A stretch of 64,000 bases of DNA from an uncultured Dysgonomonas sp. (GTDB lineage Bacteria; Bacteroidota; Bacteroidia; Bacteroidales; Dysgonomonadaceae): assembly GCF_900079725.1 (NCBI RefSeq), contig NZ_LT599032.1, forward strand, positions 2,316,253-2,380,252, given 5' to 3'. Shown here in pieces: positions 1-64,000 of this stretch (position 1 is the stretch's first letter; each line of letters starts with the position of its first letter). The notes under the pieces were generated by a model. It saw nothing but the letters and a program-made list of their open reading frames with translations. It searched no databases and was not told the DNA's origin. Both the position numbers and the translations under genes were made by a program.

Positions 1-2
1 CC

Positions 3-2897
3 CGTGACAATGCTGTACTCGTTATTTCATATGTGGGGTTCACTCCTGAAGAAATCGTGGTAGGCAATAACAAGCAGTTTTCAGTAATATTAAAAGAAAA
101 TATGACCGGGCTGGACGAAGTTATTGTTGTCGGTTACGGATCTCAGAAGAAAGCGACCCTTACCGGCTCTGTTTCACAAGTTGGAGGCGACGATTTAGTA
201 AAAGTCGCAGCAGCGAACCTTACTAACACACTTGCCGGTAAAACAGCAGGCGTTATCGCCAATGTACGTTCCGGTGAGCCGGGAGAAGACAATGCCAGTA
301 TCCTGATTAGGGGAAAAGGGACTACCGGAAATACATCCCCTCTCATTATCGTCGACGGAATCGCCGACCGTGGATTTGCACGCCTCAATCCGGAAGATAT
401 AGAATCCATATCTGTATTGAAAGATGCTTCGGCTGCTATCTACGGAGCCCGTGCGGCAAATGGTGTTATCCTGGTAACTACCAAGCGCGGAAAAGAAGGG
501 AAAATAAAAGTAAATTATAGCGGTAGCGTTTCTTTCTCTCAACCAACACGTATTCCTGAGATGCTCAATTCATATCAGTATGCTACGTATGTTAACGAAT
601 ATGACCGCCGTCATGGGCTAACCGAAACTTATTCATCCGATGCCCTCCAGAAATTACAGGACGGTTCCGACCCTATGAATTATGCAAATACCGATTGGTG
701 GGGATCCGTAGCTAAAGACTGGACTAACAGGACACAACACAGTATCGCCATCAGCGGAGGTTCGGATAAGGTATCTTTCTATACTTCGGCTCAATATATG
801 TGGCAGGATGCCATATATAAAAACAGCGCACAGGATTACGGGCAATACCAGTTCACGACAAATCTGGATGCAAAAATATCAAGTAAGATACGTTTTAGTA
901 TGGATATACGCGGACGTAAAGAATCACGTCAACGCGGGGTATATGATACAGACTATCTGTTCGGTTACTTCCTTACTACCAATCCGATGGCTGCCCCATA
1001 TTATCCTAACGGATTACCCCGTGTAGGATATGACGGAGTGACACGCAACGCGGCTGTAATGGTGACAGATGCTCCCGGAACAAATAAATACACATACAAC
1101 ATACTAAACATTAAACCTACACTGCATATCGATCTGGACATTATCACAAAAGGGCTTTATGCAGAGGGTTATGCCGCGCTGGACTATTCTTTCAATAACG
1201 GTAAAACAATAAATCACCCCTACGACCTGTTCGAATACGATCCGGCTACCGATAAATACAATAATATGAGATCGGCTACAGGAGCAATCTCCCTGAATTC
1301 GTGGGCCGACAACTCTGACAGAACAACTATAAACGCCCGTATAGGATACAAAAATACTTTCGGAGACCACAAGATAGATGCTTTTGCTGCTTACGAACAG
1401 TTTAAATATAACTACAACAATGTTTCTGCCTACAGAACCAACTATCTGTCGACAGCAATAATGGAGATATTCGCCGGAAGCGATAATCCCGAGGACATGA
1501 GTAATGGCGGATATGCAGGTGTAGACGCACGTCAAAACTTTTTCGGCCGTGTAAACTATGGTTATAAAGACAAGTATCTGGCAGAAGTGACGATGAGATA
1601 TGATGGCTCTATGAATTTCGCACCGGGCAAACGGTGGGGCTTCTTCCCTGCATTTTCGGCAGGCTGGATAATCTCGGAAGAAAGTTTCTTCGAACCTATC
1701 AAATCTACTGTAAACTTCCTTAAGCTAAAGGGTTCATGGGGTATGATGGGAAATGACAATGTAGGCGCATTCCAATTCCTTTCGCGCTACAAATTCATTG
1801 CATCCGACGATGCAGTAGAGCACAAAGCGGGCGGCGTTATGTTTGGTGATAATGTATATAAGGGATTATTCGAAGCACTGACTAAAAATCCTGATATAAC
1901 ATGGGAAACAGCCAAAACTACGAATGTCGGTTTTTCTGCCCAGTTCCTGAATGGCAAATTCAATTTGGACTTCGATTATTTCTCATCTCGCAGAAGTGAT
2001 ATTTTACGTACACGTAATGCATCCATCCCTTCATACGCAGGACTAGTACTTCCTGCCGAAAATATCGGGAAGGTTAACAATCATGGTATTGAACTCGTTG
2101 CCGGATATAAAGGTTCTTCGGGAGACTTTACATGGGATGTAACAGGCAACTTTACTTATGCCGAAAACAAAGTGAAATATGTTGACGAAGCAGCTTCCAC
2201 CCCGGCCTGGCAAAAGTGGACAGGTCACCCGATAGACGGTCTTGTTCTCTATGATGCCATAGGTATATACCAGACACAGGAAGAAATAGATAATACGCCC
2301 CATATTAAAGATGCAAAACCCGGTGACCTTATATATCGCGACACGAACGATGATGGTGAAATCACCTGGGATGATGCTATTCGCCTGAATGAATCCGCTA
2401 CACCGAAGATCATATATGGATTTACGCTGAATGGCAGCTGGAAGGGACTGGATCTGAATATCTTCTTCCAGGGACAAGCCAAAGCCAAGATACTGGTACA
2501 GCCTACAATGAATATGATGACAGACTTCTACGAAGGAAGATGGATAGAATCGAATACTGCCGAACAAAACGCTCAGGCCAAATGGCCACGGGCATTTATC
2601 AAGCAGACCTATGGTGATGATTTCAATGGAAAGTCTTCTACCTGGTGGTTACGCGATGCTGCCTTCCTACGTCTGAAATCAGTTGAATTGGGCTATTCTA
2701 TCCCTAAAAATATAATACGGAAAATCGGCCTTGAAAATGTAAGGATATATGTAAACGGAAACAACTTATTCACAATCGATAAGATCAAAATATTCGACCC
2801 GGAAATTTCCGTAAATGCAACTAATTATCAGGCTAACGGTATCACAGCTTACCCTCTGCAACGTACGATTACTACAGGCTTGAATGTTACTTTCTAA
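3..2897 (+). CDS. SusC-family TonB-dependent outer-membrane receptor, 5' end outside window
   Basis: Outer-membrane transporter that, with the SusD-like lipoprotein encoded next, imports glycan fragments using TonB energy. The frame is already open at the first in-frame codon, so the start and signal peptide lie upstream of the window. The first visible residues (ISYVGFTPEE) are the end of the carboxypeptidase-D-like domain. They are followed by a TonB-box-like LDEVIVVGYG and a plug domain with the SusC signatures IRGKGTTGN and DASAAIYGARAANGVI. The beta-barrel ends in a terminal Phe (GLNVTF), as expected for outer-membrane barrels. About 964 residues are visible against roughly 1000-1100 for the family. 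The gap to susD is 26 bases, so the two are co-transcribed. Its substrate is inferred only from the neighbouring enzymes. Confidence 0.95.
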   Translation, partial: RDNAVLVISYVGFTPEEIVVGNNKQFSVILKENMTGLDEVIVVGYGSQKKATLTGSVSQVGGDDLVKVAAANLTNTLAGKTAGVIANVRSGEPGEDNASILIRGKGTTGNTSPLIIVDGIADRGFARLNPEDIESISVLKDASAAIYGARAANGVILVTTKRGKEGKIKVNYSGSVSFSQPTRIPEMLNSYQYATYVNEYDRRHGLTETYSSDALQKLQDGSDPMNYANTDWWGSVAKDWTNRTQHSIAISGGSDKVSFYTSAQYMWQDAIYKNSAQDYGQYQFTTNLDAKISSKIRFSMDIRGRKESRQRGVYDTDYLFGYFLTTNPMAAPYYPNGLPRVGYDGVTRNAAVMVTDAPGTNKYTYNILNIKPTLHIDLDIITKGLYAEGYAALDYSFNNGKTINHPYDLFEYDPATDKYNNMRSATGAISLNSWADNSDRTTINARIGYKNTFGDHKIDAFAAYEQFKYNYNNVSAYRTNYLSTAIMEIFAGSDNPEDMSNGGYAGVDARQNFFGRVNYGYKDKYLAEVTMRYDGSMNFAPGKRWGFFPAFSAGWIISEESFFEPIKSTVNFLKLKGSWGMMGNDNVGAFQFLSRYKFIASDDAVEHKAGGVMFGDNVYKGLFEALTKNPDITWETAKTTNVGFSAQFLNGKFNLDFDYFSSRRSDILRTRNASIPSYAGLVLPAENIGKVNNHGIELVAGYKGSSGDFTWDVTGNFTYAENKVKYVDEAASTPAWQKWTGHPIDGLVLYDAIGIYQTQEEIDNTPHIKDAKPGDLIYRDTNDDGEITWDDAIRLNESATPKIIYGFTLNGSWKGLDLNIFFQGQAKAKILVQPTMNMMTDFYEGRWIESNTAEQNAQAKWPRAFIKQTYGDDFNGKSSTWWLRDAAFLRLKSVELGYSIPKNIIRKIGLENVRIYVNGNNLFTIDKIKIFDPEISVNATNYQANGITAYPLQRTITTGLNVTF

Positions 2898-2923
2898 TTC
2901 TAAAAAACTAAATCATTATCACT

Positions 2924-4618
2924 ATGAAAATGAAGAAATATATAATATACGGACTAGCTGCAGTTATCACCTGCTTCGGTACTACATCATGTGATATTCT
3001 GGATGTAGATCCTGTAGATTCGTTTACGGATGCAGCTGTATGGAACGACCTGGCGCTGGCCGAGTCCTATCTGAACTCTTCTTATACAAGGATGAAAGCC
3101 GAAGCGGAGAAAGGTTCCCGCTTTGCCAGCTTAACCGACGAGATTTATCAAATGCATACTTACGGAACAGAAAACGTACGTCAGGGTTATTTGTCCAACG
3201 ATAATTCCAGCTTCGGATGGGAGCAGGATATGTGGAATCCTTGGCATTATTACTACAGATCTATCAAAGAAGTAAACCTGTTTTTACAGAATATAGATGC
3301 AGTTCCTGCTCCTAATAACGGAGATGACAAGTGGAAAGACCAACTGAAAGGACAAGGCTATTTCCTCAGGGCATACTTCTACCATCAGCTGTATAGCATG
3401 TTTGGACGCATTCCTATCATCAAGCAAGTACATAGTCTCGATACAGAAGAATACACTGAAACAAGAGCCTCGGTAGAAGATGTTGCCGACTTCATTGCTG
3501 CCGATTGCGACGAAGCAGCCGCACTTCTCCCCGAAAAATACGCCGACGCCAACGATTATGGCAGGGCTACGAAAGGAGCTGCTCTTGCTCTGAAAGGACG
3601 CACACTTATGTTCGCAGCCAGCCCGCTGTACGACCCCAACTATCCTACAAGAGAAAAATGGGAAAGGGCAGCTAAAGCAAACAAAGACGTGATAGACCTG
3701 AATATATATTCTTTGAGTACTGTTTCTAACGCTGATGAATATGCCGCACTATTCTTTGATGCAAAGAATCCGGAAGTAATCCTTGTCAAACAGTTCGATT
3801 CGAAATGGGTAGCCGGAAACAACAGCACATTCCTGCATCAGGCTCCATGTGGAACCGGAAATGGATTTGGCGGTTGGGGAACATTGCAGCCAACTCACAA
3901 CCTGGTATCCAAATTCCAGAAGAAGGATGGCAGTGCATACACACCGGGAGCCTCGAACGTAAATCCATGGACAAACAGGGATATACGCCTCTCTGCTACT
4001 ATATTCGTGGACGGTGACAAATGGGGTTTCGGCGATGAAAACCGTACAGTAGAGTTTTTCGTAGCAGGAGAATCGGATGTCACAGCAGGCAAAGACAGCC
4101 GCGAAGGTCCAAGCTGGTGGAATGGCACACAAACAGGCTACCAACTTAAGAAATTCCTTGATCCCAGCTTCGATGCATACGGTACAACAGCAAATACAAC
4201 TCCTTGGATATACATGCGTTTGGCTGAAGTATACCTGAATTATGCCGAATGTGAAATAGAATTGGGTAATAATGCAGAAGCACTGAAATACATCAATTAT
4301 GTAAGAGAACGTGCCCTACAACCGGCAGCAAAAGGAACTAATATACGTGCAGAGTATGAATATGAGCGTCAGATAGAACTCGTATTCGAAGGGCAACGCT
4401 GGTTTGATATACGCAGATGGAAAAAAGCCGAAGATGTTTACAAAGAACCTATTCAGGGAATAAGTATAAAGATGTATAAAGATGGTTCCAAAACTTATGA
4501 AGTGAAAGCTGAACCAATAGAAACCCGTAAATTCTATGCACCGAAAAATTACTGGATGCCTATCCCACGCGATGAGTTGAGAAAAGCTCCGCAGCTGGAT
4601 GCCCAGCCTTATGAATAA
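2924..4618 (+). CDS. SusD/RagB-family surface glycan-binding lipoprotein
   Basis: 564-residue partner of the upstream SusC; SusD proteins cap the transporter on the cell surface and bind the glycan. The signal peptide ends in TTSC with the lipidated Cys at residue 23, followed by DILDVDPVD, typical of the family. The N-terminal part has the conserved region with YFLRAYFYHQLY, and the C-terminal part has YMRLAEVYLNYAE and IELVFEGQRWFDIRRWK, which are SusD hallmarks. The first ATG is chosen because the Lys-rich n-region begins there. It is followed by a strong hairpin (4627-4662) before the next gene, so expression of SusC/SusD may exceed that of the enzymes downstream. Confidence 0.95.
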   Translation: MKMKKYIIYGLAAVITCFGTTSCDILDVDPVDSFTDAAVWNDLALAESYLNSSYTRMKAEAEKGSRFASLTDEIYQMHTYGTENVRQGYLSNDNSSFGWEQDMWNPWHYYYRSIKEVNLFLQNIDAVPAPNNGDDKWKDQLKGQGYFLRAYFYHQLYSMFGRIPIIKQVHSLDTEEYTETRASVEDVADFIAADCDEAAALLPEKYADANDYGRATKGAALALKGRTLMFAASPLYDPNYPTREKWERAAKANKDVIDLNIYSLSTVSNADEYAALFFDAKNPEVILVKQFDSKWVAGNNSTFLHQAPCGTGNGFGGWGTLQPTHNLVSKFQKKDGSAYTPGASNVNPWTNRDIRLSATIFVDGDKWGFGDENRTVEFFVAGESDVTAGKDSREGPSWWNGTQTGYQLKKFLDPSFDAYGTTANTTPWIYMRLAEVYLNYAECEIELGNNAEALKYINYVRERALQPAAKGTNIRAEYEYERQIELVFEGQRWFDIRRWKKAEDVYKEPIQGISIKMYKDGSKTYEVKAEPIETRKFYAPKNYWMPIPRDELRKAPQLDAQPYE

Positions 4619-4626
4619 AATAACTT

Positions 4627-4662
4627 GCAGATCCGGGTATCCTAAAATATACCCGAATCTGC
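4627..4662 (+). terminator. intercistronic hairpin after susD (possible partial terminator)
   Basis: Arms GCAGATCCGGGTAT and ATACCCGAATCTGC pair over 14 positions with a single mismatch, with an 8-base loop. There is no long T-run directly behind it, so it may act as a 3' stabiliser or processing signal instead of a full terminator. The next gene of the same PUL starts 45 bases downstream. Confidence 0.55.
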
Positions 4663-4707
4663 ATTAAACAACAACTCTTTATTTATTGAAACAAATAAAA
4701 AGAAAAT

Positions 4708-6117
4708 ATGAAAATCAAGGAACTATTGATCATTCTTCTTCTAACCCCACTAATGCCCCTGTCGGCTTGCGGAGACTCTAATACTCCCGAGATAGAGGCC
4801 CCCGATCCGGGAGGCAAAGAAGATCCGGATCCAGATGACTCAAAGGAGATTTATTACCCTTCTTCAGTATGGAATGTGGCTGAAAACAACAATTATCAGA
4901 GTGAAAGCAGCCAATTCAGTATTCACAGGATGAGTAAAACGCCTAATCTGGTTGCTTTTTGGGAAAAGGGCTTCGGAAATGACCCATCTTCTACTAGTGA
5001 TACGAAATTCCGCTTTCCGCTCAAAGATATGATGGAAGAAAGCGACAAAATGTTTATATTCTTTCGCGATAAATTAAAATTTGTAGAGAAAGGGAAATCT
5101 CTCACCGACAAATACAAAATGACATTATATATCTACTATAATGAAGATGGAACAGTATATGGAGGAGGTGCCGACAATAAAATCGGAGTTATGTGGTTAT
5201 CACCGGGCAGAGTAAAAACCAAACCTTACGGCGCCATGGCGCACGAAATGGGGCATGCATTCCAGTATATGGTATCAGTTGATGGAGGATGGGGATATTC
5301 GAGCAGTCCTGCTGGAAGCAGAGGCCAGGCTATCTTTGAAATGACTTCACAGTATATGTTATGGCAATATTACCCAGACTGGATAACATTTGAGAACTAC
5401 CATCTTGAAACATTCATGACCAATACACACAAAGCATTCCTGCACGAAGACAACCGATATTGTTCGCCGTTTGTTCTCGAATATTGGGCAGATAAGCACG
5501 GAGTCGACTTCATAGGGAAGCTATGGCGCGAATCGAAGCAGGGAGAAGACCCTGTAATGACCTATAAGCGCTTAACAGAAATCGATCAAGAGAAATTTAA
5601 TGACGAGATACTCGATGCCGGACGCAAATTTATAACCTGGGATATGGAACGGGTAAAGGAAGCCTCTGCTGCTTATATAAATAAACATACATCAGCTTTC
5701 ACCTCTGTAGGGAACGGCTGGTATCAGATCGCCGAAAAAAGATGTCCGCAAAACTATGGATACAACGGTGTTCAGCTCGAAGTACCAACCGCAGGCACAG
5801 AAGTTGTTTTGGACTTTAAGGGTGTCGCCGGAGCTTCCGGGTTCAGAGATGTAAATAAAGATAAGGCGGGTTGGAGATATGGATTTGTTGCATTGAAAGA
5901 AAATGGAGAACGCGTTTATGGAGATGTATACTCCAAAGCAACAGGACAAGCTAAATTTATAGTTCCGGAAAAAACAACTCACTTATGGTTAGTTGTAACG
6001 GGAGCCCCTACTCAACACTGGGAGCATATATGGGATGAGAATACAGGAAATGATGAGCAATGGCCATATCAAATAAAACTGACAGGAACCACTCTTCATA
6101 GTTCTGTACAGAAATAA
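4708..6117 (+). CDS. PUL-encoded lipoprotein with HEMGH zinc-metallopeptidase motif
   Basis: 469 residues. A lipoprotein signal peptide ends in LSAC (Cys21), followed by an acidic Pro/Asp-rich linker (residues 22-47), a composition seen in surface-exposed Bacteroidota lipoproteins. The middle part carries AMAHEMGHAFQYM, with HExxH at residues 179-183, and downstream acidic/aromatic segments (IFEMTSQYMLWQYY) that could supply the third zinc ligand. The fold resembles a gluzincin; from memory it resembles proteins annotated as DUF6055, which I could not check. The last ~130 residues look like a beta-sandwich module. Its position between SusD and a GH127 suggests a role at the surface on a glycoprotein or on a glycan attached to protein. 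It could be a peptidase, or a catalytically unrelated family that keeps the motif. The HExxH and lipobox are seen; the peptidase activity is inferred. Confidence 0.75.
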   Translation: MKIKELLIILLLTPLMPLSACGDSNTPEIEAPDPGGKEDPDPDDSKEIYYPSSVWNVAENNNYQSESSQFSIHRMSKTPNLVAFWEKGFGNDPSSTSDTKFRFPLKDMMEESDKMFIFFRDKLKFVEKGKSLTDKYKMTLYIYYNEDGTVYGGGADNKIGVMWLSPGRVKTKPYGAMAHEMGHAFQYMVSVDGGWGYSSSPAGSRGQAIFEMTSQYMLWQYYPDWITFENYHLETFMTNTHKAFLHEDNRYCSPFVLEYWADKHGVDFIGKLWRESKQGEDPVMTYKRLTEIDQEKFNDEILDAGRKFITWDMERVKEASAAYINKHTSAFTSVGNGWYQIAEKRCPQNYGYNGVQLEVPTAGTEVVLDFKGVAGASGFRDVNKDKAGWRYGFVALKENGERVYGDVYSKATGQAKFIVPEKTTHLWLVVTGAPTQHWEHIWDENTGNDEQWPYQIKLTGTTLHSSVQK

Positions 6118-6146
6118 TAATTAATTGATTAGTAAAAGGTAAAATA

Positions 6147-8618
6147 ATGATAAGGAAAATAAAGAATTTTTTATTATGTACAGCCATTCTAATAACGAGT
6201 GGATGTAATACTCTTCAGGAGGAACCTTCAGGAGTAAAACTGGGCGAAATTAAAGAAGTCCCGTTCACTGATGTTCACTTTACGGACGAATTTTGGTTAC
6301 CACGAATGGAAATCAACAGGACTGTATCCATTCCATCTGCTTTTCACCAATGCGAGATCAATGGAAGGTTCGATAATTTTGCGCTGGCAGGGGGATTAAT
6401 CAAAGGCGAACATAAGGGAGATTTCTCTTTCGACGACACTGACCCTTACAAAATTATAGAAGGAGCATCTTATTCTCTCGCTGTAAAATACGACCCTAAA
6501 CTCGATGCATACCTCGATAGTGTAATCACCTTGATTGCAGCAGCACAGGAACCGGACGGCTATCTTACGACCTGCGTCACGAATAAATGTACGCGTCTTT
6601 CGGGCTGGTGGGGCAGCTCGCGCTGGGAGAAAATAAACAGTCACGAATTATATAACAGTGGCCATCTCTATGAAGCAGCCGTTGCTCATTATCAGGCTAC
6701 ACAAAAGAGGACATTACTGGATGTAGCGATCAAAAATGCCAACCTCGTGTGCCAGGTGTTCGGCCCCAACGAAGGGCAGAAACATGTGCCATCCGGCCAT
6801 CCGATCGTAGAAATGGCATTAGTAAAACTATACAATGTAACCAACGATAAGAAGTATCTGGATATGGCTCGTTACTTTGTTGACGAAACCGGACGTGGTA
6901 CCGACGGGCACAGGCTCAGTCCTTACAGCCAAGACCACATGCCGATACTCAAGCAAGACGAAATAGTAGGACATGCCGTTCGTGCAGGTTATCTCTATTC
7001 GGGAGTTACCGATGTAGCATCTATGCAGCACGACCACAATCTTTTCGAAGCTGTAGACCGTGTATGGGATAATATGGCAAGCAAAAAGCTATATATCATC
7101 GGCGGTATTGGTTCTCGGGCACAAGGTGAAGGCTTCGGACCAAACTATGAGCTGAACAATTTTAATAACTATTGCGAAACGTGTGCATCTATAGCCAATG
7201 TTTACTGGAATCAGCGCATGTTCCTTGCCACAGGAGAATCCAAATACGTAGATGTGCTGGAGAGAGCACTTTACAACGGGCTTATAGCCGGAGTTTCCCT
7301 GAGCGGGGATAAATTCTTCTATGGAAACCCGCTGGCGTCGGATGGTGGTTTCGAACGTGCACCATGGTTCGGTTGCGCATGCTGCCCGGGAAATGTTACC
7401 CGCTTTATGGCTTCCGTTCCGGGATATGCATATGCTGTAAACAAAAAAGATATCTATGTAAACTTATTTGTTGAAGGAAATTCTAAAGTAAAACTTGATA
7501 ACAACGAAGTAGAATTGGTTCAAAAGACTAAATATCCGTGGGACGGGGATGTAAGTATAGAAGTTGTGCCTTCAGTATCTGAAAAGTTTGCTGTGCTTAT
7601 CCGTATTCCCGGCTGGGCAAAAAACAAACCTGTACCTTCCGACTTATATCATTATGTAGACGGAGCAACTCCTGATGTAAAGATATTGGTAAACGGACAA
7701 GATGCTAAAAAGAAAATCAGAGGTGGATATGCCGTTGTAGAGCGTGAATGGAAGGCCGGAGATAAAATCTCGGTACACATGGATATGCCAGTGAGAAGAG
7801 TACAGGCACATAAAGAAGTGAAATATGACGAAGGCCTTTTATCTATGGAGCGTGGCCCTATTGTTTATGCCCTGGAAAGTATAGACCAAAAGAAAGATTA
7901 TTTATTTGATGTGGTGATTCCACGCGATTCGAAAATAGAATCACATTTCGAAAAGAGCCTGCTGAACGGAGTAATGGTACTGGAAGGAAACGCCTATTCG
8001 GTAGAAACGGATTCTGTAAATGGCAAAACTGTAGAGAAACCGTTTACATTCAAAGCCATTCCTTATAGCACATGGAACAATCGCGGACAAGGCCAACTTG
8101 TGGTATGGACTCCCGAAACTTCAGAATATGCTATTCCGAAACCAGAACCAACCCTTGCGTCTCAGGCTTGGCCGGTGGACGGATGGGGCTTCAACGACCA
8201 GTTCGAACCAAAATCTTCGGCAGACATCAATACACCATATCATTATTGGTGGCTAAAGGCGGGAACCGAAGAATCTATCGGATATAAATTCAAAACACCG
8301 GAAAAGATATCCAGTTGCGAAGTTTACTGGCTGGCATTCGAGCACTACGATGTAATCTACAAAGCACCCGAATCGTGGAAGCTATTATACAAAGATGGCA
8401 ATTCGTGGAAAGAAGTAAAAAATGCATCTTCATACGGTACAGAACTGGATAAATACAATAAAGTAACATTCGATCCGGTAACTACAACCGAACTGAAAAT
8501 GGTAGTACAACTACAAAGACCTAAGGCAGAAAAAGCATCTGACGAAAACGGCCCTCAGGTCGTAGATGTTGGCCGCAGAGGTTATTCAGGCGGAGTTATA
8601 GAATGGAAGGTTTACTAA
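6147..8618 (+). CDS. GH127 beta-L-arabinofuranosidase-type lipoprotein (first copy)
   Basis: 823 residues. GH127 enzymes remove beta-L-arabinofuranose using a zinc-bound cysteine nucleophile. The family metal site is visible: NYCETCASIANVYW gives Glu344 and Cys346, and WFGCACCPGNVTRF gives Cys410, Cys412 and Cys413, matching the Glu/Cys/Cys/Cys ligand set known for HypBA1. The N-terminus has a lipobox (ITSGC). The alpha/alpha-barrel covers roughly residues 35-430, followed by beta-sandwich domains. A C-terminal part (about 690-823) looks like a discoidin-type module (KLLYKDGNSWKEV). It lies 29 bases after the HEMGH gene and is followed by a hairpin at 8628-8667. A second GH127 lies at 13532. 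Family assignment is firm; specificity within GH127 is not proven. Confidence 0.92.
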   Translation: MIRKIKNFLLCTAILITSGCNTLQEEPSGVKLGEIKEVPFTDVHFTDEFWLPRMEINRTVSIPSAFHQCEINGRFDNFALAGGLIKGEHKGDFSFDDTDPYKIIEGASYSLAVKYDPKLDAYLDSVITLIAAAQEPDGYLTTCVTNKCTRLSGWWGSSRWEKINSHELYNSGHLYEAAVAHYQATQKRTLLDVAIKNANLVCQVFGPNEGQKHVPSGHPIVEMALVKLYNVTNDKKYLDMARYFVDETGRGTDGHRLSPYSQDHMPILKQDEIVGHAVRAGYLYSGVTDVASMQHDHNLFEAVDRVWDNMASKKLYIIGGIGSRAQGEGFGPNYELNNFNNYCETCASIANVYWNQRMFLATGESKYVDVLERALYNGLIAGVSLSGDKFFYGNPLASDGGFERAPWFGCACCPGNVTRFMASVPGYAYAVNKKDIYVNLFVEGNSKVKLDNNEVELVQKTKYPWDGDVSIEVVPSVSEKFAVLIRIPGWAKNKPVPSDLYHYVDGATPDVKILVNGQDAKKKIRGGYAVVEREWKAGDKISVHMDMPVRRVQAHKEVKYDEGLLSMERGPIVYALESIDQKKDYLFDVVIPRDSKIESHFEKSLLNGVMVLEGNAYSVETDSVNGKTVEKPFTFKAIPYSTWNNRGQGQLVVWTPETSEYAIPKPEPTLASQAWPVDGWGFNDQFEPKSSADINTPYHYWWLKAGTEESIGYKFKTPEKISSCEVYWLAFEHYDVIYKAPESWKLLYKDGNSWKEVKNASSYGTELDKYNKVTFDPVTTTELKMVVQLQRPKAEKASDENGPQVVDVGRRGYSGGVIEWKVY

Positions 8619-8627
8619 ACTAAATGT

Positions 8628-8667
8628 TCAACAGTGCTTTGAGAATAGGAATTCCAAGCACTGTTGA
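8628..8667 (+). terminator. intercistronic hairpin between GH127 and GH97 genes
   Basis: Perfect 12-base arms TCAACAGTGCTT and AAGCACTGTTGA surround a 16-base loop. It begins 10 bases after the GH127 stop codon and ends 21 bases before the GH97 start. It lacks a strong T-run, so partial termination or mRNA processing inside the PUL is as likely as full termination. Confidence 0.5.
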
Positions 8668-8688
8668 TATTAAATAAAAACAGATAAT

Positions 8689-11421
8689 ATGAGAATAAAT
8701 AGGATTTATATTTTACTTTTCTGTCTTATCCTTATTTTGACAAAATCGGAAAATGTATTAGGGAATAAAAAGATTACAGCGAAATCCCCTGATAACAAGA
8801 TAGAACTAAATATCTCTTTAGATAAAGACGTTAGTTACTCCATATGGCATATGGGACAAAAAGTTTTGGATGATTCTAAAATCGCGCTTATCCTTTCCGA
8901 GAATAATATATTGGGAAATGAGCCTAAACTCTTATCGAAGAAAGAAAAGGTATTTCATGAAAATATAACATCACCTTTTTATCGCACTCAATCATTTTCT
9001 GTTGACTATAGAGAGATCAACCTCAAATTTAAAGGAGAATACGGCATCATATTCCGCATCTATAACGAAGGGGTAGCCTATCGTTTCTACACAACACAAA
9101 ATAAAGAAATAGAAATACAGAACGAGATTGCAGAATTTAATTTCGATAAAGATTACAAAACTTATCTCGCCCATACTACAAATAAGAAAGAGCCGTTCGC
9201 GATGGCTTTTCAAAATACATACGAAGTAAAAACATTATCCGCAGCCGATACCAGTTTGGTATTCCTACCTGCAACAATAGATCTGGGAAACAGCAAGAAA
9301 CTGACAATATTAGAATCTGATCTGGAGACATATCCGGGAATGTTTATCCATTCGTCAAAAGGAGAAAATAGCCTCAAAGGCATATTCGCTCCATATCCTA
9401 AAAGCGTAGATTATAACGCGTGGAGGCATCAGGAATATATCACCGAACGAAGTTCTGTTATCGCTAAAACGAAAGGAAACAGAAGCTATCCTTGGCGAAT
9501 ATTAGCTATTACAGAAAAAGACATAGACATGCCTCTCAACAATCTGGTATATGCCTTGGCCTCCCCAAACAGAACGGGTGATTATTCATGGGTAAAACCC
9601 GGAAAATCGGCATGGGAATGGTGGAACGACTGGGGACTCTACAATGTAGATTTTAAGGCGGGAATCAATATGGAGACATATAAACATTATATAAATTTCG
9701 CCTCAAAATTCGGACTTCAATATATAATACTCGATGAGGGATGGTACGACCCCAAAAAGGGGGATATGATGACAACGATACCTGAAATAGACCTCCCTGA
9801 ACTTGTATCTTATGCAAAAAATAAAAATGTAGGGATTATATTGTGGACTGTCTTCAATGTTCTCGATACACAATTGGAAGAAGCTTGTAAACATTATTCC
9901 GAACTGGGAATCAAAGGTTTCAAAATAGATTTTCTTGACCGCGACGATCAGAAAGCAGTGGAGATGACTTATCGCATAGCTGAAGCAGCCGCACGTCACA
10001 AATTGATTTTGGACTTGCATGGATATTATAAGCCGACGGGTATAAACAGAACATATCCTAACATTATTAATTTCGAGGGAGTATTCGGGATGGAAGAAGC
10101 GAAATGGAGTACGTTGGAAAAAGACATGCCCCTATATGACGTTACCTTCCCTTTTATTCGTATGATGGCAGGTCCTGTCGACTTTACGTCGGGAGCTATG
10201 CGCAATGCGTCAAAAAAAGACTTTCAGCCGATCTATTACAATCCGATGAGTCAAGGAACTCGCTGCCATCAGTTAGCCACCTATATCGTTTACGACTCTC
10301 CACTAACAATGTTGTGCGACTCTCCCACCCTTTACGAAAAAGAAGAGGAATACACGCACTTTATTTCATCCATGCCTGTAAATGTAGATGAAACAAAAAT
10401 ATTATCCGGCGAAATAGGAGAATACATCGTTACAGCCCGCAGAAAAGGTAACAATTGGTACATCGGAGGACTTACCAACTGGACTGCAAGAGATTTACAG
10501 ATCGATTTGTCTTTCCTGAAAGAAGGAAAAAAATATAAAGCAATAATCTATAAAGACGGAGCAAACGCGGAGAAACAAGCGGCCGATTATATACATAAAA
10601 ATGCAAATTTAGATACAAACACCCAACTTATGTTGCATTTGGCTTCAGGCGGAGGTTTTGCTATAAGTCTCGAAGAAGAGACAGACTTTAATGTAAAACC
10701 TACGGCTGTTCCGCCAACCTTAGGTCTCGATGCATTCTATAAAAAATATGTGGATGCGGATGGGATTCCCATAGTATCATCGGATAAGGTAAATGACGTG
10801 GCACTCAATAGAGCCGCAAAAGTAATCTCGCAAGTATTATCTAAGCGGGAAGATGTAAAGAAAGCGATGATAACCAAAGGCTGTAAAGTAATGATAATCG
10901 GGGAGAAAGAAGAAGTATGCGAGCTTCCTGAATATAAGCATATCTGCGACACTCCCGAAAATACAGCATACTGGAACAAGCGAGCGCGCGGTTTTGGCGG
11001 TGCACCCGAACACGATTTCAGTGCCAGTTGCGGCGAAGAAAATGTAATTTGCCTGCCGGGCGACAGATATAAAGGGGAAAGTATACTTGTACACGAATTT
11101 GCACATATTATCCATATGGTCGGTATTCTGGGAGTTAATCCGGATTTCGACAACGAACTGGAAGCCTTACGTTTGAAAGCTATCGAAAAAGGCTTATGGA
11201 AAGGGACGTATGCCATCAGTAACAAAGAAGAGTATTTTGCAGAAACAGTACAATCATTCTTCGACTGCAACAAATATTCTGCCGAACCGAATGGCGTTCA
11301 TAATGCTATCAATACAAGAGTGAAACTCAAAGAATACGACCCTGATATGTACAATCTGCTGTTACAATATTTCCCTGAAATAGAGCTGGACTTATGTCCT
11401 GATAACAGAACTAATCAATAA
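8689..11421 (+). CDS. GH97 glycosidase (retaining, alpha-galactosidase type) fused to C-terminal HEFAH zincin-like domain
   Basis: 910 residues, about 230 longer than ordinary GH97 enzymes. A signal peptide (hydrophobic to about residue 25) directs it to the periplasm or beyond. Residues ~30-650 are GH97: N-terminal beta-sandwich, a barrel with KSAWEWWNDWG, and GFKIDFLDRDDQ with Asp414. NFEGVFGMEEAKWS contributes Glu469. The 55-residue spacing equals that of the nucleophile/acid-base pair of the retaining alpha-galactosidase BtGH97b, not of inverting SusB. Some GH97 enzymes also act on beta-L-arabinopyranosides. Residues ~690-910 form an extra domain with ILVHEFAHIIHM (HExxH 802-806) and, 45 residues later, EEYFAETVQSFF with Glu852, the layout of a gluzincin peptidase. 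The next gene starts 4 bases after the stop. The domain fusion is seen; peptidase activity is inferred. Confidence 0.9.
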   Translation: MRINRIYILLFCLILILTKSENVLGNKKITAKSPDNKIELNISLDKDVSYSIWHMGQKVLDDSKIALILSENNILGNEPKLLSKKEKVFHENITSPFYRTQSFSVDYREINLKFKGEYGIIFRIYNEGVAYRFYTTQNKEIEIQNEIAEFNFDKDYKTYLAHTTNKKEPFAMAFQNTYEVKTLSAADTSLVFLPATIDLGNSKKLTILESDLETYPGMFIHSSKGENSLKGIFAPYPKSVDYNAWRHQEYITERSSVIAKTKGNRSYPWRILAITEKDIDMPLNNLVYALASPNRTGDYSWVKPGKSAWEWWNDWGLYNVDFKAGINMETYKHYINFASKFGLQYIILDEGWYDPKKGDMMTTIPEIDLPELVSYAKNKNVGIILWTVFNVLDTQLEEACKHYSELGIKGFKIDFLDRDDQKAVEMTYRIAEAAARHKLILDLHGYYKPTGINRTYPNIINFEGVFGMEEAKWSTLEKDMPLYDVTFPFIRMMAGPVDFTSGAMRNASKKDFQPIYYNPMSQGTRCHQLATYIVYDSPLTMLCDSPTLYEKEEEYTHFISSMPVNVDETKILSGEIGEYIVTARRKGNNWYIGGLTNWTARDLQIDLSFLKEGKKYKAIIYKDGANAEKQAADYIHKNANLDTNTQLMLHLASGGGFAISLEEETDFNVKPTAVPPTLGLDAFYKKYVDADGIPIVSSDKVNDVALNRAAKVISQVLSKREDVKKAMITKGCKVMIIGEKEEVCELPEYKHICDTPENTAYWNKRARGFGGAPEHDFSASCGEENVICLPGDRYKGESILVHEFAHIIHMVGILGVNPDFDNELEALRLKAIEKGLWKGTYAISNKEEYFAETVQSFFDCNKYSAEPNGVHNAINTRVKLKEYDPDMYNLLLQYFPEIELDLCPDNRTNQ

Positions 11422-11425
11422 CGAC

Positions 11426-13510
11426 ATGAAGAAAAGTATATATCTCATATTATTTATACTGCTTTTCGATACATTACACGGACAGGAGATAAAATATAAT
11501 ACCCCCGGCGCGGGAAACCCGATTATTCCGAGCTATTTCGCCGACCCTACCGTTCGAAAATTCGGAGATACATATTATATTTATACCACGACAGATGGTA
11601 CAGGCTTGGGTGTAGGTCCAGCACAGGTATGGAAATCGAAGGATTTTGTGAATTGGACAATAGAACCGATGAACTGGCCGACAGCCAATCAGATATGGGC
11701 GCCGGATGTGATGCAGGGAACCGATGGCCGATATTACCACTATTACAGTCAAGCTTGTAAAATATTCTGTGGAGTATCGGACAATCCGACAGGCCCGTGG
11801 ACTAATATACTCGGCCCGGATGAAGCAGTGCTTATACCCGACCGTTATGTGAAAATGTCCATTACCCTCGATGCACAAAGCTTTATCGACGATGACGGTT
11901 CTACTTACCTCTATTGGGGTACATGGGGCATTTATAAAGACCACGGTTGTGGTGTCGGCAAACTGAGCGCTGATATGAAAAGCCTTGTTGATACCACACT
12001 GATACCGAACACACAGGCCACCGATTTTTTCGAAGCGCCGTATGTATTCAAACGTAATGGCATTTATTACCTGACTTATTCATCGGGCTCTTGCCACGAC
12101 CATACTTACCGCGTGCAATATGCGACCAGCAAAACAGGCCCGATGGGTCCTTTCGAATTTGCAGACAACAACCCTATACTGGCTACAAGTGCCGACAGCA
12201 CTATTCACGGGCCGGGGCATCACAGTATATTGAAGGAGGGTGACGATTATTATATCGTTTATCACAGGCACAATATTCCACAATCGACCCGGGGCTTTTT
12301 CAGGCAGGTGGCAGCCGATAAACTGGAATTCGATAAAGACGGACGGATATTGAAAGTAAATGCCGGACATAAGGGGATCGGGTTCTTACAGAAAAATTCT
12401 AATCCGTATAAGAATATAGCGTTCGGAGCAAAAGTAAAAGCATCATCTCACTATGATGAAAATTTCAAACCTGAATATGCTATAGATGATAACAACGCCA
12501 CATTATGGAGAGCCAAGAGCTGTTACAATGATGAATGGATAGAATTGGATTTAGGCAAAGTACAGAATATAAAACGTATCTGGACGCAATTCGAACATGC
12601 TACTTCATTCTATCAGTATCTTTATGAGACATCTGTGGATGGTAAGAACTGGACGGTTTTTTCTGACAAGCGCAATAATATACTTGCCGGAAGTCCGATG
12701 ATAAATCGCAATGATATAAAAGCAAGATATATCCGATTAACAGTTACAGGAAATGAGAAAAACGGGCTATTCCCTGCCGTATGGAATATCAAGGTATTTT
12801 CAGCAGGAGAAGACCCATTCCCTGTCAACAGCCAACCTTTCGATAAGCAGGCAAAGACCGCTACTCCGAAAAGGCAAGGATTGCTCTTCGAAATCAATGC
12901 CAAAAGTTATCCTACAGGTTCTCTCGTTACCAGAATATTAAATGAGCAAAATAGGAAAGAAGGATTCGACGCTTTCTCAATGGCCATTCCTGTCGAAAGC
13001 TATAAGAATAAAGCAGCATTTGCTTTCAATGGATACCAGCAATTCAGGTCTGATTTCGGATTGCCCGAAACTATGACAGGCAATGCACCTTACAGCATTT
13101 CAGCATGGATAGCATCCGAAAACCCGAAAGAAAACGAATGTATACTCGATATCAACGAATCGTATGGCGAACTGGAGAAAATAATCTTCGGGTATGGAAG
13201 CAGTCCCCGCAGCGGAATCACCATGCATCACGGCTGGTACGAAGATATGGGAATCAAAGATATTAGAACCGACGGGGACTGGAAACATATAGTTGTTACC
13301 TTCGATGGATATAAGGAAAAAATATATATTAACGGTATATTTGTAAAAGAAAAGGATATTTTTCTGCGTGTAGGAAAAAGCGAAAAAATTACTTTAGGTA
13401 CTAAATTTGATGGAGAACATCGTTTCACCGGATACCTCAACTCTCTCAGATTCTATGATACACCATTGACACAGAATGAAATATCGGAACTTTATAATCA
13501 AGGAAAATAA
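11426..13510 (+). CDS. GH43-family glycosidase with discoidin (F5/8C) and LamG-like modules
   Basis: 694 residues with a signal peptide (MKKSIYLILFILLFDTLHGQ). The five-bladed propeller of GH43 spans about residues 30-330, and its three catalytic acids are visible: base Asp40 in YFADPTV, pKa-modulating Asp149 in ITLDAQSF, and acid Glu203 in FFEAPYVF. Residues ~335-465 form a discoidin/F5-8C-type module (WIELDLGKVQNIKRIW), and ~480-694 a concanavalin/LamG-like module (YSISAWIASENPK, RFTGYLNSLRFYD). GH43 enzymes mostly remove alpha-L-arabinofuranose, beta-xylose or galactofuranose; I cannot choose a subfamily from sequence alone, but the GH127 neighbours favour an arabinose-containing target. 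It starts 4 bases after the GH97 gene and ends 21 bases before the next GH127, so it lies within the same operon. Confidence 0.9.
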   Translation: MKKSIYLILFILLFDTLHGQEIKYNTPGAGNPIIPSYFADPTVRKFGDTYYIYTTTDGTGLGVGPAQVWKSKDFVNWTIEPMNWPTANQIWAPDVMQGTDGRYYHYYSQACKIFCGVSDNPTGPWTNILGPDEAVLIPDRYVKMSITLDAQSFIDDDGSTYLYWGTWGIYKDHGCGVGKLSADMKSLVDTTLIPNTQATDFFEAPYVFKRNGIYYLTYSSGSCHDHTYRVQYATSKTGPMGPFEFADNNPILATSADSTIHGPGHHSILKEGDDYYIVYHRHNIPQSTRGFFRQVAADKLEFDKDGRILKVNAGHKGIGFLQKNSNPYKNIAFGAKVKASSHYDENFKPEYAIDDNNATLWRAKSCYNDEWIELDLGKVQNIKRIWTQFEHATSFYQYLYETSVDGKNWTVFSDKRNNILAGSPMINRNDIKARYIRLTVTGNEKNGLFPAVWNIKVFSAGEDPFPVNSQPFDKQAKTATPKRQGLLFEINAKSYPTGSLVTRILNEQNRKEGFDAFSMAIPVESYKNKAAFAFNGYQQFRSDFGLPETMTGNAPYSISAWIASENPKENECILDINESYGELEKIIFGYGSSPRSGITMHHGWYEDMGIKDIRTDGDWKHIVVTFDGYKEKIYINGIFVKEKDIFLRVGKSEKITLGTKFDGEHRFTGYLNSLRFYDTPLTQNEISELYNQGK

Positions 13511-13531
13511 TATAACAAAACAGATATAGCT

Positions 13532-15967
13532 ATGAAAAAATTAAGTTTAGTCGTTCTTTTACTCACCTGCTACTGGCTAACAGGCTGGGGATGCAACCAT
13601 CCCGGACACAACCATGTACATGAGCAGAAAGGAGACAATAAGGACTACCCTATCCAGCCGGTAGCCTTTACTTCAGTTAAATTCTCGGATAAGTTCTGGG
13701 CACCGCGTATCCGTATCAATCAGGATGTGACAATACCTATTGCTCTCGGCCATTGTTACAATACAGGACGGGTGGATAACTTCAAGAAAGCAGGAAAACT
13801 GATACCGGGCTATTTTGCGACTCAACTTACTTTCGACGATACCGATATTTATAAGATCATCGAAGGTGCGGCCTATTCCATTCAGATGTTCCCGAATAAG
13901 GAACTGGAAGCTCGCATGGATACATTGATTTATTATATACAAAAGGCACAGGAGCCTGACGGATATCTATATACAGCACGCACAGCGGGAGAACCGGGAA
14001 AACTGCACGAATGGGTAGGTGAAAAACGTTGGGAGAAAGATCCCGACCTCAGCCATGAACTATACAATTGCGGACACCTTTACGAAGCGGCAGTCGCTCA
14101 TTATCAGGCGACAGGAAAACGCACATTGCTCGATGTGGCTATCAAGAATGCCGACCTGTTGGTAAAAGACTTCGGGCCGGGTAAACTGGCTTACGAACCC
14201 GGACACCAGATCGTAGAAATGGGACTGGCAAAGATGTACCGTGTGACAGGTAAAAAAGAATATCTCGACCTTGCCAAATATTTCCTCGACCTGAAAGGAC
14301 ACGGACACAGCGGTGAGTACAGCCAGACACACAAGCCTGTTATCGAACAGGATGAAGCCGTAGGGCATGCCGTGCGTGCTGCCTATATGTACTCGGGGAT
14401 GGCTGATGTGGCTGCTCTGACAGGAAACGAAGCCTATCTGCATGCCATAGACAAAATTTGGGACAATGTGGTTACTAAAAAACTGTATATCACAGGAGGT
14501 ATAGGGGCGACAGGGCATGGCGAGGCTTTCGGCAAGAATTATGAACTACCGAATATGTCGGCTTATTGCGAAACTTGTGCTGCTATCGCCAATGTGTACT
14601 GGAATCACAGATTATTCCTGCTTCACGGCGATTCGAAATATTATGATGTACTGGAACGTACTTTATATAATGGTTTGATTTCGGGTATAAACCTTGATGG
14701 TAACCGATTCTTCTATCCTAACCCGCTGGAGTCGGTGGGGCAACACGGACGCAGCGAATGGTTCGGCTGTGCATGCTGTCCGAGCAATGTATGCCGCTTT
14801 ATGCCGTCGATACCAGGATATGTATATGCTAAGAAAGATGATAAGATATATGTGAGCCTTTTTGTAGAAAGCGAAGGTGAAATAGAATTGGGTAAGAATA
14901 AAATCAATCTGTCACAGAAAACAGGCTATCCGTGGGATGGAAATGTTATTATCAATGTAGACCCTGCCAAATCGGAAAAATTCGATGTACTGGTAAGAAT
15001 ACCGGGATGGGCATTGAATAAACCTGTACCAAGTGATCTTTATACTTACCTTAATCCGAAAAAGGAAACTGTAAAGATAAAAGTAAATGGCAAGGATGTA
15101 GATTATACAATAGGGAGTAATGGTTATGTAACCCTTTCTCAGAAATGGAAAAAGGGAGATAAAATAGATGTATCGTTCCCTATGGATGTTCATAAAGACG
15201 TTGCAAACGAAAAGGTGGAAGACGACAAGGGAAAAGTAGCTATTGAGCGTGGCCCTATTGTATATTGCCTGGAATGGGTAGACAATAAAGACCGTGTGCT
15301 GAACGCCGTACTCGAGGACAATGTAACATTCTCCGAAACCTTCTTGTCCGACAAATTGAGTGGTATCCTGCAACTGGAAGCAAATGCCAAAAGTGCATCG
15401 AGAGACAAGGACAATAATGTGCTGGTAGAGGATAAACAACTGACTGCAATACCGTATTATGCATGGTCGAACCGCGGAGCGGGCGAAATGGCTGTATGGA
15501 TTCCGCGTACTGTAGAATCGACACGCCCATTGCCACCTCCTACTTTCTGTACGAATGCGAAAGTATCATCCTCGTCTCCTAACAAATCGATGAGCAGTGT
15601 AAACGACGGTTACTGGCCAAAAGATTCGAATGACAGGCATGTACCGTTCTTTACCTTGTGGCCGAAAAATAATTCGCAGGAATGGATTGTTTACGATTTC
15701 GACAAGCCTGAAACATTTTCTACTGCGTCGGTATTCTGGTACGATGATGGGCCTTGGGGAGGCTGCCGTATCCCTTTGTCGTGGGGTGTACAATACAAGG
15801 ATGATAAGGGTGAATGGGTGGATGTAAAAGCCAAAACTCCGGCTAAACCGGAAAAGAATGCCTTGAATGCAATCGAATTTGAACCTGTTACAAGTCAAAG
15901 TGTTCGCTTATTGTTTCAGCTACCTGTGCAAGAATCGGTAGGAGTATATGAGTTTGAAGTGAAATAG
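13532..15967 (+). CDS. GH127 beta-L-arabinofuranosidase-type lipoprotein (second copy, His-rich N-terminus)
   Basis: 811 residues, paralogous to the gene at 6147 and keeping the same metal site: YCETCAAIANVYW (Glu347, Cys349) and WFGCACCPSNVCRF (Cys413, Cys415, Cys416). The signal peptide ends at TGWGC (Cys21). The mature N-terminus after the Cys is NHPGHNHVHE, four His in nine residues, absent from the first copy. A discoidin-like module fills about residues 690-811. It is the last gene of this PUL and is followed by a good intrinsic terminator (15987-16040). Two GH127 copies in one locus suggest that different beta-L-arabinofuranosyl linkages, or chain position, are attacked. The family is certain; the division of labour is inference. 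Confidence 0.92.
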   Translation: MKKLSLVVLLLTCYWLTGWGCNHPGHNHVHEQKGDNKDYPIQPVAFTSVKFSDKFWAPRIRINQDVTIPIALGHCYNTGRVDNFKKAGKLIPGYFATQLTFDDTDIYKIIEGAAYSIQMFPNKELEARMDTLIYYIQKAQEPDGYLYTARTAGEPGKLHEWVGEKRWEKDPDLSHELYNCGHLYEAAVAHYQATGKRTLLDVAIKNADLLVKDFGPGKLAYEPGHQIVEMGLAKMYRVTGKKEYLDLAKYFLDLKGHGHSGEYSQTHKPVIEQDEAVGHAVRAAYMYSGMADVAALTGNEAYLHAIDKIWDNVVTKKLYITGGIGATGHGEAFGKNYELPNMSAYCETCAAIANVYWNHRLFLLHGDSKYYDVLERTLYNGLISGINLDGNRFFYPNPLESVGQHGRSEWFGCACCPSNVCRFMPSIPGYVYAKKDDKIYVSLFVESEGEIELGKNKINLSQKTGYPWDGNVIINVDPAKSEKFDVLVRIPGWALNKPVPSDLYTYLNPKKETVKIKVNGKDVDYTIGSNGYVTLSQKWKKGDKIDVSFPMDVHKDVANEKVEDDKGKVAIERGPIVYCLEWVDNKDRVLNAVLEDNVTFSETFLSDKLSGILQLEANAKSASRDKDNNVLVEDKQLTAIPYYAWSNRGAGEMAVWIPRTVESTRPLPPPTFCTNAKVSSSSPNKSMSSVNDGYWPKDSNDRHVPFFTLWPKNNSQEWIVYDFDKPETFSTASVFWYDDGPWGGCRIPLSWGVQYKDDKGEWVDVKAKTPAKPEKNALNAIEFEPVTSQSVRLLFQLPVQESVGVYEFEVK

Positions 15968-15986
15968 CACATGTAGATTATGATAG

Positions 15987-16040
15987 AGGATATGCAGAAA
16001 CGATTTGTAAAGTTTTAGTACGCATATCCTTTTGTTTTTT
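15987..16040 (+). terminator. intrinsic terminator at end of the first PUL
   Basis: Perfect 9-base arms AGGATATGC and GCATATCCT, followed by a T-rich run (TTTTGTTTTTT). It starts 20 bases after the second GH127 stop codon. Confidence 0.75.
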
Positions 16041-16047
16041 GATAAAA

Positions 16048-16375
16048 GTTTATCTATATGGTAAGCTATTAGCCTTTAGCTTATAGCTCTTTGAAGAAAT
16101 GGGAAGGATTTAAAGATTCAATGTTTAATAATTTAAAAAATGGAAAAGTAACAAAAGAAAAGTGGCAGTAAAAAAAACTTGGAAAAAGTGTCAGGTTTGT
16201 CAAGTTTTGAAATAGTAGAGATGATCTACACAGAATACAAAAGGTGTTACCTTTGTCACTTTTTTACCACAGAGCAAAAAGAATAACACAGAGTTTTTAA
16301 TAAACGGGATGCCTCGCTCTGCTCAGCATGACAAGACACAGCACTGTTAACTGATGACTGCTAACTGTTCACTGA
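16048..16375 (+). repeat. fragments of the dispersed mosaic repeats in the 470-base gap before the S9 peptidase gene
   Basis: This gap (15968-16437) has no gene. At 16048-16105 it carries the head of the 230-bp mosaic repeat (TTTATCTATAT, then AGCTATTAGC and TTATAGCTCTTTGAAG). At 16306-16332 it carries a REP-like tail (CTCGCTCTGCTCAGCATGAC), and at 16340-16374 the CTGATGACTG/CTAACTGTTC segment seen in the copy at 48121. GTTAC-rich words (TGTTACCTTTGTCAC near 16246, TGTTACTTCTGTTAC near 16383) also recur at other repeat copies. The intervening A-rich DNA shows nothing recognisable. Confidence 0.6.
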
Positions 16376-16437
16376 TATTCCTGTTACTTCTGTTACTTTT
16401 TAACTATATATCGTTAATATATGTAAATAAATATACA

Positions 16438-18657
16438 ATGAGAAAATTACTTTTTTTTGCTTTACTTATTTCTTCTTTTGCCTACGGGCAAACTATCGAC
16501 AGCCTGTACAAACAAGCTGACAGGTTCCGGGATAAATATGCTAACAAGTTCTATTACGGCTTGTCGGATATTAAGCCTATAAATGAGTCTCACAGCTTTT
16601 GGTATCTAACGCGAACGCCGAAAGGGAGTGAATTCTTTCTGATAAATGCAGATAAAAAAGAGGTAAGTCCGGCCTTCGATAAGCAGAAGCTGGCTACAGC
16701 TTTAGCCAAAGTAATCAATAAGGAAACTGATCCGTATAAGCTACCGTTCAAGACATTACAATACAGTAAGAATATGGATTCTATCTACTTCTCTATAGAT
16801 GAAACCAAATATAACTGTCTGTTGGCCGACTACACCATCTCCAAAGATAAAGACCAGACTCCCCGCAATGATTATTATTGGGGCGGAGTCTTTAAAGAAG
16901 ACAGGAAAGATAAGGTGAAATCACCTGACGGAAAGAGAGAGGCTTACATTTCGGAAGGTAATCTCTGGGTGACAGATTTGACTACAAAAGAGAATAAGAA
17001 AATAAGTATCGACGGCTCTGTTTCTGAATACTATTCATCCAACATCTATTGGTCGCCCGACTCAAAAAAGATAGTATGCTGCAAATACCGTCCTGCCGAA
17101 ACACGTAAATTATTACTTATCGAGTCTTCTCCCAAAGATCAGCTACAACCAAAAACGGAAGAATATGATTATCCGAAACCCGGTGATGCACTGCCAATCA
17201 GACGCCCTGTAGCCTTTGTTATAGATGAAGGAAAAGCCATTGAATTTAAAGTCCCTGATGTGGAAGCGCAATTCAGTCTGGACGATATAAAATGGGATAA
17301 AGAGAGTCGCTACTTTACATTCAATTTCAATAAGCGCGGGCATCAAGAGTATGTTATTTATGCAGGAGATATCTCGACAGGGAAAGTGCGTCCTGTTGTA
17401 GATGAAAAAAGCCAGACATTCGTTTATTACAATGCATTGTACCAACATTGGTTCGAAAACGGAAAAGAACTGCTATGGATATCCGAACGTGACGGCTGGC
17501 GGCATATCTATCTCTATGATGTCTTTACAGGAATGGTGAAGAAACAATTGACAAAAGGCGAGTGGGTTGTAAAATCAGTTGTCAATGTAGATGAAAAGAA
17601 ACGGACACTGATATTCAAAGCCTGTGGCATGGATAAAGGGGAAGACCCGTATCTGGAAAAGTATTATTCATTAAATATAGACAATGGCAAGATACAGCCG
17701 CTTACGCCTGAGAATGCCAATCACAATGTGACCTTCTCTTCCGATTATTCTTACTTTGTCGACAATTATTCGCGCGTCGACCTGCCCCCTACCCTTGTCG
17801 TACGCTCTGCTACAGACGGAAAGGTCATATTGAAACCTCAGCAACAACCAGATATAACTAAAGCTGTAGAAGCAGGATGGCGTATGCCGGAAGTATTCTC
17901 GGCAAAAGGTCGGGATGGACAGACTGATATATGGGGAGTAATTATACGCCCAACGAACTTTGACCCGAATAAGAAATATCCTGTGATCGAATATATTTAT
18001 GCAGGTCCGCACGATTCGCACGTTCCAAAATCGTTTGCCATCAGCCAACGGTGCAGCGAACTGGCCGAACTGGGCTTTATAACGGTGATGATCGACGGTA
18101 TGGGCACTGCTAACCGTTCGAAAGCATTCCACGATGTATGTTGGAAAAACCTGAAAGATGCAGGTTTCCCCGACCGCATCGCATGGATGAAAGCGGCAGC
18201 AGCCAAATATCCGGAAATGGATGTAGAGCATGTCGGTATCTACGGAGCTTCGGCAGGAGGACAGAATGCGATGGGTGCATTGCTATTTCATCCCGAATTT
18301 TATAAAGTGGGTGTAGCTGCCTGTGGTTGCCACGATAACAGAATGGATAAAATATGGTGGAACGAACAATGGATGGGCTATCCTATAGGTAAAGAGTACG
18401 AAGAATGTTCGAATGTGGTGAATGCTAAATTGCTGCAAGGCAATCTGATGCTGATACTCGGCGAACTGGACAATAACGTAGACCCATCGAGTACGCTACA
18501 GGTGGTAGATGAACTGATAAAGCAGAATAAAGAATTTGAATTTGTAATGCTACCGGGAATAAGACATACTTTAGGAGGGGATTACGGGGAACGTAAGCGC
18601 CGCGACTTTTTTGTAAAGCATCTGCTTGGGGTTGAAGCTCCAGTGTGGAATAAATAA
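16438..18657 (+). CDS. S9 family (DPP-IV-like) serine peptidase
   Basis: 739 residues with the chosen start. The ATG at 16438 is preferred over an upstream in-frame one (16354) because it begins a clean signal peptide (MRKLLFFALLISSFAYGQ), whereas the longer form adds a second hydrophobic stretch lying in repeat DNA. An N-terminal beta-propeller (DPPIV N-terminal type, about residues 80-480) precedes an alpha/beta-hydrolase domain. Ser605 in GASAGG, Asp678 in GELDNNVD and His710 in GIRHTLGG form the triad. The nucleophile elbow reads GASAGG, not the usual GWSYGG. Such periplasmic enzymes take dipeptides from oligopeptides. It sits between a glycoprotein-type PUL and a beta-galactosidase and could finish peptides released there, but it lies beyond a terminator and may be independent. 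Confidence 0.9.
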   Translation: MRKLLFFALLISSFAYGQTIDSLYKQADRFRDKYANKFYYGLSDIKPINESHSFWYLTRTPKGSEFFLINADKKEVSPAFDKQKLATALAKVINKETDPYKLPFKTLQYSKNMDSIYFSIDETKYNCLLADYTISKDKDQTPRNDYYWGGVFKEDRKDKVKSPDGKREAYISEGNLWVTDLTTKENKKISIDGSVSEYYSSNIYWSPDSKKIVCCKYRPAETRKLLLIESSPKDQLQPKTEEYDYPKPGDALPIRRPVAFVIDEGKAIEFKVPDVEAQFSLDDIKWDKESRYFTFNFNKRGHQEYVIYAGDISTGKVRPVVDEKSQTFVYYNALYQHWFENGKELLWISERDGWRHIYLYDVFTGMVKKQLTKGEWVVKSVVNVDEKKRTLIFKACGMDKGEDPYLEKYYSLNIDNGKIQPLTPENANHNVTFSSDYSYFVDNYSRVDLPPTLVVRSATDGKVILKPQQQPDITKAVEAGWRMPEVFSAKGRDGQTDIWGVIIRPTNFDPNKKYPVIEYIYAGPHDSHVPKSFAISQRCSELAELGFITVMIDGMGTANRSKAFHDVCWKNLKDAGFPDRIAWMKAAAAKYPEMDVEHVGIYGASAGGQNAMGALLFHPEFYKVGVAACGCHDNRMDKIWWNEQWMGYPIGKEYEECSNVVNAKLLQGNLMLILGELDNNVDPSSTLQVVDELIKQNKEFEFVMLPGIRHTLGGDYGERKRRDFFVKHLLGVEAPVWNK

Positions 18658-18699
18658 AAACAAAAGCAGAACGACACGATCAAATTGATACTCTATACT

Positions 18700-18795
18700 G
18701 TCATTGGCTCCGCTTCGCTCTGCCGAACGTTGTTTCTGAACGAAGTGAAGAATCCCAACTCTTAAAACGGGATATTTCACTCCGTTCAATATGAC
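18700..18795. repeat. REP-like dispersed repeat, copy 1 (GTCAT...ATGAC)
   Basis: Bounded by GTCAT and its inverse ATGAC, with internal CTGAACGAAGTGAAGAATCC and TTTCACTCCGTTCAATATGAC. The same layout occurs at 22774-22840 and 46573-46667. It lies between two convergent genes, directly before their shared terminator. Confidence 0.65.
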
Positions 18796-18829
18796 AAGAG
18801 GCTGTCTAAGTATTTTTAGACAACCTCTT
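18796..18829. terminator. bidirectional terminator between S9 peptidase and GH2 genes
   Basis: Arms AAGAGGCTGTCTAA and TTAGACAACCTCTT pair over 14 positions with one mismatch, with a 6-base loop. It lies between convergent genes 19 bases before the GH2 stop codon and can serve both directions. Confidence 0.7.
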
Positions 18830-18847
18830 AAATTCTTATATAACTAT

Positions 18848-22477
<3,630 letters not shown>

Positions 22478-22492
22478 TCACTATTGGACAAA

Positions 22493-22524
22493 CAAAGATA
22501 ATCTTTTAACAATTCATATTCAAA
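22493..22524 (-). promoter_or_regulatory. Bacteroidota-type promoter of the GH2 gene
   Basis: Read on the minus strand: TTTG (22524-22521), 20-base spacer, TATCTTTG (22500-22493). This fits the TTTG / TAnnTTTG consensus of the Bacteroidota primary sigma factor with ideal spacing. The start codon is about 55 bases downstream. Confidence 0.65.
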
Positions 22525-22708
22525 AACTTCCCTCTTAATCTTACCAATTGATTATGAATTAAGCAGATTATAAAATAAAGCCCTATAGTGTATAAGTGGG
22601 ATTTTTATCAGAAATTTTATCTATAGGTATAAGCAGTATGGAAATTACTCGTTTGTCGTTCTTTGAAAAAAATTAATCAGCGAATAAATGAAATAGTATA
22701 ACCGTTTA

Positions 22709-22880
22709 GCCCCTCCAACCTCTCCGAGGGGCAGGGCTGTTAAGTTCTTTGCTTTATTCTATTATTTTCTGCAGTCATTCTTCACTTCGTTCAGAATCCC
22801 GACCCTGAGAAACGAGATGTTTCACTCCGCTCAACATGACAAAGAGGATATAAGAATTCAGAACTTAACAGCCCTGCCCC
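22709..22880. repeat. composite repeat: C/G-rich palindrome family flanking REP-like copy 2
   Basis: A perfect 21-base inverted pair (22728-22748 and 22860-22880; arm begins GGGGCAGGGCTGTTAAG) encloses a REP-like element (22774-22840, GTCAT ... CTCAACATGAC). The left flank CCCCTCCAACCTC also occurs at 27108-27120. The whole 715-base gap 22439-23153 has no gene. Apart from the GH2 promoter and this element, it holds a repeat-head fragment (TTTTATCTATAGGTATAAG near 22615), TTAATTATTAAG-type and TGTTACCTTTGTTACC words (around 22935-22990 and 23099-23118), and small hairpins near 23043 and 23133. Confidence 0.65.
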
Positions 22881-23153
22881 GAGGGGAGGCGACAGAGAGT
22901 AAAAGCTAATTAGCTCCACTGACCGTTAGTTCTTAATTTTTTATTCTTAATTATTAAGTGCTCCCTCTGTTACCTTTGTTACCTTTTGTAGATTTTAGCG
23001 GACACGCCCCTTTAGTGTTTCGGGCTTATTGACTCAAAGTGACATACAAAAACTATGTCATAGAAGTAAAAAAGTAACAAGAAGAAAAACCTGAAAAAGA
23101 TGTTACTTTTGTTACTTTTTACATATAGTTCCTATCTATTCAGATAGAAAAGG

Positions 23154-24662
23154 TTATTGCCAATCAATAAAGTCCAGAGAAACCCTGTTAAGGAATGCTA
23201 CTGTTTTATGTATCTCTTTGTACATCACAATGTCGTCATTGATAAAAGCCACTTCTTTCCTGTATTCCTTTAGGAAGTTTTCGAGTATAGGCGATGTTTT
23301 TGCGGGACGGCGAAAATCTATTCCCTGCGCGGCATTCATCAACTCTATGGCCAGAATATGATTCAGGTTATCCATTATCTTAAATAATTTGACCGCTGCA
23401 TTTGCCCCCATACTCACGTGGTCTTCCTGCCCGTTAGACGATACGATGGAATCGCTTGATGCGGCATAGCAGTACATCTTATTCTGGCTAACCATCGAAG
23501 CAGATGTATATTGTGGAATCATAAAGCCGGAGTTGACACCCGGGTTAGCGACAAGGAATTCAGGTAGTCCGCGAAGCCCCATTATCAACTGAGCCACACG
23601 CCGCTCTGAGATATTACCCAATTCTGATAACGCAATTGCAAGGAAGTCGTAAGAGAGTGCCAATGGCTGTCCGTGAAAGTTTCCGCCCGATACGATCTTA
23701 TCCTCATCCGGAAATATAGTCGGGTTGTCGGTCACCGAATTTATCTCAGTTAACAAAACTGATGCCACATAGTTCATCGCATCCTTTGTTGCCCCATGTA
23801 CCTGCGGAATACAACGGAAAGAGTATGGGTCTTGTACATGCGCCTTTTCCCGTGAAATAAGCTCACTGCCTTCAAGTAACTGGCAGAAGTTGGCTGCTGT
23901 ACTGATCTGACCCTGATGCGGACGCATCTTGTGTATGCCCTCATAGAACGGATCGAGACAACCATCGAAGGCCTCCAACGAGAGAGCTGCTATTAGATCG
24001 GCTTTCTTTGATATGGCAAATGCACGGAGAATAGCAAAAACTCCGTTAGCACTCATAAACTGTGTCCCATTGAGTAATGCCAGTCCTTCCTTACTCATCA
24101 GGCGGATAGGCTTCCAGCCGAACTCATCCAGTACACTTATTGCCTCACGCTTTTTTCCCTGATAGTAAACATCTCCCGCTCCAATCAGAGGGAGGAAAAG
24201 ATTAGCCAATGGAGCCAAATCGCCCGATGCGCCGAGTGAACCACGGTCGCAAACAATAGGGATAATATCATTGTTGAAAAAGTCTATAATACGCTGAACC
24301 GTTATCACCTGTACTCCGCTATATCCGAGAGACAAAGCATGCGCCTTGAGTAACATCATCAGTTTGACAATGACCGGAGATATCTCCTCTCCTACACTAC
24401 ATGCATGCGATTTTACAAGATTCTCCTGCAAGCGGGTAAGTTCGTCGGGAGATATATTCTTGTTGCAGAGCGAACCGAACCCTGTGGTAATACCATACAT
24501 AGGTGTTTTCTGCGACTTGATTTTCTCATCGAGGTAATCGCGGCATTTCTGTATACGGTCTTTGGCTTCGGGAGCAAGCTCCAATTTCAGATTCTTGTTT
24601 ATGATTTGCTCCAGTATCTCAAAGGTTAGCTCACCCGAGCCGACATAATAGACGTTCTTCAT
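23154..24662 (-). CDS. hutH: histidine ammonia-lyase
   Basis: 502 residues, normal length for the family. It deaminates L-histidine to urocanate, the first step of histidine degradation, in the cytoplasm. The self-forming MIO cofactor site is intact: GSLGASGDLAPLANL with Ala145-Ser146-Gly147. Other family segments include YGITTGFG near the N-terminus and SSNGQEDHVSMGANAA. It is the last gene of a minus-strand hut operon and starts 3 bases after the fchA stop codon, although its product acts first in the pathway. Confidence 0.97.
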   Translation of the reverse strand: MKNVYYVGSGELTFEILEQIINKNLKLELAPEAKDRIQKCRDYLDEKIKSQKTPMYGITTGFGSLCNKNISPDELTRLQENLVKSHACSVGEEISPVIVKLMMLLKAHALSLGYSGVQVITVQRIIDFFNNDIIPIVCDRGSLGASGDLAPLANLFLPLIGAGDVYYQGKKREAISVLDEFGWKPIRLMSKEGLALLNGTQFMSANGVFAILRAFAISKKADLIAALSLEAFDGCLDPFYEGIHKMRPHQGQISTAANFCQLLEGSELISREKAHVQDPYSFRCIPQVHGATKDAMNYVASVLLTEINSVTDNPTIFPDEDKIVSGGNFHGQPLALSYDFLAIALSELGNISERRVAQLIMGLRGLPEFLVANPGVNSGFMIPQYTSASMVSQNKMYCYAASSDSIVSSNGQEDHVSMGANAAVKLFKIMDNLNHILAIELMNAAQGIDFRRPAKTSPILENFLKEYRKEVAFINDDIVMYKEIHKTVAFLNRVSLDFIDWQ

Positions 24663-24665
24663 AGG

Positions 24666-25289
24666 TTATAGTGTTTTATTTACCTTTTCCAGCAAAGCTT
24701 GTTCTTTAGCTACAGCCGCCTTTTCCAACTGGCCGCATTCTTCTCTCATACGTGCGACATACTCTTCATCTTTCAATGCAGAGAGATTTATCTTCACATT
24801 CAGTATCGCACCCAATACGGCTGTACGCGCAGTCATCATACTTACGCAAGCATCTGTTATAGCATTCTGGTTGCCATGTTCGGCAACTTCCTCTATGACC
24901 TCCATTATAGCAAAAGCTTTACGTGCGACATCCATAGGCACGTCGGCAGCTATCGTAGTGGTAGCCTGTATCTGCTTGCTACGCTCGGCTTTTTCCTCAT
25001 CAGTTTCTTTCGGGAGTTTGAATGCAGCAAAGACTTGGTCGTAAGCATCCGAATCGGCATCTATATCGTGGATAAAGAGTGCACGATAGTTGTTTGCTGA
25101 TGCTGCAAGCTTTTTCATCATCTCTTCTTTATCTTCATACTTCTTCTTGCCAATGGTAAGGTTAGCAACCATTTCGGCAAGGGCCGCTGAAATTGCGGCA
25201 TTCAATGCGGCAATACTACCTCCTCCGGGAACAGGATCGTTGCCGGCGGTTTGGGATAGGAATTCTTTAACAGTTAAGTTTACTAACAT
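24666..25289 (-). CDS. fchA: methenyltetrahydrofolate cyclohydrolase / formimino-THF cyclodeaminase (FTCD C-terminal type)
   Basis: 207 residues, a stand-alone version of the cyclodeaminase half of vertebrate FTCD. It converts 5-formimino-THF, made by the ftcD product of the same operon, to methenyl-THF with release of ammonia. The family N-terminus is clear (SQTAGNDPVPGGGSIAALNA), and the protein is a compact helical bundle with no signal peptide. It is separated from the preceding unknown gene by 4 bases and from hutH by 3, so co-translation is likely. Confidence 0.92.
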   Translation of the reverse strand: MLVNLTVKEFLSQTAGNDPVPGGGSIAALNAAISAALAEMVANLTIGKKKYEDKEEMMKKLAASANNYRALFIHDIDADSDAYDQVFAAFKLPKETDEEKAERSKQIQATTTIAADVPMDVARKAFAIMEVIEEVAEHGNQNAITDACVSMMTARTAVLGAILNVKINLSALKDEEYVARMREECGQLEKAAVAKEQALLEKVNKTL

Positions 25290-25293
25290 GACA

Positions 25294-25842
25294 TTACTTA
25301 TTTAGTTTGTTTAATATTTCGTTAATCTCATTCTGCACCCTTTCCGGGTGTTGCTTTTTGTTATAATGAGATGGATTATCCATTAGTAGAAGTAACTCTA
25401 CTATTTCGGAATCGCCCAATTCATTTATATTTTGGATGTCGATATTTTCATCCTTAATCTTTTTACGGATATAATAATTCAGGCATTCTTCCTGTGTTGT
25501 ATATTTCTCTACCATCGTTATAATCGGTATTATATCCCAAGCCTTTGTATAGAAAGGATATAATCCTGCATATACAGTTTCCCGACAAGCACAATAACGA
25601 TTCTCTCCCGCCTGATGATTTATAAAATGCATCAACGACTTAGGTTCTAAAGAATGAGGATATATGATATTGTATATTGTATAAAACTTTTCAGGGAGCT
25701 GAGGGCTATTTTTTATCTCAGAAATGAATTTTTCCCTTTCTGATTTATCTATAATGAAAAAGCCTCTAAAATGGAAAAAAGAGAACAGACCAATAATAAA
25801 AATTACTGATATCAAAAAAAATATTTTTATTCCCTTTTTCAA
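25294..25842 (-). CDS. unknown 182-residue membrane-anchored protein inside the hut operon
   Basis: I do not recognise the function. One N-terminal membrane segment (residues ~6-28, FFLISVIFIIGLFSFFHFRG) is followed by a soluble part with a CACRE motif near residue 85 and a charged C-terminal helix. No ATG is available; translation must start at TTG (25842), 9 bases after the hutI stop codon. Sampled lines are 25-33% G+C, well below the roughly 50% of adjoining hut genes, suggesting a separate origin. It is 4 bases from fchA, so it is co-transcribed. A vague likeness to small peptidoglycan-transglycosylase-like proteins was considered, but the catalytic motifs are not evident. Confidence 0.6.
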   Translation of the reverse strand: MKKGIKIFFLISVIFIIGLFSFFHFRGFFIIDKSEREKFISEIKNSPQLPEKFYTIYNIIYPHSLEPKSLMHFINHQAGENRYCACRETVYAGLYPFYTKAWDIIPIITMVEKYTTQEECLNYYIRKKIKDENIDIQNINELGDSEIVELLLLMDNPSHYNKKQHPERVQNEINEILNKLNK

Positions 25843-25851
25843 ATTAATAAC

Positions 25852-27102
25852 TTATGAAACGACAACATTTCCCTTTTTTATTACTTTTTCCACAATATTC
25901 ATCCCTATATGATATGGCAAGAACTTATATGACGGATATTCGAGAATCACAAGATCACCCTGTTTTCCGACATCTATACTGCCGATTCTGTCAGCTTTTC
26001 CTACTGCTGCCGCTCCGTTTATGGTTAAAGCGGCCAAGGCTTCTTCGGGAGATAGCTGCATATAGATAGAAGCCAAAGCAAAAAGTAAAGGAATGGAGTT
26101 CGTGAAACTGCTTCCCGGATTCAGGTCAGTAGCCAAAGCCACTGCACAACCGGAGTCTATCATATAACGTCCCCGCGCATAATGTTCCTTTAGAGAAAAA
26201 GCTGTACATGGAAGCAATGTAGCCACTACTCCGCTCTCGGCTAAATCCTCGATTCCATTGTCCGAGGCTTGTAGCAGATGATCGGCAGAAAGGGCTTTCA
26301 GTTCGGCTGCGAGTTCTGCACCGCCCAGAGTGACAATCTCATCGGCATGTATTTTCAGCTTGAAACCCAGATCACGGGCGGCCGTAAGATATCTTCGTGA
26401 TTGATCTATATCGAATACATTCCTTTCGCAAAAGATATCACAACATTCGGCAAGGCCTTTCGACTTTACTTCGGGCATTACCTCCTTAATCATATAATCG
26501 AGGAATTCATCTTCCCGTCCTTTATATTCCGTAGGAGTAGCATGTGCCCCCATAAAGGTGCTGACAATATCTACGGCATGCTCTTTATTCAGCGATTTCA
26601 TTACCTCAAGCTGCTTCAGTTCAGTTGCCTTATCCATGCCATATCCGCTCTTCCCTTCAACGGTAGTGACGCCCATTGCCAGCATGCTGTTGAGACGTTT
26701 CCGGCCCGAATTTTTCAATTCGTCGAACGAAGCATTGCGTGTCGCGGTCATCGTGTTGTGAATACCACCTCCACGCTCCATGATAGACATATAGCTGTCA
26801 CCACGCATACGCCACGAGAATTCTTCTTCGCGGTATCCTCCGAATATGAAATGGGTATGGGAATCCACGAAGCCCGGAAGTACAGCCTTACCTGTAGCGT
26901 CAACCACTTCATGGTCAGGAAAATCGGACAGCGGCGGGCAATTAGCATCCTTTCCCACATAGGTGATGATGCCATCGGTAATGATAACCGTTCCGTTCTC
27001 TATCACTGAAAGATCGGACATCTCCTTTCCTTTCTTCGCTGAGAATCCGCTACACGTAACTAATTGCGTTACGTTCTTTATAATGATATTACCTTTTTTC
27101 AT
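25852..27102 (-). CDS. hutI: imidazolonepropionase
   Basis: 416 residues. A cytoplasmic amidohydrolase-superfamily metalloenzyme that opens imidazolone-5-propionate to N-formimino-L-glutamate, the third step of histidine breakdown. The metal-binding HTH of the amidohydrolase barrel is visible in PGFVDSHTHFIFGG (His82, His84), with KIHADE and ATDLNPGSS further on. The active-site region TTVEGKSGYGMD is typical. The upstream gap to ftcD (98 bases) is filled by a C/G-rich palindromic repeat (27105-27198). Confidence 0.96.
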   Translation of the reverse strand: MKKGNIIIKNVTQLVTCSGFSAKKGKEMSDLSVIENGTVIITDGIITYVGKDANCPPLSDFPDHEVVDATGKAVLPGFVDSHTHFIFGGYREEEFSWRMRGDSYMSIMERGGGIHNTMTATRNASFDELKNSGRKRLNSMLAMGVTTVEGKSGYGMDKATELKQLEVMKSLNKEHAVDIVSTFMGAHATPTEYKGREDEFLDYMIKEVMPEVKSKGLAECCDIFCERNVFDIDQSRRYLTAARDLGFKLKIHADEIVTLGGAELAAELKALSADHLLQASDNGIEDLAESGVVATLLPCTAFSLKEHYARGRYMIDSGCAVALATDLNPGSSFTNSIPLLFALASIYMQLSPEEALAALTINGAAAVGKADRIGSIDVGKQGDLVILEYPSYKFLPYHIGMNIVEKVIKKGNVVVS

Positions 27103-27104
27103 AT

Positions 27105-27198
27105 CAGCCCCTCCAACCTCCCCAAGGGGAGGCTTTATGATAGTATATATTTATTCAAAATGTGTCTCATTCTTAATTACCCCCTTTGGGGGCAGGGG
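27105..27198. repeat. C/G-rich palindromic repeat inside the hut operon (ftcD-hutI gap)
   Basis: Contains a perfect 16-base palindrome CCTCCCCAAGGGGAGG (27117-27132) and a CCCCCTTTGGGGG hairpin (27180-27192). The left edge, CCCCTCCAACCTC, matches 22710-22722. It fills almost the whole space between the ftcD stop and hutI start codons and would form hairpins in the operon mRNA. Confidence 0.65.
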
Positions 27199-27200
27199 GC

Positions 27201-28103
27201 CTACTCCATCAGATGGGTTTCTAATACCTGCTTTGTAGAAAAGCCTTCTAACCCGAGGTAATAGGCAGCCGTATTTATCAGTGCATCCATAGGAACAAGT
27301 CCGATAATTTCCGCACCTACAATACTTACCCCATAGCGGTTAGCTTCGATGCGCACCAGCTCATGAGCACGATAAATGGCAGTCTTGGTATAATCGGTCA
27401 GGTTCATCGATACCTGTACAATACCCCTGTCGGTAAGCTCCACACCCATCGCCTTACAGAAACGAAGCCCGCCACCGAGGAAACGTACTTTTTTGGCAAT
27501 GGCATCAGCTATTTCCAGCTTGTCCGTATTCAGGTTCACATTGTAAGCTACTAACGGCATACGTGCGCCTATAACGGTCGCACCTGCTGTCGGATGTGGC
27601 TGTAAATGGCCGAAATCGGGTTTCCACTCGGGTAATTGCATTTTATCTTTCAAGCCTTCAAATTCACCTTTGCGGATAGTAGCCAGGTTTTCGCGATGTG
27701 GCGCAGATGCAGCTTTCTCGTATAGATAAACGGGTAAGTTGTATTTGTCTGCCACTTCTTTAGCTACTTCTTTGGACAGACTGATTGCCTCTTCCATCGA
27801 CACATTGCGAATTGGGATAAACGGCACTACATCTACTGCTCCCATACGCGGATGCTGTCCCTTGTGATGGTTGAGGTCGATAATATCCACTGCAATGCCG
27901 ATAGCTTCTATTACAGCTTTCTTTAGTGCTTCGGGTTCGCCTACTATGGTTACGACCATGCGGTTATGGTCTTTATCTGTACTGTAATCGAGTAGCTTTA
28001 CGCCTGCTTTTGCACGGAAAGCATTCGCTATCTTTTCTACCTTTTCCAAATCGCGCCCTTCGCTGAAATTGGGTACGCATTCTACGATTTTGTTAGTGCT
28101 CAT
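27201..28103 (-). CDS. ftcD: glutamate formimidoyltransferase
   Basis: 300 residues, the stand-alone transferase half of FTCD. It moves the formimino group of N-formimino-L-glutamate to tetrahydrofolate, giving glutamate. The start (IVECVPNFSEGRD) and the catalytic-histidine segment NHHKGQHPRMGAVD (His84, equivalent to the known active-site His of the mammalian enzyme) are intact. It is 18 bases downstream of a small unknown gene and 98 bases upstream of hutI. Cytoplasmic; partner of the fchA product. Confidence 0.95.
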   Translation of the reverse strand: MSTNKIVECVPNFSEGRDLEKVEKIANAFRAKAGVKLLDYSTDKDHNRMVVTIVGEPEALKKAVIEAIGIAVDIIDLNHHKGQHPRMGAVDVVPFIPIRNVSMEEAISLSKEVAKEVADKYNLPVYLYEKAASAPHRENLATIRKGEFEGLKDKMQLPEWKPDFGHLQPHPTAGATVIGARMPLVAYNVNLNTDKLEIADAIAKKVRFLGGGLRFCKAMGVELTDRGIVQVSMNLTDYTKTAIYRAHELVRIEANRYGVSIVGAEIIGLVPMDALINTAAYYLGLEGFSTKQVLETHLME

Positions 28104-28121
28104 GGTATGTTGTTTTTTATT

Positions 28122-28487
28122 CTATATATTTTCTAGATTACTAAAGAATTGTTTATCTGTTTGAACAATTTCAACTAGTTCATATATTTGAGGATCAAGG
28201 GCTGAAGAATCTATGATTTTTAGATATTCATCTACAATATCCTTATCAATATAAATTTTGCCACTACCAGCCCAATGCCTATCCTGTCCATTCTTCTTAA
28301 TGCCGGATATCCAATAAAGCTCTCCTGTTTGTATATCTCTTGCATATCCATGCCCATTCCCCTTAAACGCTTGTCCATTAAAATAGATAGTTTTTCCAGT
28401 TTTAGAAAACTCAACTTTTCCAATCCAAGCAGGGCCATTATCCGAATAGCCGGATTTCAATTCAATGTATTTAATTTGAGGTATCAT
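28122..28487 (-). CDS. unknown 121-residue soluble protein inside the hut operon
   Basis: No function recognised. It has no signal peptide and appears to be a small beta-rich protein with conserved-looking segments SDNGPAWIGKVEFSKTGKT, YFNGQAF, ELYWISGIKKNGQDRHW. Similar small Bacteroidota proteins are common, and I remember some carrying a doubtful metabolic-enzyme name, which I do not adopt. Its start codon overlaps the stop codon of the preceding gene by 4 bases (ATGA), which indicates translational coupling with the secreted JAMM-like protein. It ends 18 bases before ftcD. Confidence 0.75.
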   Translation of the reverse strand: MIPQIKYIELKSGYSDNGPAWIGKVEFSKTGKTIYFNGQAFKGNGHGYARDIQTGELYWISGIKKNGQDRHWAGSGKIYIDKDIVDEYLKIIDSSALDPQIYELVEIVQTDKQFFSNLENI

Positions 28488-29305
28488 TCTTTAATTTCTT
28501 TCTTTAATTTTTCATAATCATCCCTTGTCATTATAACAAGTGATTCACTCTCGCAGTCCCATATACTTACATAATATCGGGACATTACAATATGCTGCTT
28601 CCAACCGGCAAACTTTGCATAAAGCATCAGCGTACATATATCGGTGGCTGTAATAAATTCATCCGTTCCTTCTGCATGGGAATGCATTGAAGCAATAGCC
28701 TCTTGTTCATCATCAATCTTAATAGGAATCAGGTTGCGATGAAGCTTTTCTTTCTCTGTCAGATTATTATCTTTGTCGAAGACCATCAGGTAATCGTTCC
28801 CGAAAAGGACTGTACCCGTTACTTTAGGCGCTGTGAGGGCATATACGATTTTCTCTCCTCCTTTGTTTGTAGGGATCAGATTCAGACTGGTATTGTTATA
28901 TGCCTTGAACAATGTATCCTGCTGCACTTCTTCAAAAGCTTTTGTGCGGATGGTATATAACTCTTTTTCGAGGGCTTTGAAATCCCTTTCCTTAAAGTCT
29001 ATTGTGGCTGTTTCCACTATACTGATATCACCAAAAGATACAACACCCAGAACCCTCGGATTATTCCCTTTGGAAAAGACCAGGCATTTGGGTTTATTAC
29101 CATCCATAAAGGAAAAGTAGCCTCCTATCCGGTGAGGTTCTTTATAGCTTTTAGAGAATATATCTGTCCCGCTCCACGCTGCCTTTTCGAGCTGATACAG
29201 GTATTTTCCTTCTATAGTAATATCCATGGCCACTTTAGCCAGATCCAGTTGGGAGAAAGAGTTCAGTGAAACAAACAATAATATCAGGGTTACTAGTTTC
29301 TTCAT
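28484..29305 (-). CDS. exported protein with JAMM/JAB-like metal motif, in the hut operon
   Basis: 273 residues with a signal peptide (MKKLVTLILLFVSLNSFSQ). The C-terminal third contains ASMHSHAEGTDEFITATDI: His208-Ser-His210 followed 12 residues later by Asp222, close to the HxH-x7-S-x2-D pattern of JAMM/JAB hydrolases, with acidic residues (Glu200/Glu202) just upstream and a predicted alternation of strands and helix (LMLYAKFAGWKQHIVMS). JAMM relatives cleave isopeptide bonds or act as peptidases or toxin domains. The spacing is one residue off the classical motif, so activity is uncertain. The ATG overlaps the last base of the hutU stop codon (TAATG). Nothing links it directly to histidine metabolism. 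Confidence 0.75.
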   Translation of the reverse strand: MKKLVTLILLFVSLNSFSQLDLAKVAMDITIEGKYLYQLEKAAWSGTDIFSKSYKEPHRIGGYFSFMDGNKPKCLVFSKGNNPRVLGVVSFGDISIVETATIDFKERDFKALEKELYTIRTKAFEEVQQDTLFKAYNNTSLNLIPTNKGGEKIVYALTAPKVTGTVLFGNDYLMVFDKDNNLTEKEKLHRNLIPIKIDDEQEAIASMHSHAEGTDEFITATDICTLMLYAKFAGWKQHIVMSRYYVSIWDCESESLVIMTRDDYEKLKKEIKE

Positions 29306-31287
29306 TATTTACAAAGTTGCTTTATATATTCATCATCAGCCAGATAAGGCATCGTGATATGGTATTCGTCTTTATGGGATTGGTTGAACGATTCGCAGGT
29401 TTCTATTGCATTCCCGTTTCTTGCCCACGAACGGCGGGCAACTCCTCCCATTACATCCCACAACATAGATGAACGAATAATACCATCGATTCGTTCACTA
29501 CCATCGCAAACTAATCCGAATCCTCCGTTTATCGACTTGCCAATTCCGACGCCTCCTCCGTTGTGAAGTGCAACCAGACTCATGCCACGGGCGGCATTTC
29601 CGGCAAAACACTGCACAGCCATATCGGCCATTACATTACTGCCGTCTTTTATATTTGCCGTTTCGCGGAAAGGGGAATCAGTACCGCTTACATCATGATG
29701 ATCGCGACCGAGCATGATAGGCCCGACTTCACCATCGCGTACCAGCTGGTTGAATCTCAGGGCAATATTCATTCGTCCTAAAGCATCCTGATAAAGGATA
29801 CGCGCCTGTGTACCTACTACCAATTGGTTTTTCTCGGCATCGCGAATCCAGTCGTAATTGTCTTTATCCTGCCCTCTTCGTGTAGGATCTATACATTCCA
29901 TTGCCGCATGGTCGGTCTTTATCAGGTCTTCATGTTTTCCGCTCAGGCACACCCAGCGGAAAGGACCGTATCCGTAATCGAATAATTCGGGGCCCATAAT
30001 ATCCTCAACATAAGATGGCCATATAAATCCGTCTTTTTCATCTATACCGTTTTTAGAAATCTCTTTCACTCCGGCATCATATATTGCTTTCATAAAAGAA
30101 TTACCATAGTCAAAGAAATAGGTACCACGGTTCACGAGTTTACGAATCACTTCGAAATGACGCCTCAACGATTCATCCACCAACTTACGGAAAGTACCCC
30201 TGTCCTTTTTCAATAAACGTGTACGCTCCTCAAAAGATATTCCTACAGGACAATATCCCCCTTCGTATGCAGCATGACATGATGTTTGATCAGACAATAA
30301 ATCGATGTGTATCTGATTTGTCTGAGCATATTCGAGCAGATCGACAACGTTGCCAAGATAGGCGATTGAACAAGACTTACGTTCCCTTTTGGCTGTCTTA
30401 GCTAATTTAAAGGCTTCGCCCGCATCCAAAACAATATGATGCACCCAACCCTGATTATAACGGGTTTCAATCCGTGAATAATCCACCTCAGCCGTAATAG
30501 ATACCGCTCCTGCTATATCGGCAGCTTTTGGCTGAGCGCCGCTCATACCTCCGAGACCGGAAGATACAAAGAGATAGCCATTCAGGTTTTTGTTCTGCGA
30601 AATACCCAGTTTCAACCGTCCGGCATTCAGCAGCGTATTAAATGTACCATGCACAATTCCCTGAGGCCCAATATACATCCACCCTCCGGCAGTCATCTGT
30701 CCATAATTAGCGACACCCATCTGTGCGGCAACCTCCCAATCGGCTTGGTTGTCGAACATGCCGACCATCATCGAATTGGTAATGATAACACGGGGTGCAT
30801 CCGGTTTCGATTTGAACAAACCTAAAGGGTGTCCCGATTCTATAACCAGGGTTTGCTCCTGCGTCAATATCTCCAGATATTGCTTTATCAGGTGGTACTG
30901 CATCCAATTTTGACATACCTGTCCGGTTTCTCCATATGTAACCAGTTCGTAGGGATAAAGAGCTATGTCGAAACACAGATTATTATCTATCATCACCTGA
31001 AAGGCCTTTCCTTCTATACAGTTTCCTTTATACTCATCTATTGGCTTCGGATAAATATCTCCTTCAGGACGGTAGCGGTATCCGTATATACGTCCCCGGG
31101 TTTTCAATTCTTTCAGAAATTCGGGAGCTATAGCTTCATGAAGTTCATTAGGTATGTATCGTAAAGCATTCTTGAGAGCAATTTTTGTTTGGGCAGGAGT
31201 CAGTTTATATCCCCGGTCGGGAGCACGGCGTATTCCTTCAATGAAAGAGGGATATGCAGGCAGCTGGTTATTGAGTCTGATTTCCAT
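29305..31287 (-). CDS. hutU: urocanate hydratase
   Basis: 660 residues, about 100 longer than the classical 550-560-residue urocanases, as is usual in Bacteroidota relatives. A cytoplasmic NAD-dependent enzyme that hydrates urocanate to imidazolonepropionate, the second step of histidine use. Recognisable segments include VYGETGQVCQNWMQYHLI, VIITNSMMVGMFDN, QMTAGGWMYIGPQG and the glycine-rich SLVALHNGGGVGIGKSINGG (C-terminal NAD-site region). It is the first gene of the operon. A degenerate TATCTTCG (31321-31314) could be its -7 element, and a terminator (31425-31452) separates it from the upstream regulator. Confidence 0.96.
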   Translation of the reverse strand: MEIRLNNQLPAYPSFIEGIRRAPDRGYKLTPAQTKIALKNALRYIPNELHEAIAPEFLKELKTRGRIYGYRYRPEGDIYPKPIDEYKGNCIEGKAFQVMIDNNLCFDIALYPYELVTYGETGQVCQNWMQYHLIKQYLEILTQEQTLVIESGHPLGLFKSKPDAPRVIITNSMMVGMFDNQADWEVAAQMGVANYGQMTAGGWMYIGPQGIVHGTFNTLLNAGRLKLGISQNKNLNGYLFVSSGLGGMSGAQPKAADIAGAVSITAEVDYSRIETRYNQGWVHHIVLDAGEAFKLAKTAKRERKSCSIAYLGNVVDLLEYAQTNQIHIDLLSDQTSCHAAYEGGYCPVGISFEERTRLLKKDRGTFRKLVDESLRRHFEVIRKLVNRGTYFFDYGNSFMKAIYDAGVKEISKNGIDEKDGFIWPSYVEDIMGPELFDYGYGPFRWVCLSGKHEDLIKTDHAAMECIDPTRRGQDKDNYDWIRDAEKNQLVVGTQARILYQDALGRMNIALRFNQLVRDGEVGPIMLGRDHHDVSGTDSPFRETANIKDGSNVMADMAVQCFAGNAARGMSLVALHNGGGVGIGKSINGGFGLVCDGSERIDGIIRSSMLWDVMGGVARRSWARNGNAIETCESFNQSHKDEYHITMPYLADDEYIKQLCK

Positions 31288-31424
31288 GATTGTTTATTCT
31301 ATATTGTATTTTTCGAAGATAAGATTTATATTTTTCCCGATGAAAATATTTGATATATTTCTAAGCATGTTTAACGACAATTTTCATAATAAAAAAGCTC
31401 CAATTGAATATTTTAATAAAAACA

Positions 31425-31452
31425 AAGGCTGGTATCAGTAGATACCAGCCTT
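31425..31452 (-). terminator. intrinsic terminator of the regulator gene
   Basis: Perfect 12-base arms AAGGCTGGTATC and GATACCAGCCTT around a 4-base loop. On the minus strand the stem is followed by TGTTTTTATT. It lies 24 bases after the regulator stop codon and isolates the regulator from hutU. Confidence 0.8.
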
Positions 31453-31476
31453 CAAATATATCAAAACGTCAAAATA

Positions 31477-34311
31477 TCACTTGAGATTTTGTAGATATTC
31501 CGAGAGATTTATATCCCTGTCGAGATTCATCTTCTTTCGTAATCTGTATCTGTTTACCTCTACCCCACGTGTAGATATATTCAATAAAGGAGCTATCTCT
31601 TTGGTTGAAAGGTTCATATACAAGTAGGCACACAATATTTTATCATTCCGGCTCAGCCCCGGAAAGCGCTCATCCAGCAGCCTGAAGAAATCCTGATGCA
31701 CAAGGTCGAAATTGGATTTAAATACTTCAAAATCCGTATCATGTTCTATATTGCTATTGATTTGGCTTATAAGCCTTACTACCTTTTGTTTTATTATGTT
31801 TACTTCTTTCTCTTCATCTATAGATTTTGATATACTCAAGGCATTCTTTTTAACATCTTCAAGAATTTCATTTTTGCGGATTACATTTAGCATATACCCA
31901 CTGAGTTCCTGAGTTTTATATCGCAATTCAGTTTTCAGATTTTCATTCTGGAGTTCATATATTTCCTGATCTTTCAACTTGGTTTCCTCTTCATAACGCT
32001 TGGTTTGTGCTATCAATTCTTCACCTTTCTGGTATATTATCTTCTTTTGCTTACTTATTGTCTTTTTATACAGAACAAATAAGAAAATGATAATTATCAG
32101 AAAATACAATATATACGCCAGGGAAGACCTATACCATGGGGGAAAAATCATGAAGCTGACAGAGGCCGTATTTGTCGGATCCGTATTCCCATTTACAAAT
32201 GCCTTTACTTCAAACACATACTTCCCTTCTGACAAATTGGTATATTCTTTCGATGCGATGGATGAGGGCAAGCTCCATTCATCATCCACACCCCTAAGCC
32301 TGTATACATATAGTATATCTGATGTTTGCGTGAAATCTGTTGCAGCAAAATTTATCTTTATCGAATTTAAGGAATAGGGTATGGATACGAGAGAGGTAGC
32401 CTGCCCCGTACTGATAATGCTATCATTCCGGCTACTGGAAAGGCTTTTTATATAAGTCTTTATATTTTTTAGCTTATGAATATCTTTGGTTAAGTCTATC
32501 TTTATAAAGGCATTATCTACAGATATAATTGCAGATTTAGGATCGGGAAGGTAAACATTCTCATGATTAATAATCAGCTCATTAGACAGTCCCCAATTGT
32601 ATATGGAAGCATTGTAACCATTAGGCGAATATTTCCTGAATTTCAGCTTGCTGTCTGTCACAAACCATATATTCTTTAGTTTATCTACAAATAAGAACTC
32701 ATAATATCGGGGCCCTTCAAGCATGGATTCGAGTTGCGTATATTTGTCGAAGCTATCTGTGATACGGCTATATTGGTAAATTCCATCCAGTCCGCAAATA
32801 ATAAGATTATTATCAACCTTCCGGAAAAACAAATTTTCACTCGTTCTCGAATTTCCCAGTGTATATTCTTTTCTGTTGGTTATGCCATAGAATACAGAAT
32901 CGAAAGTTATCTTTTCCACTTTCTGTTTATCATTTACTAACCAGAAACTATGCGGATTTTCATCATCTTCAATGAATCCCCGACTCGAATTGTTAAAATT
33001 CTCCACCCTATGCGAAGGCACCCATCTGCCGTTTTTTTTCTCTATTATATCCAAACCGAAATAACTTCCTGCTATCAGCTTATCCTTATCCGGAGCTATC
33101 GGATGAGTTTCCCATATACCGGGTATATTTATCTTGTATGTTCCTGTAGCATCTATAACCATAATTCCATTATCTCCGGAGCAAAAAAGAGAATTATCAT
33201 ATTCCAGCATTGACCATATCTGCCCTTCCGATCCCTTTATTAATCGGCAAGTGCCATCGGGTTCCGATTTATATAATCCCTGGTTGGTACCCAGGTAAAA
33301 TTCATTTCTGTAAAGGGCCGAACAATATCCGGTGCCAATGGGAGAAACAGTCGCATAAAGGTGGCTTACGGGAGTATTCAGATCTATAAGGCCAATACCT
33401 TTGTCGAGCCCCAGCCAAAGGTTATTGTCTTTATCGAAAAATGAACTCAGAATAGTATTGTTCTTCAGGCCATTATCAAGATTATAAATTTCTTTAAATC
33501 GAGGATTCTTTAAATCGAAAAGCAGAGTTCCGCTCTGGACTGAGCCTAACGCAACCACCGAACCGAGTATAGAGGTACTGAACATCTGGTTGGCAGAGAT
33601 AAAATCATCAGCAATAGAATGTACCCGTTGTATACTATTATTATCCAGTAAATACAGGCCAAATTGAGCAGTGGTTACCAACAATCGATTCTCGTATGGA
33701 AGGATACTGACTAGCTTATGAGACAATAATGAAGAAGATGTGGATAGAAATTCCATCTTATTTTCTTTATTCAAAAAAAAGATTCCCTCTGTAGTGCCTA
33801 TATATAACTTCCCTCCTACTATACCCGAACAATCTATCTTTTTATCTATAGCTATAGTCCTTATCCCGAGACCGTCTTTATACATATGTATATGCATATC
33901 GCTGATGAAATATATAATATTATCGTTCAGTAATATTTTCCACACTTCTCCTGTCCAACCGGTAATCTTTTCTGATAAAGACTTGTATTCCAGAAATCCC
34001 ATCTCATTGGGTGCGAAGTAACCAAATTCAGAACTTCCACCTACGAATATTTTATTATTGACAATTTTTAACGAACGTAAAATCCGGTTCCTGATTGGAT
34101 ATAAAGACCAGTTAACTCCATCAAATTCAAGCAGACCGTTATTATTTGCACAGTATATCCATCCGTTTTCAGATTGATCTATCATCCAGTTCTGAGGCCC
34201 CGCCTCATACTGCCCGCGTTCGTAATTGATAACTTTTCGTTTCCATACCGGGTTTGCATAACTATATGCAGACACAAGAAAAGCTATGATAAGAATATAT
34301 ATATATTTCAT
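31477..34311 (-). CDS. membrane-spanning beta-propeller/Y_Y_Y sensor with LuxR-type DNA-binding domain
   Basis: 944 residues. A signal peptide is followed by a large periplasmic region of propeller-type repeats (for example NGWIYCANNNGLLEFDGVNW, NNLWLGLDKGIGLIDL) to about residue 640, then a Y_Y_Y-type beta-sandwich (YVYRLRGVDDEWS, LSEGKYVFEVKA). A single membrane helix follows (about 732-755), then a charged coiled coil (~760-830), and a C-terminal LuxR-family helix-turn-helix (STKEIAPLLNISTRGVEVNRY, about 895-944). There is no histidine kinase or receiver domain, so it should bind DNA directly from the membrane after sensing a periplasmic oligosaccharide. It is divergent from the beta-glucan PUL at 34920, its likely target. 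The gene is AT-rich, and its leader contains a hairpin and a (CT)n tract. Confidence 0.88.
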   Translation of the reverse strand: MKYIYILIIAFLVSAYSYANPVWKRKVINYERGQYEAGPQNWMIDQSENGWIYCANNNGLLEFDGVNWSLYPIRNRILRSLKIVNNKIFVGGSSEFGYFAPNEMGFLEYKSLSEKITGWTGEVWKILLNDNIIYFISDMHIHMYKDGLGIRTIAIDKKIDCSGIVGGKLYIGTTEGIFFLNKENKMEFLSTSSSLLSHKLVSILPYENRLLVTTAQFGLYLLDNNSIQRVHSIADDFISANQMFSTSILGSVVALGSVQSGTLLFDLKNPRFKEIYNLDNGLKNNTILSSFFDKDNNLWLGLDKGIGLIDLNTPVSHLYATVSPIGTGYCSALYRNEFYLGTNQGLYKSEPDGTCRLIKGSEGQIWSMLEYDNSLFCSGDNGIMVIDATGTYKINIPGIWETHPIAPDKDKLIAGSYFGLDIIEKKNGRWVPSHRVENFNNSSRGFIEDDENPHSFWLVNDKQKVEKITFDSVFYGITNRKEYTLGNSRTSENLFFRKVDNNLIICGLDGIYQYSRITDSFDKYTQLESMLEGPRYYEFLFVDKLKNIWFVTDSKLKFRKYSPNGYNASIYNWGLSNELIINHENVYLPDPKSAIISVDNAFIKIDLTKDIHKLKNIKTYIKSLSSSRNDSIISTGQATSLVSIPYSLNSIKINFAATDFTQTSDILYVYRLRGVDDEWSLPSSIASKEYTNLSEGKYVFEVKAFVNGNTDPTNTASVSFMIFPPWYRSSLAYILYFLIIIIFLFVLYKKTISKQKKIIYQKGEELIAQTKRYEEETKLKDQEIYELQNENLKTELRYKTQELSGYMLNVIRKNEILEDVKKNALSISKSIDEEKEVNIIKQKVVRLISQINSNIEHDTDFEVFKSNFDLVHQDFFRLLDERFPGLSRNDKILCAYLYMNLSTKEIAPLLNISTRGVEVNRYRLRKKMNLDRDINLSEYLQNLK

Positions 34312-34334
34312 GTCGATTTAAGATATATGCACAA

Positions 34335-34381
34335 AAAACCTTGTTCCAAATAATTTCTTCAACTATTTGGAATAAGGTTTT
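34335..34381 (-). terminator. long terminator-like hairpin in the regulator leader
   Basis: Arms AAAACCTTGTTCCAAATA and TATTTGGAATAAGGTTTT pair over 18 positions with one G/T-type mismatch and an 11-base loop. On the minus strand the stem runs into TTTTTTG, 24 bases before the regulator start codon. No gene ends upstream on this strand, so it may attenuate the regulator or end a short leader RNA. On the plus strand it could stop transcripts entering the PUL side. Confidence 0.65.
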
Positions 34382-34403
34382 CTGATAGTGTACAACTCGT
34401 ATT

Positions 34404-34452
<49 letters not shown>

Positions 34453-34851
34453 ACAAAAAGTATTTAATCGCCAAATTATCAGCAAATAAAATGGCAGAAC
34501 AAAATGTCGTATTATTCAATTTTTGCCTCATTAATATATAAATCGTTATTTATAGATTTGGTTACACATCTAATCATTATGACTGCCGATAGTCTGATTT
34601 AACCCTCAAAAATAGTCATAATTTGTAGTCATTGCTATTCAAAGAGATTTCCTTAAACTACTATTTGAATCCTCTCGAATCCAAATATACAATATTAATT
34701 GTTAAATAAAATACAAACAACAGAATTATTTACATAACTAGTTATTTATCAATAACAAATAAAAGTGATGTAGTAGTATTGTAGTATTCATTTATATTCA
34801 TTTTTGAGTTTTTGATGTATTAAAAAATTATAAAAAAAAATAGAAGGGAAG

Positions 34852-34859
34852 TATGTTTG
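34852..34859 (+). promoter_or_regulatory. candidate -7 element of the beta-glucan PUL promoter
   Basis: TATGTTTG fits the Bacteroidota TAnnTTTG element 60 bases before the susC start codon. No TTTG is seen at the ideal distance upstream, which would fit an activator-dependent promoter. The rest of the 608-base region 34312-34919 is AT-rich and shows no gene. Confidence 0.4.
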
Positions 34860-34919
34860 CAAAAGATTCTTGAAAAGGCTCTAAAAACTATTAATTAAAT
34901 CAACCTTAAATTAACAATC

Positions 34920-37900
34920 ATGAAGAGAGAACCCATCTTTTGGAAAATTTTATTCATTCTTCCTCTATTTCTTTTTTCTTCCTTGGCTGTATTCGGACAG
35001 ACGTCTGAAATAAAAGGAACTGTAACAGATGCAGCTACAGGAGAAACGTTAATCGGTGTATCAGTCTCCGAGAAGGGGACCACAAATGGTACTATGACCG
35101 ATCTGGACGGTCAGTATTCTATTAAAGTTCCATCCGGAGCTACGTTGATATTTACATATGTCGGATATGTAACTCAGGAAAGGCCCGCTACGGGAGGTAC
35201 AATAAATGTAGCCTTAAGTCTCACTCAACAGATGCTGGATGAAGTAGTGGTCATCGGCTATGGCGTTCAGAAAAAAAGTGTGGTTACTGCGGCAATCAGT
35301 AGCGTAAAGTCTTCTGATATCGAAAAACTGACGCCTTCTCGTATCGAAAATGTACTGAAAGGCCAGGTATCCGGTGTACAGGTTACACAAGGCTCAGGAC
35401 AACCCGGTAGTGGTTCTACTGTCCGCATACGCGGTATCGGTACTACCGGCAACAGTGATCCTCTATACATCGTGGACGGAATGGCTGTAGACGGAGGTAT
35501 CACTAATCTGAATCCTTCCGATATTGCATCAGTAGAAATATTGAAAGACGGTGCATCGGCTGCTGTATACGGATCGCGTGCAGCAAATGGTGTAGTTCTG
35601 ATAACAACCAAAACAGGAGTAGCAGGTAAACCTAAAATCAGCTATGACATGAGTTATGGATTCCAAAACCCATGGAAGAAAAAAGCGGTGCTCAACTCGG
35701 AACAGTACATGGTACTGGTTAACGAACTGTATTTAAACAATGGAGAAGCACTTCTCTACTCGTCCAAGGACATTGCCGATGCACGGGCAGGACTAACTCC
35801 GAATACCGACTGGCAGGAAGAGGTGTTCAATAAAGACGCTCCGGTACAAAATCATCAGATCAGTATCTCCGGTGGAAATGACAAAATTTCATATTATCTG
35901 TCTTTCGGTTACTTTGATCAGGAAGGTATTATCGGTGGCAACTATAATGCTTCAAATTACAAACGCTGGAGTGTTCGTAGCAACAATACTTACGAAGTAT
36001 ACAATGCGGAAAAAGAGCGCAGCTTCCTTAATAAATTGAAAATTGGCTCAAACGTAACTTATTCCCGAGGTAAAAAAATAGGGATAGGTACAAACGATGT
36101 ATTCGGAACAGTATTGGGTAGCGCAACGACTTTACCCCCTAACCTAAGCGTATATCTGTCTGAAGATGATGGAAAAGCATTACTCGAGAAACATCCGTAT
36201 GCAGTAAAAGCAAAAGACGGCCGTGTATTAAATCCCGCTCCCGCTTATTTCCAGGAAATCCGGAATCCGATCGGTTTAATGTTACGCCCGGACAAGAGCT
36301 TCGATAATGAAGACAAATTCATCGGAACGTTCTGGGGCGAATTAAATCTGTATAAAGGACTAACATTTAAAAGCAGCTATGGTTTCGACCTCGCATTCTG
36401 GGGCAATGACGGCTACAGATTCCCTTATTATCTATCGGATAACTCAGCTGCATCGAATGAAGACCCTGCCAAATCGGAAGTATGGTCGAGCATGAACCGT
36501 GGAGCTACATGGCAGATAGAAAATACGCTGAACTATAACTTCAAAATAGGAGAAGACCACTCCTTCACTATCCTTGCAGGACAATCGGCCCGGGAATATT
36601 CTGTACGTGCCGTTAGCGGTAGCGGATATGAGCATATCTCTTACGACCCTTCCATGATGGTGATCGACGCCACGCGTGGTGATGCTACAAAAGGAGGCCG
36701 CCGCAGTGGAGGTAGCGCATCCAGCACAACTCTGGCCTCTTATTTCGGGCGTTTAGATTATAACTTTGCCGAGCGCTATATGCTTCAGGCAACAGTACGT
36801 CGCGATGGTTCCGACAAATTTGGTAGTAACAACAAGTGGGGAACATTCCCATCCTTCTCTGTAGGTTGGAATGTCCTTAACGAACCGTTTATGAAAGATA
36901 TAACTCCTGAGTGGTTCCACAATATGAAGCTGAGAGGCAGTTGGGGTGTCAACGGTAATCAGAGAATCGATGCTTATGCATACATGAGTCTGATGGATGG
37001 TGGCCAAAATTACTATTTCGGAGAAAATATGTATTACGGTATAAGCAGCGGACGCCTTCCAAATCCGGACCTAAAATGGGAAGAAAGTAAACAAACCGAT
37101 ATAGGTCTCGATCTAGGCTTTCTGAGAAATTCCCTTACACTGACAGTAGACTATTACAAGAAACGCACTGTAGGTATGCTTCGCGAAAAGCCAACTCCTA
37201 GCTATGTAGGTCTACGTGCACCTTTAGCCAACTCAGGTACGATGGATAATTCCGGTTGGGAATTTGATGTGAGTTACCGTGGCGAGATACAAGACGTAAA
37301 CTTTGGCGTCAAAGCGAATGCATCTTATATGAAAAATACATTGGTGGATTACGGTAATGCCAGTGGTGAGAATTCATGGGGAGGTGTTGGTGCTGCCGGT
37401 GTTGAGAACTTTATCTATCAAAAGAACGGAATGCCTAGTCCATATTTCTACGGATATCGTACCGATGGAATATTACAGACCCAGGAAGAAGCCGATGAAT
37501 ATAACTTCAAATACGGAGAGAATGCCAAACCAGGTGATGTCCGTTTTAAAAACCTCAACGGAGATGATAAAATCGACGATGAGGACAGAGATATGATAGG
37601 TAAACCAAATCCGGACTGGACATTTGGTCTTACTCTCAATGCAGAATGGAAAGGATTTGATTTCTATGCGTTCTTCCAAGGAGTTACCGGAAATAAAATT
37701 TTTGATATCTCGAAACGTTCAGATATTCCTCGGCAAAACTTACCGTCATGGATGCTCGACAGATGGACCGGACCAGGTACTTCAAACAAGATTCCCCGCC
37801 TTGTTGCAGGAGAAGACAACCGTAACTGGCGCGCTTCAGATCTTTATATCAAAAACGGTGCATATTGCCGTTTGAAGAATATACAGTTGGGATATACTAT

Positions 37901-38087
37901 TCCGGCAGCCATTACACGAAAAGCCAGTATCGACCGCCTTCGCATATATGTAGCGGCCGAAAATCTCCTCACCTTTACCAAATACGATGGTTTTGACCCT
38001 GAGATCGGAGATGGAGATATGGGGGTTGACAAAGGCATATACCCACAAGCACGTACTATAACATTAGGTGCCAGCATTTCCTTCTAA
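34920..38087 (+). CDS. SusC-family TonB-dependent receptor of the beta-glucan PUL
   Basis: 1055 residues, complete. A signal peptide ends near VFGQ (residue 27). It is followed by the carboxypeptidase-D-like domain (IKGTVTDAATGETLIGVSV), a TonB box (LDEVVVIGYG), the plug with IRGIGTTGNSDPLYIVDG and DGASAAVYGSRAANGVV, and the beta-barrel ending ITLGASISF. It imports oligosaccharides together with the SusD encoded 9 bases downstream. Expression probably depends on the divergent membrane regulator. Its glycan is inferred from the GH16, GH30, GH3 and GH5 enzymes behind it. Confidence 0.96.
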   Translation: MKREPIFWKILFILPLFLFSSLAVFGQTSEIKGTVTDAATGETLIGVSVSEKGTTNGTMTDLDGQYSIKVPSGATLIFTYVGYVTQERPATGGTINVALSLTQQMLDEVVVIGYGVQKKSVVTAAISSVKSSDIEKLTPSRIENVLKGQVSGVQVTQGSGQPGSGSTVRIRGIGTTGNSDPLYIVDGMAVDGGITNLNPSDIASVEILKDGASAAVYGSRAANGVVLITTKTGVAGKPKISYDMSYGFQNPWKKKAVLNSEQYMVLVNELYLNNGEALLYSSKDIADARAGLTPNTDWQEEVFNKDAPVQNHQISISGGNDKISYYLSFGYFDQEGIIGGNYNASNYKRWSVRSNNTYEVYNAEKERSFLNKLKIGSNVTYSRGKKIGIGTNDVFGTVLGSATTLPPNLSVYLSEDDGKALLEKHPYAVKAKDGRVLNPAPAYFQEIRNPIGLMLRPDKSFDNEDKFIGTFWGELNLYKGLTFKSSYGFDLAFWGNDGYRFPYYLSDNSAASNEDPAKSEVWSSMNRGATWQIENTLNYNFKIGEDHSFTILAGQSAREYSVRAVSGSGYEHISYDPSMMVIDATRGDATKGGRRSGGSASSTTLASYFGRLDYNFAERYMLQATVRRDGSDKFGSNNKWGTFPSFSVGWNVLNEPFMKDITPEWFHNMKLRGSWGVNGNQRIDAYAYMSLMDGGQNYYFGENMYYGISSGRLPNPDLKWEESKQTDIGLDLGFLRNSLTLTVDYYKKRTVGMLREKPTPSYVGLRAPLANSGTMDNSGWEFDVSYRGEIQDVNFGVKANASYMKNTLVDYGNASGENSWGGVGAAGVENFIYQKNGMPSPYFYGYRTDGILQTQEEADEYNFKYGENAKPGDVRFKNLNGDDKIDDEDRDMIGKPNPDWTFGLTLNAEWKGFDFYAFFQGVTGNKIFDISKRSDIPRQNLPSWMLDRWTGPGTSNKIPRLVAGEDNRNWRASDLYIKNGAYCRLKNIQLGYTIPAAITRKASIDRLRIYVAAENLLTFTKYDGFDPEIGDGDMGVDKGIYPQARTITLGASISF

Positions 38088-38096
38088 TTAAGAACC

Positions 38097-39719
38097 ATGA
38101 AAACAATTACAAATATGAAACATATATTTTCGAAAAAAAGCAAATATACAATGCAACGCATTTGTACATGGGGACTAGGTGCTCTCCTCTTGGCGTTGCC
38201 CTCTTGTGGAGAAGACTTCCTTACTGTCTATCCTACAAATCAGGTTGCAGCAGGCGCTCCTGCCACAAAAGACGTGATTGAACAAATGCTTACTTCCTCT
38301 TATCAGATTCTTCTGATGGATAACTATGCAAATGGATCTATTGCCAGCGTAACTATTTTCGGAGATTTCCGTTCCGACGATATCTACAAAGGGGGAGGTG
38401 ATGCTACCGACCAGCCGCCTTACTATTATATGTCACAATATAAAAGTACATCTGTAGATATACCTACAGGATGGTGGAGCATCTATTATACAGGTCTGCA
38501 ACGTTGCAACAGTACATTACAAGCCTGTGACAATGCAATAAGCGGATCAGCCGCAGAAATAAACCGGCTTAGAGCAGAAACACGTACACTACGGGCATAT
38601 TATGTACATTTACTATGGAAAGCATGGGGTAATATCCCTTATTATGAAGTTCCATTGGCACCTCCTTATCTGGCTCCTCAACTTTCTGCCGACGACGTGT
38701 ATCAAAAAATTATAGCAGACCTGGACGCCGCTATTAATACAGAAGAATTGCCAATGAATACTACAGGGGCAAATGCCTCGCGTATCAACAAAGCAATGGC
38801 TATGATGACCAAGGCCCGTGTGGTTATGTATCAGAAAGACCAGACAAAATATGCTCAGGTACTTGAAGATATGAAAAAGATCATTGGTAGCGGAGAATTT
38901 GATCTGATCAAAAAAAGTCCTGATGCAAAACTCACTGACAATCCGATAGAATGGATGTTCCTTCGTGAAGGTGAATTCTGTAAAGAATCCATCTTTGAAA
39001 GCAATCAACTTTCCGAAGGTAAAACATGGGGTAATTCATGGGTTGGGTATGGTACTTATTTGCCAAGGGTAATCTCGGCACGTTCTCTTAAAGATTCGAA
39101 AGGCACATTTGCTTTTGGTTGGGGCTGGTGTCCTGTACAACCGGATGCTTATGCTATTTTCAATGAATCGGGAGATTATCGTAAAGATGCAAGCGTTATC
39201 CAGTGGCCGAGTGGGACATACGAACCTGGTTACCAAAATACCGGCCTGTTCTTACGCAAATATACCGCCCGTGTGGGATATAACCAGAATACAACCGGAG
39301 ATGCCGACCTCAATTTCGACAACAACACGCGTATATATCGCTTGGCCGAAACTTACCTGAATGCAGCAGAACTTAGTTTCTACGCAGGAGGCGAAGGCGC
39401 AGCAAAACCTTATCTGGATGCCATACGCGACCGCGCTTTCGGAGATGTGAACCATCGTATACCTGCTACCCTTAACAATATCAAACTGGAGCGCCGTCGC
39501 GAATTATTCGGTGAAGGTAACCGCTTCTGGGATCTTGTACGTTGGGGTAGTGACGAAAAAGGACGTGATATAAAAACTGTACTTTCCGTAACCGACGATA
39601 CATACAAAATGAACCGGACATGGGATGATACAAAAAAATATCTGCCATTGCCTAAAAACGAAATAGATGTAACCAAGGGTACAGAATTTGAGATAAAACA
39701 AAATCCCGGATGGGAATAA
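38097..39719 (+). CDS. SusD-family surface glycan-binding lipoprotein of the beta-glucan PUL
   Basis: 540 residues from the first ATG; in-frame ATGs at 38115 and 38151 are also possible. The one at 38151 would give the most typical signal peptide (MQRICTWGLGALLLALPSC). The lipidated Cys is residue 37 of the long form. SusD signatures are present: ETRTLRAYYVHLLWKAWGN in the N-terminal helical part, YRLAETYLNAAELSFYAG, and KLERRRELFGEGNRFWDLVRW near the C-terminus. It follows susC by 9 bases and precedes the SusE-like gene by 9, forming the core transport unit. Confidence 0.95.
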   Translation: MKTITNMKHIFSKKSKYTMQRICTWGLGALLLALPSCGEDFLTVYPTNQVAAGAPATKDVIEQMLTSSYQILLMDNYANGSIASVTIFGDFRSDDIYKGGGDATDQPPYYYMSQYKSTSVDIPTGWWSIYYTGLQRCNSTLQACDNAISGSAAEINRLRAETRTLRAYYVHLLWKAWGNIPYYEVPLAPPYLAPQLSADDVYQKIIADLDAAINTEELPMNTTGANASRINKAMAMMTKARVVMYQKDQTKYAQVLEDMKKIIGSGEFDLIKKSPDAKLTDNPIEWMFLREGEFCKESIFESNQLSEGKTWGNSWVGYGTYLPRVISARSLKDSKGTFAFGWGWCPVQPDAYAIFNESGDYRKDASVIQWPSGTYEPGYQNTGLFLRKYTARVGYNQNTTGDADLNFDNNTRIYRLAETYLNAAELSFYAGGEGAAKPYLDAIRDRAFGDVNHRIPATLNNIKLERRRELFGEGNRFWDLVRWGSDEKGRDIKTVLSVTDDTYKMNRTWDDTKKYLPLPKNEIDVTKGTEFEIKQNPGWE

Positions 39720-39728
39720 TTATTCAAA

Positions 39729-41615
39729 ATGAGAATCATTATGAAAACATTAAATAATTTCCACATTAAATATAAAAATATGGTACGCAATATTACCACC
39801 GGGATCATAGCCTTGTGCTTTCTCCTTACAGCCTGTTCTCCCCAGGAGGACGACAGCTATAAACTCGGAGGCTCACAAGTAGAGATACCTCAAAACCTAA
39901 AGATAACAGCAGTTGACAATGATAATGAAGTAGTTATCACGTTCGACCCTATGACCATAATAGATGGCGATGATGTGCTGGCTGTACAATTCTCTTCTGC
40001 CGAAGCAGGAATTAATTTTACTGTAAAAGATGCCAGTACAACCGTTCTGAAGAAAAAAGTATACCGCAGTGGCGAATACACCCTCTATGTAGCAGCAATA
40101 ACCCGTGCAGGAACAGGCACACCACGCGAGATACCATTTACTGTAGCTAAAAACCTATTGCTGGAAACATTAAGTGAGAGTGTATTACCCGAAGTAGTGA
40201 AATACAACATTACTGATGCTGCACATCAGGAAACATTCTACAAGAATGAACTTTATATAGAAAAGAATAGTATAATCACACTTGCCGGAGCTATCGGAAA
40301 CGAAGATGTTATTGTGAATCTCGATTTCTTCGAAAGAGAGAATGCTACTTCAGCCAAATTTATAGGTGAAAGTGGTGTGTATTCTATCTATTGGAATCCT
40401 GTACGCAAAAATGTTATTATCGAGCCTACAATTGCGATAGAAGCTCCTAATTATTATGTATTCACAGGACCAGGCATCGGTTATCCAACCACTGTATCAT
40501 CAGAAGATATCAAAACTGCCTATGGGGCTGGCGATGGCCGTTACACGACTGAATGGGATCCGGGTAAGAGTATCCGCAGCCGCGTGGTGATGCGTAGTAC
40601 GGGAGAGAATACATATCAGGCGACCATCTGCATTAATGAAGGTGCAACTTTCAAACCTTTCTCAAATACCAACTGGGGTAATGATGTATTCAAAGCCGAA
40701 AATTGTACATTCACAGGTTCCGCAATATTTAAAGATGCAGGCGACTGGTCACCTAATGGCAATCTGGATAAAGACGCTTATTATCGTATAACATTGAATT
40801 CATCAACGAAAGCCGTAGATATCAAAAAGGTGAGTGCTACCGGCGAAGTGCTACCGGATGATACAGAAGAACCGTCAAGTCCCGACACACCAATCGTTTC
40901 AAGCATCTTTAGCGTAACAAATGCTACAAGTAAAGAAATAGACGGAGAGGCAATTCTATCCATGTTCCATACATTGAAAAACGGTGACGAATATACCCCT
41001 AGCGGAGGATTGGCTAAAGCCTTATTTAATGTTGATTTCTTTACAAAAACAACAGATGGAAAGCTGAAGTTCTTAGGAGAAGATGGTAACTACCGCTTAT
41101 TATACAACCCTATCCGTAACAATGTAATCATAAGCGCGGAAGAACCGAAACATCCTGAATATATGTTCATATCTGGTGTCGGACTCGGTTATCCGACAAA
41201 AGTATCCGCTGCTGTAATCAGCTCGGTTTATCCAGACAAAGGAATCGCAACCCTTGATAACTGGGACTTTAGCAATGCAATGGAATTTATCCTCATGCGA
41301 AAGGTAAGCGACAATGTCTATCAGGCTACCGTAATGATGCCTTTCGAGAAAAAATATTGGTGGGATGGAGGACCTTATGCTTCATTCAAGGTTTATACAG
41401 CTCCGGCTGCTGAAGCTGCAAATGAAAAAGGTGCGAAATTCTTCTCCGAAGCAGGAGGTATTACAGGAACTGCTACTGGTATAGTTACAGAAATTCTTGA
41501 CATTCCCGAAGACAACAATATGGATATTTTTGCTAAATTATCGGCTGCTACATTGCGTATCACTGTTGATATGAATGCAAAATCGATGAAAGTAGACAAT
41601 ATCGTATTACCATAA
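39729..41615 (+). CDS. SusE/SusF-like surface glycan-binding lipoprotein with internal duplication
   Basis: 628 residues. The lipobox is LLTAC, followed by SPQEDDS, an acidic surface-export-type signal. In-frame starts at 39741 and 39780 are possible; 39780 gives the neatest signal peptide. After an N-terminal Ig/PKD-like domain (EIPQNLKITAVDNDNEVVI), two related halves follow about 237 residues apart: KFIGESGVYSIYWNPVRKN with FTGPGIGYPT, and KFLGEDGNYRLLYNPIRNN with FISGVGLGYPT. The two copies should be separate carbohydrate-binding modules. Position directly after SusD is the classical SusE position. It probably holds beta-glucan at the surface for the GH16 and GH30 enzymes. Confidence 0.85.
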   Translation: MRIIMKTLNNFHIKYKNMVRNITTGIIALCFLLTACSPQEDDSYKLGGSQVEIPQNLKITAVDNDNEVVITFDPMTIIDGDDVLAVQFSSAEAGINFTVKDASTTVLKKKVYRSGEYTLYVAAITRAGTGTPREIPFTVAKNLLLETLSESVLPEVVKYNITDAAHQETFYKNELYIEKNSIITLAGAIGNEDVIVNLDFFERENATSAKFIGESGVYSIYWNPVRKNVIIEPTIAIEAPNYYVFTGPGIGYPTTVSSEDIKTAYGAGDGRYTTEWDPGKSIRSRVVMRSTGENTYQATICINEGATFKPFSNTNWGNDVFKAENCTFTGSAIFKDAGDWSPNGNLDKDAYYRITLNSSTKAVDIKKVSATGEVLPDDTEEPSSPDTPIVSSIFSVTNATSKEIDGEAILSMFHTLKNGDEYTPSGGLAKALFNVDFFTKTTDGKLKFLGEDGNYRLLYNPIRNNVIISAEEPKHPEYMFISGVGLGYPTKVSAAVISSVYPDKGIATLDNWDFSNAMEFILMRKVSDNVYQATVMMPFEKKYWWDGGPYASFKVYTAPAAEAANEKGAKFFSEAGGITGTATGIVTEILDIPEDNNMDIFAKLSAATLRITVDMNAKSMKVDNIVLP

Positions 41616-41630
41616 GGACACAACTAAATC

Positions 41631-41667
41631 ATTCTTCAGTAAGGTATTGAATACCTTACTGAAGAAT
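41631..41667 (+). terminator. perfect 18-base palindromic hairpin between susE-like and GH16 genes
   Basis: Arms ATTCTTCAGTAAGGTATT and AATACCTTACTGAAGAAT are perfectly complementary around one central base, with TTT right after. It ends 15 bases before the GH16 start codon. It may act as a partial terminator that lowers enzyme expression relative to SusCDE, or as an operator. Confidence 0.65.
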
Positions 41668-41682
41668 TTTAACCCAATAATA

Positions 41683-42534
41683 ATGAAACATATATTTTTA
41701 TTCATATCAGCCATTCTATTATGCTCATTATCCGCTTGTGGTAAAGACAGTTTCAACGGAGAAGAAGAACCTGAAAAAACGGACGGATATGCACCGAAAG
41801 GCTACAGTCTGGTATGGAGCGATGAGTTCGACAATACTCCTAACGGGCTACCTGACAATAAATGGTGGTTCGAAACCGGGAACAACGGCTGGGGCAACAA
41901 CGAACCTCAATACTATATCGACAGGGTATTGGGAAATGATACCGTAGCTAAAGTACGCAACGGAATGCTGACCATCACAGCTCATAAACTGACTACACCA
42001 CATGAAGGGGCCGATATCATCTCGGCACGTATGAATACAGTAGAATCATGGAAATACGGCTACTTCGAAATGAGGGCTAAAGTACCCGGAGGAAAAGGTA
42101 CCTGGGCTGCCTTCTGGATGATGCCGAAAAACTTTCAAAGCTGGCCTCTGGATGGAGAAATCGACATTATGGAATATGTAGGTTATCGTCCGGATGTAAC
42201 ACAGGCCTCGGTACACACCAAGGATTACAACCATGTAGCAGGAACAGAAAAAACGGCTACACGCACAGCTCCGGGAGCCGAGCGTAAATTTTATACTTAC
42301 GGGCTGCTCTGGACAGAAGACAAGATAACAGCCTATATCGACGGTGTCGAATATTTTTCATTTGACAATGACCATGCAAACAACAAGAACACATGGCCGT
42401 TCGATGAACCATTTTATTTAAAACTGAATCTCGCAATAGGCGGCAACTGGGGAGGACTGGAAGGAATAGACCCGAATATATTCCCTGCCCGCTACGAAGT
42501 AGAATATGTCAGAGTATATCAAAAAGCAAAATAA
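41683..42534 (+). CDS. GH16 endo-beta-glucanase (laminarinase-type) lipoprotein
   Basis: 283 residues with start at the ATG at 41683; the frame extends upstream only through a hairpin to a TTG, so the ATG is right. Lipobox LCSLSAC, then GKDSFNGEEEPEKTD, an acidic tail suggesting surface display. The GH16 core is complete: YSLVWSDEFDNTPNGLPD, then DGEIDIMEYVG with nucleophile Glu159, Asp161 and acid/base Glu164, and GGNWGG near the C-terminus. The E-x-D-x-x-E form with the intervening Met is typical of laminarinases. It should cut beta-1,3-glucan chains at the cell surface for SusCD. It is 5 bases from the GH30 gene. Confidence 0.93.
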   Translation: MKHIFLFISAILLCSLSACGKDSFNGEEEPEKTDGYAPKGYSLVWSDEFDNTPNGLPDNKWWFETGNNGWGNNEPQYYIDRVLGNDTVAKVRNGMLTITAHKLTTPHEGADIISARMNTVESWKYGYFEMRAKVPGGKGTWAAFWMMPKNFQSWPLDGEIDIMEYVGYRPDVTQASVHTKDYNHVAGTEKTATRTAPGAERKFYTYGLLWTEDKITAYIDGVEYFSFDNDHANNKNTWPFDEPFYLKLNLAIGGNWGGLEGIDPNIFPARYEVEYVRVYQKAK

Positions 42535-42539
42535 ATAAT

Positions 42540-43973
42540 ATGAACTATATGATCAACATATCAATCCTGTCTCTCACTATCGCATCTTTATTTGCATGCA
42601 GCGATGGTTCCGAAAATCCCCCGGTTGAAGATCCGAAAGGCGACGTTTCAATGTATGTAACTACCAGCAACCGCTCGCAGGATTTCAAGAAACAGGCTGT
42701 GGACTTCAGCGATGAGCAGTCTGCAATGTCTATCACATTGAAACCTACGGAACGTTTTCAGACGATGGACGGATTCGGGGCGGCAGTAACAGGATCCAGT
42801 GCATTCAACCTATTGAAAATGACAGCTGAGAACCGTAAAAAATTTCTTACAGAGACATTTTCTCCTACAGAGGGAATGGGATACAGTTATATCCGTGTTG
42901 CCATCGGTTGTTCCGATTTTTCACTGAGTGAATATACCTGCTGGGACGATAAGGAAGCCGGATTTGGCTTGACTCCGGAAGAAACCGACTATGTCATCCC
43001 CGTATTGAAGGAAATAATCACTATCAACCCTACTATAAAGATACTGGCATCTCCCTGGACTTGTCCCATATGGATGAAAGAACGGGTAGACGATAATCCT
43101 TGGACAGGCGGACACCTGAAAAAAATGTATTACGCAGACTATGCAGATTATTTCATTAAATGGATACAGGCTTTCAAGGCTCAGGGAATAAATATTACAT
43201 CCGTTACTCCGCAAAACGAACCTTTGAATGATGGCAATTCGGCATCACTCCATATGGACTGGGAAGAAATGGGCGAATTTGTTAACCTGCATCTCGCTCC
43301 CAAAATCAAGGCGTCGGGATTAGGCACAAAAGTCTATCTGTATGACCATAACTATGATGTAGCCGATTATCCGCTCAATATTTACAAAAGTGGAGTAGAC
43401 AATGACGTAGTGGCGGGAGCGGCATTCCACGATTACGGAGGGCAGATAGATGCGCTTAACTACGTTCATCAGCAAGCCCCCGGCAAGGAGCTTATCTTTA
43501 CAGAAACATCCATCGGCACATGGAACAACGGACAGGACCTCTCCGTTCGCCTGATGGCTGATATGGAATATGTGGCTCTGGGAACAGTAAACCGTTGGTG
43601 CAAAGCCGTGATTGTATGGAATCTGATGCTCGACAGCGACATGGGACCTAACCGTCCGGGAGGTTGCCAGACCTGCTATGGCGCAGTAGATATTTTCAGA
43701 GGTAACTTTAAGGATATTAAACGGAATTCGCACTATTATATCATCGGCCATCTGGCCTCTGTAGTGAAGCCGGGAGCTACACGAATCGGTTCGGAAGGTA
43801 ATACCGAGTCGGGCATTATCTATTCGGCTTTCGAAAATACCGACGGTACATATGCTCTGGTACTGATGAATAATACCAGCGGAAACAAAAAGATTACGGT
43901 AAACAGTGGCTCTAAAAAGTTTACTTACGAAGTTCCTTCGAGAGGTGTAGTATCTTATCGTTGGGCAAAATAG
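42540..43973 (+). CDS. GH30 (probably subfamily 3) endo-beta-1,6-glucanase-type lipoprotein
   Basis: 477 residues. Lipobox IASLFAC, then SDGSENPPVEDPKGD, acidic. The GH30 barrel begins FQTMDGFGAAVTGSSAF. Acid/base Glu227 lies in TPQNEP and nucleophile Glu322 in IFTETSIGTW, and the C-terminal beta-side-domain ends VPSRGVVSYRW. The human relative is glucosylceramidase; in Bacteroides, GH30_3 members hydrolyse beta-1,6-glucan. Together with GH16 and GH3 this points to mixed beta-1,3/1,6-glucan such as laminarin or fungal wall glucan. It is tightly linked (5 bases) to the GH16 gene and followed after 54 bases by GH3. Confidence 0.93.
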   Translation: MNYMINISILSLTIASLFACSDGSENPPVEDPKGDVSMYVTTSNRSQDFKKQAVDFSDEQSAMSITLKPTERFQTMDGFGAAVTGSSAFNLLKMTAENRKKFLTETFSPTEGMGYSYIRVAIGCSDFSLSEYTCWDDKEAGFGLTPEETDYVIPVLKEIITINPTIKILASPWTCPIWMKERVDDNPWTGGHLKKMYYADYADYFIKWIQAFKAQGINITSVTPQNEPLNDGNSASLHMDWEEMGEFVNLHLAPKIKASGLGTKVYLYDHNYDVADYPLNIYKSGVDNDVVAGAAFHDYGGQIDALNYVHQQAPGKELIFTETSIGTWNNGQDLSVRLMADMEYVALGTVNRWCKAVIVWNLMLDSDMGPNRPGGCQTCYGAVDIFRGNFKDIKRNSHYYIIGHLASVVKPGATRIGSEGNTESGIIYSAFENTDGTYALVLMNNTSGNKKITVNSGSKKFTYEVPSRGVVSYRWAK

Positions 43974-44027
43974 AGCCTCTTACAGGCTATCCCTAAAGAA
44001 GTAAATTATAGTAAAAAATAATAAGTT

Positions 44028-46418
44028 ATGAAAGTAAGGAAACTAGGATTATTAGGCGCATTTATCCTATCCGGGGTATTCTCGGCAGGATATGCCCAGA
44101 ATGATGTTGAAAAACGGGTCGAAGATCTTTTATCCAAGATGACGCTGGAAGAAAAAATAGGGCAAATGAATCAGGTCAGCTTCTTCGCCGTCGATGATAA
44201 AGCAATCGCCCAATACAGTGACGATGACATGGATACTTTCCTTGTCAGAATGGGTATTGCCGGAGGACAAGGACAGAAGAAACCTTCCGAAATGACCAAG
44301 GCAGAAAAAATAGCCCTCATCAAGGCAGAGGCCGCCAAGATGCTCGACAACAATATAACCCAACCTATCAGGAATGGTAAAATAGGCTCTTTGCTGAATA
44401 TTACCGATCCTGAGATGATAAACAAACTACAAAAAGCCGCCTTGGATGAAAGCCGTCTTGGAATACCAATGATTATCGGGCGCGATGTCATCCATGGATT
44501 CAAAACGATATTTCCTATTCCGCTGGGGCAAGCGGCTTCATTCAATCCGCAACTGGTAGAAGACGGCGCTCGCGTAGCTGCCGTAGAAGCGCGTTCGACA
44601 GGTGTAACCTGGACCTTTGCTCCTATGCTCGACATCTCGCGTGATGCACGCTGGGGACGTATTGCCGAGAGTCTGGGAGAAGATCCATATCTGGGTGGGC
44701 AGCTCGGAGCTGCTATGGTTAGAGGGTTTCAGGGCAATGGTAATCTAGGCGATCCCAATGCTATCGCAGCCTGTGTAAAACATTTTATCGGTTACGGTGC
44801 AGCCGAAGGCGGGCGTGACTACAACAGCACAAATATACCTCCGCACCTGATGCGCAATGTATATCTGCCTCCTTTCCACAATTCCATCAAGGCGGGTGCC
44901 GCCACACTGATGACCTCGTTCAACGACAATGACGGAATCCCGGCATCGGGGAACGATTATATTCTGAAAAACATCCTTCGTGACGAATGGAAATTCGACG
45001 GATTCGTTGTATCGGACTGGGCTTCGATAGGTGAAATGATCGCTCACGGGTTTGCCAAAGACGACAAGCAGGCGGCTGAAATATCGGCTAATGCCGGTCT
45101 GGATATGGAAATGGTAACGGGTGCTTATCTCAAATACCTGCCCGAACTGATAAAAGAAGGAAAAGTGCAGATAGCAACAGTGGATAATGCTGTCCGCAAC
45201 ATCCTACGCATCAAATTCAGAATGGGATTGTTCGAGAATCCGTATGTAGATACCAAGAAAGCTTCTGTAATGTATGCAGATACCCATATGAAAGCCGCAA
45301 GACAGGCTGCTGTGGAATCTGCCATATTACTAAAGAACGATAATAATACATTGCCGTTGGCCGAAAATAAGAAAATAGCAATCATCGGACCTATGGCAAA
45401 TGCTCCGCACGACCAACTTGGAACATGGATATTCGATGGAGACAAGAATCATACAGTAACACCGATAGGTGCCCTCAAAGGGGATTACAAGCATATTAGG
45501 TATGTGTATGAGCCGGCTCTGGCCTTTTCGAGAGAGAAGAATACTGCTAATTTTGAGAAAGCAAAACAAGCTGCGGCATCAGCCGATGTCGCTGTTGTTT
45601 TCCTGGGCGAAGAATCTATCTTGTCAGGAGAGGCTCATTCTCTATCAAATATCAACCTGATAGGAGTGCAATCAGAACTATTAAAAGCGGTAAAAAGTAC
45701 GGGTAAACCGGTTGTTTTGGTTATCATGGCAGGTCGTCCTTTGACTATCGAACGCGATCTGCCTTTCGCTGATGCTGTGTTGTTTAATTTCCATCCCGGA
45801 ACAATGGGTGGTCCTGCCATCTTCGACCTTTTGTTTGGAAAAGCAAATCCCAGTGGTAAACTTCCTGCTACATTTGTCCGCGAAGTAGGACAGATACCGA
45901 TGTATTATAATCACAACAGCACAGGACGCCCTGCTCCCGAAAAAGTAATGGGTTTGGACGAAATAGAACTGGAAGCAGGACAGACTTCTCTGGGAAACAC
46001 TTCTTTCTATCTGGATTCGGGTAAAGATCCCCTTTATCCGTTCGGATACGGACTCTCTTACAGTACGTTCGAATATTCGGGACTTATTTTGTCTTCGACC
46101 TCTATCCCGATGAACGGAACACTGACAGCGAAAGTGACGTTGAAAAATACAAGTAATGTAGATGGTACGGAAGTTGCTCAACTTTATGTTCAAGATATTG
46201 TAGGCTCTGTGGTACGCCCGGTAAGAGAACTGAAAGGATTCCAGCGTGTTGCATTAAAGGCAGGAGAAAGTAAAATAATAGAATTCAAATTATCGGCAGA
46301 CGACCTGGCATTCTATGGTCGCGATTTGATTAAAAAAACGGAAGCGGGCGATTTTAATATTTGGATTGGTGGTGACAGTAACGCCCCGCTTAAGAGTACT
46401 TTTTCTGTGACAGAATAA
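44028..46418 (+). CDS. GH3 beta-glucosidase (BglX-type)
   Basis: 796 residues with an ordinary signal peptide (ending SAGYAQ), hence probably periplasmic. The domains are the (alpha/beta)8 domain with nucleophile Asp330 in GFVVSDWAS, the alpha/beta sandwich with the likely acid/base in SGEAHS, and the C-terminal fibronectin-III-like domain (GTEVAQLYVQD, KIIEFKLSADDLAFYG). It should split imported beta-gluco-oligosaccharides to glucose. It is the last gene before a strong terminator (46430-46484), so the GH5 downstream is probably a separate unit. Confidence 0.94.
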   Translation: MKVRKLGLLGAFILSGVFSAGYAQNDVEKRVEDLLSKMTLEEKIGQMNQVSFFAVDDKAIAQYSDDDMDTFLVRMGIAGGQGQKKPSEMTKAEKIALIKAEAAKMLDNNITQPIRNGKIGSLLNITDPEMINKLQKAALDESRLGIPMIIGRDVIHGFKTIFPIPLGQAASFNPQLVEDGARVAAVEARSTGVTWTFAPMLDISRDARWGRIAESLGEDPYLGGQLGAAMVRGFQGNGNLGDPNAIAACVKHFIGYGAAEGGRDYNSTNIPPHLMRNVYLPPFHNSIKAGAATLMTSFNDNDGIPASGNDYILKNILRDEWKFDGFVVSDWASIGEMIAHGFAKDDKQAAEISANAGLDMEMVTGAYLKYLPELIKEGKVQIATVDNAVRNILRIKFRMGLFENPYVDTKKASVMYADTHMKAARQAAVESAILLKNDNNTLPLAENKKIAIIGPMANAPHDQLGTWIFDGDKNHTVTPIGALKGDYKHIRYVYEPALAFSREKNTANFEKAKQAAASADVAVVFLGEESILSGEAHSLSNINLIGVQSELLKAVKSTGKPVVLVIMAGRPLTIERDLPFADAVLFNFHPGTMGGPAIFDLLFGKANPSGKLPATFVREVGQIPMYYNHNSTGRPAPEKVMGLDEIELEAGQTSLGNTSFYLDSGKDPLYPFGYGLSYSTFEYSGLILSSTSIPMNGTLTAKVTLKNTSNVDGTEVAQLYVQDIVGSVVRPVRELKGFQRVALKAGESKIIEFKLSADDLAFYGRDLIKKTEAGDFNIWIGGDSNAPLKSTFSVTE

Positions 46419-46429
46419 AGTGGATTAAC

Positions 46430-46484
46430 AAAAGGCATAGGAACACACATATATTTTTTCATAGTCATTTATCCTATGCCTTTT
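46430..46484 (+). terminator. terminator after the GH3 gene
   Basis: Perfect 13-base arms AAAAGGCATAGGA and TCCTATGCCTTTT with a long loop, followed by CTTTC. It begins 11 bases after the GH3 stop codon. Confidence 0.75.
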
Positions 46485-46500
46485 CTTTCATTAAAATAGA

Positions 46501-46720
46501 AAAGTTTATCTATAAGATATAACCAATGAGGGCGGGTTGTTAAGCTCTCCACTTGTCTTGTTATTTCCTGCTGTCATCCTGAGTGGAATGAAGGATCTCT
46601 TTCGGCCAAAGAGATGTTTGCCTCGCCTTCGCTTCGGCGATTTGCAATTCACTTCGCTCAACATGACAAAGAGAAAAAAGGAACAACAGGGAAAAAGTGA
46701 AAAATGTGTTACATATGTCA
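46501..46720. repeat. REP-like dispersed repeat, copy 3, with flanking fragments
   Basis: Core 46573-46667 from GTCATCCTGAG to CTCAACATGAC, with an extra CTTCGCTTCGG hairpin inside. A head fragment TTTATCTATAAG (46505) and TGTTAAGCTCTC (46539) resemble the copies near 22617 and 22738. GTGTTACATATGTCAC (46708) resembles the GTTAC words at other repeats. The 346-base gap 46419-46764 has no other recognisable content. Confidence 0.6.
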
Positions 46721-46764
46721 CTTTTTTTAACAATTAAATATTTAAAGCAAAAGACCTTTATTTT

Positions 46765-48012
46765 ATGAAAAAACTAATTTACATACTATTATTACCACTC
46801 ATTCTCGGAAGTTGCCAGCCGAAAGAATCCTCGCCGGACAATACAGGGCGATTTCTGCGTGTGGACGGGCCTAACCTGATAAAACCGAATGGGGAAAAAT
46901 TCCTTATACAGGGGATTAATCTGGGTAACTGGCTCAACCCGGAAGGCTATATGTTTTTCTTCGGGTCAGAAGCAGCCTCTTACAGGACGATCAACGAGGC
47001 TTTCTGCGAAATGGTAGGGCCGGATTTTACCAAACAGTTTTGGAAAGAATTTAAGAGGAACTATATTACGGAAGATGATATTAAATATATAAAACAGACA
47101 GGAATGAACTCCATAAGGATACCGTTCCATTACAAGCTGTTTACAAACGAAGACTATATGGGACTGGATTCTTCACATGACGGATTCGAACTTATCGACC
47201 AGGTAGTGGAATGGTGCCGTCAGCAAAACCTATATGTCATACTGGATATGCACGACGCTCCGGGCGGACAAACCGGGGATAATATAGATGACAGTTATGG
47301 CTTTCCCTGGCTGATGACGGACGAAGGCAGCAAGGCTCAATTTTGTGATATATGGAAGAATGTGGCTTCACACTATGCAAACGACACGATAATTTTAGGT
47401 TACGACTTGCTGAATGAGCCTATCGCACACTACTTTATGGAAGGTAATGCACACCTGAACGATTCACTGGAGCCTCTTTACAAAAGATGCGTGGAAGCAA
47501 TCCGTACAGTTGACAAAAACCATATTGTCCTTCTTGGCGGTGCGCAGTGGAACGGCAATTTCAGTATATTCAAAGACTCTAAGTTCGACGACAAGCTGAT
47601 GTATACCTGTCACCGTTACTGGTGCGACACATTACAGGCTAACATTCAGGACTTTGTACAATTCAGGGATAGTGTGAACTTACCTATATATATGGGCGAA
47701 ACAGGAGAAAACACACATGAGTGGATAGCCGGATGGACCCGCCTGATGGAGCGCAATAACATAGGATGGCACTACTGGCCATATAAAAAAATGGTGCCTA
47801 ACAGTTGTATGGTAACCATACCTAAACCCGAAAATTGGGATCTTATATCGGAATATACCAAACAAGACAGAAGCACTTTCGAGAAGATACGCAAAGTTAG
47901 ACCAGATCAGGAATCGGTAAAAAAAGCAATGACAGATTTGCTGGAAAACATGAAGTTTAAGAACTGTACCAAAAATGAAGGATATACCCGAGCAATGGGA
48001 ATGAAACCATAA
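46765..48012 (+). CDS. GH5 beta-glucanase/exo-glucosidase-type lipoprotein
   Basis: 415 residues. Lipobox LILGSC, with QPKESSPDN after it. The GH5 barrel starts GINLGNWLNPEGYMF and shows MNSIRIPFHYKLF, LDMHDAPGG, acid/base Glu218 in LLNEPIAH and nucleophile Glu312 in YMGETGEN. The GINLGNWL start resembles fungal exo-beta-1,3-glucanase relatives within GH5. Adjacent to the beta-glucan PUL but separated by a terminator and a repeat-filled gap of 346 bases, so it may have its own promoter. It probably trims beta-gluco-oligosaccharides. It ends with an intrinsic terminator at 48068-48098. Confidence 0.9.
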   Translation: MKKLIYILLLPLILGSCQPKESSPDNTGRFLRVDGPNLIKPNGEKFLIQGINLGNWLNPEGYMFFFGSEAASYRTINEAFCEMVGPDFTKQFWKEFKRNYITEDDIKYIKQTGMNSIRIPFHYKLFTNEDYMGLDSSHDGFELIDQVVEWCRQQNLYVILDMHDAPGGQTGDNIDDSYGFPWLMTDEGSKAQFCDIWKNVASHYANDTIILGYDLLNEPIAHYFMEGNAHLNDSLEPLYKRCVEAIRTVDKNHIVLLGGAQWNGNFSIFKDSKFDDKLMYTCHRYWCDTLQANIQDFVQFRDSVNLPIYMGETGENTHEWIAGWTRLMERNNIGWHYWPYKKMVPNSCMVTIPKPENWDLISEYTKQDRSTFEKIRKVRPDQESVKKAMTDLLENMKFKNCTKNEGYTRAMGMKP

Positions 48013-48067
48013 AATAAAATGAGGTTCTTCACTTAAAGTGATGGGTTCATGTTAGATGAAGATTGGG

Positions 48068-48100
48068 AAGGGATTGTCTATAACGTAGGCAATCCCTTTT
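48068..48100 (+). terminator. intrinsic terminator after the GH5 gene
   Basis: Perfect 9-base arms AAGGGATTG and CAATCCCTT around a 13-base loop, followed by TTC, 56 bases after the stop codon. Confidence 0.65.
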
Positions 48101-48120
48101 CTTATGAATATATTTGGAAA

Positions 48121-48341
48121 AGCTTTATCTATATATAGCTTTTAGCCGTTAGCTATTAGCTTATAGCTCTTTGAAGTTTTGGAATAAGTAGTAAGTTATA
48201 TGAGATACAAGTAAACAAGACATGAAATACAAGTTGCTAACTGATGACTGTTCACTAATGAGATGCTTCGCTCTGTTCAGCAAGACAAACTAATTATTAA
48301 TTTTTCATTCTTAATTATTAATTGTTTTTCCGTGTTACCCT
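48121..48341 (+). repeat. 230-bp mosaic repeat, copy A
   Basis: Begins AGCTTTATCTATATATAGC, continues through TTATAGCTCTTTGAAG, GGAATAAGTAGTAAGTTATA and TTGCTAACTGATGACTG, and ends with TAATTATTAA and CCGTGTTACC. The reverse complements of 52754-52981 and 59326-59558 have the same order of blocks. In this copy the middle GTAAC-rich block is replaced by a REP-like tail (GCTTCGCTCTGTTCAGCAAG). Its right end overlaps the 3' end of the convergent gene at 48335. Confidence 0.75.
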
Positions 48342-48694
48342 TTATTGTCCTCTTGTTCTTTCTTATACGCCATCGACATGGCTATGGCAGCATATAATGT
48401 AAGGAGAGCTGCAATGAGCATCGTAACTACCCACCCGTTTATATTCATGAACAGAAGTACAGTAGATGCAACCATAAGCAATACGGCGAATATCTGGATA
48501 TTGAAAAGCCGTTTACCGCGAAGGCTCTTGCCGGGATATGGAGTAATGACAGTAGTAGCGGCAAAACCGATTACACCTACAACCATTACATATTTGGCAA
48601 TAGCAGCATCGAAGTAATAAATGATAGCAGCAAGAAGAATAAGGAGAGCCGATATCTGGAAAATGGAGTTCTTTAGTTTTGGATTTATTTTCAT
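48335..48694 (-). CDS. small hydrophobic membrane protein of unknown function
   Basis: 119 residues with about four membrane segments arranged as two hairpins (SALLILLAAIIYYF, VMVVGVIGFAATTVI, IFAVLLMVASTVLLFM, VVTMLIAALLTLYAA), a basic loop between the pairs (YPGKSLRGKRL), and a charged C-terminus (KKEQEDNKG). I do not recognise a function. It lies 8 bases after the ftsB-like gene on the same strand, so it is probably co-transcribed with that cell-division gene. Its last codons overlap the end of a dispersed repeat, so the exact C-terminus may vary between strains. Confidence 0.75.
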   Translation of the reverse strand: MKINPKLKNSIFQISALLILLAAIIYYFDAAIAKYVMVVGVIGFAATTVITPYPGKSLRGKRLFNIQIFAVLLMVASTVLLFMNINGWVVTMLIAALLTLYAAIAMSMAYKKEQEDNKG

Positions 48695-48702
48695 CAGTGG
48701 AT

Positions 48703-49005
48703 TTATTCTATAAGGAAAACGTCCTCATCGGGTTTCTTCATCAGGTAATTCTCCCTGGCAAACTTCTCAATACGGTCTTTATCCGACTGAAGTTCCTGCA
48801 ATTTTTGCTTATCTTCGATTGTTTTATTGCGATAATGCTCGATCTGGCTGTTAAGCTCCATGATCTTGGCATCGTAACTAAAACGGGCAAAAATACTGCT
48901 CTCGCTTATAAAGAAGCCAAATATAATGATAACCAGAATTATAAGTAGTTGAACTTTTGTATATCTGGATATAAGATAGTTGAATGCTGATTTCAGAATA
49001 GCCAT
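48703..49005 (-). CDS. FtsB/DivIC-family septum-formation initiator protein
   Basis: 100 residues. A single N-terminal membrane helix (LLIILVIIIFGFFI, about 20-34) is followed by a coiled coil (LNSQIEHYRNKTIEDKQKLQ) and the family C-terminal segment IEKFARENYLMKKPDEDVFLI. FtsB/DivIC proteins bridge early and late divisome components at the septum. Divergent from xerD, with back-to-back promoter elements in the 82-base gap. Naming it ftsB or divIC would need phylogeny, so no symbol is given. Confidence 0.88.
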   Translation of the reverse strand: MAILKSAFNYLISRYTKVQLLIILVIIIFGFFISESSIFARFSYDAKIMELNSQIEHYRNKTIEDKQKLQELQSDKDRIEKFARENYLMKKPDEDVFLIE

Positions 49006-49052
49006 AAGTTGAAAAGAGATTAAGTCAATACTGTTTGATTAAACTCACATTG

Positions 49053-49068
49053 CAAAGATATATATTTG
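49053..49068. promoter_or_regulatory. back-to-back -7 elements of the ftsB-like and xerD genes
   Basis: Minus strand TATCTTTG (49060-49053) directly abuts plus strand TATATTTG (49061-49068). Both fit TAnnTTTG. A TTTG at 49034-49037 lies 23 bases before the plus element, slightly longer than ideal. The two promoters may compete for polymerase. Confidence 0.5.
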
Positions 49069-49087
49069 TACTTATATTCAAGTATCG

Positions 49088-49987
49088 ATGGAAACAAAAG
49101 ATAACATAATAAAGAAATACAGGAACTATTTATTGCTGGAAAAGTCTCTTTCTCCCAATTCGATAGATGCATATATGACCGATCTGGATAAGCTTTCCGG
49201 CTTTCTGGAAAACGAAGTACTGAAAGCGGAAGAGGTGAAACTCGACGATTTGCAGCAGTTCATCGCCCAGCTTTACGATTTAGGAATCAATGCCCGGTCA
49301 GTAGCCCGCATTATATCGGGCATAAAATCGTTCTATAATTTTCTGGTTTTGGATGGCTATATGCAGGCAGATCCCACAGAACTTCTGGAAACGCCGAAAA
49401 TAGGATTAAAGCTACCGACTGTACTATCACTTGATGAAATAGAAAAGCTGATGTCTGTAATTGACCTCTCCACAAAAGAGGGGCAACGCAACAGGGCTAT
49501 CCTGGAAGTCCTCTATAGCTGTGGCTTGCGTATATCGGAACTTACGAAGCTGAAATTCTCTGATCTGTTTTTCGATGAAGGTTTTATAAAGGTGGAGGGG
49601 AAAGGTAGCAAGCAACGGCTCGTACCCATCTCTCATACTGCAATAAATGAAATCGAAAAATATCTGTACTACCGAAGGGAAATGGACATAAAGAAAGGAT
49701 CGGAAGACATTCTCTTCCTAAGCAAGAGAGGGACAGCCATTTCCCGCATCATGGTGTTCCATTTTATAAAGCAATATGCAGATCAGGCCGGAATAAAAAA
49801 GACAATTAGCCCTCATACTTTCCGGCATTCATTTGCCACACATTTGCTCGAAGGGGGAGCTAATATACGGGCTATACAGTTGATGCTGGGCCATGAGAAA
49901 ATCACAACAACCGAGATATATACTCATATGGACAGAGAATATCTTCGCCAGGAAATAATAGAACATCATCCTCGCAATAAAAAATGA
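49088..49987 (+). CDS. xerD: site-specific tyrosine recombinase XerD-like
   Basis: 299 residues, the usual Xer length. N-terminal SAM-like core-binding domain (about 5-90) and catalytic domain with the full set of active-site residues: Arg148 (CGLRISEL), Lys172 (GKGSKQR), His243 and Arg246 (HTFRHSFATHLL), His269 (LGHE) and Tyr278 (EIYTHM). It resolves chromosome dimers with a XerC partner at the division septum, and its neighbour is a divisome gene. No sign of a mobile element, so this is a core gene, not an integrase. Whether xerC or xerD is the better label is not settled by sequence alone. Confidence 0.9.
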   Translation: METKDNIIKKYRNYLLLEKSLSPNSIDAYMTDLDKLSGFLENEVLKAEEVKLDDLQQFIAQLYDLGINARSVARIISGIKSFYNFLVLDGYMQADPTELLETPKIGLKLPTVLSLDEIEKLMSVIDLSTKEGQRNRAILEVLYSCGLRISELTKLKFSDLFFDEGFIKVEGKGSKQRLVPISHTAINEIEKYLYYRREMDIKKGSEDILFLSKRGTAISRIMVFHFIKQYADQAGIKKTISPHTFRHSFATHLLEGGANIRAIQLMLGHEKITTTEIYTHMDREYLRQEIIEHHPRNKK

Positions 49988-50017
49988 ACCTCCAAGTTTA
50001 TTAATATATTTTTATTA

Positions 50018-50025
50018 TATCTTTG
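50018..50025 (+). promoter_or_regulatory. candidate -7 promoter element of the DUF3332-like gene
   Basis: TATCTTTG fits TAnnTTTG 34 bases before the chosen start codon. TTTA (49997-50000) could be a degenerate upstream element. Confidence 0.45.
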
Positions 50026-50058
50026 TTCAGATGTTTAATTAATCACAAGCACAATTTT

Positions 50059-50604
50059 ATGAAAAAGAGATTCTTTTCAGTGGCTGCAATAGCTCTTGCA
50101 GGAACACTACTATTCAGCTCATGTATTGGTTCATTCAATCTTTCGAAGAAAGTATTGGCATGGAACCAGACTATAGACAATAAGTTCGTTAACGAGGTTG
50201 TATTCGTTGCATTATGGATCGTACCTGTGTATGAGGTTTGTATGCTGGCCGATATCCTGGTTATCAACTCCATTGAATTCTGGTCGGGTGAGAATCCTGT
50301 TGAAGCGGGGATTGTAAAAAAGGTTCAGGGTGAAAACGGAGTTTATACCGTTGAAACACTGGATAACGGATACAATATCAAGAATGAAGAAGGACAGGAA
50401 ATGGAACTTGTTTATGACAAGACTACCAATACCTGGAGTGCAGTCGCTAATGGCGAATCAACCAAGGTTCTTAAATTCGAAGACGAAAAGAATGCTATCG
50501 TCTATCTTCCAAATGGAAAAGAACAAAAGGTGGAACTTTCCAACGATGGAGTTCTTGCTTTTCGTCAATCCATTGAAAATGCAGTATTCGTTGCAGCAAA
50601 ATAA
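50059..50604 (+). CDS. small lipoprotein resembling DUF3332
   Basis: 181 residues from the ATG at 50059; the frame runs back to a TTG at 50023 that overlaps the promoter and is not needed. Lipoprotein signal with Cys (LLFSSCIGSFNLSKKVLAWN), then a hydrophobic segment (VVFVALWIVPVYEVCMLADI), and a beta-rich C-terminal half (YDKTTNTWSAVANGESTKVLKFED). The FNLSKKVLAWN segment and overall layout match small Bacteroidota proteins annotated DUF3332; the function is unknown. It is a single gene with its own promoter and a strong bidirectional terminator downstream. Confidence 0.85.
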   Translation: MKKRFFSVAAIALAGTLLFSSCIGSFNLSKKVLAWNQTIDNKFVNEVVFVALWIVPVYEVCMLADILVINSIEFWSGENPVEAGIVKKVQGENGVYTVETLDNGYNIKNEEGQEMELVYDKTTNTWSAVANGESTKVLKFEDEKNAIVYLPNGKEQKVELSNDGVLAFRQSIENAVFVAAK

Positions 50605-50629
50605 GATCGGATAATCATTCTTAAATTAT

Positions 50630-50663
50630 AACCGCCCCATACTAAATCATAGTCGGGGCGGTT
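50630..50663. terminator. bidirectional terminator between DUF3332-like and sialate esterase genes
   Basis: Perfect GC-rich 9-base arms AACCGCCCC and GGGGCGGTT with a 16-base loop, T-run TTTCTTT on the plus side and A/T-rich flank on the minus side. It sits between convergent genes. Confidence 0.85.
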
Positions 50664-50683
50664 TCTTTATCCTTGATAATCTT

Positions 50684-52621
50684 TTAATCTCTTTGTGTAA
50701 TTCCTTTCAGACTGTCTGTCCTGAATGGAGCAGCAGGAAATCCTTCCGAATTGAACAAGTTTACATCCGGATTATTAGACCAGCTGTAACGAACAGATAC
50801 AGGCTTAGATATATTATCGGAATAGACAATAACCTTATCTCCCTCAATATAAGTTTTAGCCCACACAAACTTGTTATCTGCTCCGGCGATTGCAAATCCT
50901 TCTATGTAACCGTATTTGCTTGTAGATTTGAGCCCTTTTCCTATATTGTTGAAATGGATGGTAGCCTTATTGCCATTTATTTCCATCGATTTGAATGTAG
51001 GACCGGAATAGATTACCGTTTTGCCGTAATCTTTGTTCAAAGCATTCAAGGCTAAGCGAAGTCCCACATCCTGCTTGTTACGAGGATGGATATCGTTGGC
51101 TTCCCCTATATCTGTAATCACTGCCTCACCTGTCTTTGGTAGAGATAAGGTCATACTTTGAGCTTCCCGTAATTCAGCCCAGTTACTATCCTGAGGAACA
51201 TCGTCTTTTGCCATAAAATTGGCCAGTTGTACCCAGTAGAATGGAAACTCATAACCCCATTTTGTTCTCCAGTCTGTAATCATATTCGGGAAGAGCGTAC
51301 GGTAATTATAAGCCTGTCCTGCGTTATTCTCTCCCTGATACCAGATAGCACCCTTAATGGCATATTGAATAATCGGATTTATCATTGCATTGTAGAGCAG
51401 GGATGAATACATATTCGGAGAAAATTCTACATAGTTGAAAGCTTTATTGCTTACCGCTACCTTGTACAACCATTCTCCGGCCAAAGGATATGACTTTCCA
51501 CCGGCATCCAGAGTAAGCTCTTCAGGTTTTCCATATAAGCCACCGCCACCGGCATTATCCACAACTTTTACCGTTATGATATTTTGTCCTGCTTTAAGGA
51601 CATTTGCCGGAACTGTATACAAACGATTGATATTATGTCCGTTCGTCTCTCCAACTTTGATCCCGTTTATCCATGTTACATCATTATCATCGATAGGGCC
51701 TAGCTGTATTGTTCCGGATTTTCCTTCAACACTCTCCGGAAGTGTGAGAGTGTATCTGAACCATAAAATACCATCTACAGCAGCTAATTCTCCATCCCAA
51801 AGTTTCGGTACCTGCATTTTCTCCCATGTGCTTGTATTGAGAGAAGGATTAAACCATGATTCCACTATTCCGGGGTCATTAAGCATAGCTTGAGTAAATG
51901 CTTTTTTCCCCTCTTCGCTTTCTTTAGCAAATTTGTCAAAATCTGTGATATTAAGAGCCTTGTATCGTTCTTTAAAGATATCACCCAACTTACTAAAAGA
52001 TTCGGGACTAGTCCATGTTTCTATATCTGTACCTCCCCACGATGAATTAATTATTCCAATCGGAACATTCAGTTCCTGATACAATTTGCGGGCAAAGAAG
52101 TACGCAACAGCTGAGAAATCACCTACAGTTGCAGGAGAGCATACCTCCCATGAACCATTAAGATCAGATTTAGGTTTCATATTCAAATCTTTCACAACAT
52201 TGAATGCACGTATTTCAGGAAAATCGGCATTGCTGATCTCTGATTTCGCATTCATCGAGCTTTTTACCTGCCATTCCATATTCGACTGTCCGGAACAGAG
52301 CCAGACCTCTCCGATAAGAATATTTTTAAAGGTAATACTATTATTTTTCCCTTTCACCTGCATAGTGTATGGTCCTCCGTGAGACACAGGCGTTAACAAT
52401 ATAGTCCAATTGCCGTTTTTATCGGCTTTTACCTTTTTTTGCTGATCGAGAAAACTTATTTCTACCGTTTCATTCTTATCAGCCCAGCCCCATACCTTTA
52501 TGGGCTTATCACGTTGGAGCACCATATTATCTGAAAATATGCGAGGTAGTTTCACTTCTGCATGCAGAACAGAAAAAGTAATGCTAAAAAAACAAATGAG
52601 AAAAGTGAGATTTTTTTTCAT
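50684..52621 (-). CDS. sialate O-acetylesterase-family carbohydrate esterase
   Basis: 645 residues with a signal peptide (MKKNLTFLICFFSITFSVLHAE). SGNH-type esterase: nucleophile Ser113 in LCSGQSNMEW, a second block GAIWYQGENNAGQAYNYR, and the catalytic His in DIHPRNKQDVG. Between about residues 235 and 385 a GH2-type jelly-roll domain is inserted (TLPESVEGKSGTIQLGPIDD, TWINGIKVGETNG), as is usual for this family. It removes acetyl groups from sialic acid or, in many Bacteroidota, from plant glycans such as xylan. No PUL genes adjoin it, so the substrate cannot be deduced. It stands alone between repeats and a terminator. Confidence 0.92.
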   Translation of the reverse strand: MKKNLTFLICFFSITFSVLHAEVKLPRIFSDNMVLQRDKPIKVWGWADKNETVEISFLDQQKKVKADKNGNWTILLTPVSHGGPYTMQVKGKNNSITFKNILIGEVWLCSGQSNMEWQVKSSMNAKSEISNADFPEIRAFNVVKDLNMKPKSDLNGSWEVCSPATVGDFSAVAYFFARKLYQELNVPIGIINSSWGGTDIETWTSPESFSKLGDIFKERYKALNITDFDKFAKESEEGKKAFTQAMLNDPGIVESWFNPSLNTSTWEKMQVPKLWDGELAAVDGILWFRYTLTLPESVEGKSGTIQLGPIDDNDVTWINGIKVGETNGHNINRLYTVPANVLKAGQNIITVKVVDNAGGGGLYGKPEELTLDAGGKSYPLAGEWLYKVAVSNKAFNYVEFSPNMYSSLLYNAMINPIIQYAIKGAIWYQGENNAGQAYNYRTLFPNMITDWRTKWGYEFPFYWVQLANFMAKDDVPQDSNWAELREAQSMTLSLPKTGEAVITDIGEANDIHPRNKQDVGLRLALNALNKDYGKTVIYSGPTFKSMEINGNKATIHFNNIGKGLKSTSKYGYIEGFAIAGADNKFVWAKTYIEGDKVIVYSDNISKPVSVRYSWSNNPDVNLFNSEGFPAAPFRTDSLKGITQRD

Positions 52622-52753
52622 AATGTAAATTGATATTAGATAATGTAAAATAAGTACTAAATAATTATTTTACCAAATACATAATAAGCATATTTAAAGT
52701 AAACTCCGTTAAATATTTGATATTTGTATATATCAAGAATCAGAAAAAGTAAA

Positions 52754-52981
52754 AGGTAACACGGAAAGCAATTAATAATTAAGAATGAATAATTAACAAT
52801 TTTTTCCCTCGTAACCCGTAACTGCCCGACGGGCGAAGTAACTCGTAAATAATTTTACAGTCATCAGTTAGCAACTCGTATCTTGTGTCTCGTCTACTCG
52901 TATCTCATATAACTTTCAACTTTCTACTTATCCCAATACTTCAAAGAACGCTAAACTATCAGCTATATCCTATAGATAAAG
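52754..52981 (-). repeat. 230-bp mosaic repeat, copy B (reverse orientation)
   Basis: Near-identical by eye to 59326-59558. Blocks in order: GGTAAC, TAATTAAGAATGAATAATTA, GTAACCCGTAACTGCCCG then GACGGGCGAAGTAACTCGTA, AGTCATCAGTTAGCAAC, CGTATCTCATATAACTTTC, ACTTCAAAGA, TATAGATAAAG. The GCCC/GGGC stem is kept while its loop differs from copy C (GAC against GCA). It fills most of the 460-base gap 52622-53081, which has no gene. Confidence 0.8.
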
Positions 52982-53081
52982 ATATTCAAGAAAGATAGGC
53001 CTATTTTATATATAATCGCCCTCAAAGTAATTTTCCAGTCTGATATATTCTTTCTAATTTTATTTCTCATAATTAAACAAT

Positions 53082-53576
53082 ATGCTACGGGATTTTGCAG
53101 CTATAGATTTTGAAACCGCCAACGAGCAAATGTCAAGTGTTTGCAGTGTGGGTATCGTAATTGTCCGGAACGGAATTATCTGTGACCGCTTCTATAGCCT
53201 TATACAACCGGAACCAAATTATTATACTTACGGAAACAGCAATGTACATGGCCTTACATATGAGGATACTATAAATGCTGATATTTTCTCAAAAGTATGG
53301 ATGCGGATAGAGCCTTTAATTGGAGAACTGCCCTTGGTAGCCCACAATAAAGGATTTGATGAAACCTGCCTGAAAGCCGTATTTAAGACCTATCGAATGG
53401 ATTATCCCGATTACAGGTTTTATTGCACGCTGGCCGCATCGAGGCGTCAGCTACGTCATCTGCCCAACCATCAATTACATACCGTAGCCGATGACTGCGG
53501 ATATATACTTACAAACCATCATAATGCACTTGCCGACGCTGAATCCTGTGCAGAAATTGCTTTACAGTTATTATAA
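53082..53576 (+). CDS. DEDDh-family 3'-5' exonuclease (DNA polymerase III epsilon-like)
   Basis: 164 residues, a minimal exonuclease domain. The acidic residues are present: Asp9 and Glu11 in FAAIDFETAN, the VAHNKGFDETCL block, and the catalytic His with the last Asp in HHNALADAESCAEIA. It lacks the polymerase-binding tail of a replicative epsilon subunit, so it is more likely a stand-alone repair or RNA-trimming exonuclease. Single gene in front of the NYN-LOTUS gene, 122 bases apart. Confidence 0.9.
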   Translation: MLRDFAAIDFETANEQMSSVCSVGIVIVRNGIICDRFYSLIQPEPNYYTYGNSNVHGLTYEDTINADIFSKVWMRIEPLIGELPLVAHNKGFDETCLKAVFKTYRMDYPDYRFYCTLAASRRQLRHLPNHQLHTVADDCGYILTNHHNALADAESCAEIALQLL

Positions 53577-53698
53577 AACCATGCATTTCGTGCATGATGA
53601 TTACACCTGAAAATGAAAGCCTGAAAATGTTTTTCATAAAAAGACAAGCAACATTTTTCAAAAAACCGTATATTTGATAATAACTAACAATTGAATAT

Positions 53699-54454
53699 AT
53701 GGTTCCAAAATCGGATATGAAGCTGGCAGTCCTTATAGATGCCGATAATATACCCTACTCCAATATAAAAGGTATGCTCGACGAAATAACCAAGTTCGGA
53801 ATACCAACCATTAAGCGCATCTATGGCGATTGGACAAAACCTTCTGTCTCGGGATGGAAACAACCCTTGCTCGAACATGCCATAACCCCGATACAACAAT
53901 ATAGCTACACTACAGGAAAAAATGCAACAGACTCTGCTATGATCATAGACGCAATGGATATATTGCATAGCGACAAGGTCGACGGTTTTTGTCTTGTATC
54001 CAGCGACAGTGACTTCACCCGCCTGGCGGTACGATTGAGAGAATCCGGTATGTTCGTTCTCGGATTAGGCGAAAAAAAGACTCCTAATCCTTTTATCGTA
54101 GCCTGTGACAAATTCATTTACATAGAAATACTTGAGAATTCGGATAACCAGCAGAACACGCAATCACCCGGAACATCGACAGAAACCAAGGGCAATAATA
54201 TCGAACCTGTAAATAAAAAACTTATCCAACTACTCAAAAGCACAATACGTGATGTAGCTGATGATGATGGTTGGGCATATCTCGGCGAGGTCGGTAACCT
54301 GATCATCAAGAAGCGTCCCGATTTCGACTCACGTAACTATGGCTTCCCAAAACTAACCCCTCTGATAAAATCGCAGAAAAAGGTTTTTGAAATAGATGAA
54401 CGTGACATAGACAAAAGCCGAACAAAGCTCATTTACGTGAAAATAAAAGAATAG
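53699..54454 (+). CDS. NYN-domain nuclease-like protein with C-terminal LOTUS/OST-HTH domain
   Basis: 251 residues. Residues ~7-145 form a NYN/PIN-like domain with the acidic site AVLIDADNIPYSNI, ATDSAMIIDAMDIL and LVSSDSDFTRLAVRLRESG. After a Ser/Thr/Asn linker (~150-170), residues ~172-250 form an OST-HTH/LOTUS-type domain (LIQLLKSTIRDVADDDGWAY, RNYGFPKLTPLIK). The combination is found in bacteria and in RNA-metabolism proteins of animals; NYN domains cut RNA and LOTUS domains bind RNA, including G-quadruplexes. The start at 53699 or Met7 (53717) is equally possible. RNA-processing function is inferred from the family. Confidence 0.88.
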   Translation: MVPKSDMKLAVLIDADNIPYSNIKGMLDEITKFGIPTIKRIYGDWTKPSVSGWKQPLLEHAITPIQQYSYTTGKNATDSAMIIDAMDILHSDKVDGFCLVSSDSDFTRLAVRLRESGMFVLGLGEKKTPNPFIVACDKFIYIEILENSDNQQNTQSPGTSTETKGNNIEPVNKKLIQLLKSTIRDVADDDGWAYLGEVGNLIIKKRPDFDSRNYGFPKLTPLIKSQKKVFEIDERDIDKSRTKLIYVKIKE

Positions 54455-54937
54455 AATTCTTCTAAATTTTATAGCTTTGATATCGTTGAATAAATATTTA
54501 CTGTTTTTATTCAACAGCACATCATTTGTTTTCTTGTAACTTGCAACAACCCACAGACAAAGTAACTTATGATTATTTTGTTAAAACCTGACATATCTGA
54601 CACTTTTGCACAGTTTTCATAATATCAATTTCCGCTTCTTAATCCGTTAATTTTCAAATTTTCTTCAACTCTCTCATAGAATTCAAAGACTGCCTGCATT
54701 AACATATTTGCTCATTGATATATTCATCAATCGGTGCATTAAAATAATATAGATAATTGGTTTAGGAAAAAATATGAGAATAAGGAATCTTAGTGGCAAA
54801 AGTCGAGAATTGATCAGGTTTACAAATGTTATAATATTATAAAATATGTAACAGAGCCTTTAGCCAGCCCTGCTTCCAGCATTATTTTCCGTATATTGTG
54901 AAAAATCAACAAAATATATCAAATTTTTAACATTAAG
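54455..54937. other. 483-base gene-free gap
   Basis: After the NYN-LOTUS gene there is a weak hairpin (GTTGAATAAA 54485-54494 with TTTATTCAAC 54506-54515). The rest is AT-rich with scattered fragments of the intergenic repeats (for example TTGTAACTTGCAACAA near 54534). The stretch 54700-54937 could hold a long leader of the radical SAM gene, but I see no clear promoter, RNA element or small gene. Confidence 0.5.
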
Positions 54938-56263
54938 ATGGACAGAGTATTGAAATCATATACTCTCCACAACTTCCTTTCCATTCCCCAGATAGCATCG
55001 TTATCCGAGGAAATGGTAAAGGATATCGAAGTTGTAGGAAGAGTATTACCATTTAAAACCAACAACTATGTGGTGGATGAACTGATAGATTGGGATAATC
55101 TTGACACCGACCCTATTTTTACATTGAACTTCCCAAGACGGGGCATGCTAGAGAAGAAGCACTATACAGCAGTGGAAAGGCTTCTGAACGAGCAGTCTGA
55201 TGGAAAAGAACTAAATGAGAAAATACAACAGATACGGTTATCCCTCAACCCTAATCCGGCAGGACAAGAACACAATGTGCCTTATTTGGGAGAAATAAAG
55301 CTGAAAGGTATTCAGCATAAATATCCCGAAACGGTCTTATTCTTTCCCAGTCAGGGACAGACCTGCCATGCGTATTGTACCTTCTGTTTCAGATGGCCGC
55401 AGTTTTCAGGAATGAGCGGACTGAAATTTGCAATGAAAGAAGCCGACTTGCTCTTCAAGTACCTGCGTCTGCACAAAGAAGTCACCGATATACTATTTAC
55501 AGGTGGTGATCCCATGATAATGAATACCTCCACGCTGGAGGCTTATATAAGACCTCTCCTTGAACCGGAGTTTGACCATATCCGAACTATCCGTATCGGC
55601 ACAAAATCTCTGGCATACTGGCCATACAGATATCTGACCGATAAAGACAGCGATGATATTATCCGCCTGTTCGAGTTGGTAAATCGTTCGGGGAAGACTC
55701 TTTCTCTTCAGGCCCACTTCAATCATCCGAGAGAACTATCTACCGAAGCCGTCAAGCAAGCCATCGCCCGCATTCGTTCGACAGGATCGCAGATACGCAC
55801 CCAGTCCCCTCTCCTGCGCAATATCAATGACAAGCCCGAACTATGGGCCAAAATGTGGCGCAAACAGGTCGATCTGGGATGTATCCCGTATTACATGTTC
55901 ATTGCACGCGATACCGGATCGAAACATTATTTCGAATTGCCACTGGAAAAATGCTGGCAAATATTCCGTCGCGCCTACAGGCAGGTTAGCGGTCTGTGCC
56001 GTACAGTAAGAGGTCCCAGCATGAGCGATCATGCAGGAAAGATACAAGTACTGGGCGTGCAGGAAATAAAGGGAGAGAAAATATTCGTCCTTCGCTTTAT
56101 ACAAGGGCGAAACCCTAAATGGGTGGATATCCCCTTCTTTGCCGAATACGACCCGAAAGCAACATGGTTCAATCAGTTAAAGCCTGCCTTTGGCGAAGAG
56201 AAATTCTTCTTTGAAGAACAACGGACTAAATTGGAAGCTACTAAGCCATTCTTATTCGAATAG
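54938..56263 (+). CDS. radical SAM enzyme related to lysine 2,3-aminomutase
   Basis: 441 residues. The radical SAM cluster motif is in QTCHAYCTFCFRWPQ (Cys143, Cys147, Cys150; CxxxCxxC), followed by ILFTGGDPMIM, the SAM-binding GGDP. Overall arrangement resembles KamA/EpmB. In KamA a Lys in a PGGGGK segment holds PLP; here the aligned place reads SDHAGKIQV, so a lysine is present but the glycine-rich context is not. It therefore may or may not use PLP. Substrate unknown; lysine, beta-lysine or a protein lysine are candidates. It is a single gene with a terminator after it. Confidence 0.85.
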   Translation: MDRVLKSYTLHNFLSIPQIASLSEEMVKDIEVVGRVLPFKTNNYVVDELIDWDNLDTDPIFTLNFPRRGMLEKKHYTAVERLLNEQSDGKELNEKIQQIRLSLNPNPAGQEHNVPYLGEIKLKGIQHKYPETVLFFPSQGQTCHAYCTFCFRWPQFSGMSGLKFAMKEADLLFKYLRLHKEVTDILFTGGDPMIMNTSTLEAYIRPLLEPEFDHIRTIRIGTKSLAYWPYRYLTDKDSDDIIRLFELVNRSGKTLSLQAHFNHPRELSTEAVKQAIARIRSTGSQIRTQSPLLRNINDKPELWAKMWRKQVDLGCIPYYMFIARDTGSKHYFELPLEKCWQIFRRAYRQVSGLCRTVRGPSMSDHAGKIQVLGVQEIKGEKIFVLRFIQGRNPKWVDIPFFAEYDPKATWFNQLKPAFGEEKFFFEEQRTKLEATKPFLFE

Positions 56264-56282
56264 CCACTGCTTAAACATAAAG

Positions 56283-56313
56283 GGCAGCTTCGTGTATTAT
56301 AGCGGAAGCTGCC
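56283..56313. terminator. bidirectional terminator after the radical SAM gene
   Basis: Perfect 9-base arms GGCAGCTTC and GAAGCTGCC with a 13-base loop, followed by TTGTTTTTATTT on the plus strand. Lies between convergent genes. Confidence 0.8.
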
Positions 56314-56319
56314 TTGTTT

Positions 56320-57138
56320 TTATTTCGTTTGTACAGGATACCTGTTTCCTTTATAGCTCTTGAGGATAGCACGTGTAGAACCAATATTCAACTTGGAATC
56401 CAGCCTCACCGGCATACGGTTGTTATCATTGGTAATATACACTTTCATAGCTTCTTTCTTATCGCTGAATGCATCATCCATAATACTCAGGGTCAGCTTT
56501 ATACAGCTATATTTTCTATCATCATTAGCCTCAACGGTTTCTATTCCCTCATATTCTATCACCATATTAACTTTCTTCTTACCCGAAATAAAGTCTACCT
56601 TGGCAGTCTCCCCTTTCTTCATTGTGGAATAATTAAGGGTACGGGCATAGTATACGACACTCATCATATCATAAATACACGACTGGGATGTCAGAGTCTC
56701 GTTAAATTTAAAGTCTCCGTTTTTATGCCTTATTGCATTTATATTTACTTTATCACCCGTATAGGTATATGTTACTCTTTCCTGTGTATAGTCTTTTCCT
56801 TCTGCTGCATTCTTAATGTAAGCAAGAGGTACTAAATCTTTTGTCAGATAACACGACAGAGTATCGCTCAGGCTGAATATTTTCCTTACAGTACCCGTCG
56901 ACTGAGCCATCAGTGTCATCTTAAGGGCATCCGTATTATTATACCTCTCTGCTACAGTCTTCAGTGTAGATATTCCGGCTTTTGTATGTATAAGACCGTA
57001 TTTGAAGTATAAGTCATAAGTCATTTCTTCACCTGCCTGAAAGTAAATGTTATTTATTTTACACTTACCTTGGGCCTGCGACTCTATGCTGACTAAAACT
57101 AATAACATCAGCACTATTCCTGTAATTCTTTTCATCAT
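56320..57138 (-). CDS. DUF3108-family exported protein
   Basis: 272 residues from the chosen start. The frame reaches back to an ATG at 57165 that overlaps the previous stop (TAATG), but the Met at 57138 begins a standard signal peptide (MMKRITGIVLMLLVLVSIESQ). The body shows the DUF3108 pattern: FQAGEEMTYDLYFKYGLIHT near the N-terminus, YDMMSVVYYARTL, and MPVRLDSKLNIGSTRAIL at the end. Function unknown; the family is beta-rich and exported. Directly downstream of the Ig-like lipoprotein gene, so probably one transcript and perhaps one envelope function. Confidence 0.85.
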   Translation of the reverse strand: MMKRITGIVLMLLVLVSIESQAQGKCKINNIYFQAGEEMTYDLYFKYGLIHTKAGISTLKTVAERYNNTDALKMTLMAQSTGTVRKIFSLSDTLSCYLTKDLVPLAYIKNAAEGKDYTQERVTYTYTGDKVNINAIRHKNGDFKFNETLTSQSCIYDMMSVVYYARTLNYSTMKKGETAKVDFISGKKKVNMVIEYEGIETVEANDDRKYSCIKLTLSIMDDAFSDKKEAMKVYITNDNNRMPVRLDSKLNIGSTRAILKSYKGNRYPVQTK

Positions 57139-57164
57139 ACTCTTATTATTTAATCCGATCGGCA

Positions 57165-59180
57165 TTAGTATCCACTGTTCATATTCTGTCCACTATTGCT
57201 TCTCGCCCCATATTGGGAATTATTGCTTCTGCTCGAATTCGGATCGGTCGAATTTCTCGATCTTTCTCTATTCTGCTGATTTTCTTGTTCTTCTTTTTCT
57301 TCGAGTTGCTTCCTCCTCGATTCTTTTTCCTGAGGCTTCTGCTTAGTTATTTCCAGAGGTTTCTGCTTCCCTAATGTAGCAGGGTCTATCACCCAGGCGT
57401 CATCGTCATAAACCTCCGAATAAGCCCTTACTTTATATTCCTTTGGAGAATAACAAACCATTTCCGGCTGTAAGCCTTTCTGGAAATCACCTGTATCCCA
57501 TATTCCGTTATTATTGCTGTCCAATACAATGCGTACATAATATGACCCCGGATCAAGGTCTTTAAAGACTGCAATATTATCTATGACTCGTGCTTTACGA
57601 ATTGGTTTATCCGACTTATCTAAAAGTTCCATAAAAGAAGGAATACTATCTATACCCGCAACCCTTATAGCAAGCTGTCCATACTGATCTTCGGCTTTTA
57701 CTTTAAATTTCTGGTCGATCTTATTATTCCATAGTCCGTATATACTATATATAGAAGCTGAGTCTATTTGTATACGGTATTCATTATTATAACCCCATTT
57801 ATTGCGGATAGTATATTTTCTCGGATTCACACTATCGGCTTCCAGTTGGAACGGAATATCATAATACACAGTGTCCCTCAACTGCTGCAATTTTATTTTG
57901 TTGGATAAAGTATCTGTAATAGGTTCCTCAAACAACAACGAAATACTTTTATATGTATCCCATGTAGAAGAAAGGTTATTTGCTATGTTCAGGAAAGTAA
58001 TTTCAGGTTCGTCACTTTCTCCATCTTTTTTCTTTTTTTCTTTCTTCTTATCTTCTTTTATCGGCTTTCGGGTTCTGTCCATAAAGGTCAGGGTATCGGT
58101 TACCGGAAAGGATTGATTCAGCGTATCTGTCTTCAGGTAAGTAAGCCGGATAGACAATGTATCTATTGCCATCACCTCTTTATCCTTGATCCAATATGTA
58201 ATAGTATCGTTCTTAGGGGTCCTCTCCATTATAAACCAGTCTCTATTTCCGTCAAAGTTCAACGGCTCCATCTGAGGCATCTCCGTAGGTGCTCCGAAGA
58301 AGAGAGACAGCTTATGCTGAATACGTTCATGTTTTTGTAAAAACTGACGCTGAAACCCTGACTTGAACGTCCGCAATACTATATTGTCGGGCAAAAAACG
58401 AGTATATTGTACAGCCACAATAGTATCTACTACTTTCTTTTCTTTATCTACATAGGTGGTATCGAAACGTGAAGCCCTTTCGGATGCCGGCTCTATGATA
58501 GTTTCCATAAAAGCAATGGCTTCTGACGGATTATCGTACATATAGTCACGGTTAGAATCATCCAGCGCATACAGCTTATATTTGCCGGGAGCAACACCGC
58601 GAATGGTAAAGTCGCCGGATTCATTTGTACGGGAAATGCGTTCAAACTTGGTTTTGGTAAAAGCGGTATCATTCAAGTTAGAATGAAGCCCGACATACAT
58701 ACCCTTTACAGGCTCCAGGTTATCTGCAGTCAACACTTTGCCCGATACGGCCATAGAGTCTACCACATCGCCAGTAGAGAAAGAAAAGGAAAAATTCTCT
58801 ATCGGGTTCTTCTCATTGTTATCTACGATCGAATTTGTAAAGTCAATTGTATATGTAGTATTCGGTAATAAAGTATCTCTAAGCTCCACATTTACTTTCC
58901 TGTTTACGGTATTGATGACAGGGAATGCCTTCTGGGGCGGGGTAATGATTACATTTTCCGAAGGCCTTTCTATGGTAACATTTTCATCAAACTCGATGAC
59001 TATCTTCCCTTTTTTCACTTGAGTTGCATTAAATCCGGGATTACTCCTTACTACCTTAGGGCCTTCCAGATCATAAGCACCTCCCGTTGGTGATGCCATA
59101 TTGGCACAAGCTACTGCAATCAGGGAAATTGCAACTAAAATAAGCGAAAATAAGATATGCCTTTTCAAAAAATGTAACAT
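57165..59180 (-). CDS. large lipoprotein with Ig-like (Big_5 type) N-terminal domain
   Basis: 671 residues from the ATG at 59180; the longer frame would need a TTG. Signal peptide with Cys in LIAVACANMASPTGG. Residues ~30-140 form a bacterial Ig-like domain (GFNATQVKKGKIVIEFDENV). A carboxypeptidase-regulatory-like segment follows (SGDFTIRGVAPGKYKLYALD), then a highly basic/acidic stretch with a poly-Lys run (KKEKKKKDGESDEPE). The C-terminal part has DPGSYYVRIVLDSNNNGIWD, and the last ~60 residues are low-complexity Glu/Gln/Arg/Asn/Ser. Related proteins are annotated only by domain in Bacteroidota. Operon with the DUF3108 gene. No enzymatic motif seen. Confidence 0.85.
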   Translation of the reverse strand: MLHFLKRHILFSLILVAISLIAVACANMASPTGGAYDLEGPKVVRSNPGFNATQVKKGKIVIEFDENVTIERPSENVIITPPQKAFPVINTVNRKVNVELRDTLLPNTTYTIDFTNSIVDNNEKNPIENFSFSFSTGDVVDSMAVSGKVLTADNLEPVKGMYVGLHSNLNDTAFTKTKFERISRTNESGDFTIRGVAPGKYKLYALDDSNRDYMYDNPSEAIAFMETIIEPASERASRFDTTYVDKEKKVVDTIVAVQYTRFLPDNIVLRTFKSGFQRQFLQKHERIQHKLSLFFGAPTEMPQMEPLNFDGNRDWFIMERTPKNDTITYWIKDKEVMAIDTLSIRLTYLKTDTLNQSFPVTDTLTFMDRTRKPIKEDKKKEKKKKDGESDEPEITFLNIANNLSSTWDTYKSISLLFEEPITDTLSNKIKLQQLRDTVYYDIPFQLEADSVNPRKYTIRNKWGYNNEYRIQIDSASIYSIYGLWNNKIDQKFKVKAEDQYGQLAIRVAGIDSIPSFMELLDKSDKPIRKARVIDNIAVFKDLDPGSYYVRIVLDSNNNGIWDTGDFQKGLQPEMVCYSPKEYKVRAYSEVYDDDAWVIDPATLGKQKPLEITKQKPQEKESRRKQLEEKEEQENQQNRERSRNSTDPNSSRSNNSQYGARSNSGQNMNSGY

Positions 59181-59200
59181 CTGTTTTTCCAAGTTTTACG

Positions 59201-59208
59201 CAAAAATA
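59201..59208 (-). promoter_or_regulatory. candidate -7 element of the Ig-like lipoprotein gene
   Basis: TATTTTTG on the minus strand fits TAnnTTTG; a TTTG (59237-59234) lies 25 bases upstream, longer than ideal. This would leave a leader of under 20 bases. Confidence 0.35.
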
Positions 59209-59325
59209 CAACGTTTTATACATAAATATGTCTCAAAGGACATAAAATAGCTTAAATCAGTCTCTAATCAGAAGCCCCCGAGCACGGAAAGCAGAAAATT
59301 CATGTGATCTATGCAACTGTCTAAA

Positions 59326-59558
59326 AGGTAACAAAAGTAACACAGAAAACAATGAATAATTAAGAATGAATAATTAACAATTTTTTCCTCGTAACCCGTA
59401 ACTGCCCGCAGGGCGAAGTAACTCGTAACTAATTTTACAGTCATCAGTTAGCAACTTGTATCTCGTGTCTCGTTTACTCGTATCTCATATAACTTTCTAC
59501 TTATTCCTAAAACTTCAAAGAGCTAAAAGCTATCGGCTATAATTATATAGATAAAGTT
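59326..59558 (-). repeat. 230-bp mosaic repeat, copy C (reverse orientation)
   Basis: Same block order as copy B: GGTAACAAAAGTAACAC, TAATTAAGAATGAATAATTA, GTAACCCGTAACTGCCCGCA, GGGCGAAGTAACTCGTAAC, AGTCATCAGTTAGCAAC, CGTATCTCATATAACTTTC, AACTTCAAAGAGC, ATATAGATAAAG. Reverse-complemented it lines up with copy A (48121-48341). Fills most of the 389-base gap 59181-59569; nothing else seen there besides a candidate promoter. Confidence 0.8.
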
Positions 59559-59569
59559 TTCGCCAAAAC

Positions 59570-60223
59570 TCATATTCTTTTCCTAGCTGAATCCGCAAGT
59601 ATTATCTGGCTTTCATTTCCCATATTAAACAACAAATCGATAATACTCATATTGGCAATGAATCCGAATTTTTGCCCAAAGACCTGATAATACGGTACAG
59701 GTAAGAAATCCGCATCCAACAGTTTCCAATCTTTTTTGGGATGGATCAGCTCCCTGAAATCGGATTCCGTATCCGTAAATTCGGTCTTATAAACTGCCGT
59801 GTGTTGTATTCGGGGAAGATTTATGTCCAGCAAGCGAAGAATCAGATTATTCAATTCTTCATTATAATCGAACAGAAAAGAGTATTTTTTATGATAGAAC
59901 GGATAGAAATCATCTTGGTAATATTCGAAAAAAGGTGTCGAATTATAAGCCGATACAATAGCATTCCAGTGCATGTGTTGCCAGTTACCATGTTGGGCAA
60001 TCCTGATATCTTTCATCAAAGTCTTATCTTTTGATGAATGTTCGACAGGAATAGACAGGGATATTTCTCCATTTGCCGAAACAATGGTACAACGGTTACG
60101 ATATGTTTGCTTAATATAATTGTCGTTTTGCTCGATAAGGACACGGCCGGCAAGAAGAAACTTGGTATAATACTGAACCGGGGCAAGGTATGCTGAAGAA
60201 AGGTATATATCATTTAATCCCAT
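59570..60223 (-). CDS. WbqC-family protein
   Basis: 217 residues, cytoplasmic. The family start is clear (YLSSAYLAPVQYYTKFLLAG, then YIKQTYRNRCTIVSANGEIS). WbqC-like proteins occur with polysaccharide or nucleotide-sugar genes in some bacteria, but the biochemical role is not established. Here it follows the signal peptidase pair by 7 bases, as part of a dapB-lepB-paralogue-wbqC strand unit. The linkage to protein export genes is typical of Bacteroidales order as far as I recall, without proof of a shared function. Confidence 0.85.
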   Translation of the reverse strand: MGLNDIYLSSAYLAPVQYYTKFLLAGRVLIEQNDNYIKQTYRNRCTIVSANGEISLSIPVEHSSKDKTLMKDIRIAQHGNWQHMHWNAIVSAYNSTPFFEYYQDDFYPFYHKKYSFLFDYNEELNNLILRLLDINLPRIQHTAVYKTEFTDTESDFRELIHPKKDWKLLDADFLPVPYYQVFGQKFGFIANMSIIDLLFNMGNESQIILADSARKRI

Positions 60224-60230
60224 CTGTCAC

Positions 60231-61223
60231 TTATTTTATAGAAGAAAAACAACGTTCCGTCCTAGTACCGTTTTCATCCGAGCTATGCCAGATCAGGCTA
60301 GCCTTACCTACAATACTACTGAACGGAATGAATCCTATAGACCGTGAATCTATGGAATGAATACTGTTATCAGACAACATCCAGTAATAACTGTCTTCGA
60401 AAGTATAGTCGATCTGCTTTATTCCATCTATAACCAGTTCCCCGTTCTCTATTTTTACATCTTTTCCTTTCTGTTCCTGCAAAATCATCTGCTTATACAT
60501 AATAAGGTTATTTTCATCCATATCTATTATTTTTCCTTTAAAGGGAATAAGGAACGTATGGCTTTTGAGCGTATCTTTTTTGCAGAGAACAAGTGTAAGC
60601 GAATCCGATAAACTTTCATTCAGCACAAATGCATCATATCTGCTCAGATGCGTAATCACACTATCACCCTGCACGGTGCCCAGAGGTACGGATATATGCA
60701 ACTCTTTAGCTATGTCGTCCAGTTCTTTTTTGGCTGATACCTTAAAACTATATTCTTCCATTGTATTAGGGCAGCCCGAATACGGCCTTCCATTGATAAT
60801 AAACAAGCCATTCTCTACCTGCAGAGAATCTCCGGGCAGAGCGACGCAACGGCTGAGCAAAAGACTCCGCTTATCCAGCGGTTTATCTGTCTCCAGCGGA
60901 TTATTGAAAAGCACGATATCGTGCCTGCCCATACTGCGTGCAAAAAACCTTTTGTACGGCGCTTGTAAAGCTGCGGAGTAAGACTGAATACCGAATACGT
61001 TATCGAAGGTGAACGGGATACTCAATAAGGTTACCGGCATACGGATGCCATAGGCTGTTTTATTAATGAGAATCTTATCTCCTTTCAGCAATGTCGTCTC
61101 CATTTGTGAAGAAGATACAGAGAATGATTCTAGGAAGAATGTACGTACCAATAAAACAATGAGCAAAGTAACAAGAATTACTTTGCCCAAATAAACGTAT
61201 ATATTTTTCTTTTTTGAAGACAT
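60231..61223 (-). CDS. signal peptidase I paralogue lacking both catalytic residues
   Basis: 330 residues from the ATG at 61223; the frame could extend to a TTG at 61238. One N-terminal membrane helix (VILVTLLIVLLVRTFF) and the S26 fold are kept. Ungapped alignment to the classical motif IPSGSMxPTLLxGD gives VSSSQMETTLLKGD: the nucleophile Ser is Gln40. The KRxVGLPGD box reads LSRCVALPGD: the general-base Lys is Ser124. DNA codons confirm both (CAA and AGC). The C-terminal SDNSIHSIDSRSIGFI box is still recognisable. It sits 29 bases after an intact lepB, so it may be a partner, chaperone or substrate-binding pseudoenzyme. Loss of activity is inferred. Confidence 0.88.
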   Translation of the reverse strand: MSSKKKNIYVYLGKVILVTLLIVLLVRTFFLESFSVSSSQMETTLLKGDKILINKTAYGIRMPVTLLSIPFTFDNVFGIQSYSAALQAPYKRFFARSMGRHDIVLFNNPLETDKPLDKRSLLLSRCVALPGDSLQVENGLFIINGRPYSGCPNTMEEYSFKVSAKKELDDIAKELHISVPLGTVQGDSVITHLSRYDAFVLNESLSDSLTLVLCKKDTLKSHTFLIPFKGKIIDMDENNLIMYKQMILQEQKGKDVKIENGELVIDGIKQIDYTFEDSYYWMLSDNSIHSIDSRSIGFIPFSSIVGKASLIWHSSDENGTRTERCFSSIK

Positions 61224-61252
61224 TATTTCATTCCCCAATTTATAGCCGGGTT

Positions 61253-62767
61253 TTATTTTTTGTTCCCCGATGTAAATAATCTGTTCCAGCGAATCTTACC
61301 ACTAAACCATCCTTTATCCTTATCCAGAGACAACCATATAAATAATGGTTTACCCACCACATGGTCTTCGGGAACAAATCCCCAGGCACGTGAATCGGCT
61401 GAATTGTCACGGTTATCACCCATCATAAAGTAATAGTCGTATTTGAATGTATAAGAATCGGCCTGCTGCCCGTTGATATACACTTTGCCGTCACGGTAGT
61501 CAAAATCATTATGTTCATAATTTTTGATGCAACGGATATAAGCCGCAACTTTGTAATCCACATCAGTATCAAATTTTATAGTTTCGCCGCGCTTAGGAAT
61601 CCACAGTTTAGGAAAATCACCCGAATAGCAATCCTGAGTCCATGTAAGAGGATATACATAGTCGCCGATATTAGTATCACGCTTAATCCCCGCTTTTTTC
61701 TTAAATTCATTCATTGGGAATACAGCCAGCACAAAGGGTTTTTCCTTTATTTTACTTACCATTGCTTTTGTCAGAGGAATCTGATATGCTAGTCCGAAAC
61801 CGCCATTATTATACTTAAATCCGAGACTGGCCAGCCTCAGGCTGTCTGCACCGTCTATCCCCATGGGGTTAAAAGAATATACCATCTTCTGCCCCATACT
61901 GTTGGTATACAAATAGTCATCCTCGCTGGCTCCTAATTCTTCCAATATCTTTGGAGCTATCTCAGTACCGTCTGTCTGGATAAAATACAATAGCTGCATA
62001 TTTTCCGGGTTGGCAATCGGCTTATCATTTATGTGAACAATATCATTTATTAGTTCTATAGTTTCTCCGGGTAATCCGACACACCGCTTCACATAATTTT
62101 CCCGTCTGTCTACAGGTCTGTATACTATATCTCCATATGTCCTTTTATCTCTCCAGACTATATCTCGTCCAACCCTCTTAGCCAGCGTGTAATAATCTCC
62201 ATTCTGATAATTAAGTGCTACCGTATCCCCGGACGGATAGTTGAACACAACTATATCGTTGCGCTCTATGTGCCCTATACCTGTAAACCGTTTATATTCC
62301 AACTGCGGTTTTTCCAGATACGACTTAAATCCGCCAACAGGAAATGTATGCTGCATCAATGGAAGTGAAAATGGAGTCATCGGAGAACGCGCACCGTAAC
62401 TAACCTTACTTACACAGAGGAAGTCTCCGACTAAAAGTGATTTTTCGAGAGACGAAGTCGGTATCTGGTAATTCTGGAAAAAGAATGTATTAATGATCCA
62501 TACACCTACCAATGCGAAAACAATAGCATCTACCCAGTCGAGCACTTTCCTCACATGCGGATTCTTGGCATTGCGCCATGCTCCCCACGGGATAAATTTC
62601 GTAATATAGATATCTATAAAAACGGGGATAAGAATCAATACTCCCCAGTAACCTGTCCAGATAACAAATAAGACACACAATATGCAAGCAAGGATGGCAT
62701 ATATCCATTGTCTTACACCGGGTTTTCGTTTTTGCTGTGTGCTATCTTTTTTTGTGTTATTTTCCAT
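61253..62767 (-). CDS. lepB: signal peptidase I
   Basis: 504 residues, much longer than the ~324 of E. coli LepB, as in other Bacteroidales. It cleaves signal peptides from exported proteins at the inner-membrane surface. Two N-terminal hydrophobic segments (about 22-56) and a further one (80-97) precede the catalytic part. Nucleophile Ser106 lies in YQIPTSSLEKSLLVGD and general base Lys227 in YVKRCVGLPGE; the C-terminal box MMGDNRDNSADSRAWGFVP is intact. A large insertion separates the two catalytic boxes. Located between dapB (32 bases upstream) and the inactive paralogue. Confidence 0.94.
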   Translation of the reverse strand: MENNTKKDSTQQKRKPGVRQWIYAILACILCVLFVIWTGYWGVLILIPVFIDIYITKFIPWGAWRNAKNPHVRKVLDWVDAIVFALVGVWIINTFFFQNYQIPTSSLEKSLLVGDFLCVSKVSYGARSPMTPFSLPLMQHTFPVGGFKSYLEKPQLEYKRFTGIGHIERNDIVVFNYPSGDTVALNYQNGDYYTLAKRVGRDIVWRDKRTYGDIVYRPVDRRENYVKRCVGLPGETIELINDIVHINDKPIANPENMQLLYFIQTDGTEIAPKILEELGASEDDYLYTNSMGQKMVYSFNPMGIDGADSLRLASLGFKYNNGGFGLAYQIPLTKAMVSKIKEKPFVLAVFPMNEFKKKAGIKRDTNIGDYVYPLTWTQDCYSGDFPKLWIPKRGETIKFDTDVDYKVAAYIRCIKNYEHNDFDYRDGKVYINGQQADSYTFKYDYYFMMGDNRDNSADSRAWGFVPEDHVVGKPLFIWLSLDKDKGWFSGKIRWNRLFTSGNKK

Positions 62768-62799
62768 ATTGTAAGCAAAAGCAGGTCTACGACCTTATT

Positions 62800-63516
62800 T
62801 TAAAATTTAAGCATATCATCCATTCCCAGAAAGCCTTTTTTACCTTTGGTAAATTCGGCAGCAATCACTGCACCCAAAGCAAGCCCTTTCCGGCTTTTCG
62901 AATCATGTTTGATGCTTATTACATCAACTTCCGATTCGTATGTTATCTCATGTATTCCGGGAACTTCTCCTTCACGGATACTATGAATCACCAGATCTTC
63001 TTTATTTTCGGCTGTTTCCAGTGCCCAACGATCTTTCCACCCTATGTTTTCCAACACACCTTCGGCCAATGTAATAGCTGTCCCACTGGGAGCATCCAGT
63101 TTATGAATGTGGTGGGTTTCGTCGATTTTCACATCATAGTCGGGATAACTATTCATTATCCGTGCCAGAAACTTATTCAATACAAAGAAAATATTTACTC
63201 CCAGACTATAGTTCGATGCATAGAAGAAAGTCTGTCCTCCTTCCGAACACGCTTTTTTCACTTCATCCATATGTTCGAGCCAGCCCGTTGTGCCTGCCAC
63301 CACAGGAACGTGTTCCACAAAACATTTCCTGTAATTATCTATCGCACTGTCAGGCGTAGAAAATTCAATCGCCACATCGGCACTCTTAAAAGCAGGAGAG
63401 TTGAAATCGTCCGGATTATTAACATCTATGATAGATACAATATTGTGACCTCTCGAAACAGCTATCTTTTCTATTTCATGTCCCATTTTACCATATCCGA
63501 TGAGAGCTATATTCAT
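62800..63516 (-). CDS. dapB: 4-hydroxy-tetrahydrodipicolinate reductase
   Basis: 238 residues, slightly short for the family (about 250-270). A cytoplasmic NAD(P)H-dependent step of the diaminopimelate/lysine pathway. Nucleotide-binding start MNIALIGYGKMGHEIEK, then VVAGTTGWLE, the catalytic and substrate blocks DETHHIHKLDAPSGTA, and C-terminal AAEFTKGKKGFLGMDDML. First gene of the dapB-lepB-paralogue-wbqC unit on this strand. Confidence 0.96.
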   Translation of the reverse strand: MNIALIGYGKMGHEIEKIAVSRGHNIVSIIDVNNPDDFNSPAFKSADVAIEFSTPDSAIDNYRKCFVEHVPVVAGTTGWLEHMDEVKKACSEGGQTFFYASNYSLGVNIFFVLNKFLARIMNSYPDYDVKIDETHHIHKLDAPSGTAITLAEGVLENIGWKDRWALETAENKEDLVIHSIREGEVPGIHEITYESEVDVISIKHDSKSRKGLALGAVIAAEFTKGKKGFLGMDDMLKF

Positions 63517-63818
63517 ATTTGAGTATTTGTTAAATTAATCTATAAAGCCTACAAATATACATAAAAACTTATTTCCAGAGGATTTCCCTTTTAATTAATC
63601 CTTGATTATAAGCTTTTTTAAGGCCAGAGGCTTATATACTTGCCCCCTAAGTAAATCGGTCAGAATAAGTTACAAACAGATACCTATCTTTAAAATCCGG
63701 GTACCAGTTAGTTAAGCCACCTAACCTACATACAAAAGGTTAGTCGCCCAGACTTCCGATTTCTTACATCGATTAGCTATTCTTAACACTACGACGCGCT
63801 CACTGTATCTTCTGGAAA
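63517..63818. other. 302-base gap before dapB
   Basis: Contains a candidate -7 element for dapB on the minus strand (TATATTTG, 63559-63552) without a clear upstream TTTG. A small hairpin CTAACC...GGTTAG (about 63722-63744) may end the upstream gene. The remaining sequence shows no gene or RNA I can name. A 65-codon open frame here on the minus strand is the wrong frame of the partial gene at 63819. Confidence 0.45.
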
Positions 63819-64000
63819 TCAGAAAATCTTTATCCCCAGATCTTTGATCTTCTTTATCTCCTTCACACTCTTCTTCCGAAAAACGAGAGCTGCAATGCAA
63901 ATACCAATCGCCAGACAAAACAATAGTGAAGATGTAAGGATAAAATTGTATGCTGTATCCTGCAACAAAGACGAGCCTTCATCACTCGTTCCTTCTTCAT
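63819..64000 (-). CDS. C-terminal end of a membrane protein, start outside window
   Basis: The minus strand from the window edge reads open in one frame to a TGA at 63821-63819. The visible residues include a membrane helix (ILTSSLLFCLAIGICIAALV) followed by a basic tail RKKSVKEIKKIKDLGIKIF. The pattern of one hydrophobic helix plus positive cytosolic end is typical of a real membrane-protein terminus, unlike the alternative frame. The gene continues beyond the window; its function cannot be told from the tail. Confidence 0.6.
   Translation of the reverse strand, partial: EEGTSDEGSSLLQDTAYNFILTSSLLFCLAIGICIAALVFRKKSVKEIKKIKDLGIKIF

What the first reader, a model, noticed from the sequence alone, without database searches (positions are those of the whole stretch)
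3..15967. PUL with enzymes and peptidase domains suited to hydroxyproline-rich glycoproteins (extensin-like)
Seen: SusC/SusD, two GH127 with intact Cys/Glu metal sites, a GH97 with the retaining-type Asp414/Glu469 pair, a GH43, and two separate HExxH domains. Known: extensins carry beta-L-arabinofuranosyl chains on hydroxyproline and alpha-galactose on serine; GH127 removes beta-L-Araf and retaining GH97 includes alpha-galactosidases. Inference: the locus may strip and then cut a glycosylated plant protein, a combined saccharide-and-peptide utilisation system, not a simple arabinan locus.
Basis: partly seen in the sequence, partly recalled or inferred. Interest (0 to 1): 0.75.

Follow-up and report, generated by a model that had tools for sequence, protein, structure and literature searches.

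The report
Likely extensin-digesting bacterial gene cluster
A bacterium carries a gene cluster that looks built to take apart extensin, a tough sugar-coated plant cell wall protein, by removing its sugars and cutting its proline-rich backbone; this is predicted from sequence and not yet tested.

Summary
In detail: SusC/SusD, a DUF6055 protein with HExxH, two GH127, a retaining-type GH97 with a C-terminal HExxH domain, and a GH43 form one run at 3-15967. A regulator, a GH27 and a surface lipoprotein lie just upstream, an S9 peptidase downstream. Three lines support the glycoprotein reading. (1) DUF6055 is related to Svx, shown in 2026 to cleave carrot extensin (PMC13164431). (2) The best fold matches of the GH97-fused HExxH domain are Pro-Pro endopeptidase PPEP-3; Trp, Tyr and Glu at PPEP spacing are invariant in 34 of 34 copies. 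Extensin has runs of contiguous Hyp. (3) In relatives GH127 lies beside DUF6055 in 16 of 24 SusC-containing loci, against 1 of 58 SusD genes in this genome, and the PPEP-like domain is fused to GH97, GH43 or S9. I read it as a PUL for arabinosylated Hyp-rich plant glycoprotein, most likely extensin. Substrate and activities are inferred. Arabinogalactan protein is the main rival: the nearest solved GH127, recalled as BT3674, acts there.

The parts
1..2897 (+). SusC-type TonB-linked outer membrane transporter (its start lies 274 bases upstream of the window)
   Evidence: TIGR04056 894.5 bits against cut-off 368; upstream start at L005:19480
2924..4618 (+). SusD-type glycan-binding lipoprotein
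   Evidence: PF07980, PF14322
4708..6117 (+). DUF6055 gluzincin-type peptidase, Svx-related; probable lipoprotein with an acidic stretch after the Cys (by eye); HEMGH at residues 179-183, second Glu at 211
   Evidence: PF19527 520 bits; NF040510 Svx/AvrXca 71.8 bits, below cut-off 625; H179, E180, H183, E211 invariant in the 43 aligned sequences, window included
6147..8618 (+). GH127 beta-L-arabinofuranosidase (first copy)
   Evidence: PF07944; best solved relative 6ex6, E 5.5e-197; E344, C346, C412, C413
8689..10671 (+). GH97 retaining alpha-galactosidase module (residues 1-661)
   Evidence: NF053844 885.6 bits, cut-off 800; best solved 3a24 and 5e1q
10672..11418 (+). PPEP-like HExxH metallopeptidase domain fused to GH97 (residues 662-910)
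   Evidence: AlphaFold2 pLDDT 82 from six sequences; top four Foldseek hits PPEP-3; W, Y and E of the motif invariant in 34 of 34 copies
11426..13510 (+). GH43 with F5/8-type C and laminin-G-like domains; proposed alpha-1,3-L-arabinofuranosidase
   Evidence: PF04616, PF00754, PF13385; best solved 5msx, E 9.4e-58
13532..15967 (+). GH127 beta-L-arabinofuranosidase (second copy) with C-terminal F5/8-type C domain
   Evidence: PF07944; best solved 6ex6, E 3.7e-243; E347, C349, C415, C416
16354..18657 (+). S9 peptidase with DPP IV-type propeller, nucleophile motif GASAG; probable last member of the locus
   Evidence: PF00930, PF00326; S9 in 9 of 39 and 10 of 80 DUF6055 loci; fused to the PPEP-like domain in L056

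Best explanation
This is a polysaccharide-utilization-type locus that takes apart an arabinosylated, proline/hydroxyproline-rich plant glycoprotein, most likely extensin (or a lectin with extensin-like domains). Proposed working: the SusD-like and upstream surface lipoproteins hold the glycoprotein. DUF6055, at the surface, cuts the backbone at glycosylated sites as its relative Svx does. The fragments enter through SusC. GH43 takes the terminal alpha-1,3-Araf, the two GH127 take the beta-1,2-Araf and Hyp-linked beta-Araf, and GH97 and GH27 take alpha-Gal from Ser. The PPEP-like domain tied to GH97 then cuts the bared Pro/Hyp runs and S9 trims the peptides. The upstream hybrid two-component sensor switches the locus on. 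Shown here: gene content, catalytic residues present, family membership, recurrent co-location and fusions. Inferred: every activity, the surface or periplasmic places, the order of steps and the substrate.
For: Families and catalytic residues. All 43 aligned DUF6055 sequences match the Svx profile and keep HExxH and the second Glu. Svx cleaves carrot extensin but not porcine mucin or concanavalin A (PMC13164431, abstract and passages). PPEP-like domain: the four PDB fold hits with E under 0.001 are all PPEP-3, E 9.8e-6 to 4.8e-5, probability 1.00, TM 0.49-0.54 by query and 0.57-0.63 by target; weak Pfam ATLF matches in 6 of 13 members, best 1.4e-5; W101, Y180 and E187 invariant in 34 of 34 distinct copies (copies were picked by their HExxH-type motif, so H141, E142, H145 are fixed by the picking there, but they are also invariant in the 13 and 6 sequences). 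Tyr-to-Glu spacing is 7 and S-loop-aromatic-to-His spacing 40, as in PPEP-3 (residue numbers from PMC12828418). Extensin carries Ser-Hyp(n) with oligoarabinosides on Hyp and Gal on Ser (PMC4769139; PMC6085000). Co-location: GH127 in 16 of 24 DUF6055 loci that hold SusC, window included, against 1 of 58 SusD genes of this genome, the one being this locus. Profile of PPEP-like domain and DUF6055 over 392 genomes: both 11, first only 7, second only 11, neither 363, Fisher p 2.5e-11. Fusions of the PPEP-like domain to GH97 (six loci, window included), GH43 (one) and S9 (one). Of the ten genes from regulator to S9 none is an enzyme typical of arabinogalactan, RG-II or arabinan backbones.
Against: No activity, growth or expression datum. 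The window's DUF6055 (469 aa) matches the Svx profile only up to position 445 of 601, so it seems to lack the C-terminal acyltransferase-like domain that Svx needs for extensin. Its AlphaFold2 model (pLDDT 89) drew no gluzincin among the 50 listed PDB fold hits. The closest solved GH127 is, as I recall, BT3674, an arabinogalactan enzyme, and a LacZ-type GH2 lies next to the locus. PPEP-like domain: fold hits have rmsd 4.3-6.3 A and 14-16% identity; no sequence match to a PPEP in the PDB; the window's Pfam ATLF score is under the cut-off and all 13 members also match M90 weakly; [quoted passage not shown] spacing from second His to Tyr is 35, not 33 as in PPEP-3; no basic residue stands two before the S-loop aromatic. 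In 4 of the 11 genomes with both, the PPEP-like domain lies on another contig or elsewhere than DUF6055. In 6 of the 7 genomes with the domain but without a strong DUF6055, no GH127 hit lies near it in the stretches fetched. No GH121 in the genome. S9 lacks the Tyr after the catalytic Ser that DPP IV has (recalled), so Pro specificity is open.
Confidence: 0.63

Rival explanations
1. The locus serves arabinogalactan protein (AGP) or its side chains: GH127 and GH43 trim beta- and alpha-Araf, GH97/GH27 trim alpha-Gal caps of the gum-arabic type, and the peptidases act on the AGP core.
For: [quoted passage not shown] BT_3675 (GH43_34) acts on alpha-1,3-Araf of gum arabic AGP (PMC8939339, passages). 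6ex6, the best solved relative of both GH127, is BT3674 by recall. A LacZ-type GH2 beta-galactosidase lies beside the locus.
Against: No galactanase, glucuronidase or rhamnosidase family among the ten genes of the locus. In relatives that hold DUF6055 and GH127 most ORFs fall into the same few clusters; of 8 leftover ORFs scanned none is such an enzyme, the others were not scanned. A Pro-Pro endopeptidase fits contiguous Pro/Hyp, the extensin pattern; AGP Hyp is largely non-contiguous (recalled). Docking of Svx disfavoured beta-linked glycans such as those of AGP (PMC9266454; PMC10815107).
Confidence: 0.17
2. A pectic or arabinan polysaccharide locus: the GHs act on RG-I/RG-II or arabinan side chains, and the HExxH parts are non-proteolytic or general nutrient peptidases that happen to sit there.
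For: Aceric acid hydrolase (RG-II) is the top NCBIfam name for both GH127, though far below its cut-off (472 and 483 of 950 bits). BT_3662 acts on RG-II alpha-1,3-Araf (PMC8939339).
Against: No RG-II or arabinan enzyme set in the locus. Two metallopeptidase types with conserved active sites recur with GH127 in differing SusC/SusD contexts. Fusion of a peptidase domain to three different enzymes of the locus argues for a joint substrate.
Confidence: 0.12
3. The fused HExxH domain is an M90/MtfA-like regulatory or housekeeping peptidase, not a Pro-Pro endopeptidase, and only DUF6055 acts on the substrate.
For: All 13 domain members match Pfam M90 weakly, best E 4e-4. In several genomes the domain is solitary, away from PUL genes.
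Against: No M90 structure is named among the 50 PDB fold hits listed, while PPEP-3 fills the top four places. The Tyr, the third Zn Glu and the S-loop aromatic of PPEP are invariant at PPEP spacing. Standalone copies seem to carry signal peptides (by eye). The domain is fused to GH97, GH43 and S9.
Confidence: 0.25

Closest known systems
Hyp-linked beta-L-arabinooligosaccharide system of Bifidobacterium longum and Xanthomonas (HypAA GH43, HypBA2 GH121, HypBA1 GH127/GH146)
   Same: Same bond set: alpha-1,3-Araf by GH43, beta-Araf by GH127, on Hyp-rich glycoprotein (PMC6085000, passages).
   Different: No GH121 here; SusC/SusD import in place of the ABC transporter of B. longum (PMC7263609, abstract in listing); peptidases and alpha-galactosidases are built into the locus.
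Svx/AvrXca extensin peptidases of plant-pathogenic bacteria
   Same: Related peptidase region with HExxH and a second Glu.
   Different: Far below the Svx curated cut-off; no acyltransferase-like domain seen; sits in a nutrient-uptake locus.
Pro-Pro endopeptidases (PPEP-1 to PPEP-4)
   Same: Closest fold; HExxH, Tyr, Glu and S-loop aromatic at largely matching spacing.
   Different: No significant sequence match in the PDB; Bacteroidota; fused to glycosidases or S9; conserved Arg-rich stretch after the aromatic.
Bacteroides thetaiotaomicron arabinogalactan PUL BT3674-87
   Same: Relatives of GH127 (probably BT3674) and GH43_34.
   Different: No galactanases in this locus; peptidases and alpha-galactosidases instead.
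Mucin O-glycopeptidase (M60) loci of Bacteroides
   Same: Principle of peptidase plus glycosidases for one glycoprotein (PMC13355702 and PMC11992087, search listing only).
   Different: Other peptidase families; here plant-type glycosidases.

Membership tests
Sus-type polysaccharide utilization locus | Adjacent SusC and SusD genes with regulator and exported glycosidases | tested here: met
   (export judged by eye)
GH127 beta-L-arabinofuranosidase | PF07944 catalytic domain with Cys3-Glu zinc site and Cys nucleophile | tested here: met
GH127 beta-L-arabinofuranosidase | Activity on Hyp-linked or beta-1,2 Araf | not testable with these tools
   No assay possible
GH97 retaining alpha-galactosidase | NCBIfam NF053844 score over curated cut-off; Asp nucleophile | tested here: met
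   885.6 against 800 bits; D414
Svx/AvrXca peptidase | HExxH plus second Glu (gluzincin motif) | tested here: met
   HEXXH-X27-E in the window (positions); invariant in 43 aligned sequences, window included
Svx/AvrXca peptidase | NCBIfam NF040510 score over curated cut-off | tested here: not met
   71.8 against 625 bits: a relative, not a Svx
Svx/AvrXca peptidase | C-terminal acyltransferase-like domain needed for extensin | tested here: not met
   Best match stretch ends at 445 of 601 profile positions and the protein at 469 aa
Pro-Pro endopeptidase (PPEP) | PPEP fold | tested here: met
   Top four Foldseek hits, probability 1.00, TM by target 0.57-0.63, rmsd 4.3-6.3 A; VIA-align not available
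Pro-Pro endopeptidase (PPEP) | HExxH, oxyanion Tyr, third Zn Glu, S-loop aromatic in order and at similar spacing | tested here: met
   34 of 34 copies for W, Y, E; HExxH; PPEP residue numbers from PMC12828418; His-to-Tyr spacing is 35 against 33
Pro-Pro endopeptidase (PPEP) | Basic residue two before the S-loop aromatic, touching the Glu tandem | tested here: not met
   Ala at 99 of the domain; Arg104 and Arg106 lie on the other side
Pro-Pro endopeptidase (PPEP) | Sequence family membership (Pfam ATLF over cut-off or PDB sequence match) | tested here: not met
   20.8 against 27.4 bits; no PPEP or 68
Pro-Pro endopeptidase (PPEP) | Cleaves between two prolines | not testable with these tools
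   Needs a peptide library
Hyp-arabinooligosaccharide system (HypAA/HypBA1/HypBA2) | GH121 beta-L-arabinobiosidase | tested here: not met
   Only an accessory-domain match of 24.6 bits in the genome, cut-off 3200
Hyp-arabinooligosaccharide system (HypAA/HypBA1/HypBA2) | alpha-1,3-specific GH43 | tested here: inconclusive
   GH43 present; subfamily not assigned

The most novel reading that the evidence does not exclude
A widespread, undescribed class of Bacteroidota loci digests extensin with a glycosidase-tethered Pro-Pro (Hyp-Hyp) endopeptidase: in this protein one GH97 active site frees Ser from alpha-galactose while the fused PPEP-type site cuts the neighbouring Hyp run, next to a Svx-related surface peptidase. 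These would be, as far as I recall, the first PPEP-type enzymes outside Firmicutes and the first with a nutritional role.
Probability: 0.42. Interest if true: 0.85.

Novelty: new variant of a known kind. Interest (0 to 1): 0.7.

Why it matters
Extensin is a structural glycoprotein of plant walls. In the papers my searches listed its breakdown is described by enzyme sets of Bifidobacterium and Xanthomonas, by peptidases of plant pathogens, or by genome prediction in Latescibacteria; I saw no Bacteroidota locus for it. A dedicated locus would explain how Hyp-rich plant protein is broken down by these bacteria, would give DUF6055 and the unnamed PPEP-like family a function, and would make a substrate for recurring unknowns of the same loci (DUF5695, CotH-type, DUF4859) testable.

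Tried and rejected
GH121 was sought in the whole genome and not found. Sequence searches of the PPEP-like domain against the PDB gave no usable match (the best hit, E 0.37, is a toxin chain of the same wider family and was not pursued). The DUF6055 fold search was uninformative for the peptidase part. VIA-align was not available. I considered GH2 (18848-22438, minus strand) as part of the locus and left it out: it lies on the other strand, and GH2 recurs in 3 of the loci clustered (one of them without DUF6055) and 5 of 80. Loci where the PPEP-like domain stands without DUF6055 were examined and are reported as they stand; one of these genomes, G423, has a sub-threshold DUF6055 fragment at a contig end (26.7 bits). 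The two locus sets overlap in some genomes (for example L071 and L149, L083 and L104), so their counts must not be added. Of the DUF6055 matches I took 40 stretches, not every one; many stretches are cut by contig ends. Rows dropped before counts: for the Fisher test I used only matches over 100 bits (22 of 55 DUF6055 genomes, 18 of 21 PPEP-like genomes). In one search two L061 fragments without the motif were dropped and one duplicate merged (35 to 34). SusD rows of one gene were merged (60 to 58 in G000, 70 to 69 in G053). For G053 only the 10 GH127 places listed of its 14 were used (8 of 69 SusD near one, one of these its own DUF6055 locus).
Full report
WHAT IS THERE. The window lies at 2316253-2380252 of a single 5.22 Mb contig. 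Upstream DNA (L005) completes the locus: a hybrid two-component regulator on the minus strand (L005:12177-16268), a GH27 alpha-galactosidase (L005:16497-17738), a lipoprotein with BT_3987-like domains (L005:17775-19433), then SusC. Downstream, after 386 bases, comes an S9 peptidase (16354-18657). DUF6055 and the GH97-fused HExxH domain are each found once in the genome; PF07944 (GH127 and kin) four times. TatC is 97 and 90% identical to two same-genus genomes and 71% to Parabacteroides goldsteinii, the nearest of the five named genomes compared.

THE ENZYMES. Both GH127 keep the Glu and three Cys of the zinc-cysteine site and are closest to 6ex6 among solved structures, which I recall as BT3674. 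GH97 passes the curated cut-off for retaining alpha-galactosidase. GH43 is nearest to 5msx, recalled as BT_3662; BT_3675 and BT_3662 are given as GH43_34 enzymes on alpha-1,3-Araf (PMC8939339, passages). Together these would match the four bonds of Hyp-Ara4 (Araf-alpha1,3-Araf-beta1,2-Araf-beta1,2-Araf-beta-Hyp; PMC6085000, passages) plus Ser-alpha-Gal.

THE FIRST PEPTIDASE. DUF6055 matches NCBIfam's Svx/AvrXca model in 43 of 43 aligned sequences, the window's copy far below the cut-off. H179, E180, H183 and E211 are invariant in the 43. Svx is a gluzincin (PMC9266454, passages). In 2026 it was shown to cleave carrot extensin and not porcine mucin or concanavalin A, and to need a C-terminal acyltransferase-like domain that its authors, from docking, think reads the arabinosyl chains (PMC13164431, abstract and passages). 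The window protein seems to lack that domain. Its model (pLDDT 89) gave only weak beta-sandwich and unrelated hits in the 50 listed, so the peptidase fold is not independently confirmed.

THE SECOND PEPTIDASE. The C-terminal 249 residues of the GH97 protein were modelled from six sequences (pLDDT 82). The four PDB matches with E under 0.001 are all PPEP-3, the Pro-Pro endopeptidase of Geobacillus, with rmsd 4.3-6.3 A and 14-16% identity. PPEP-3 uses His153, Glu154, His157, Tyr190, Glu197 and S-loop Tyr113 (Trp103 in PPEP-1; PMC12828418, passages). The domain has H141, E142, H145, Y180, E187 and W101. W101, Y180 and E187 are invariant in 34 of 34 distinct copies picked by an HExxH-type motif; all six are invariant in the 13 and 6 sequences. 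Tyr to Glu is 7 residues in both, S-loop aromatic to first His 40 in both; second His to Tyr is 35 here and 33 in PPEP-3. Sequence support is weak: Pfam ATLF matches 6 of 13 members (best 1.4e-5), M90 matches 13 of 13 (best 4e-4), neither over cut-off in the window copy. I therefore call it PPEP-like, not a PPEP.

RELATIVES. DUF6055 occurs in 12 of 101 genomes of the family and, over the cut-off, in 25 of 392 of an order sample. I fetched 40 stretches. Of 39 loci with DUF6055, counting the window's, 24 hold SusC, 19 GH127, 15 GH43, 12 the PPEP-like domain and 9 S9 (the window's own S9 lies beyond the stretch used). GH127 lies in 16 of the 24 with SusC. In the window's own genome only 1 of 58 SusD genes, this one, lies within 10 kb of a GH127 (15 of 23 against 0 of 57 without the window, Fisher p 7.4e-11); in a related genome 8 of 69. 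These loci share ancestry in part, so the p-value overstates independence; but their SusC are mostly only 22-36% identical to the window's, one 77%. A named set of 80 loci gave GH127 in 28, GH97 in 19, GH43 in 18, S9 in 10, PPEP-like in 5 and GH27 in 4; by their names it includes plant-associated species and Bacteroides. Over 392 genomes the PPEP-like domain and DUF6055 co-occur in 11, against 7 and 11 alone (p 2.5e-11; 2.8e-10 without the window's genome). In 7 of those 11 (G000, G195, G243, G291, G431, G445, G475) the two lie within about 16 kb; in the other four they lie on other contigs or elsewhere. Of the seven genomes with the domain and no strong DUF6055, one (G423) has GH127 beside it in the stretch fetched, six do not.

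FUSIONS. In two same-genus genomes (L054, L059) the PPEP-like protein is a separate gene, apparently with its own signal peptide, between the GH127 and GH43 genes where the window has the GH97 fusion; the GH127 and the GH43 catalytic part there are 88-96% identical to the window's. Elsewhere the domain is fused to GH97 (window, L071, L154, L155, L207, L213), to GH43 (L206) or to S9 (L056) (L207 is cut by its contig). Fusion of one domain to three different enzymes of the locus argues for a shared substrate. In L054 and L059 SusC, SusD and DUF6055 are of another type (DUF6055 35-37% identical) while the enzymes are conserved, so the recognition part seems to be swapped and the enzyme part kept.

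JUDGEMENT. The sugar enzymes alone fit extensin, AGP and parts of pectin. The two peptidases tip the balance: one has a relative shown to cut extensin; the other resembles an enzyme that cuts between prolines, and contiguous Pro/Hyp is the extensin pattern. I put extensin-type glycoprotein at 0.63 and AGP at 0.17. Predicting extensin use from GH127 in a genome has been done before (Latescibacteria, PMC4454575, passages). A Bacteroidota locus joining GH127, alpha-galactosidase, a Svx relative and a PPEP-like domain was not found in my paper searches, which cover open-licence PMC only and of which I saw the listed results.

Noticed in passing
window 23154-31287 (-): Urocanase and formiminotransferase domains; the neighbouring ORFs look like histidine ammonia-lyase and imidazolonepropionase by eye, so probably a histidine utilisation operon.
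   Followed up: partly
window 31477-46418: A second PUL: a regulator with Y_Y_Y and LuxR-type domains, SusC/SusD, a DUF5125-like protein and GH16, GH30, GH3, suited to a beta-glucan.
   Followed up: no
window 18848-22438 (-): LacZ-type GH2 with an N-terminal ricin-type lectin domain between the locus and the histidine genes.
   Followed up: no
L053, L055, L056, L057, L058, L062, L087, L132, L133, L135, L138: A DUF5695 protein, mostly about 900 aa, recurs in DUF6055 loci (7 of 39, 4 of 80; identified); a candidate new enzyme for the same substrate.
   Followed up: partly
L063-L067, L076, L079: CotH-type protein (PF08757) near DUF6055 in 7 of 39 loci, together with a DUF4859 protein.
   Followed up: no
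L055:15938-17660; L067, L069, L070, L076, L079: Tandem PPEP-like genes (L055) and two DUF6055 genes in one locus elsewhere: duplicated peptidases within one PUL.
   Followed up: no
L116, L124, L126, L129, L131, L172: DUF6055 also in bins labelled Planctomycetota, Sedimentisphaerales, Verrucomicrobia and Fibrobacter, so the peptidase is not confined to Bacteroidota.
   Followed up: no
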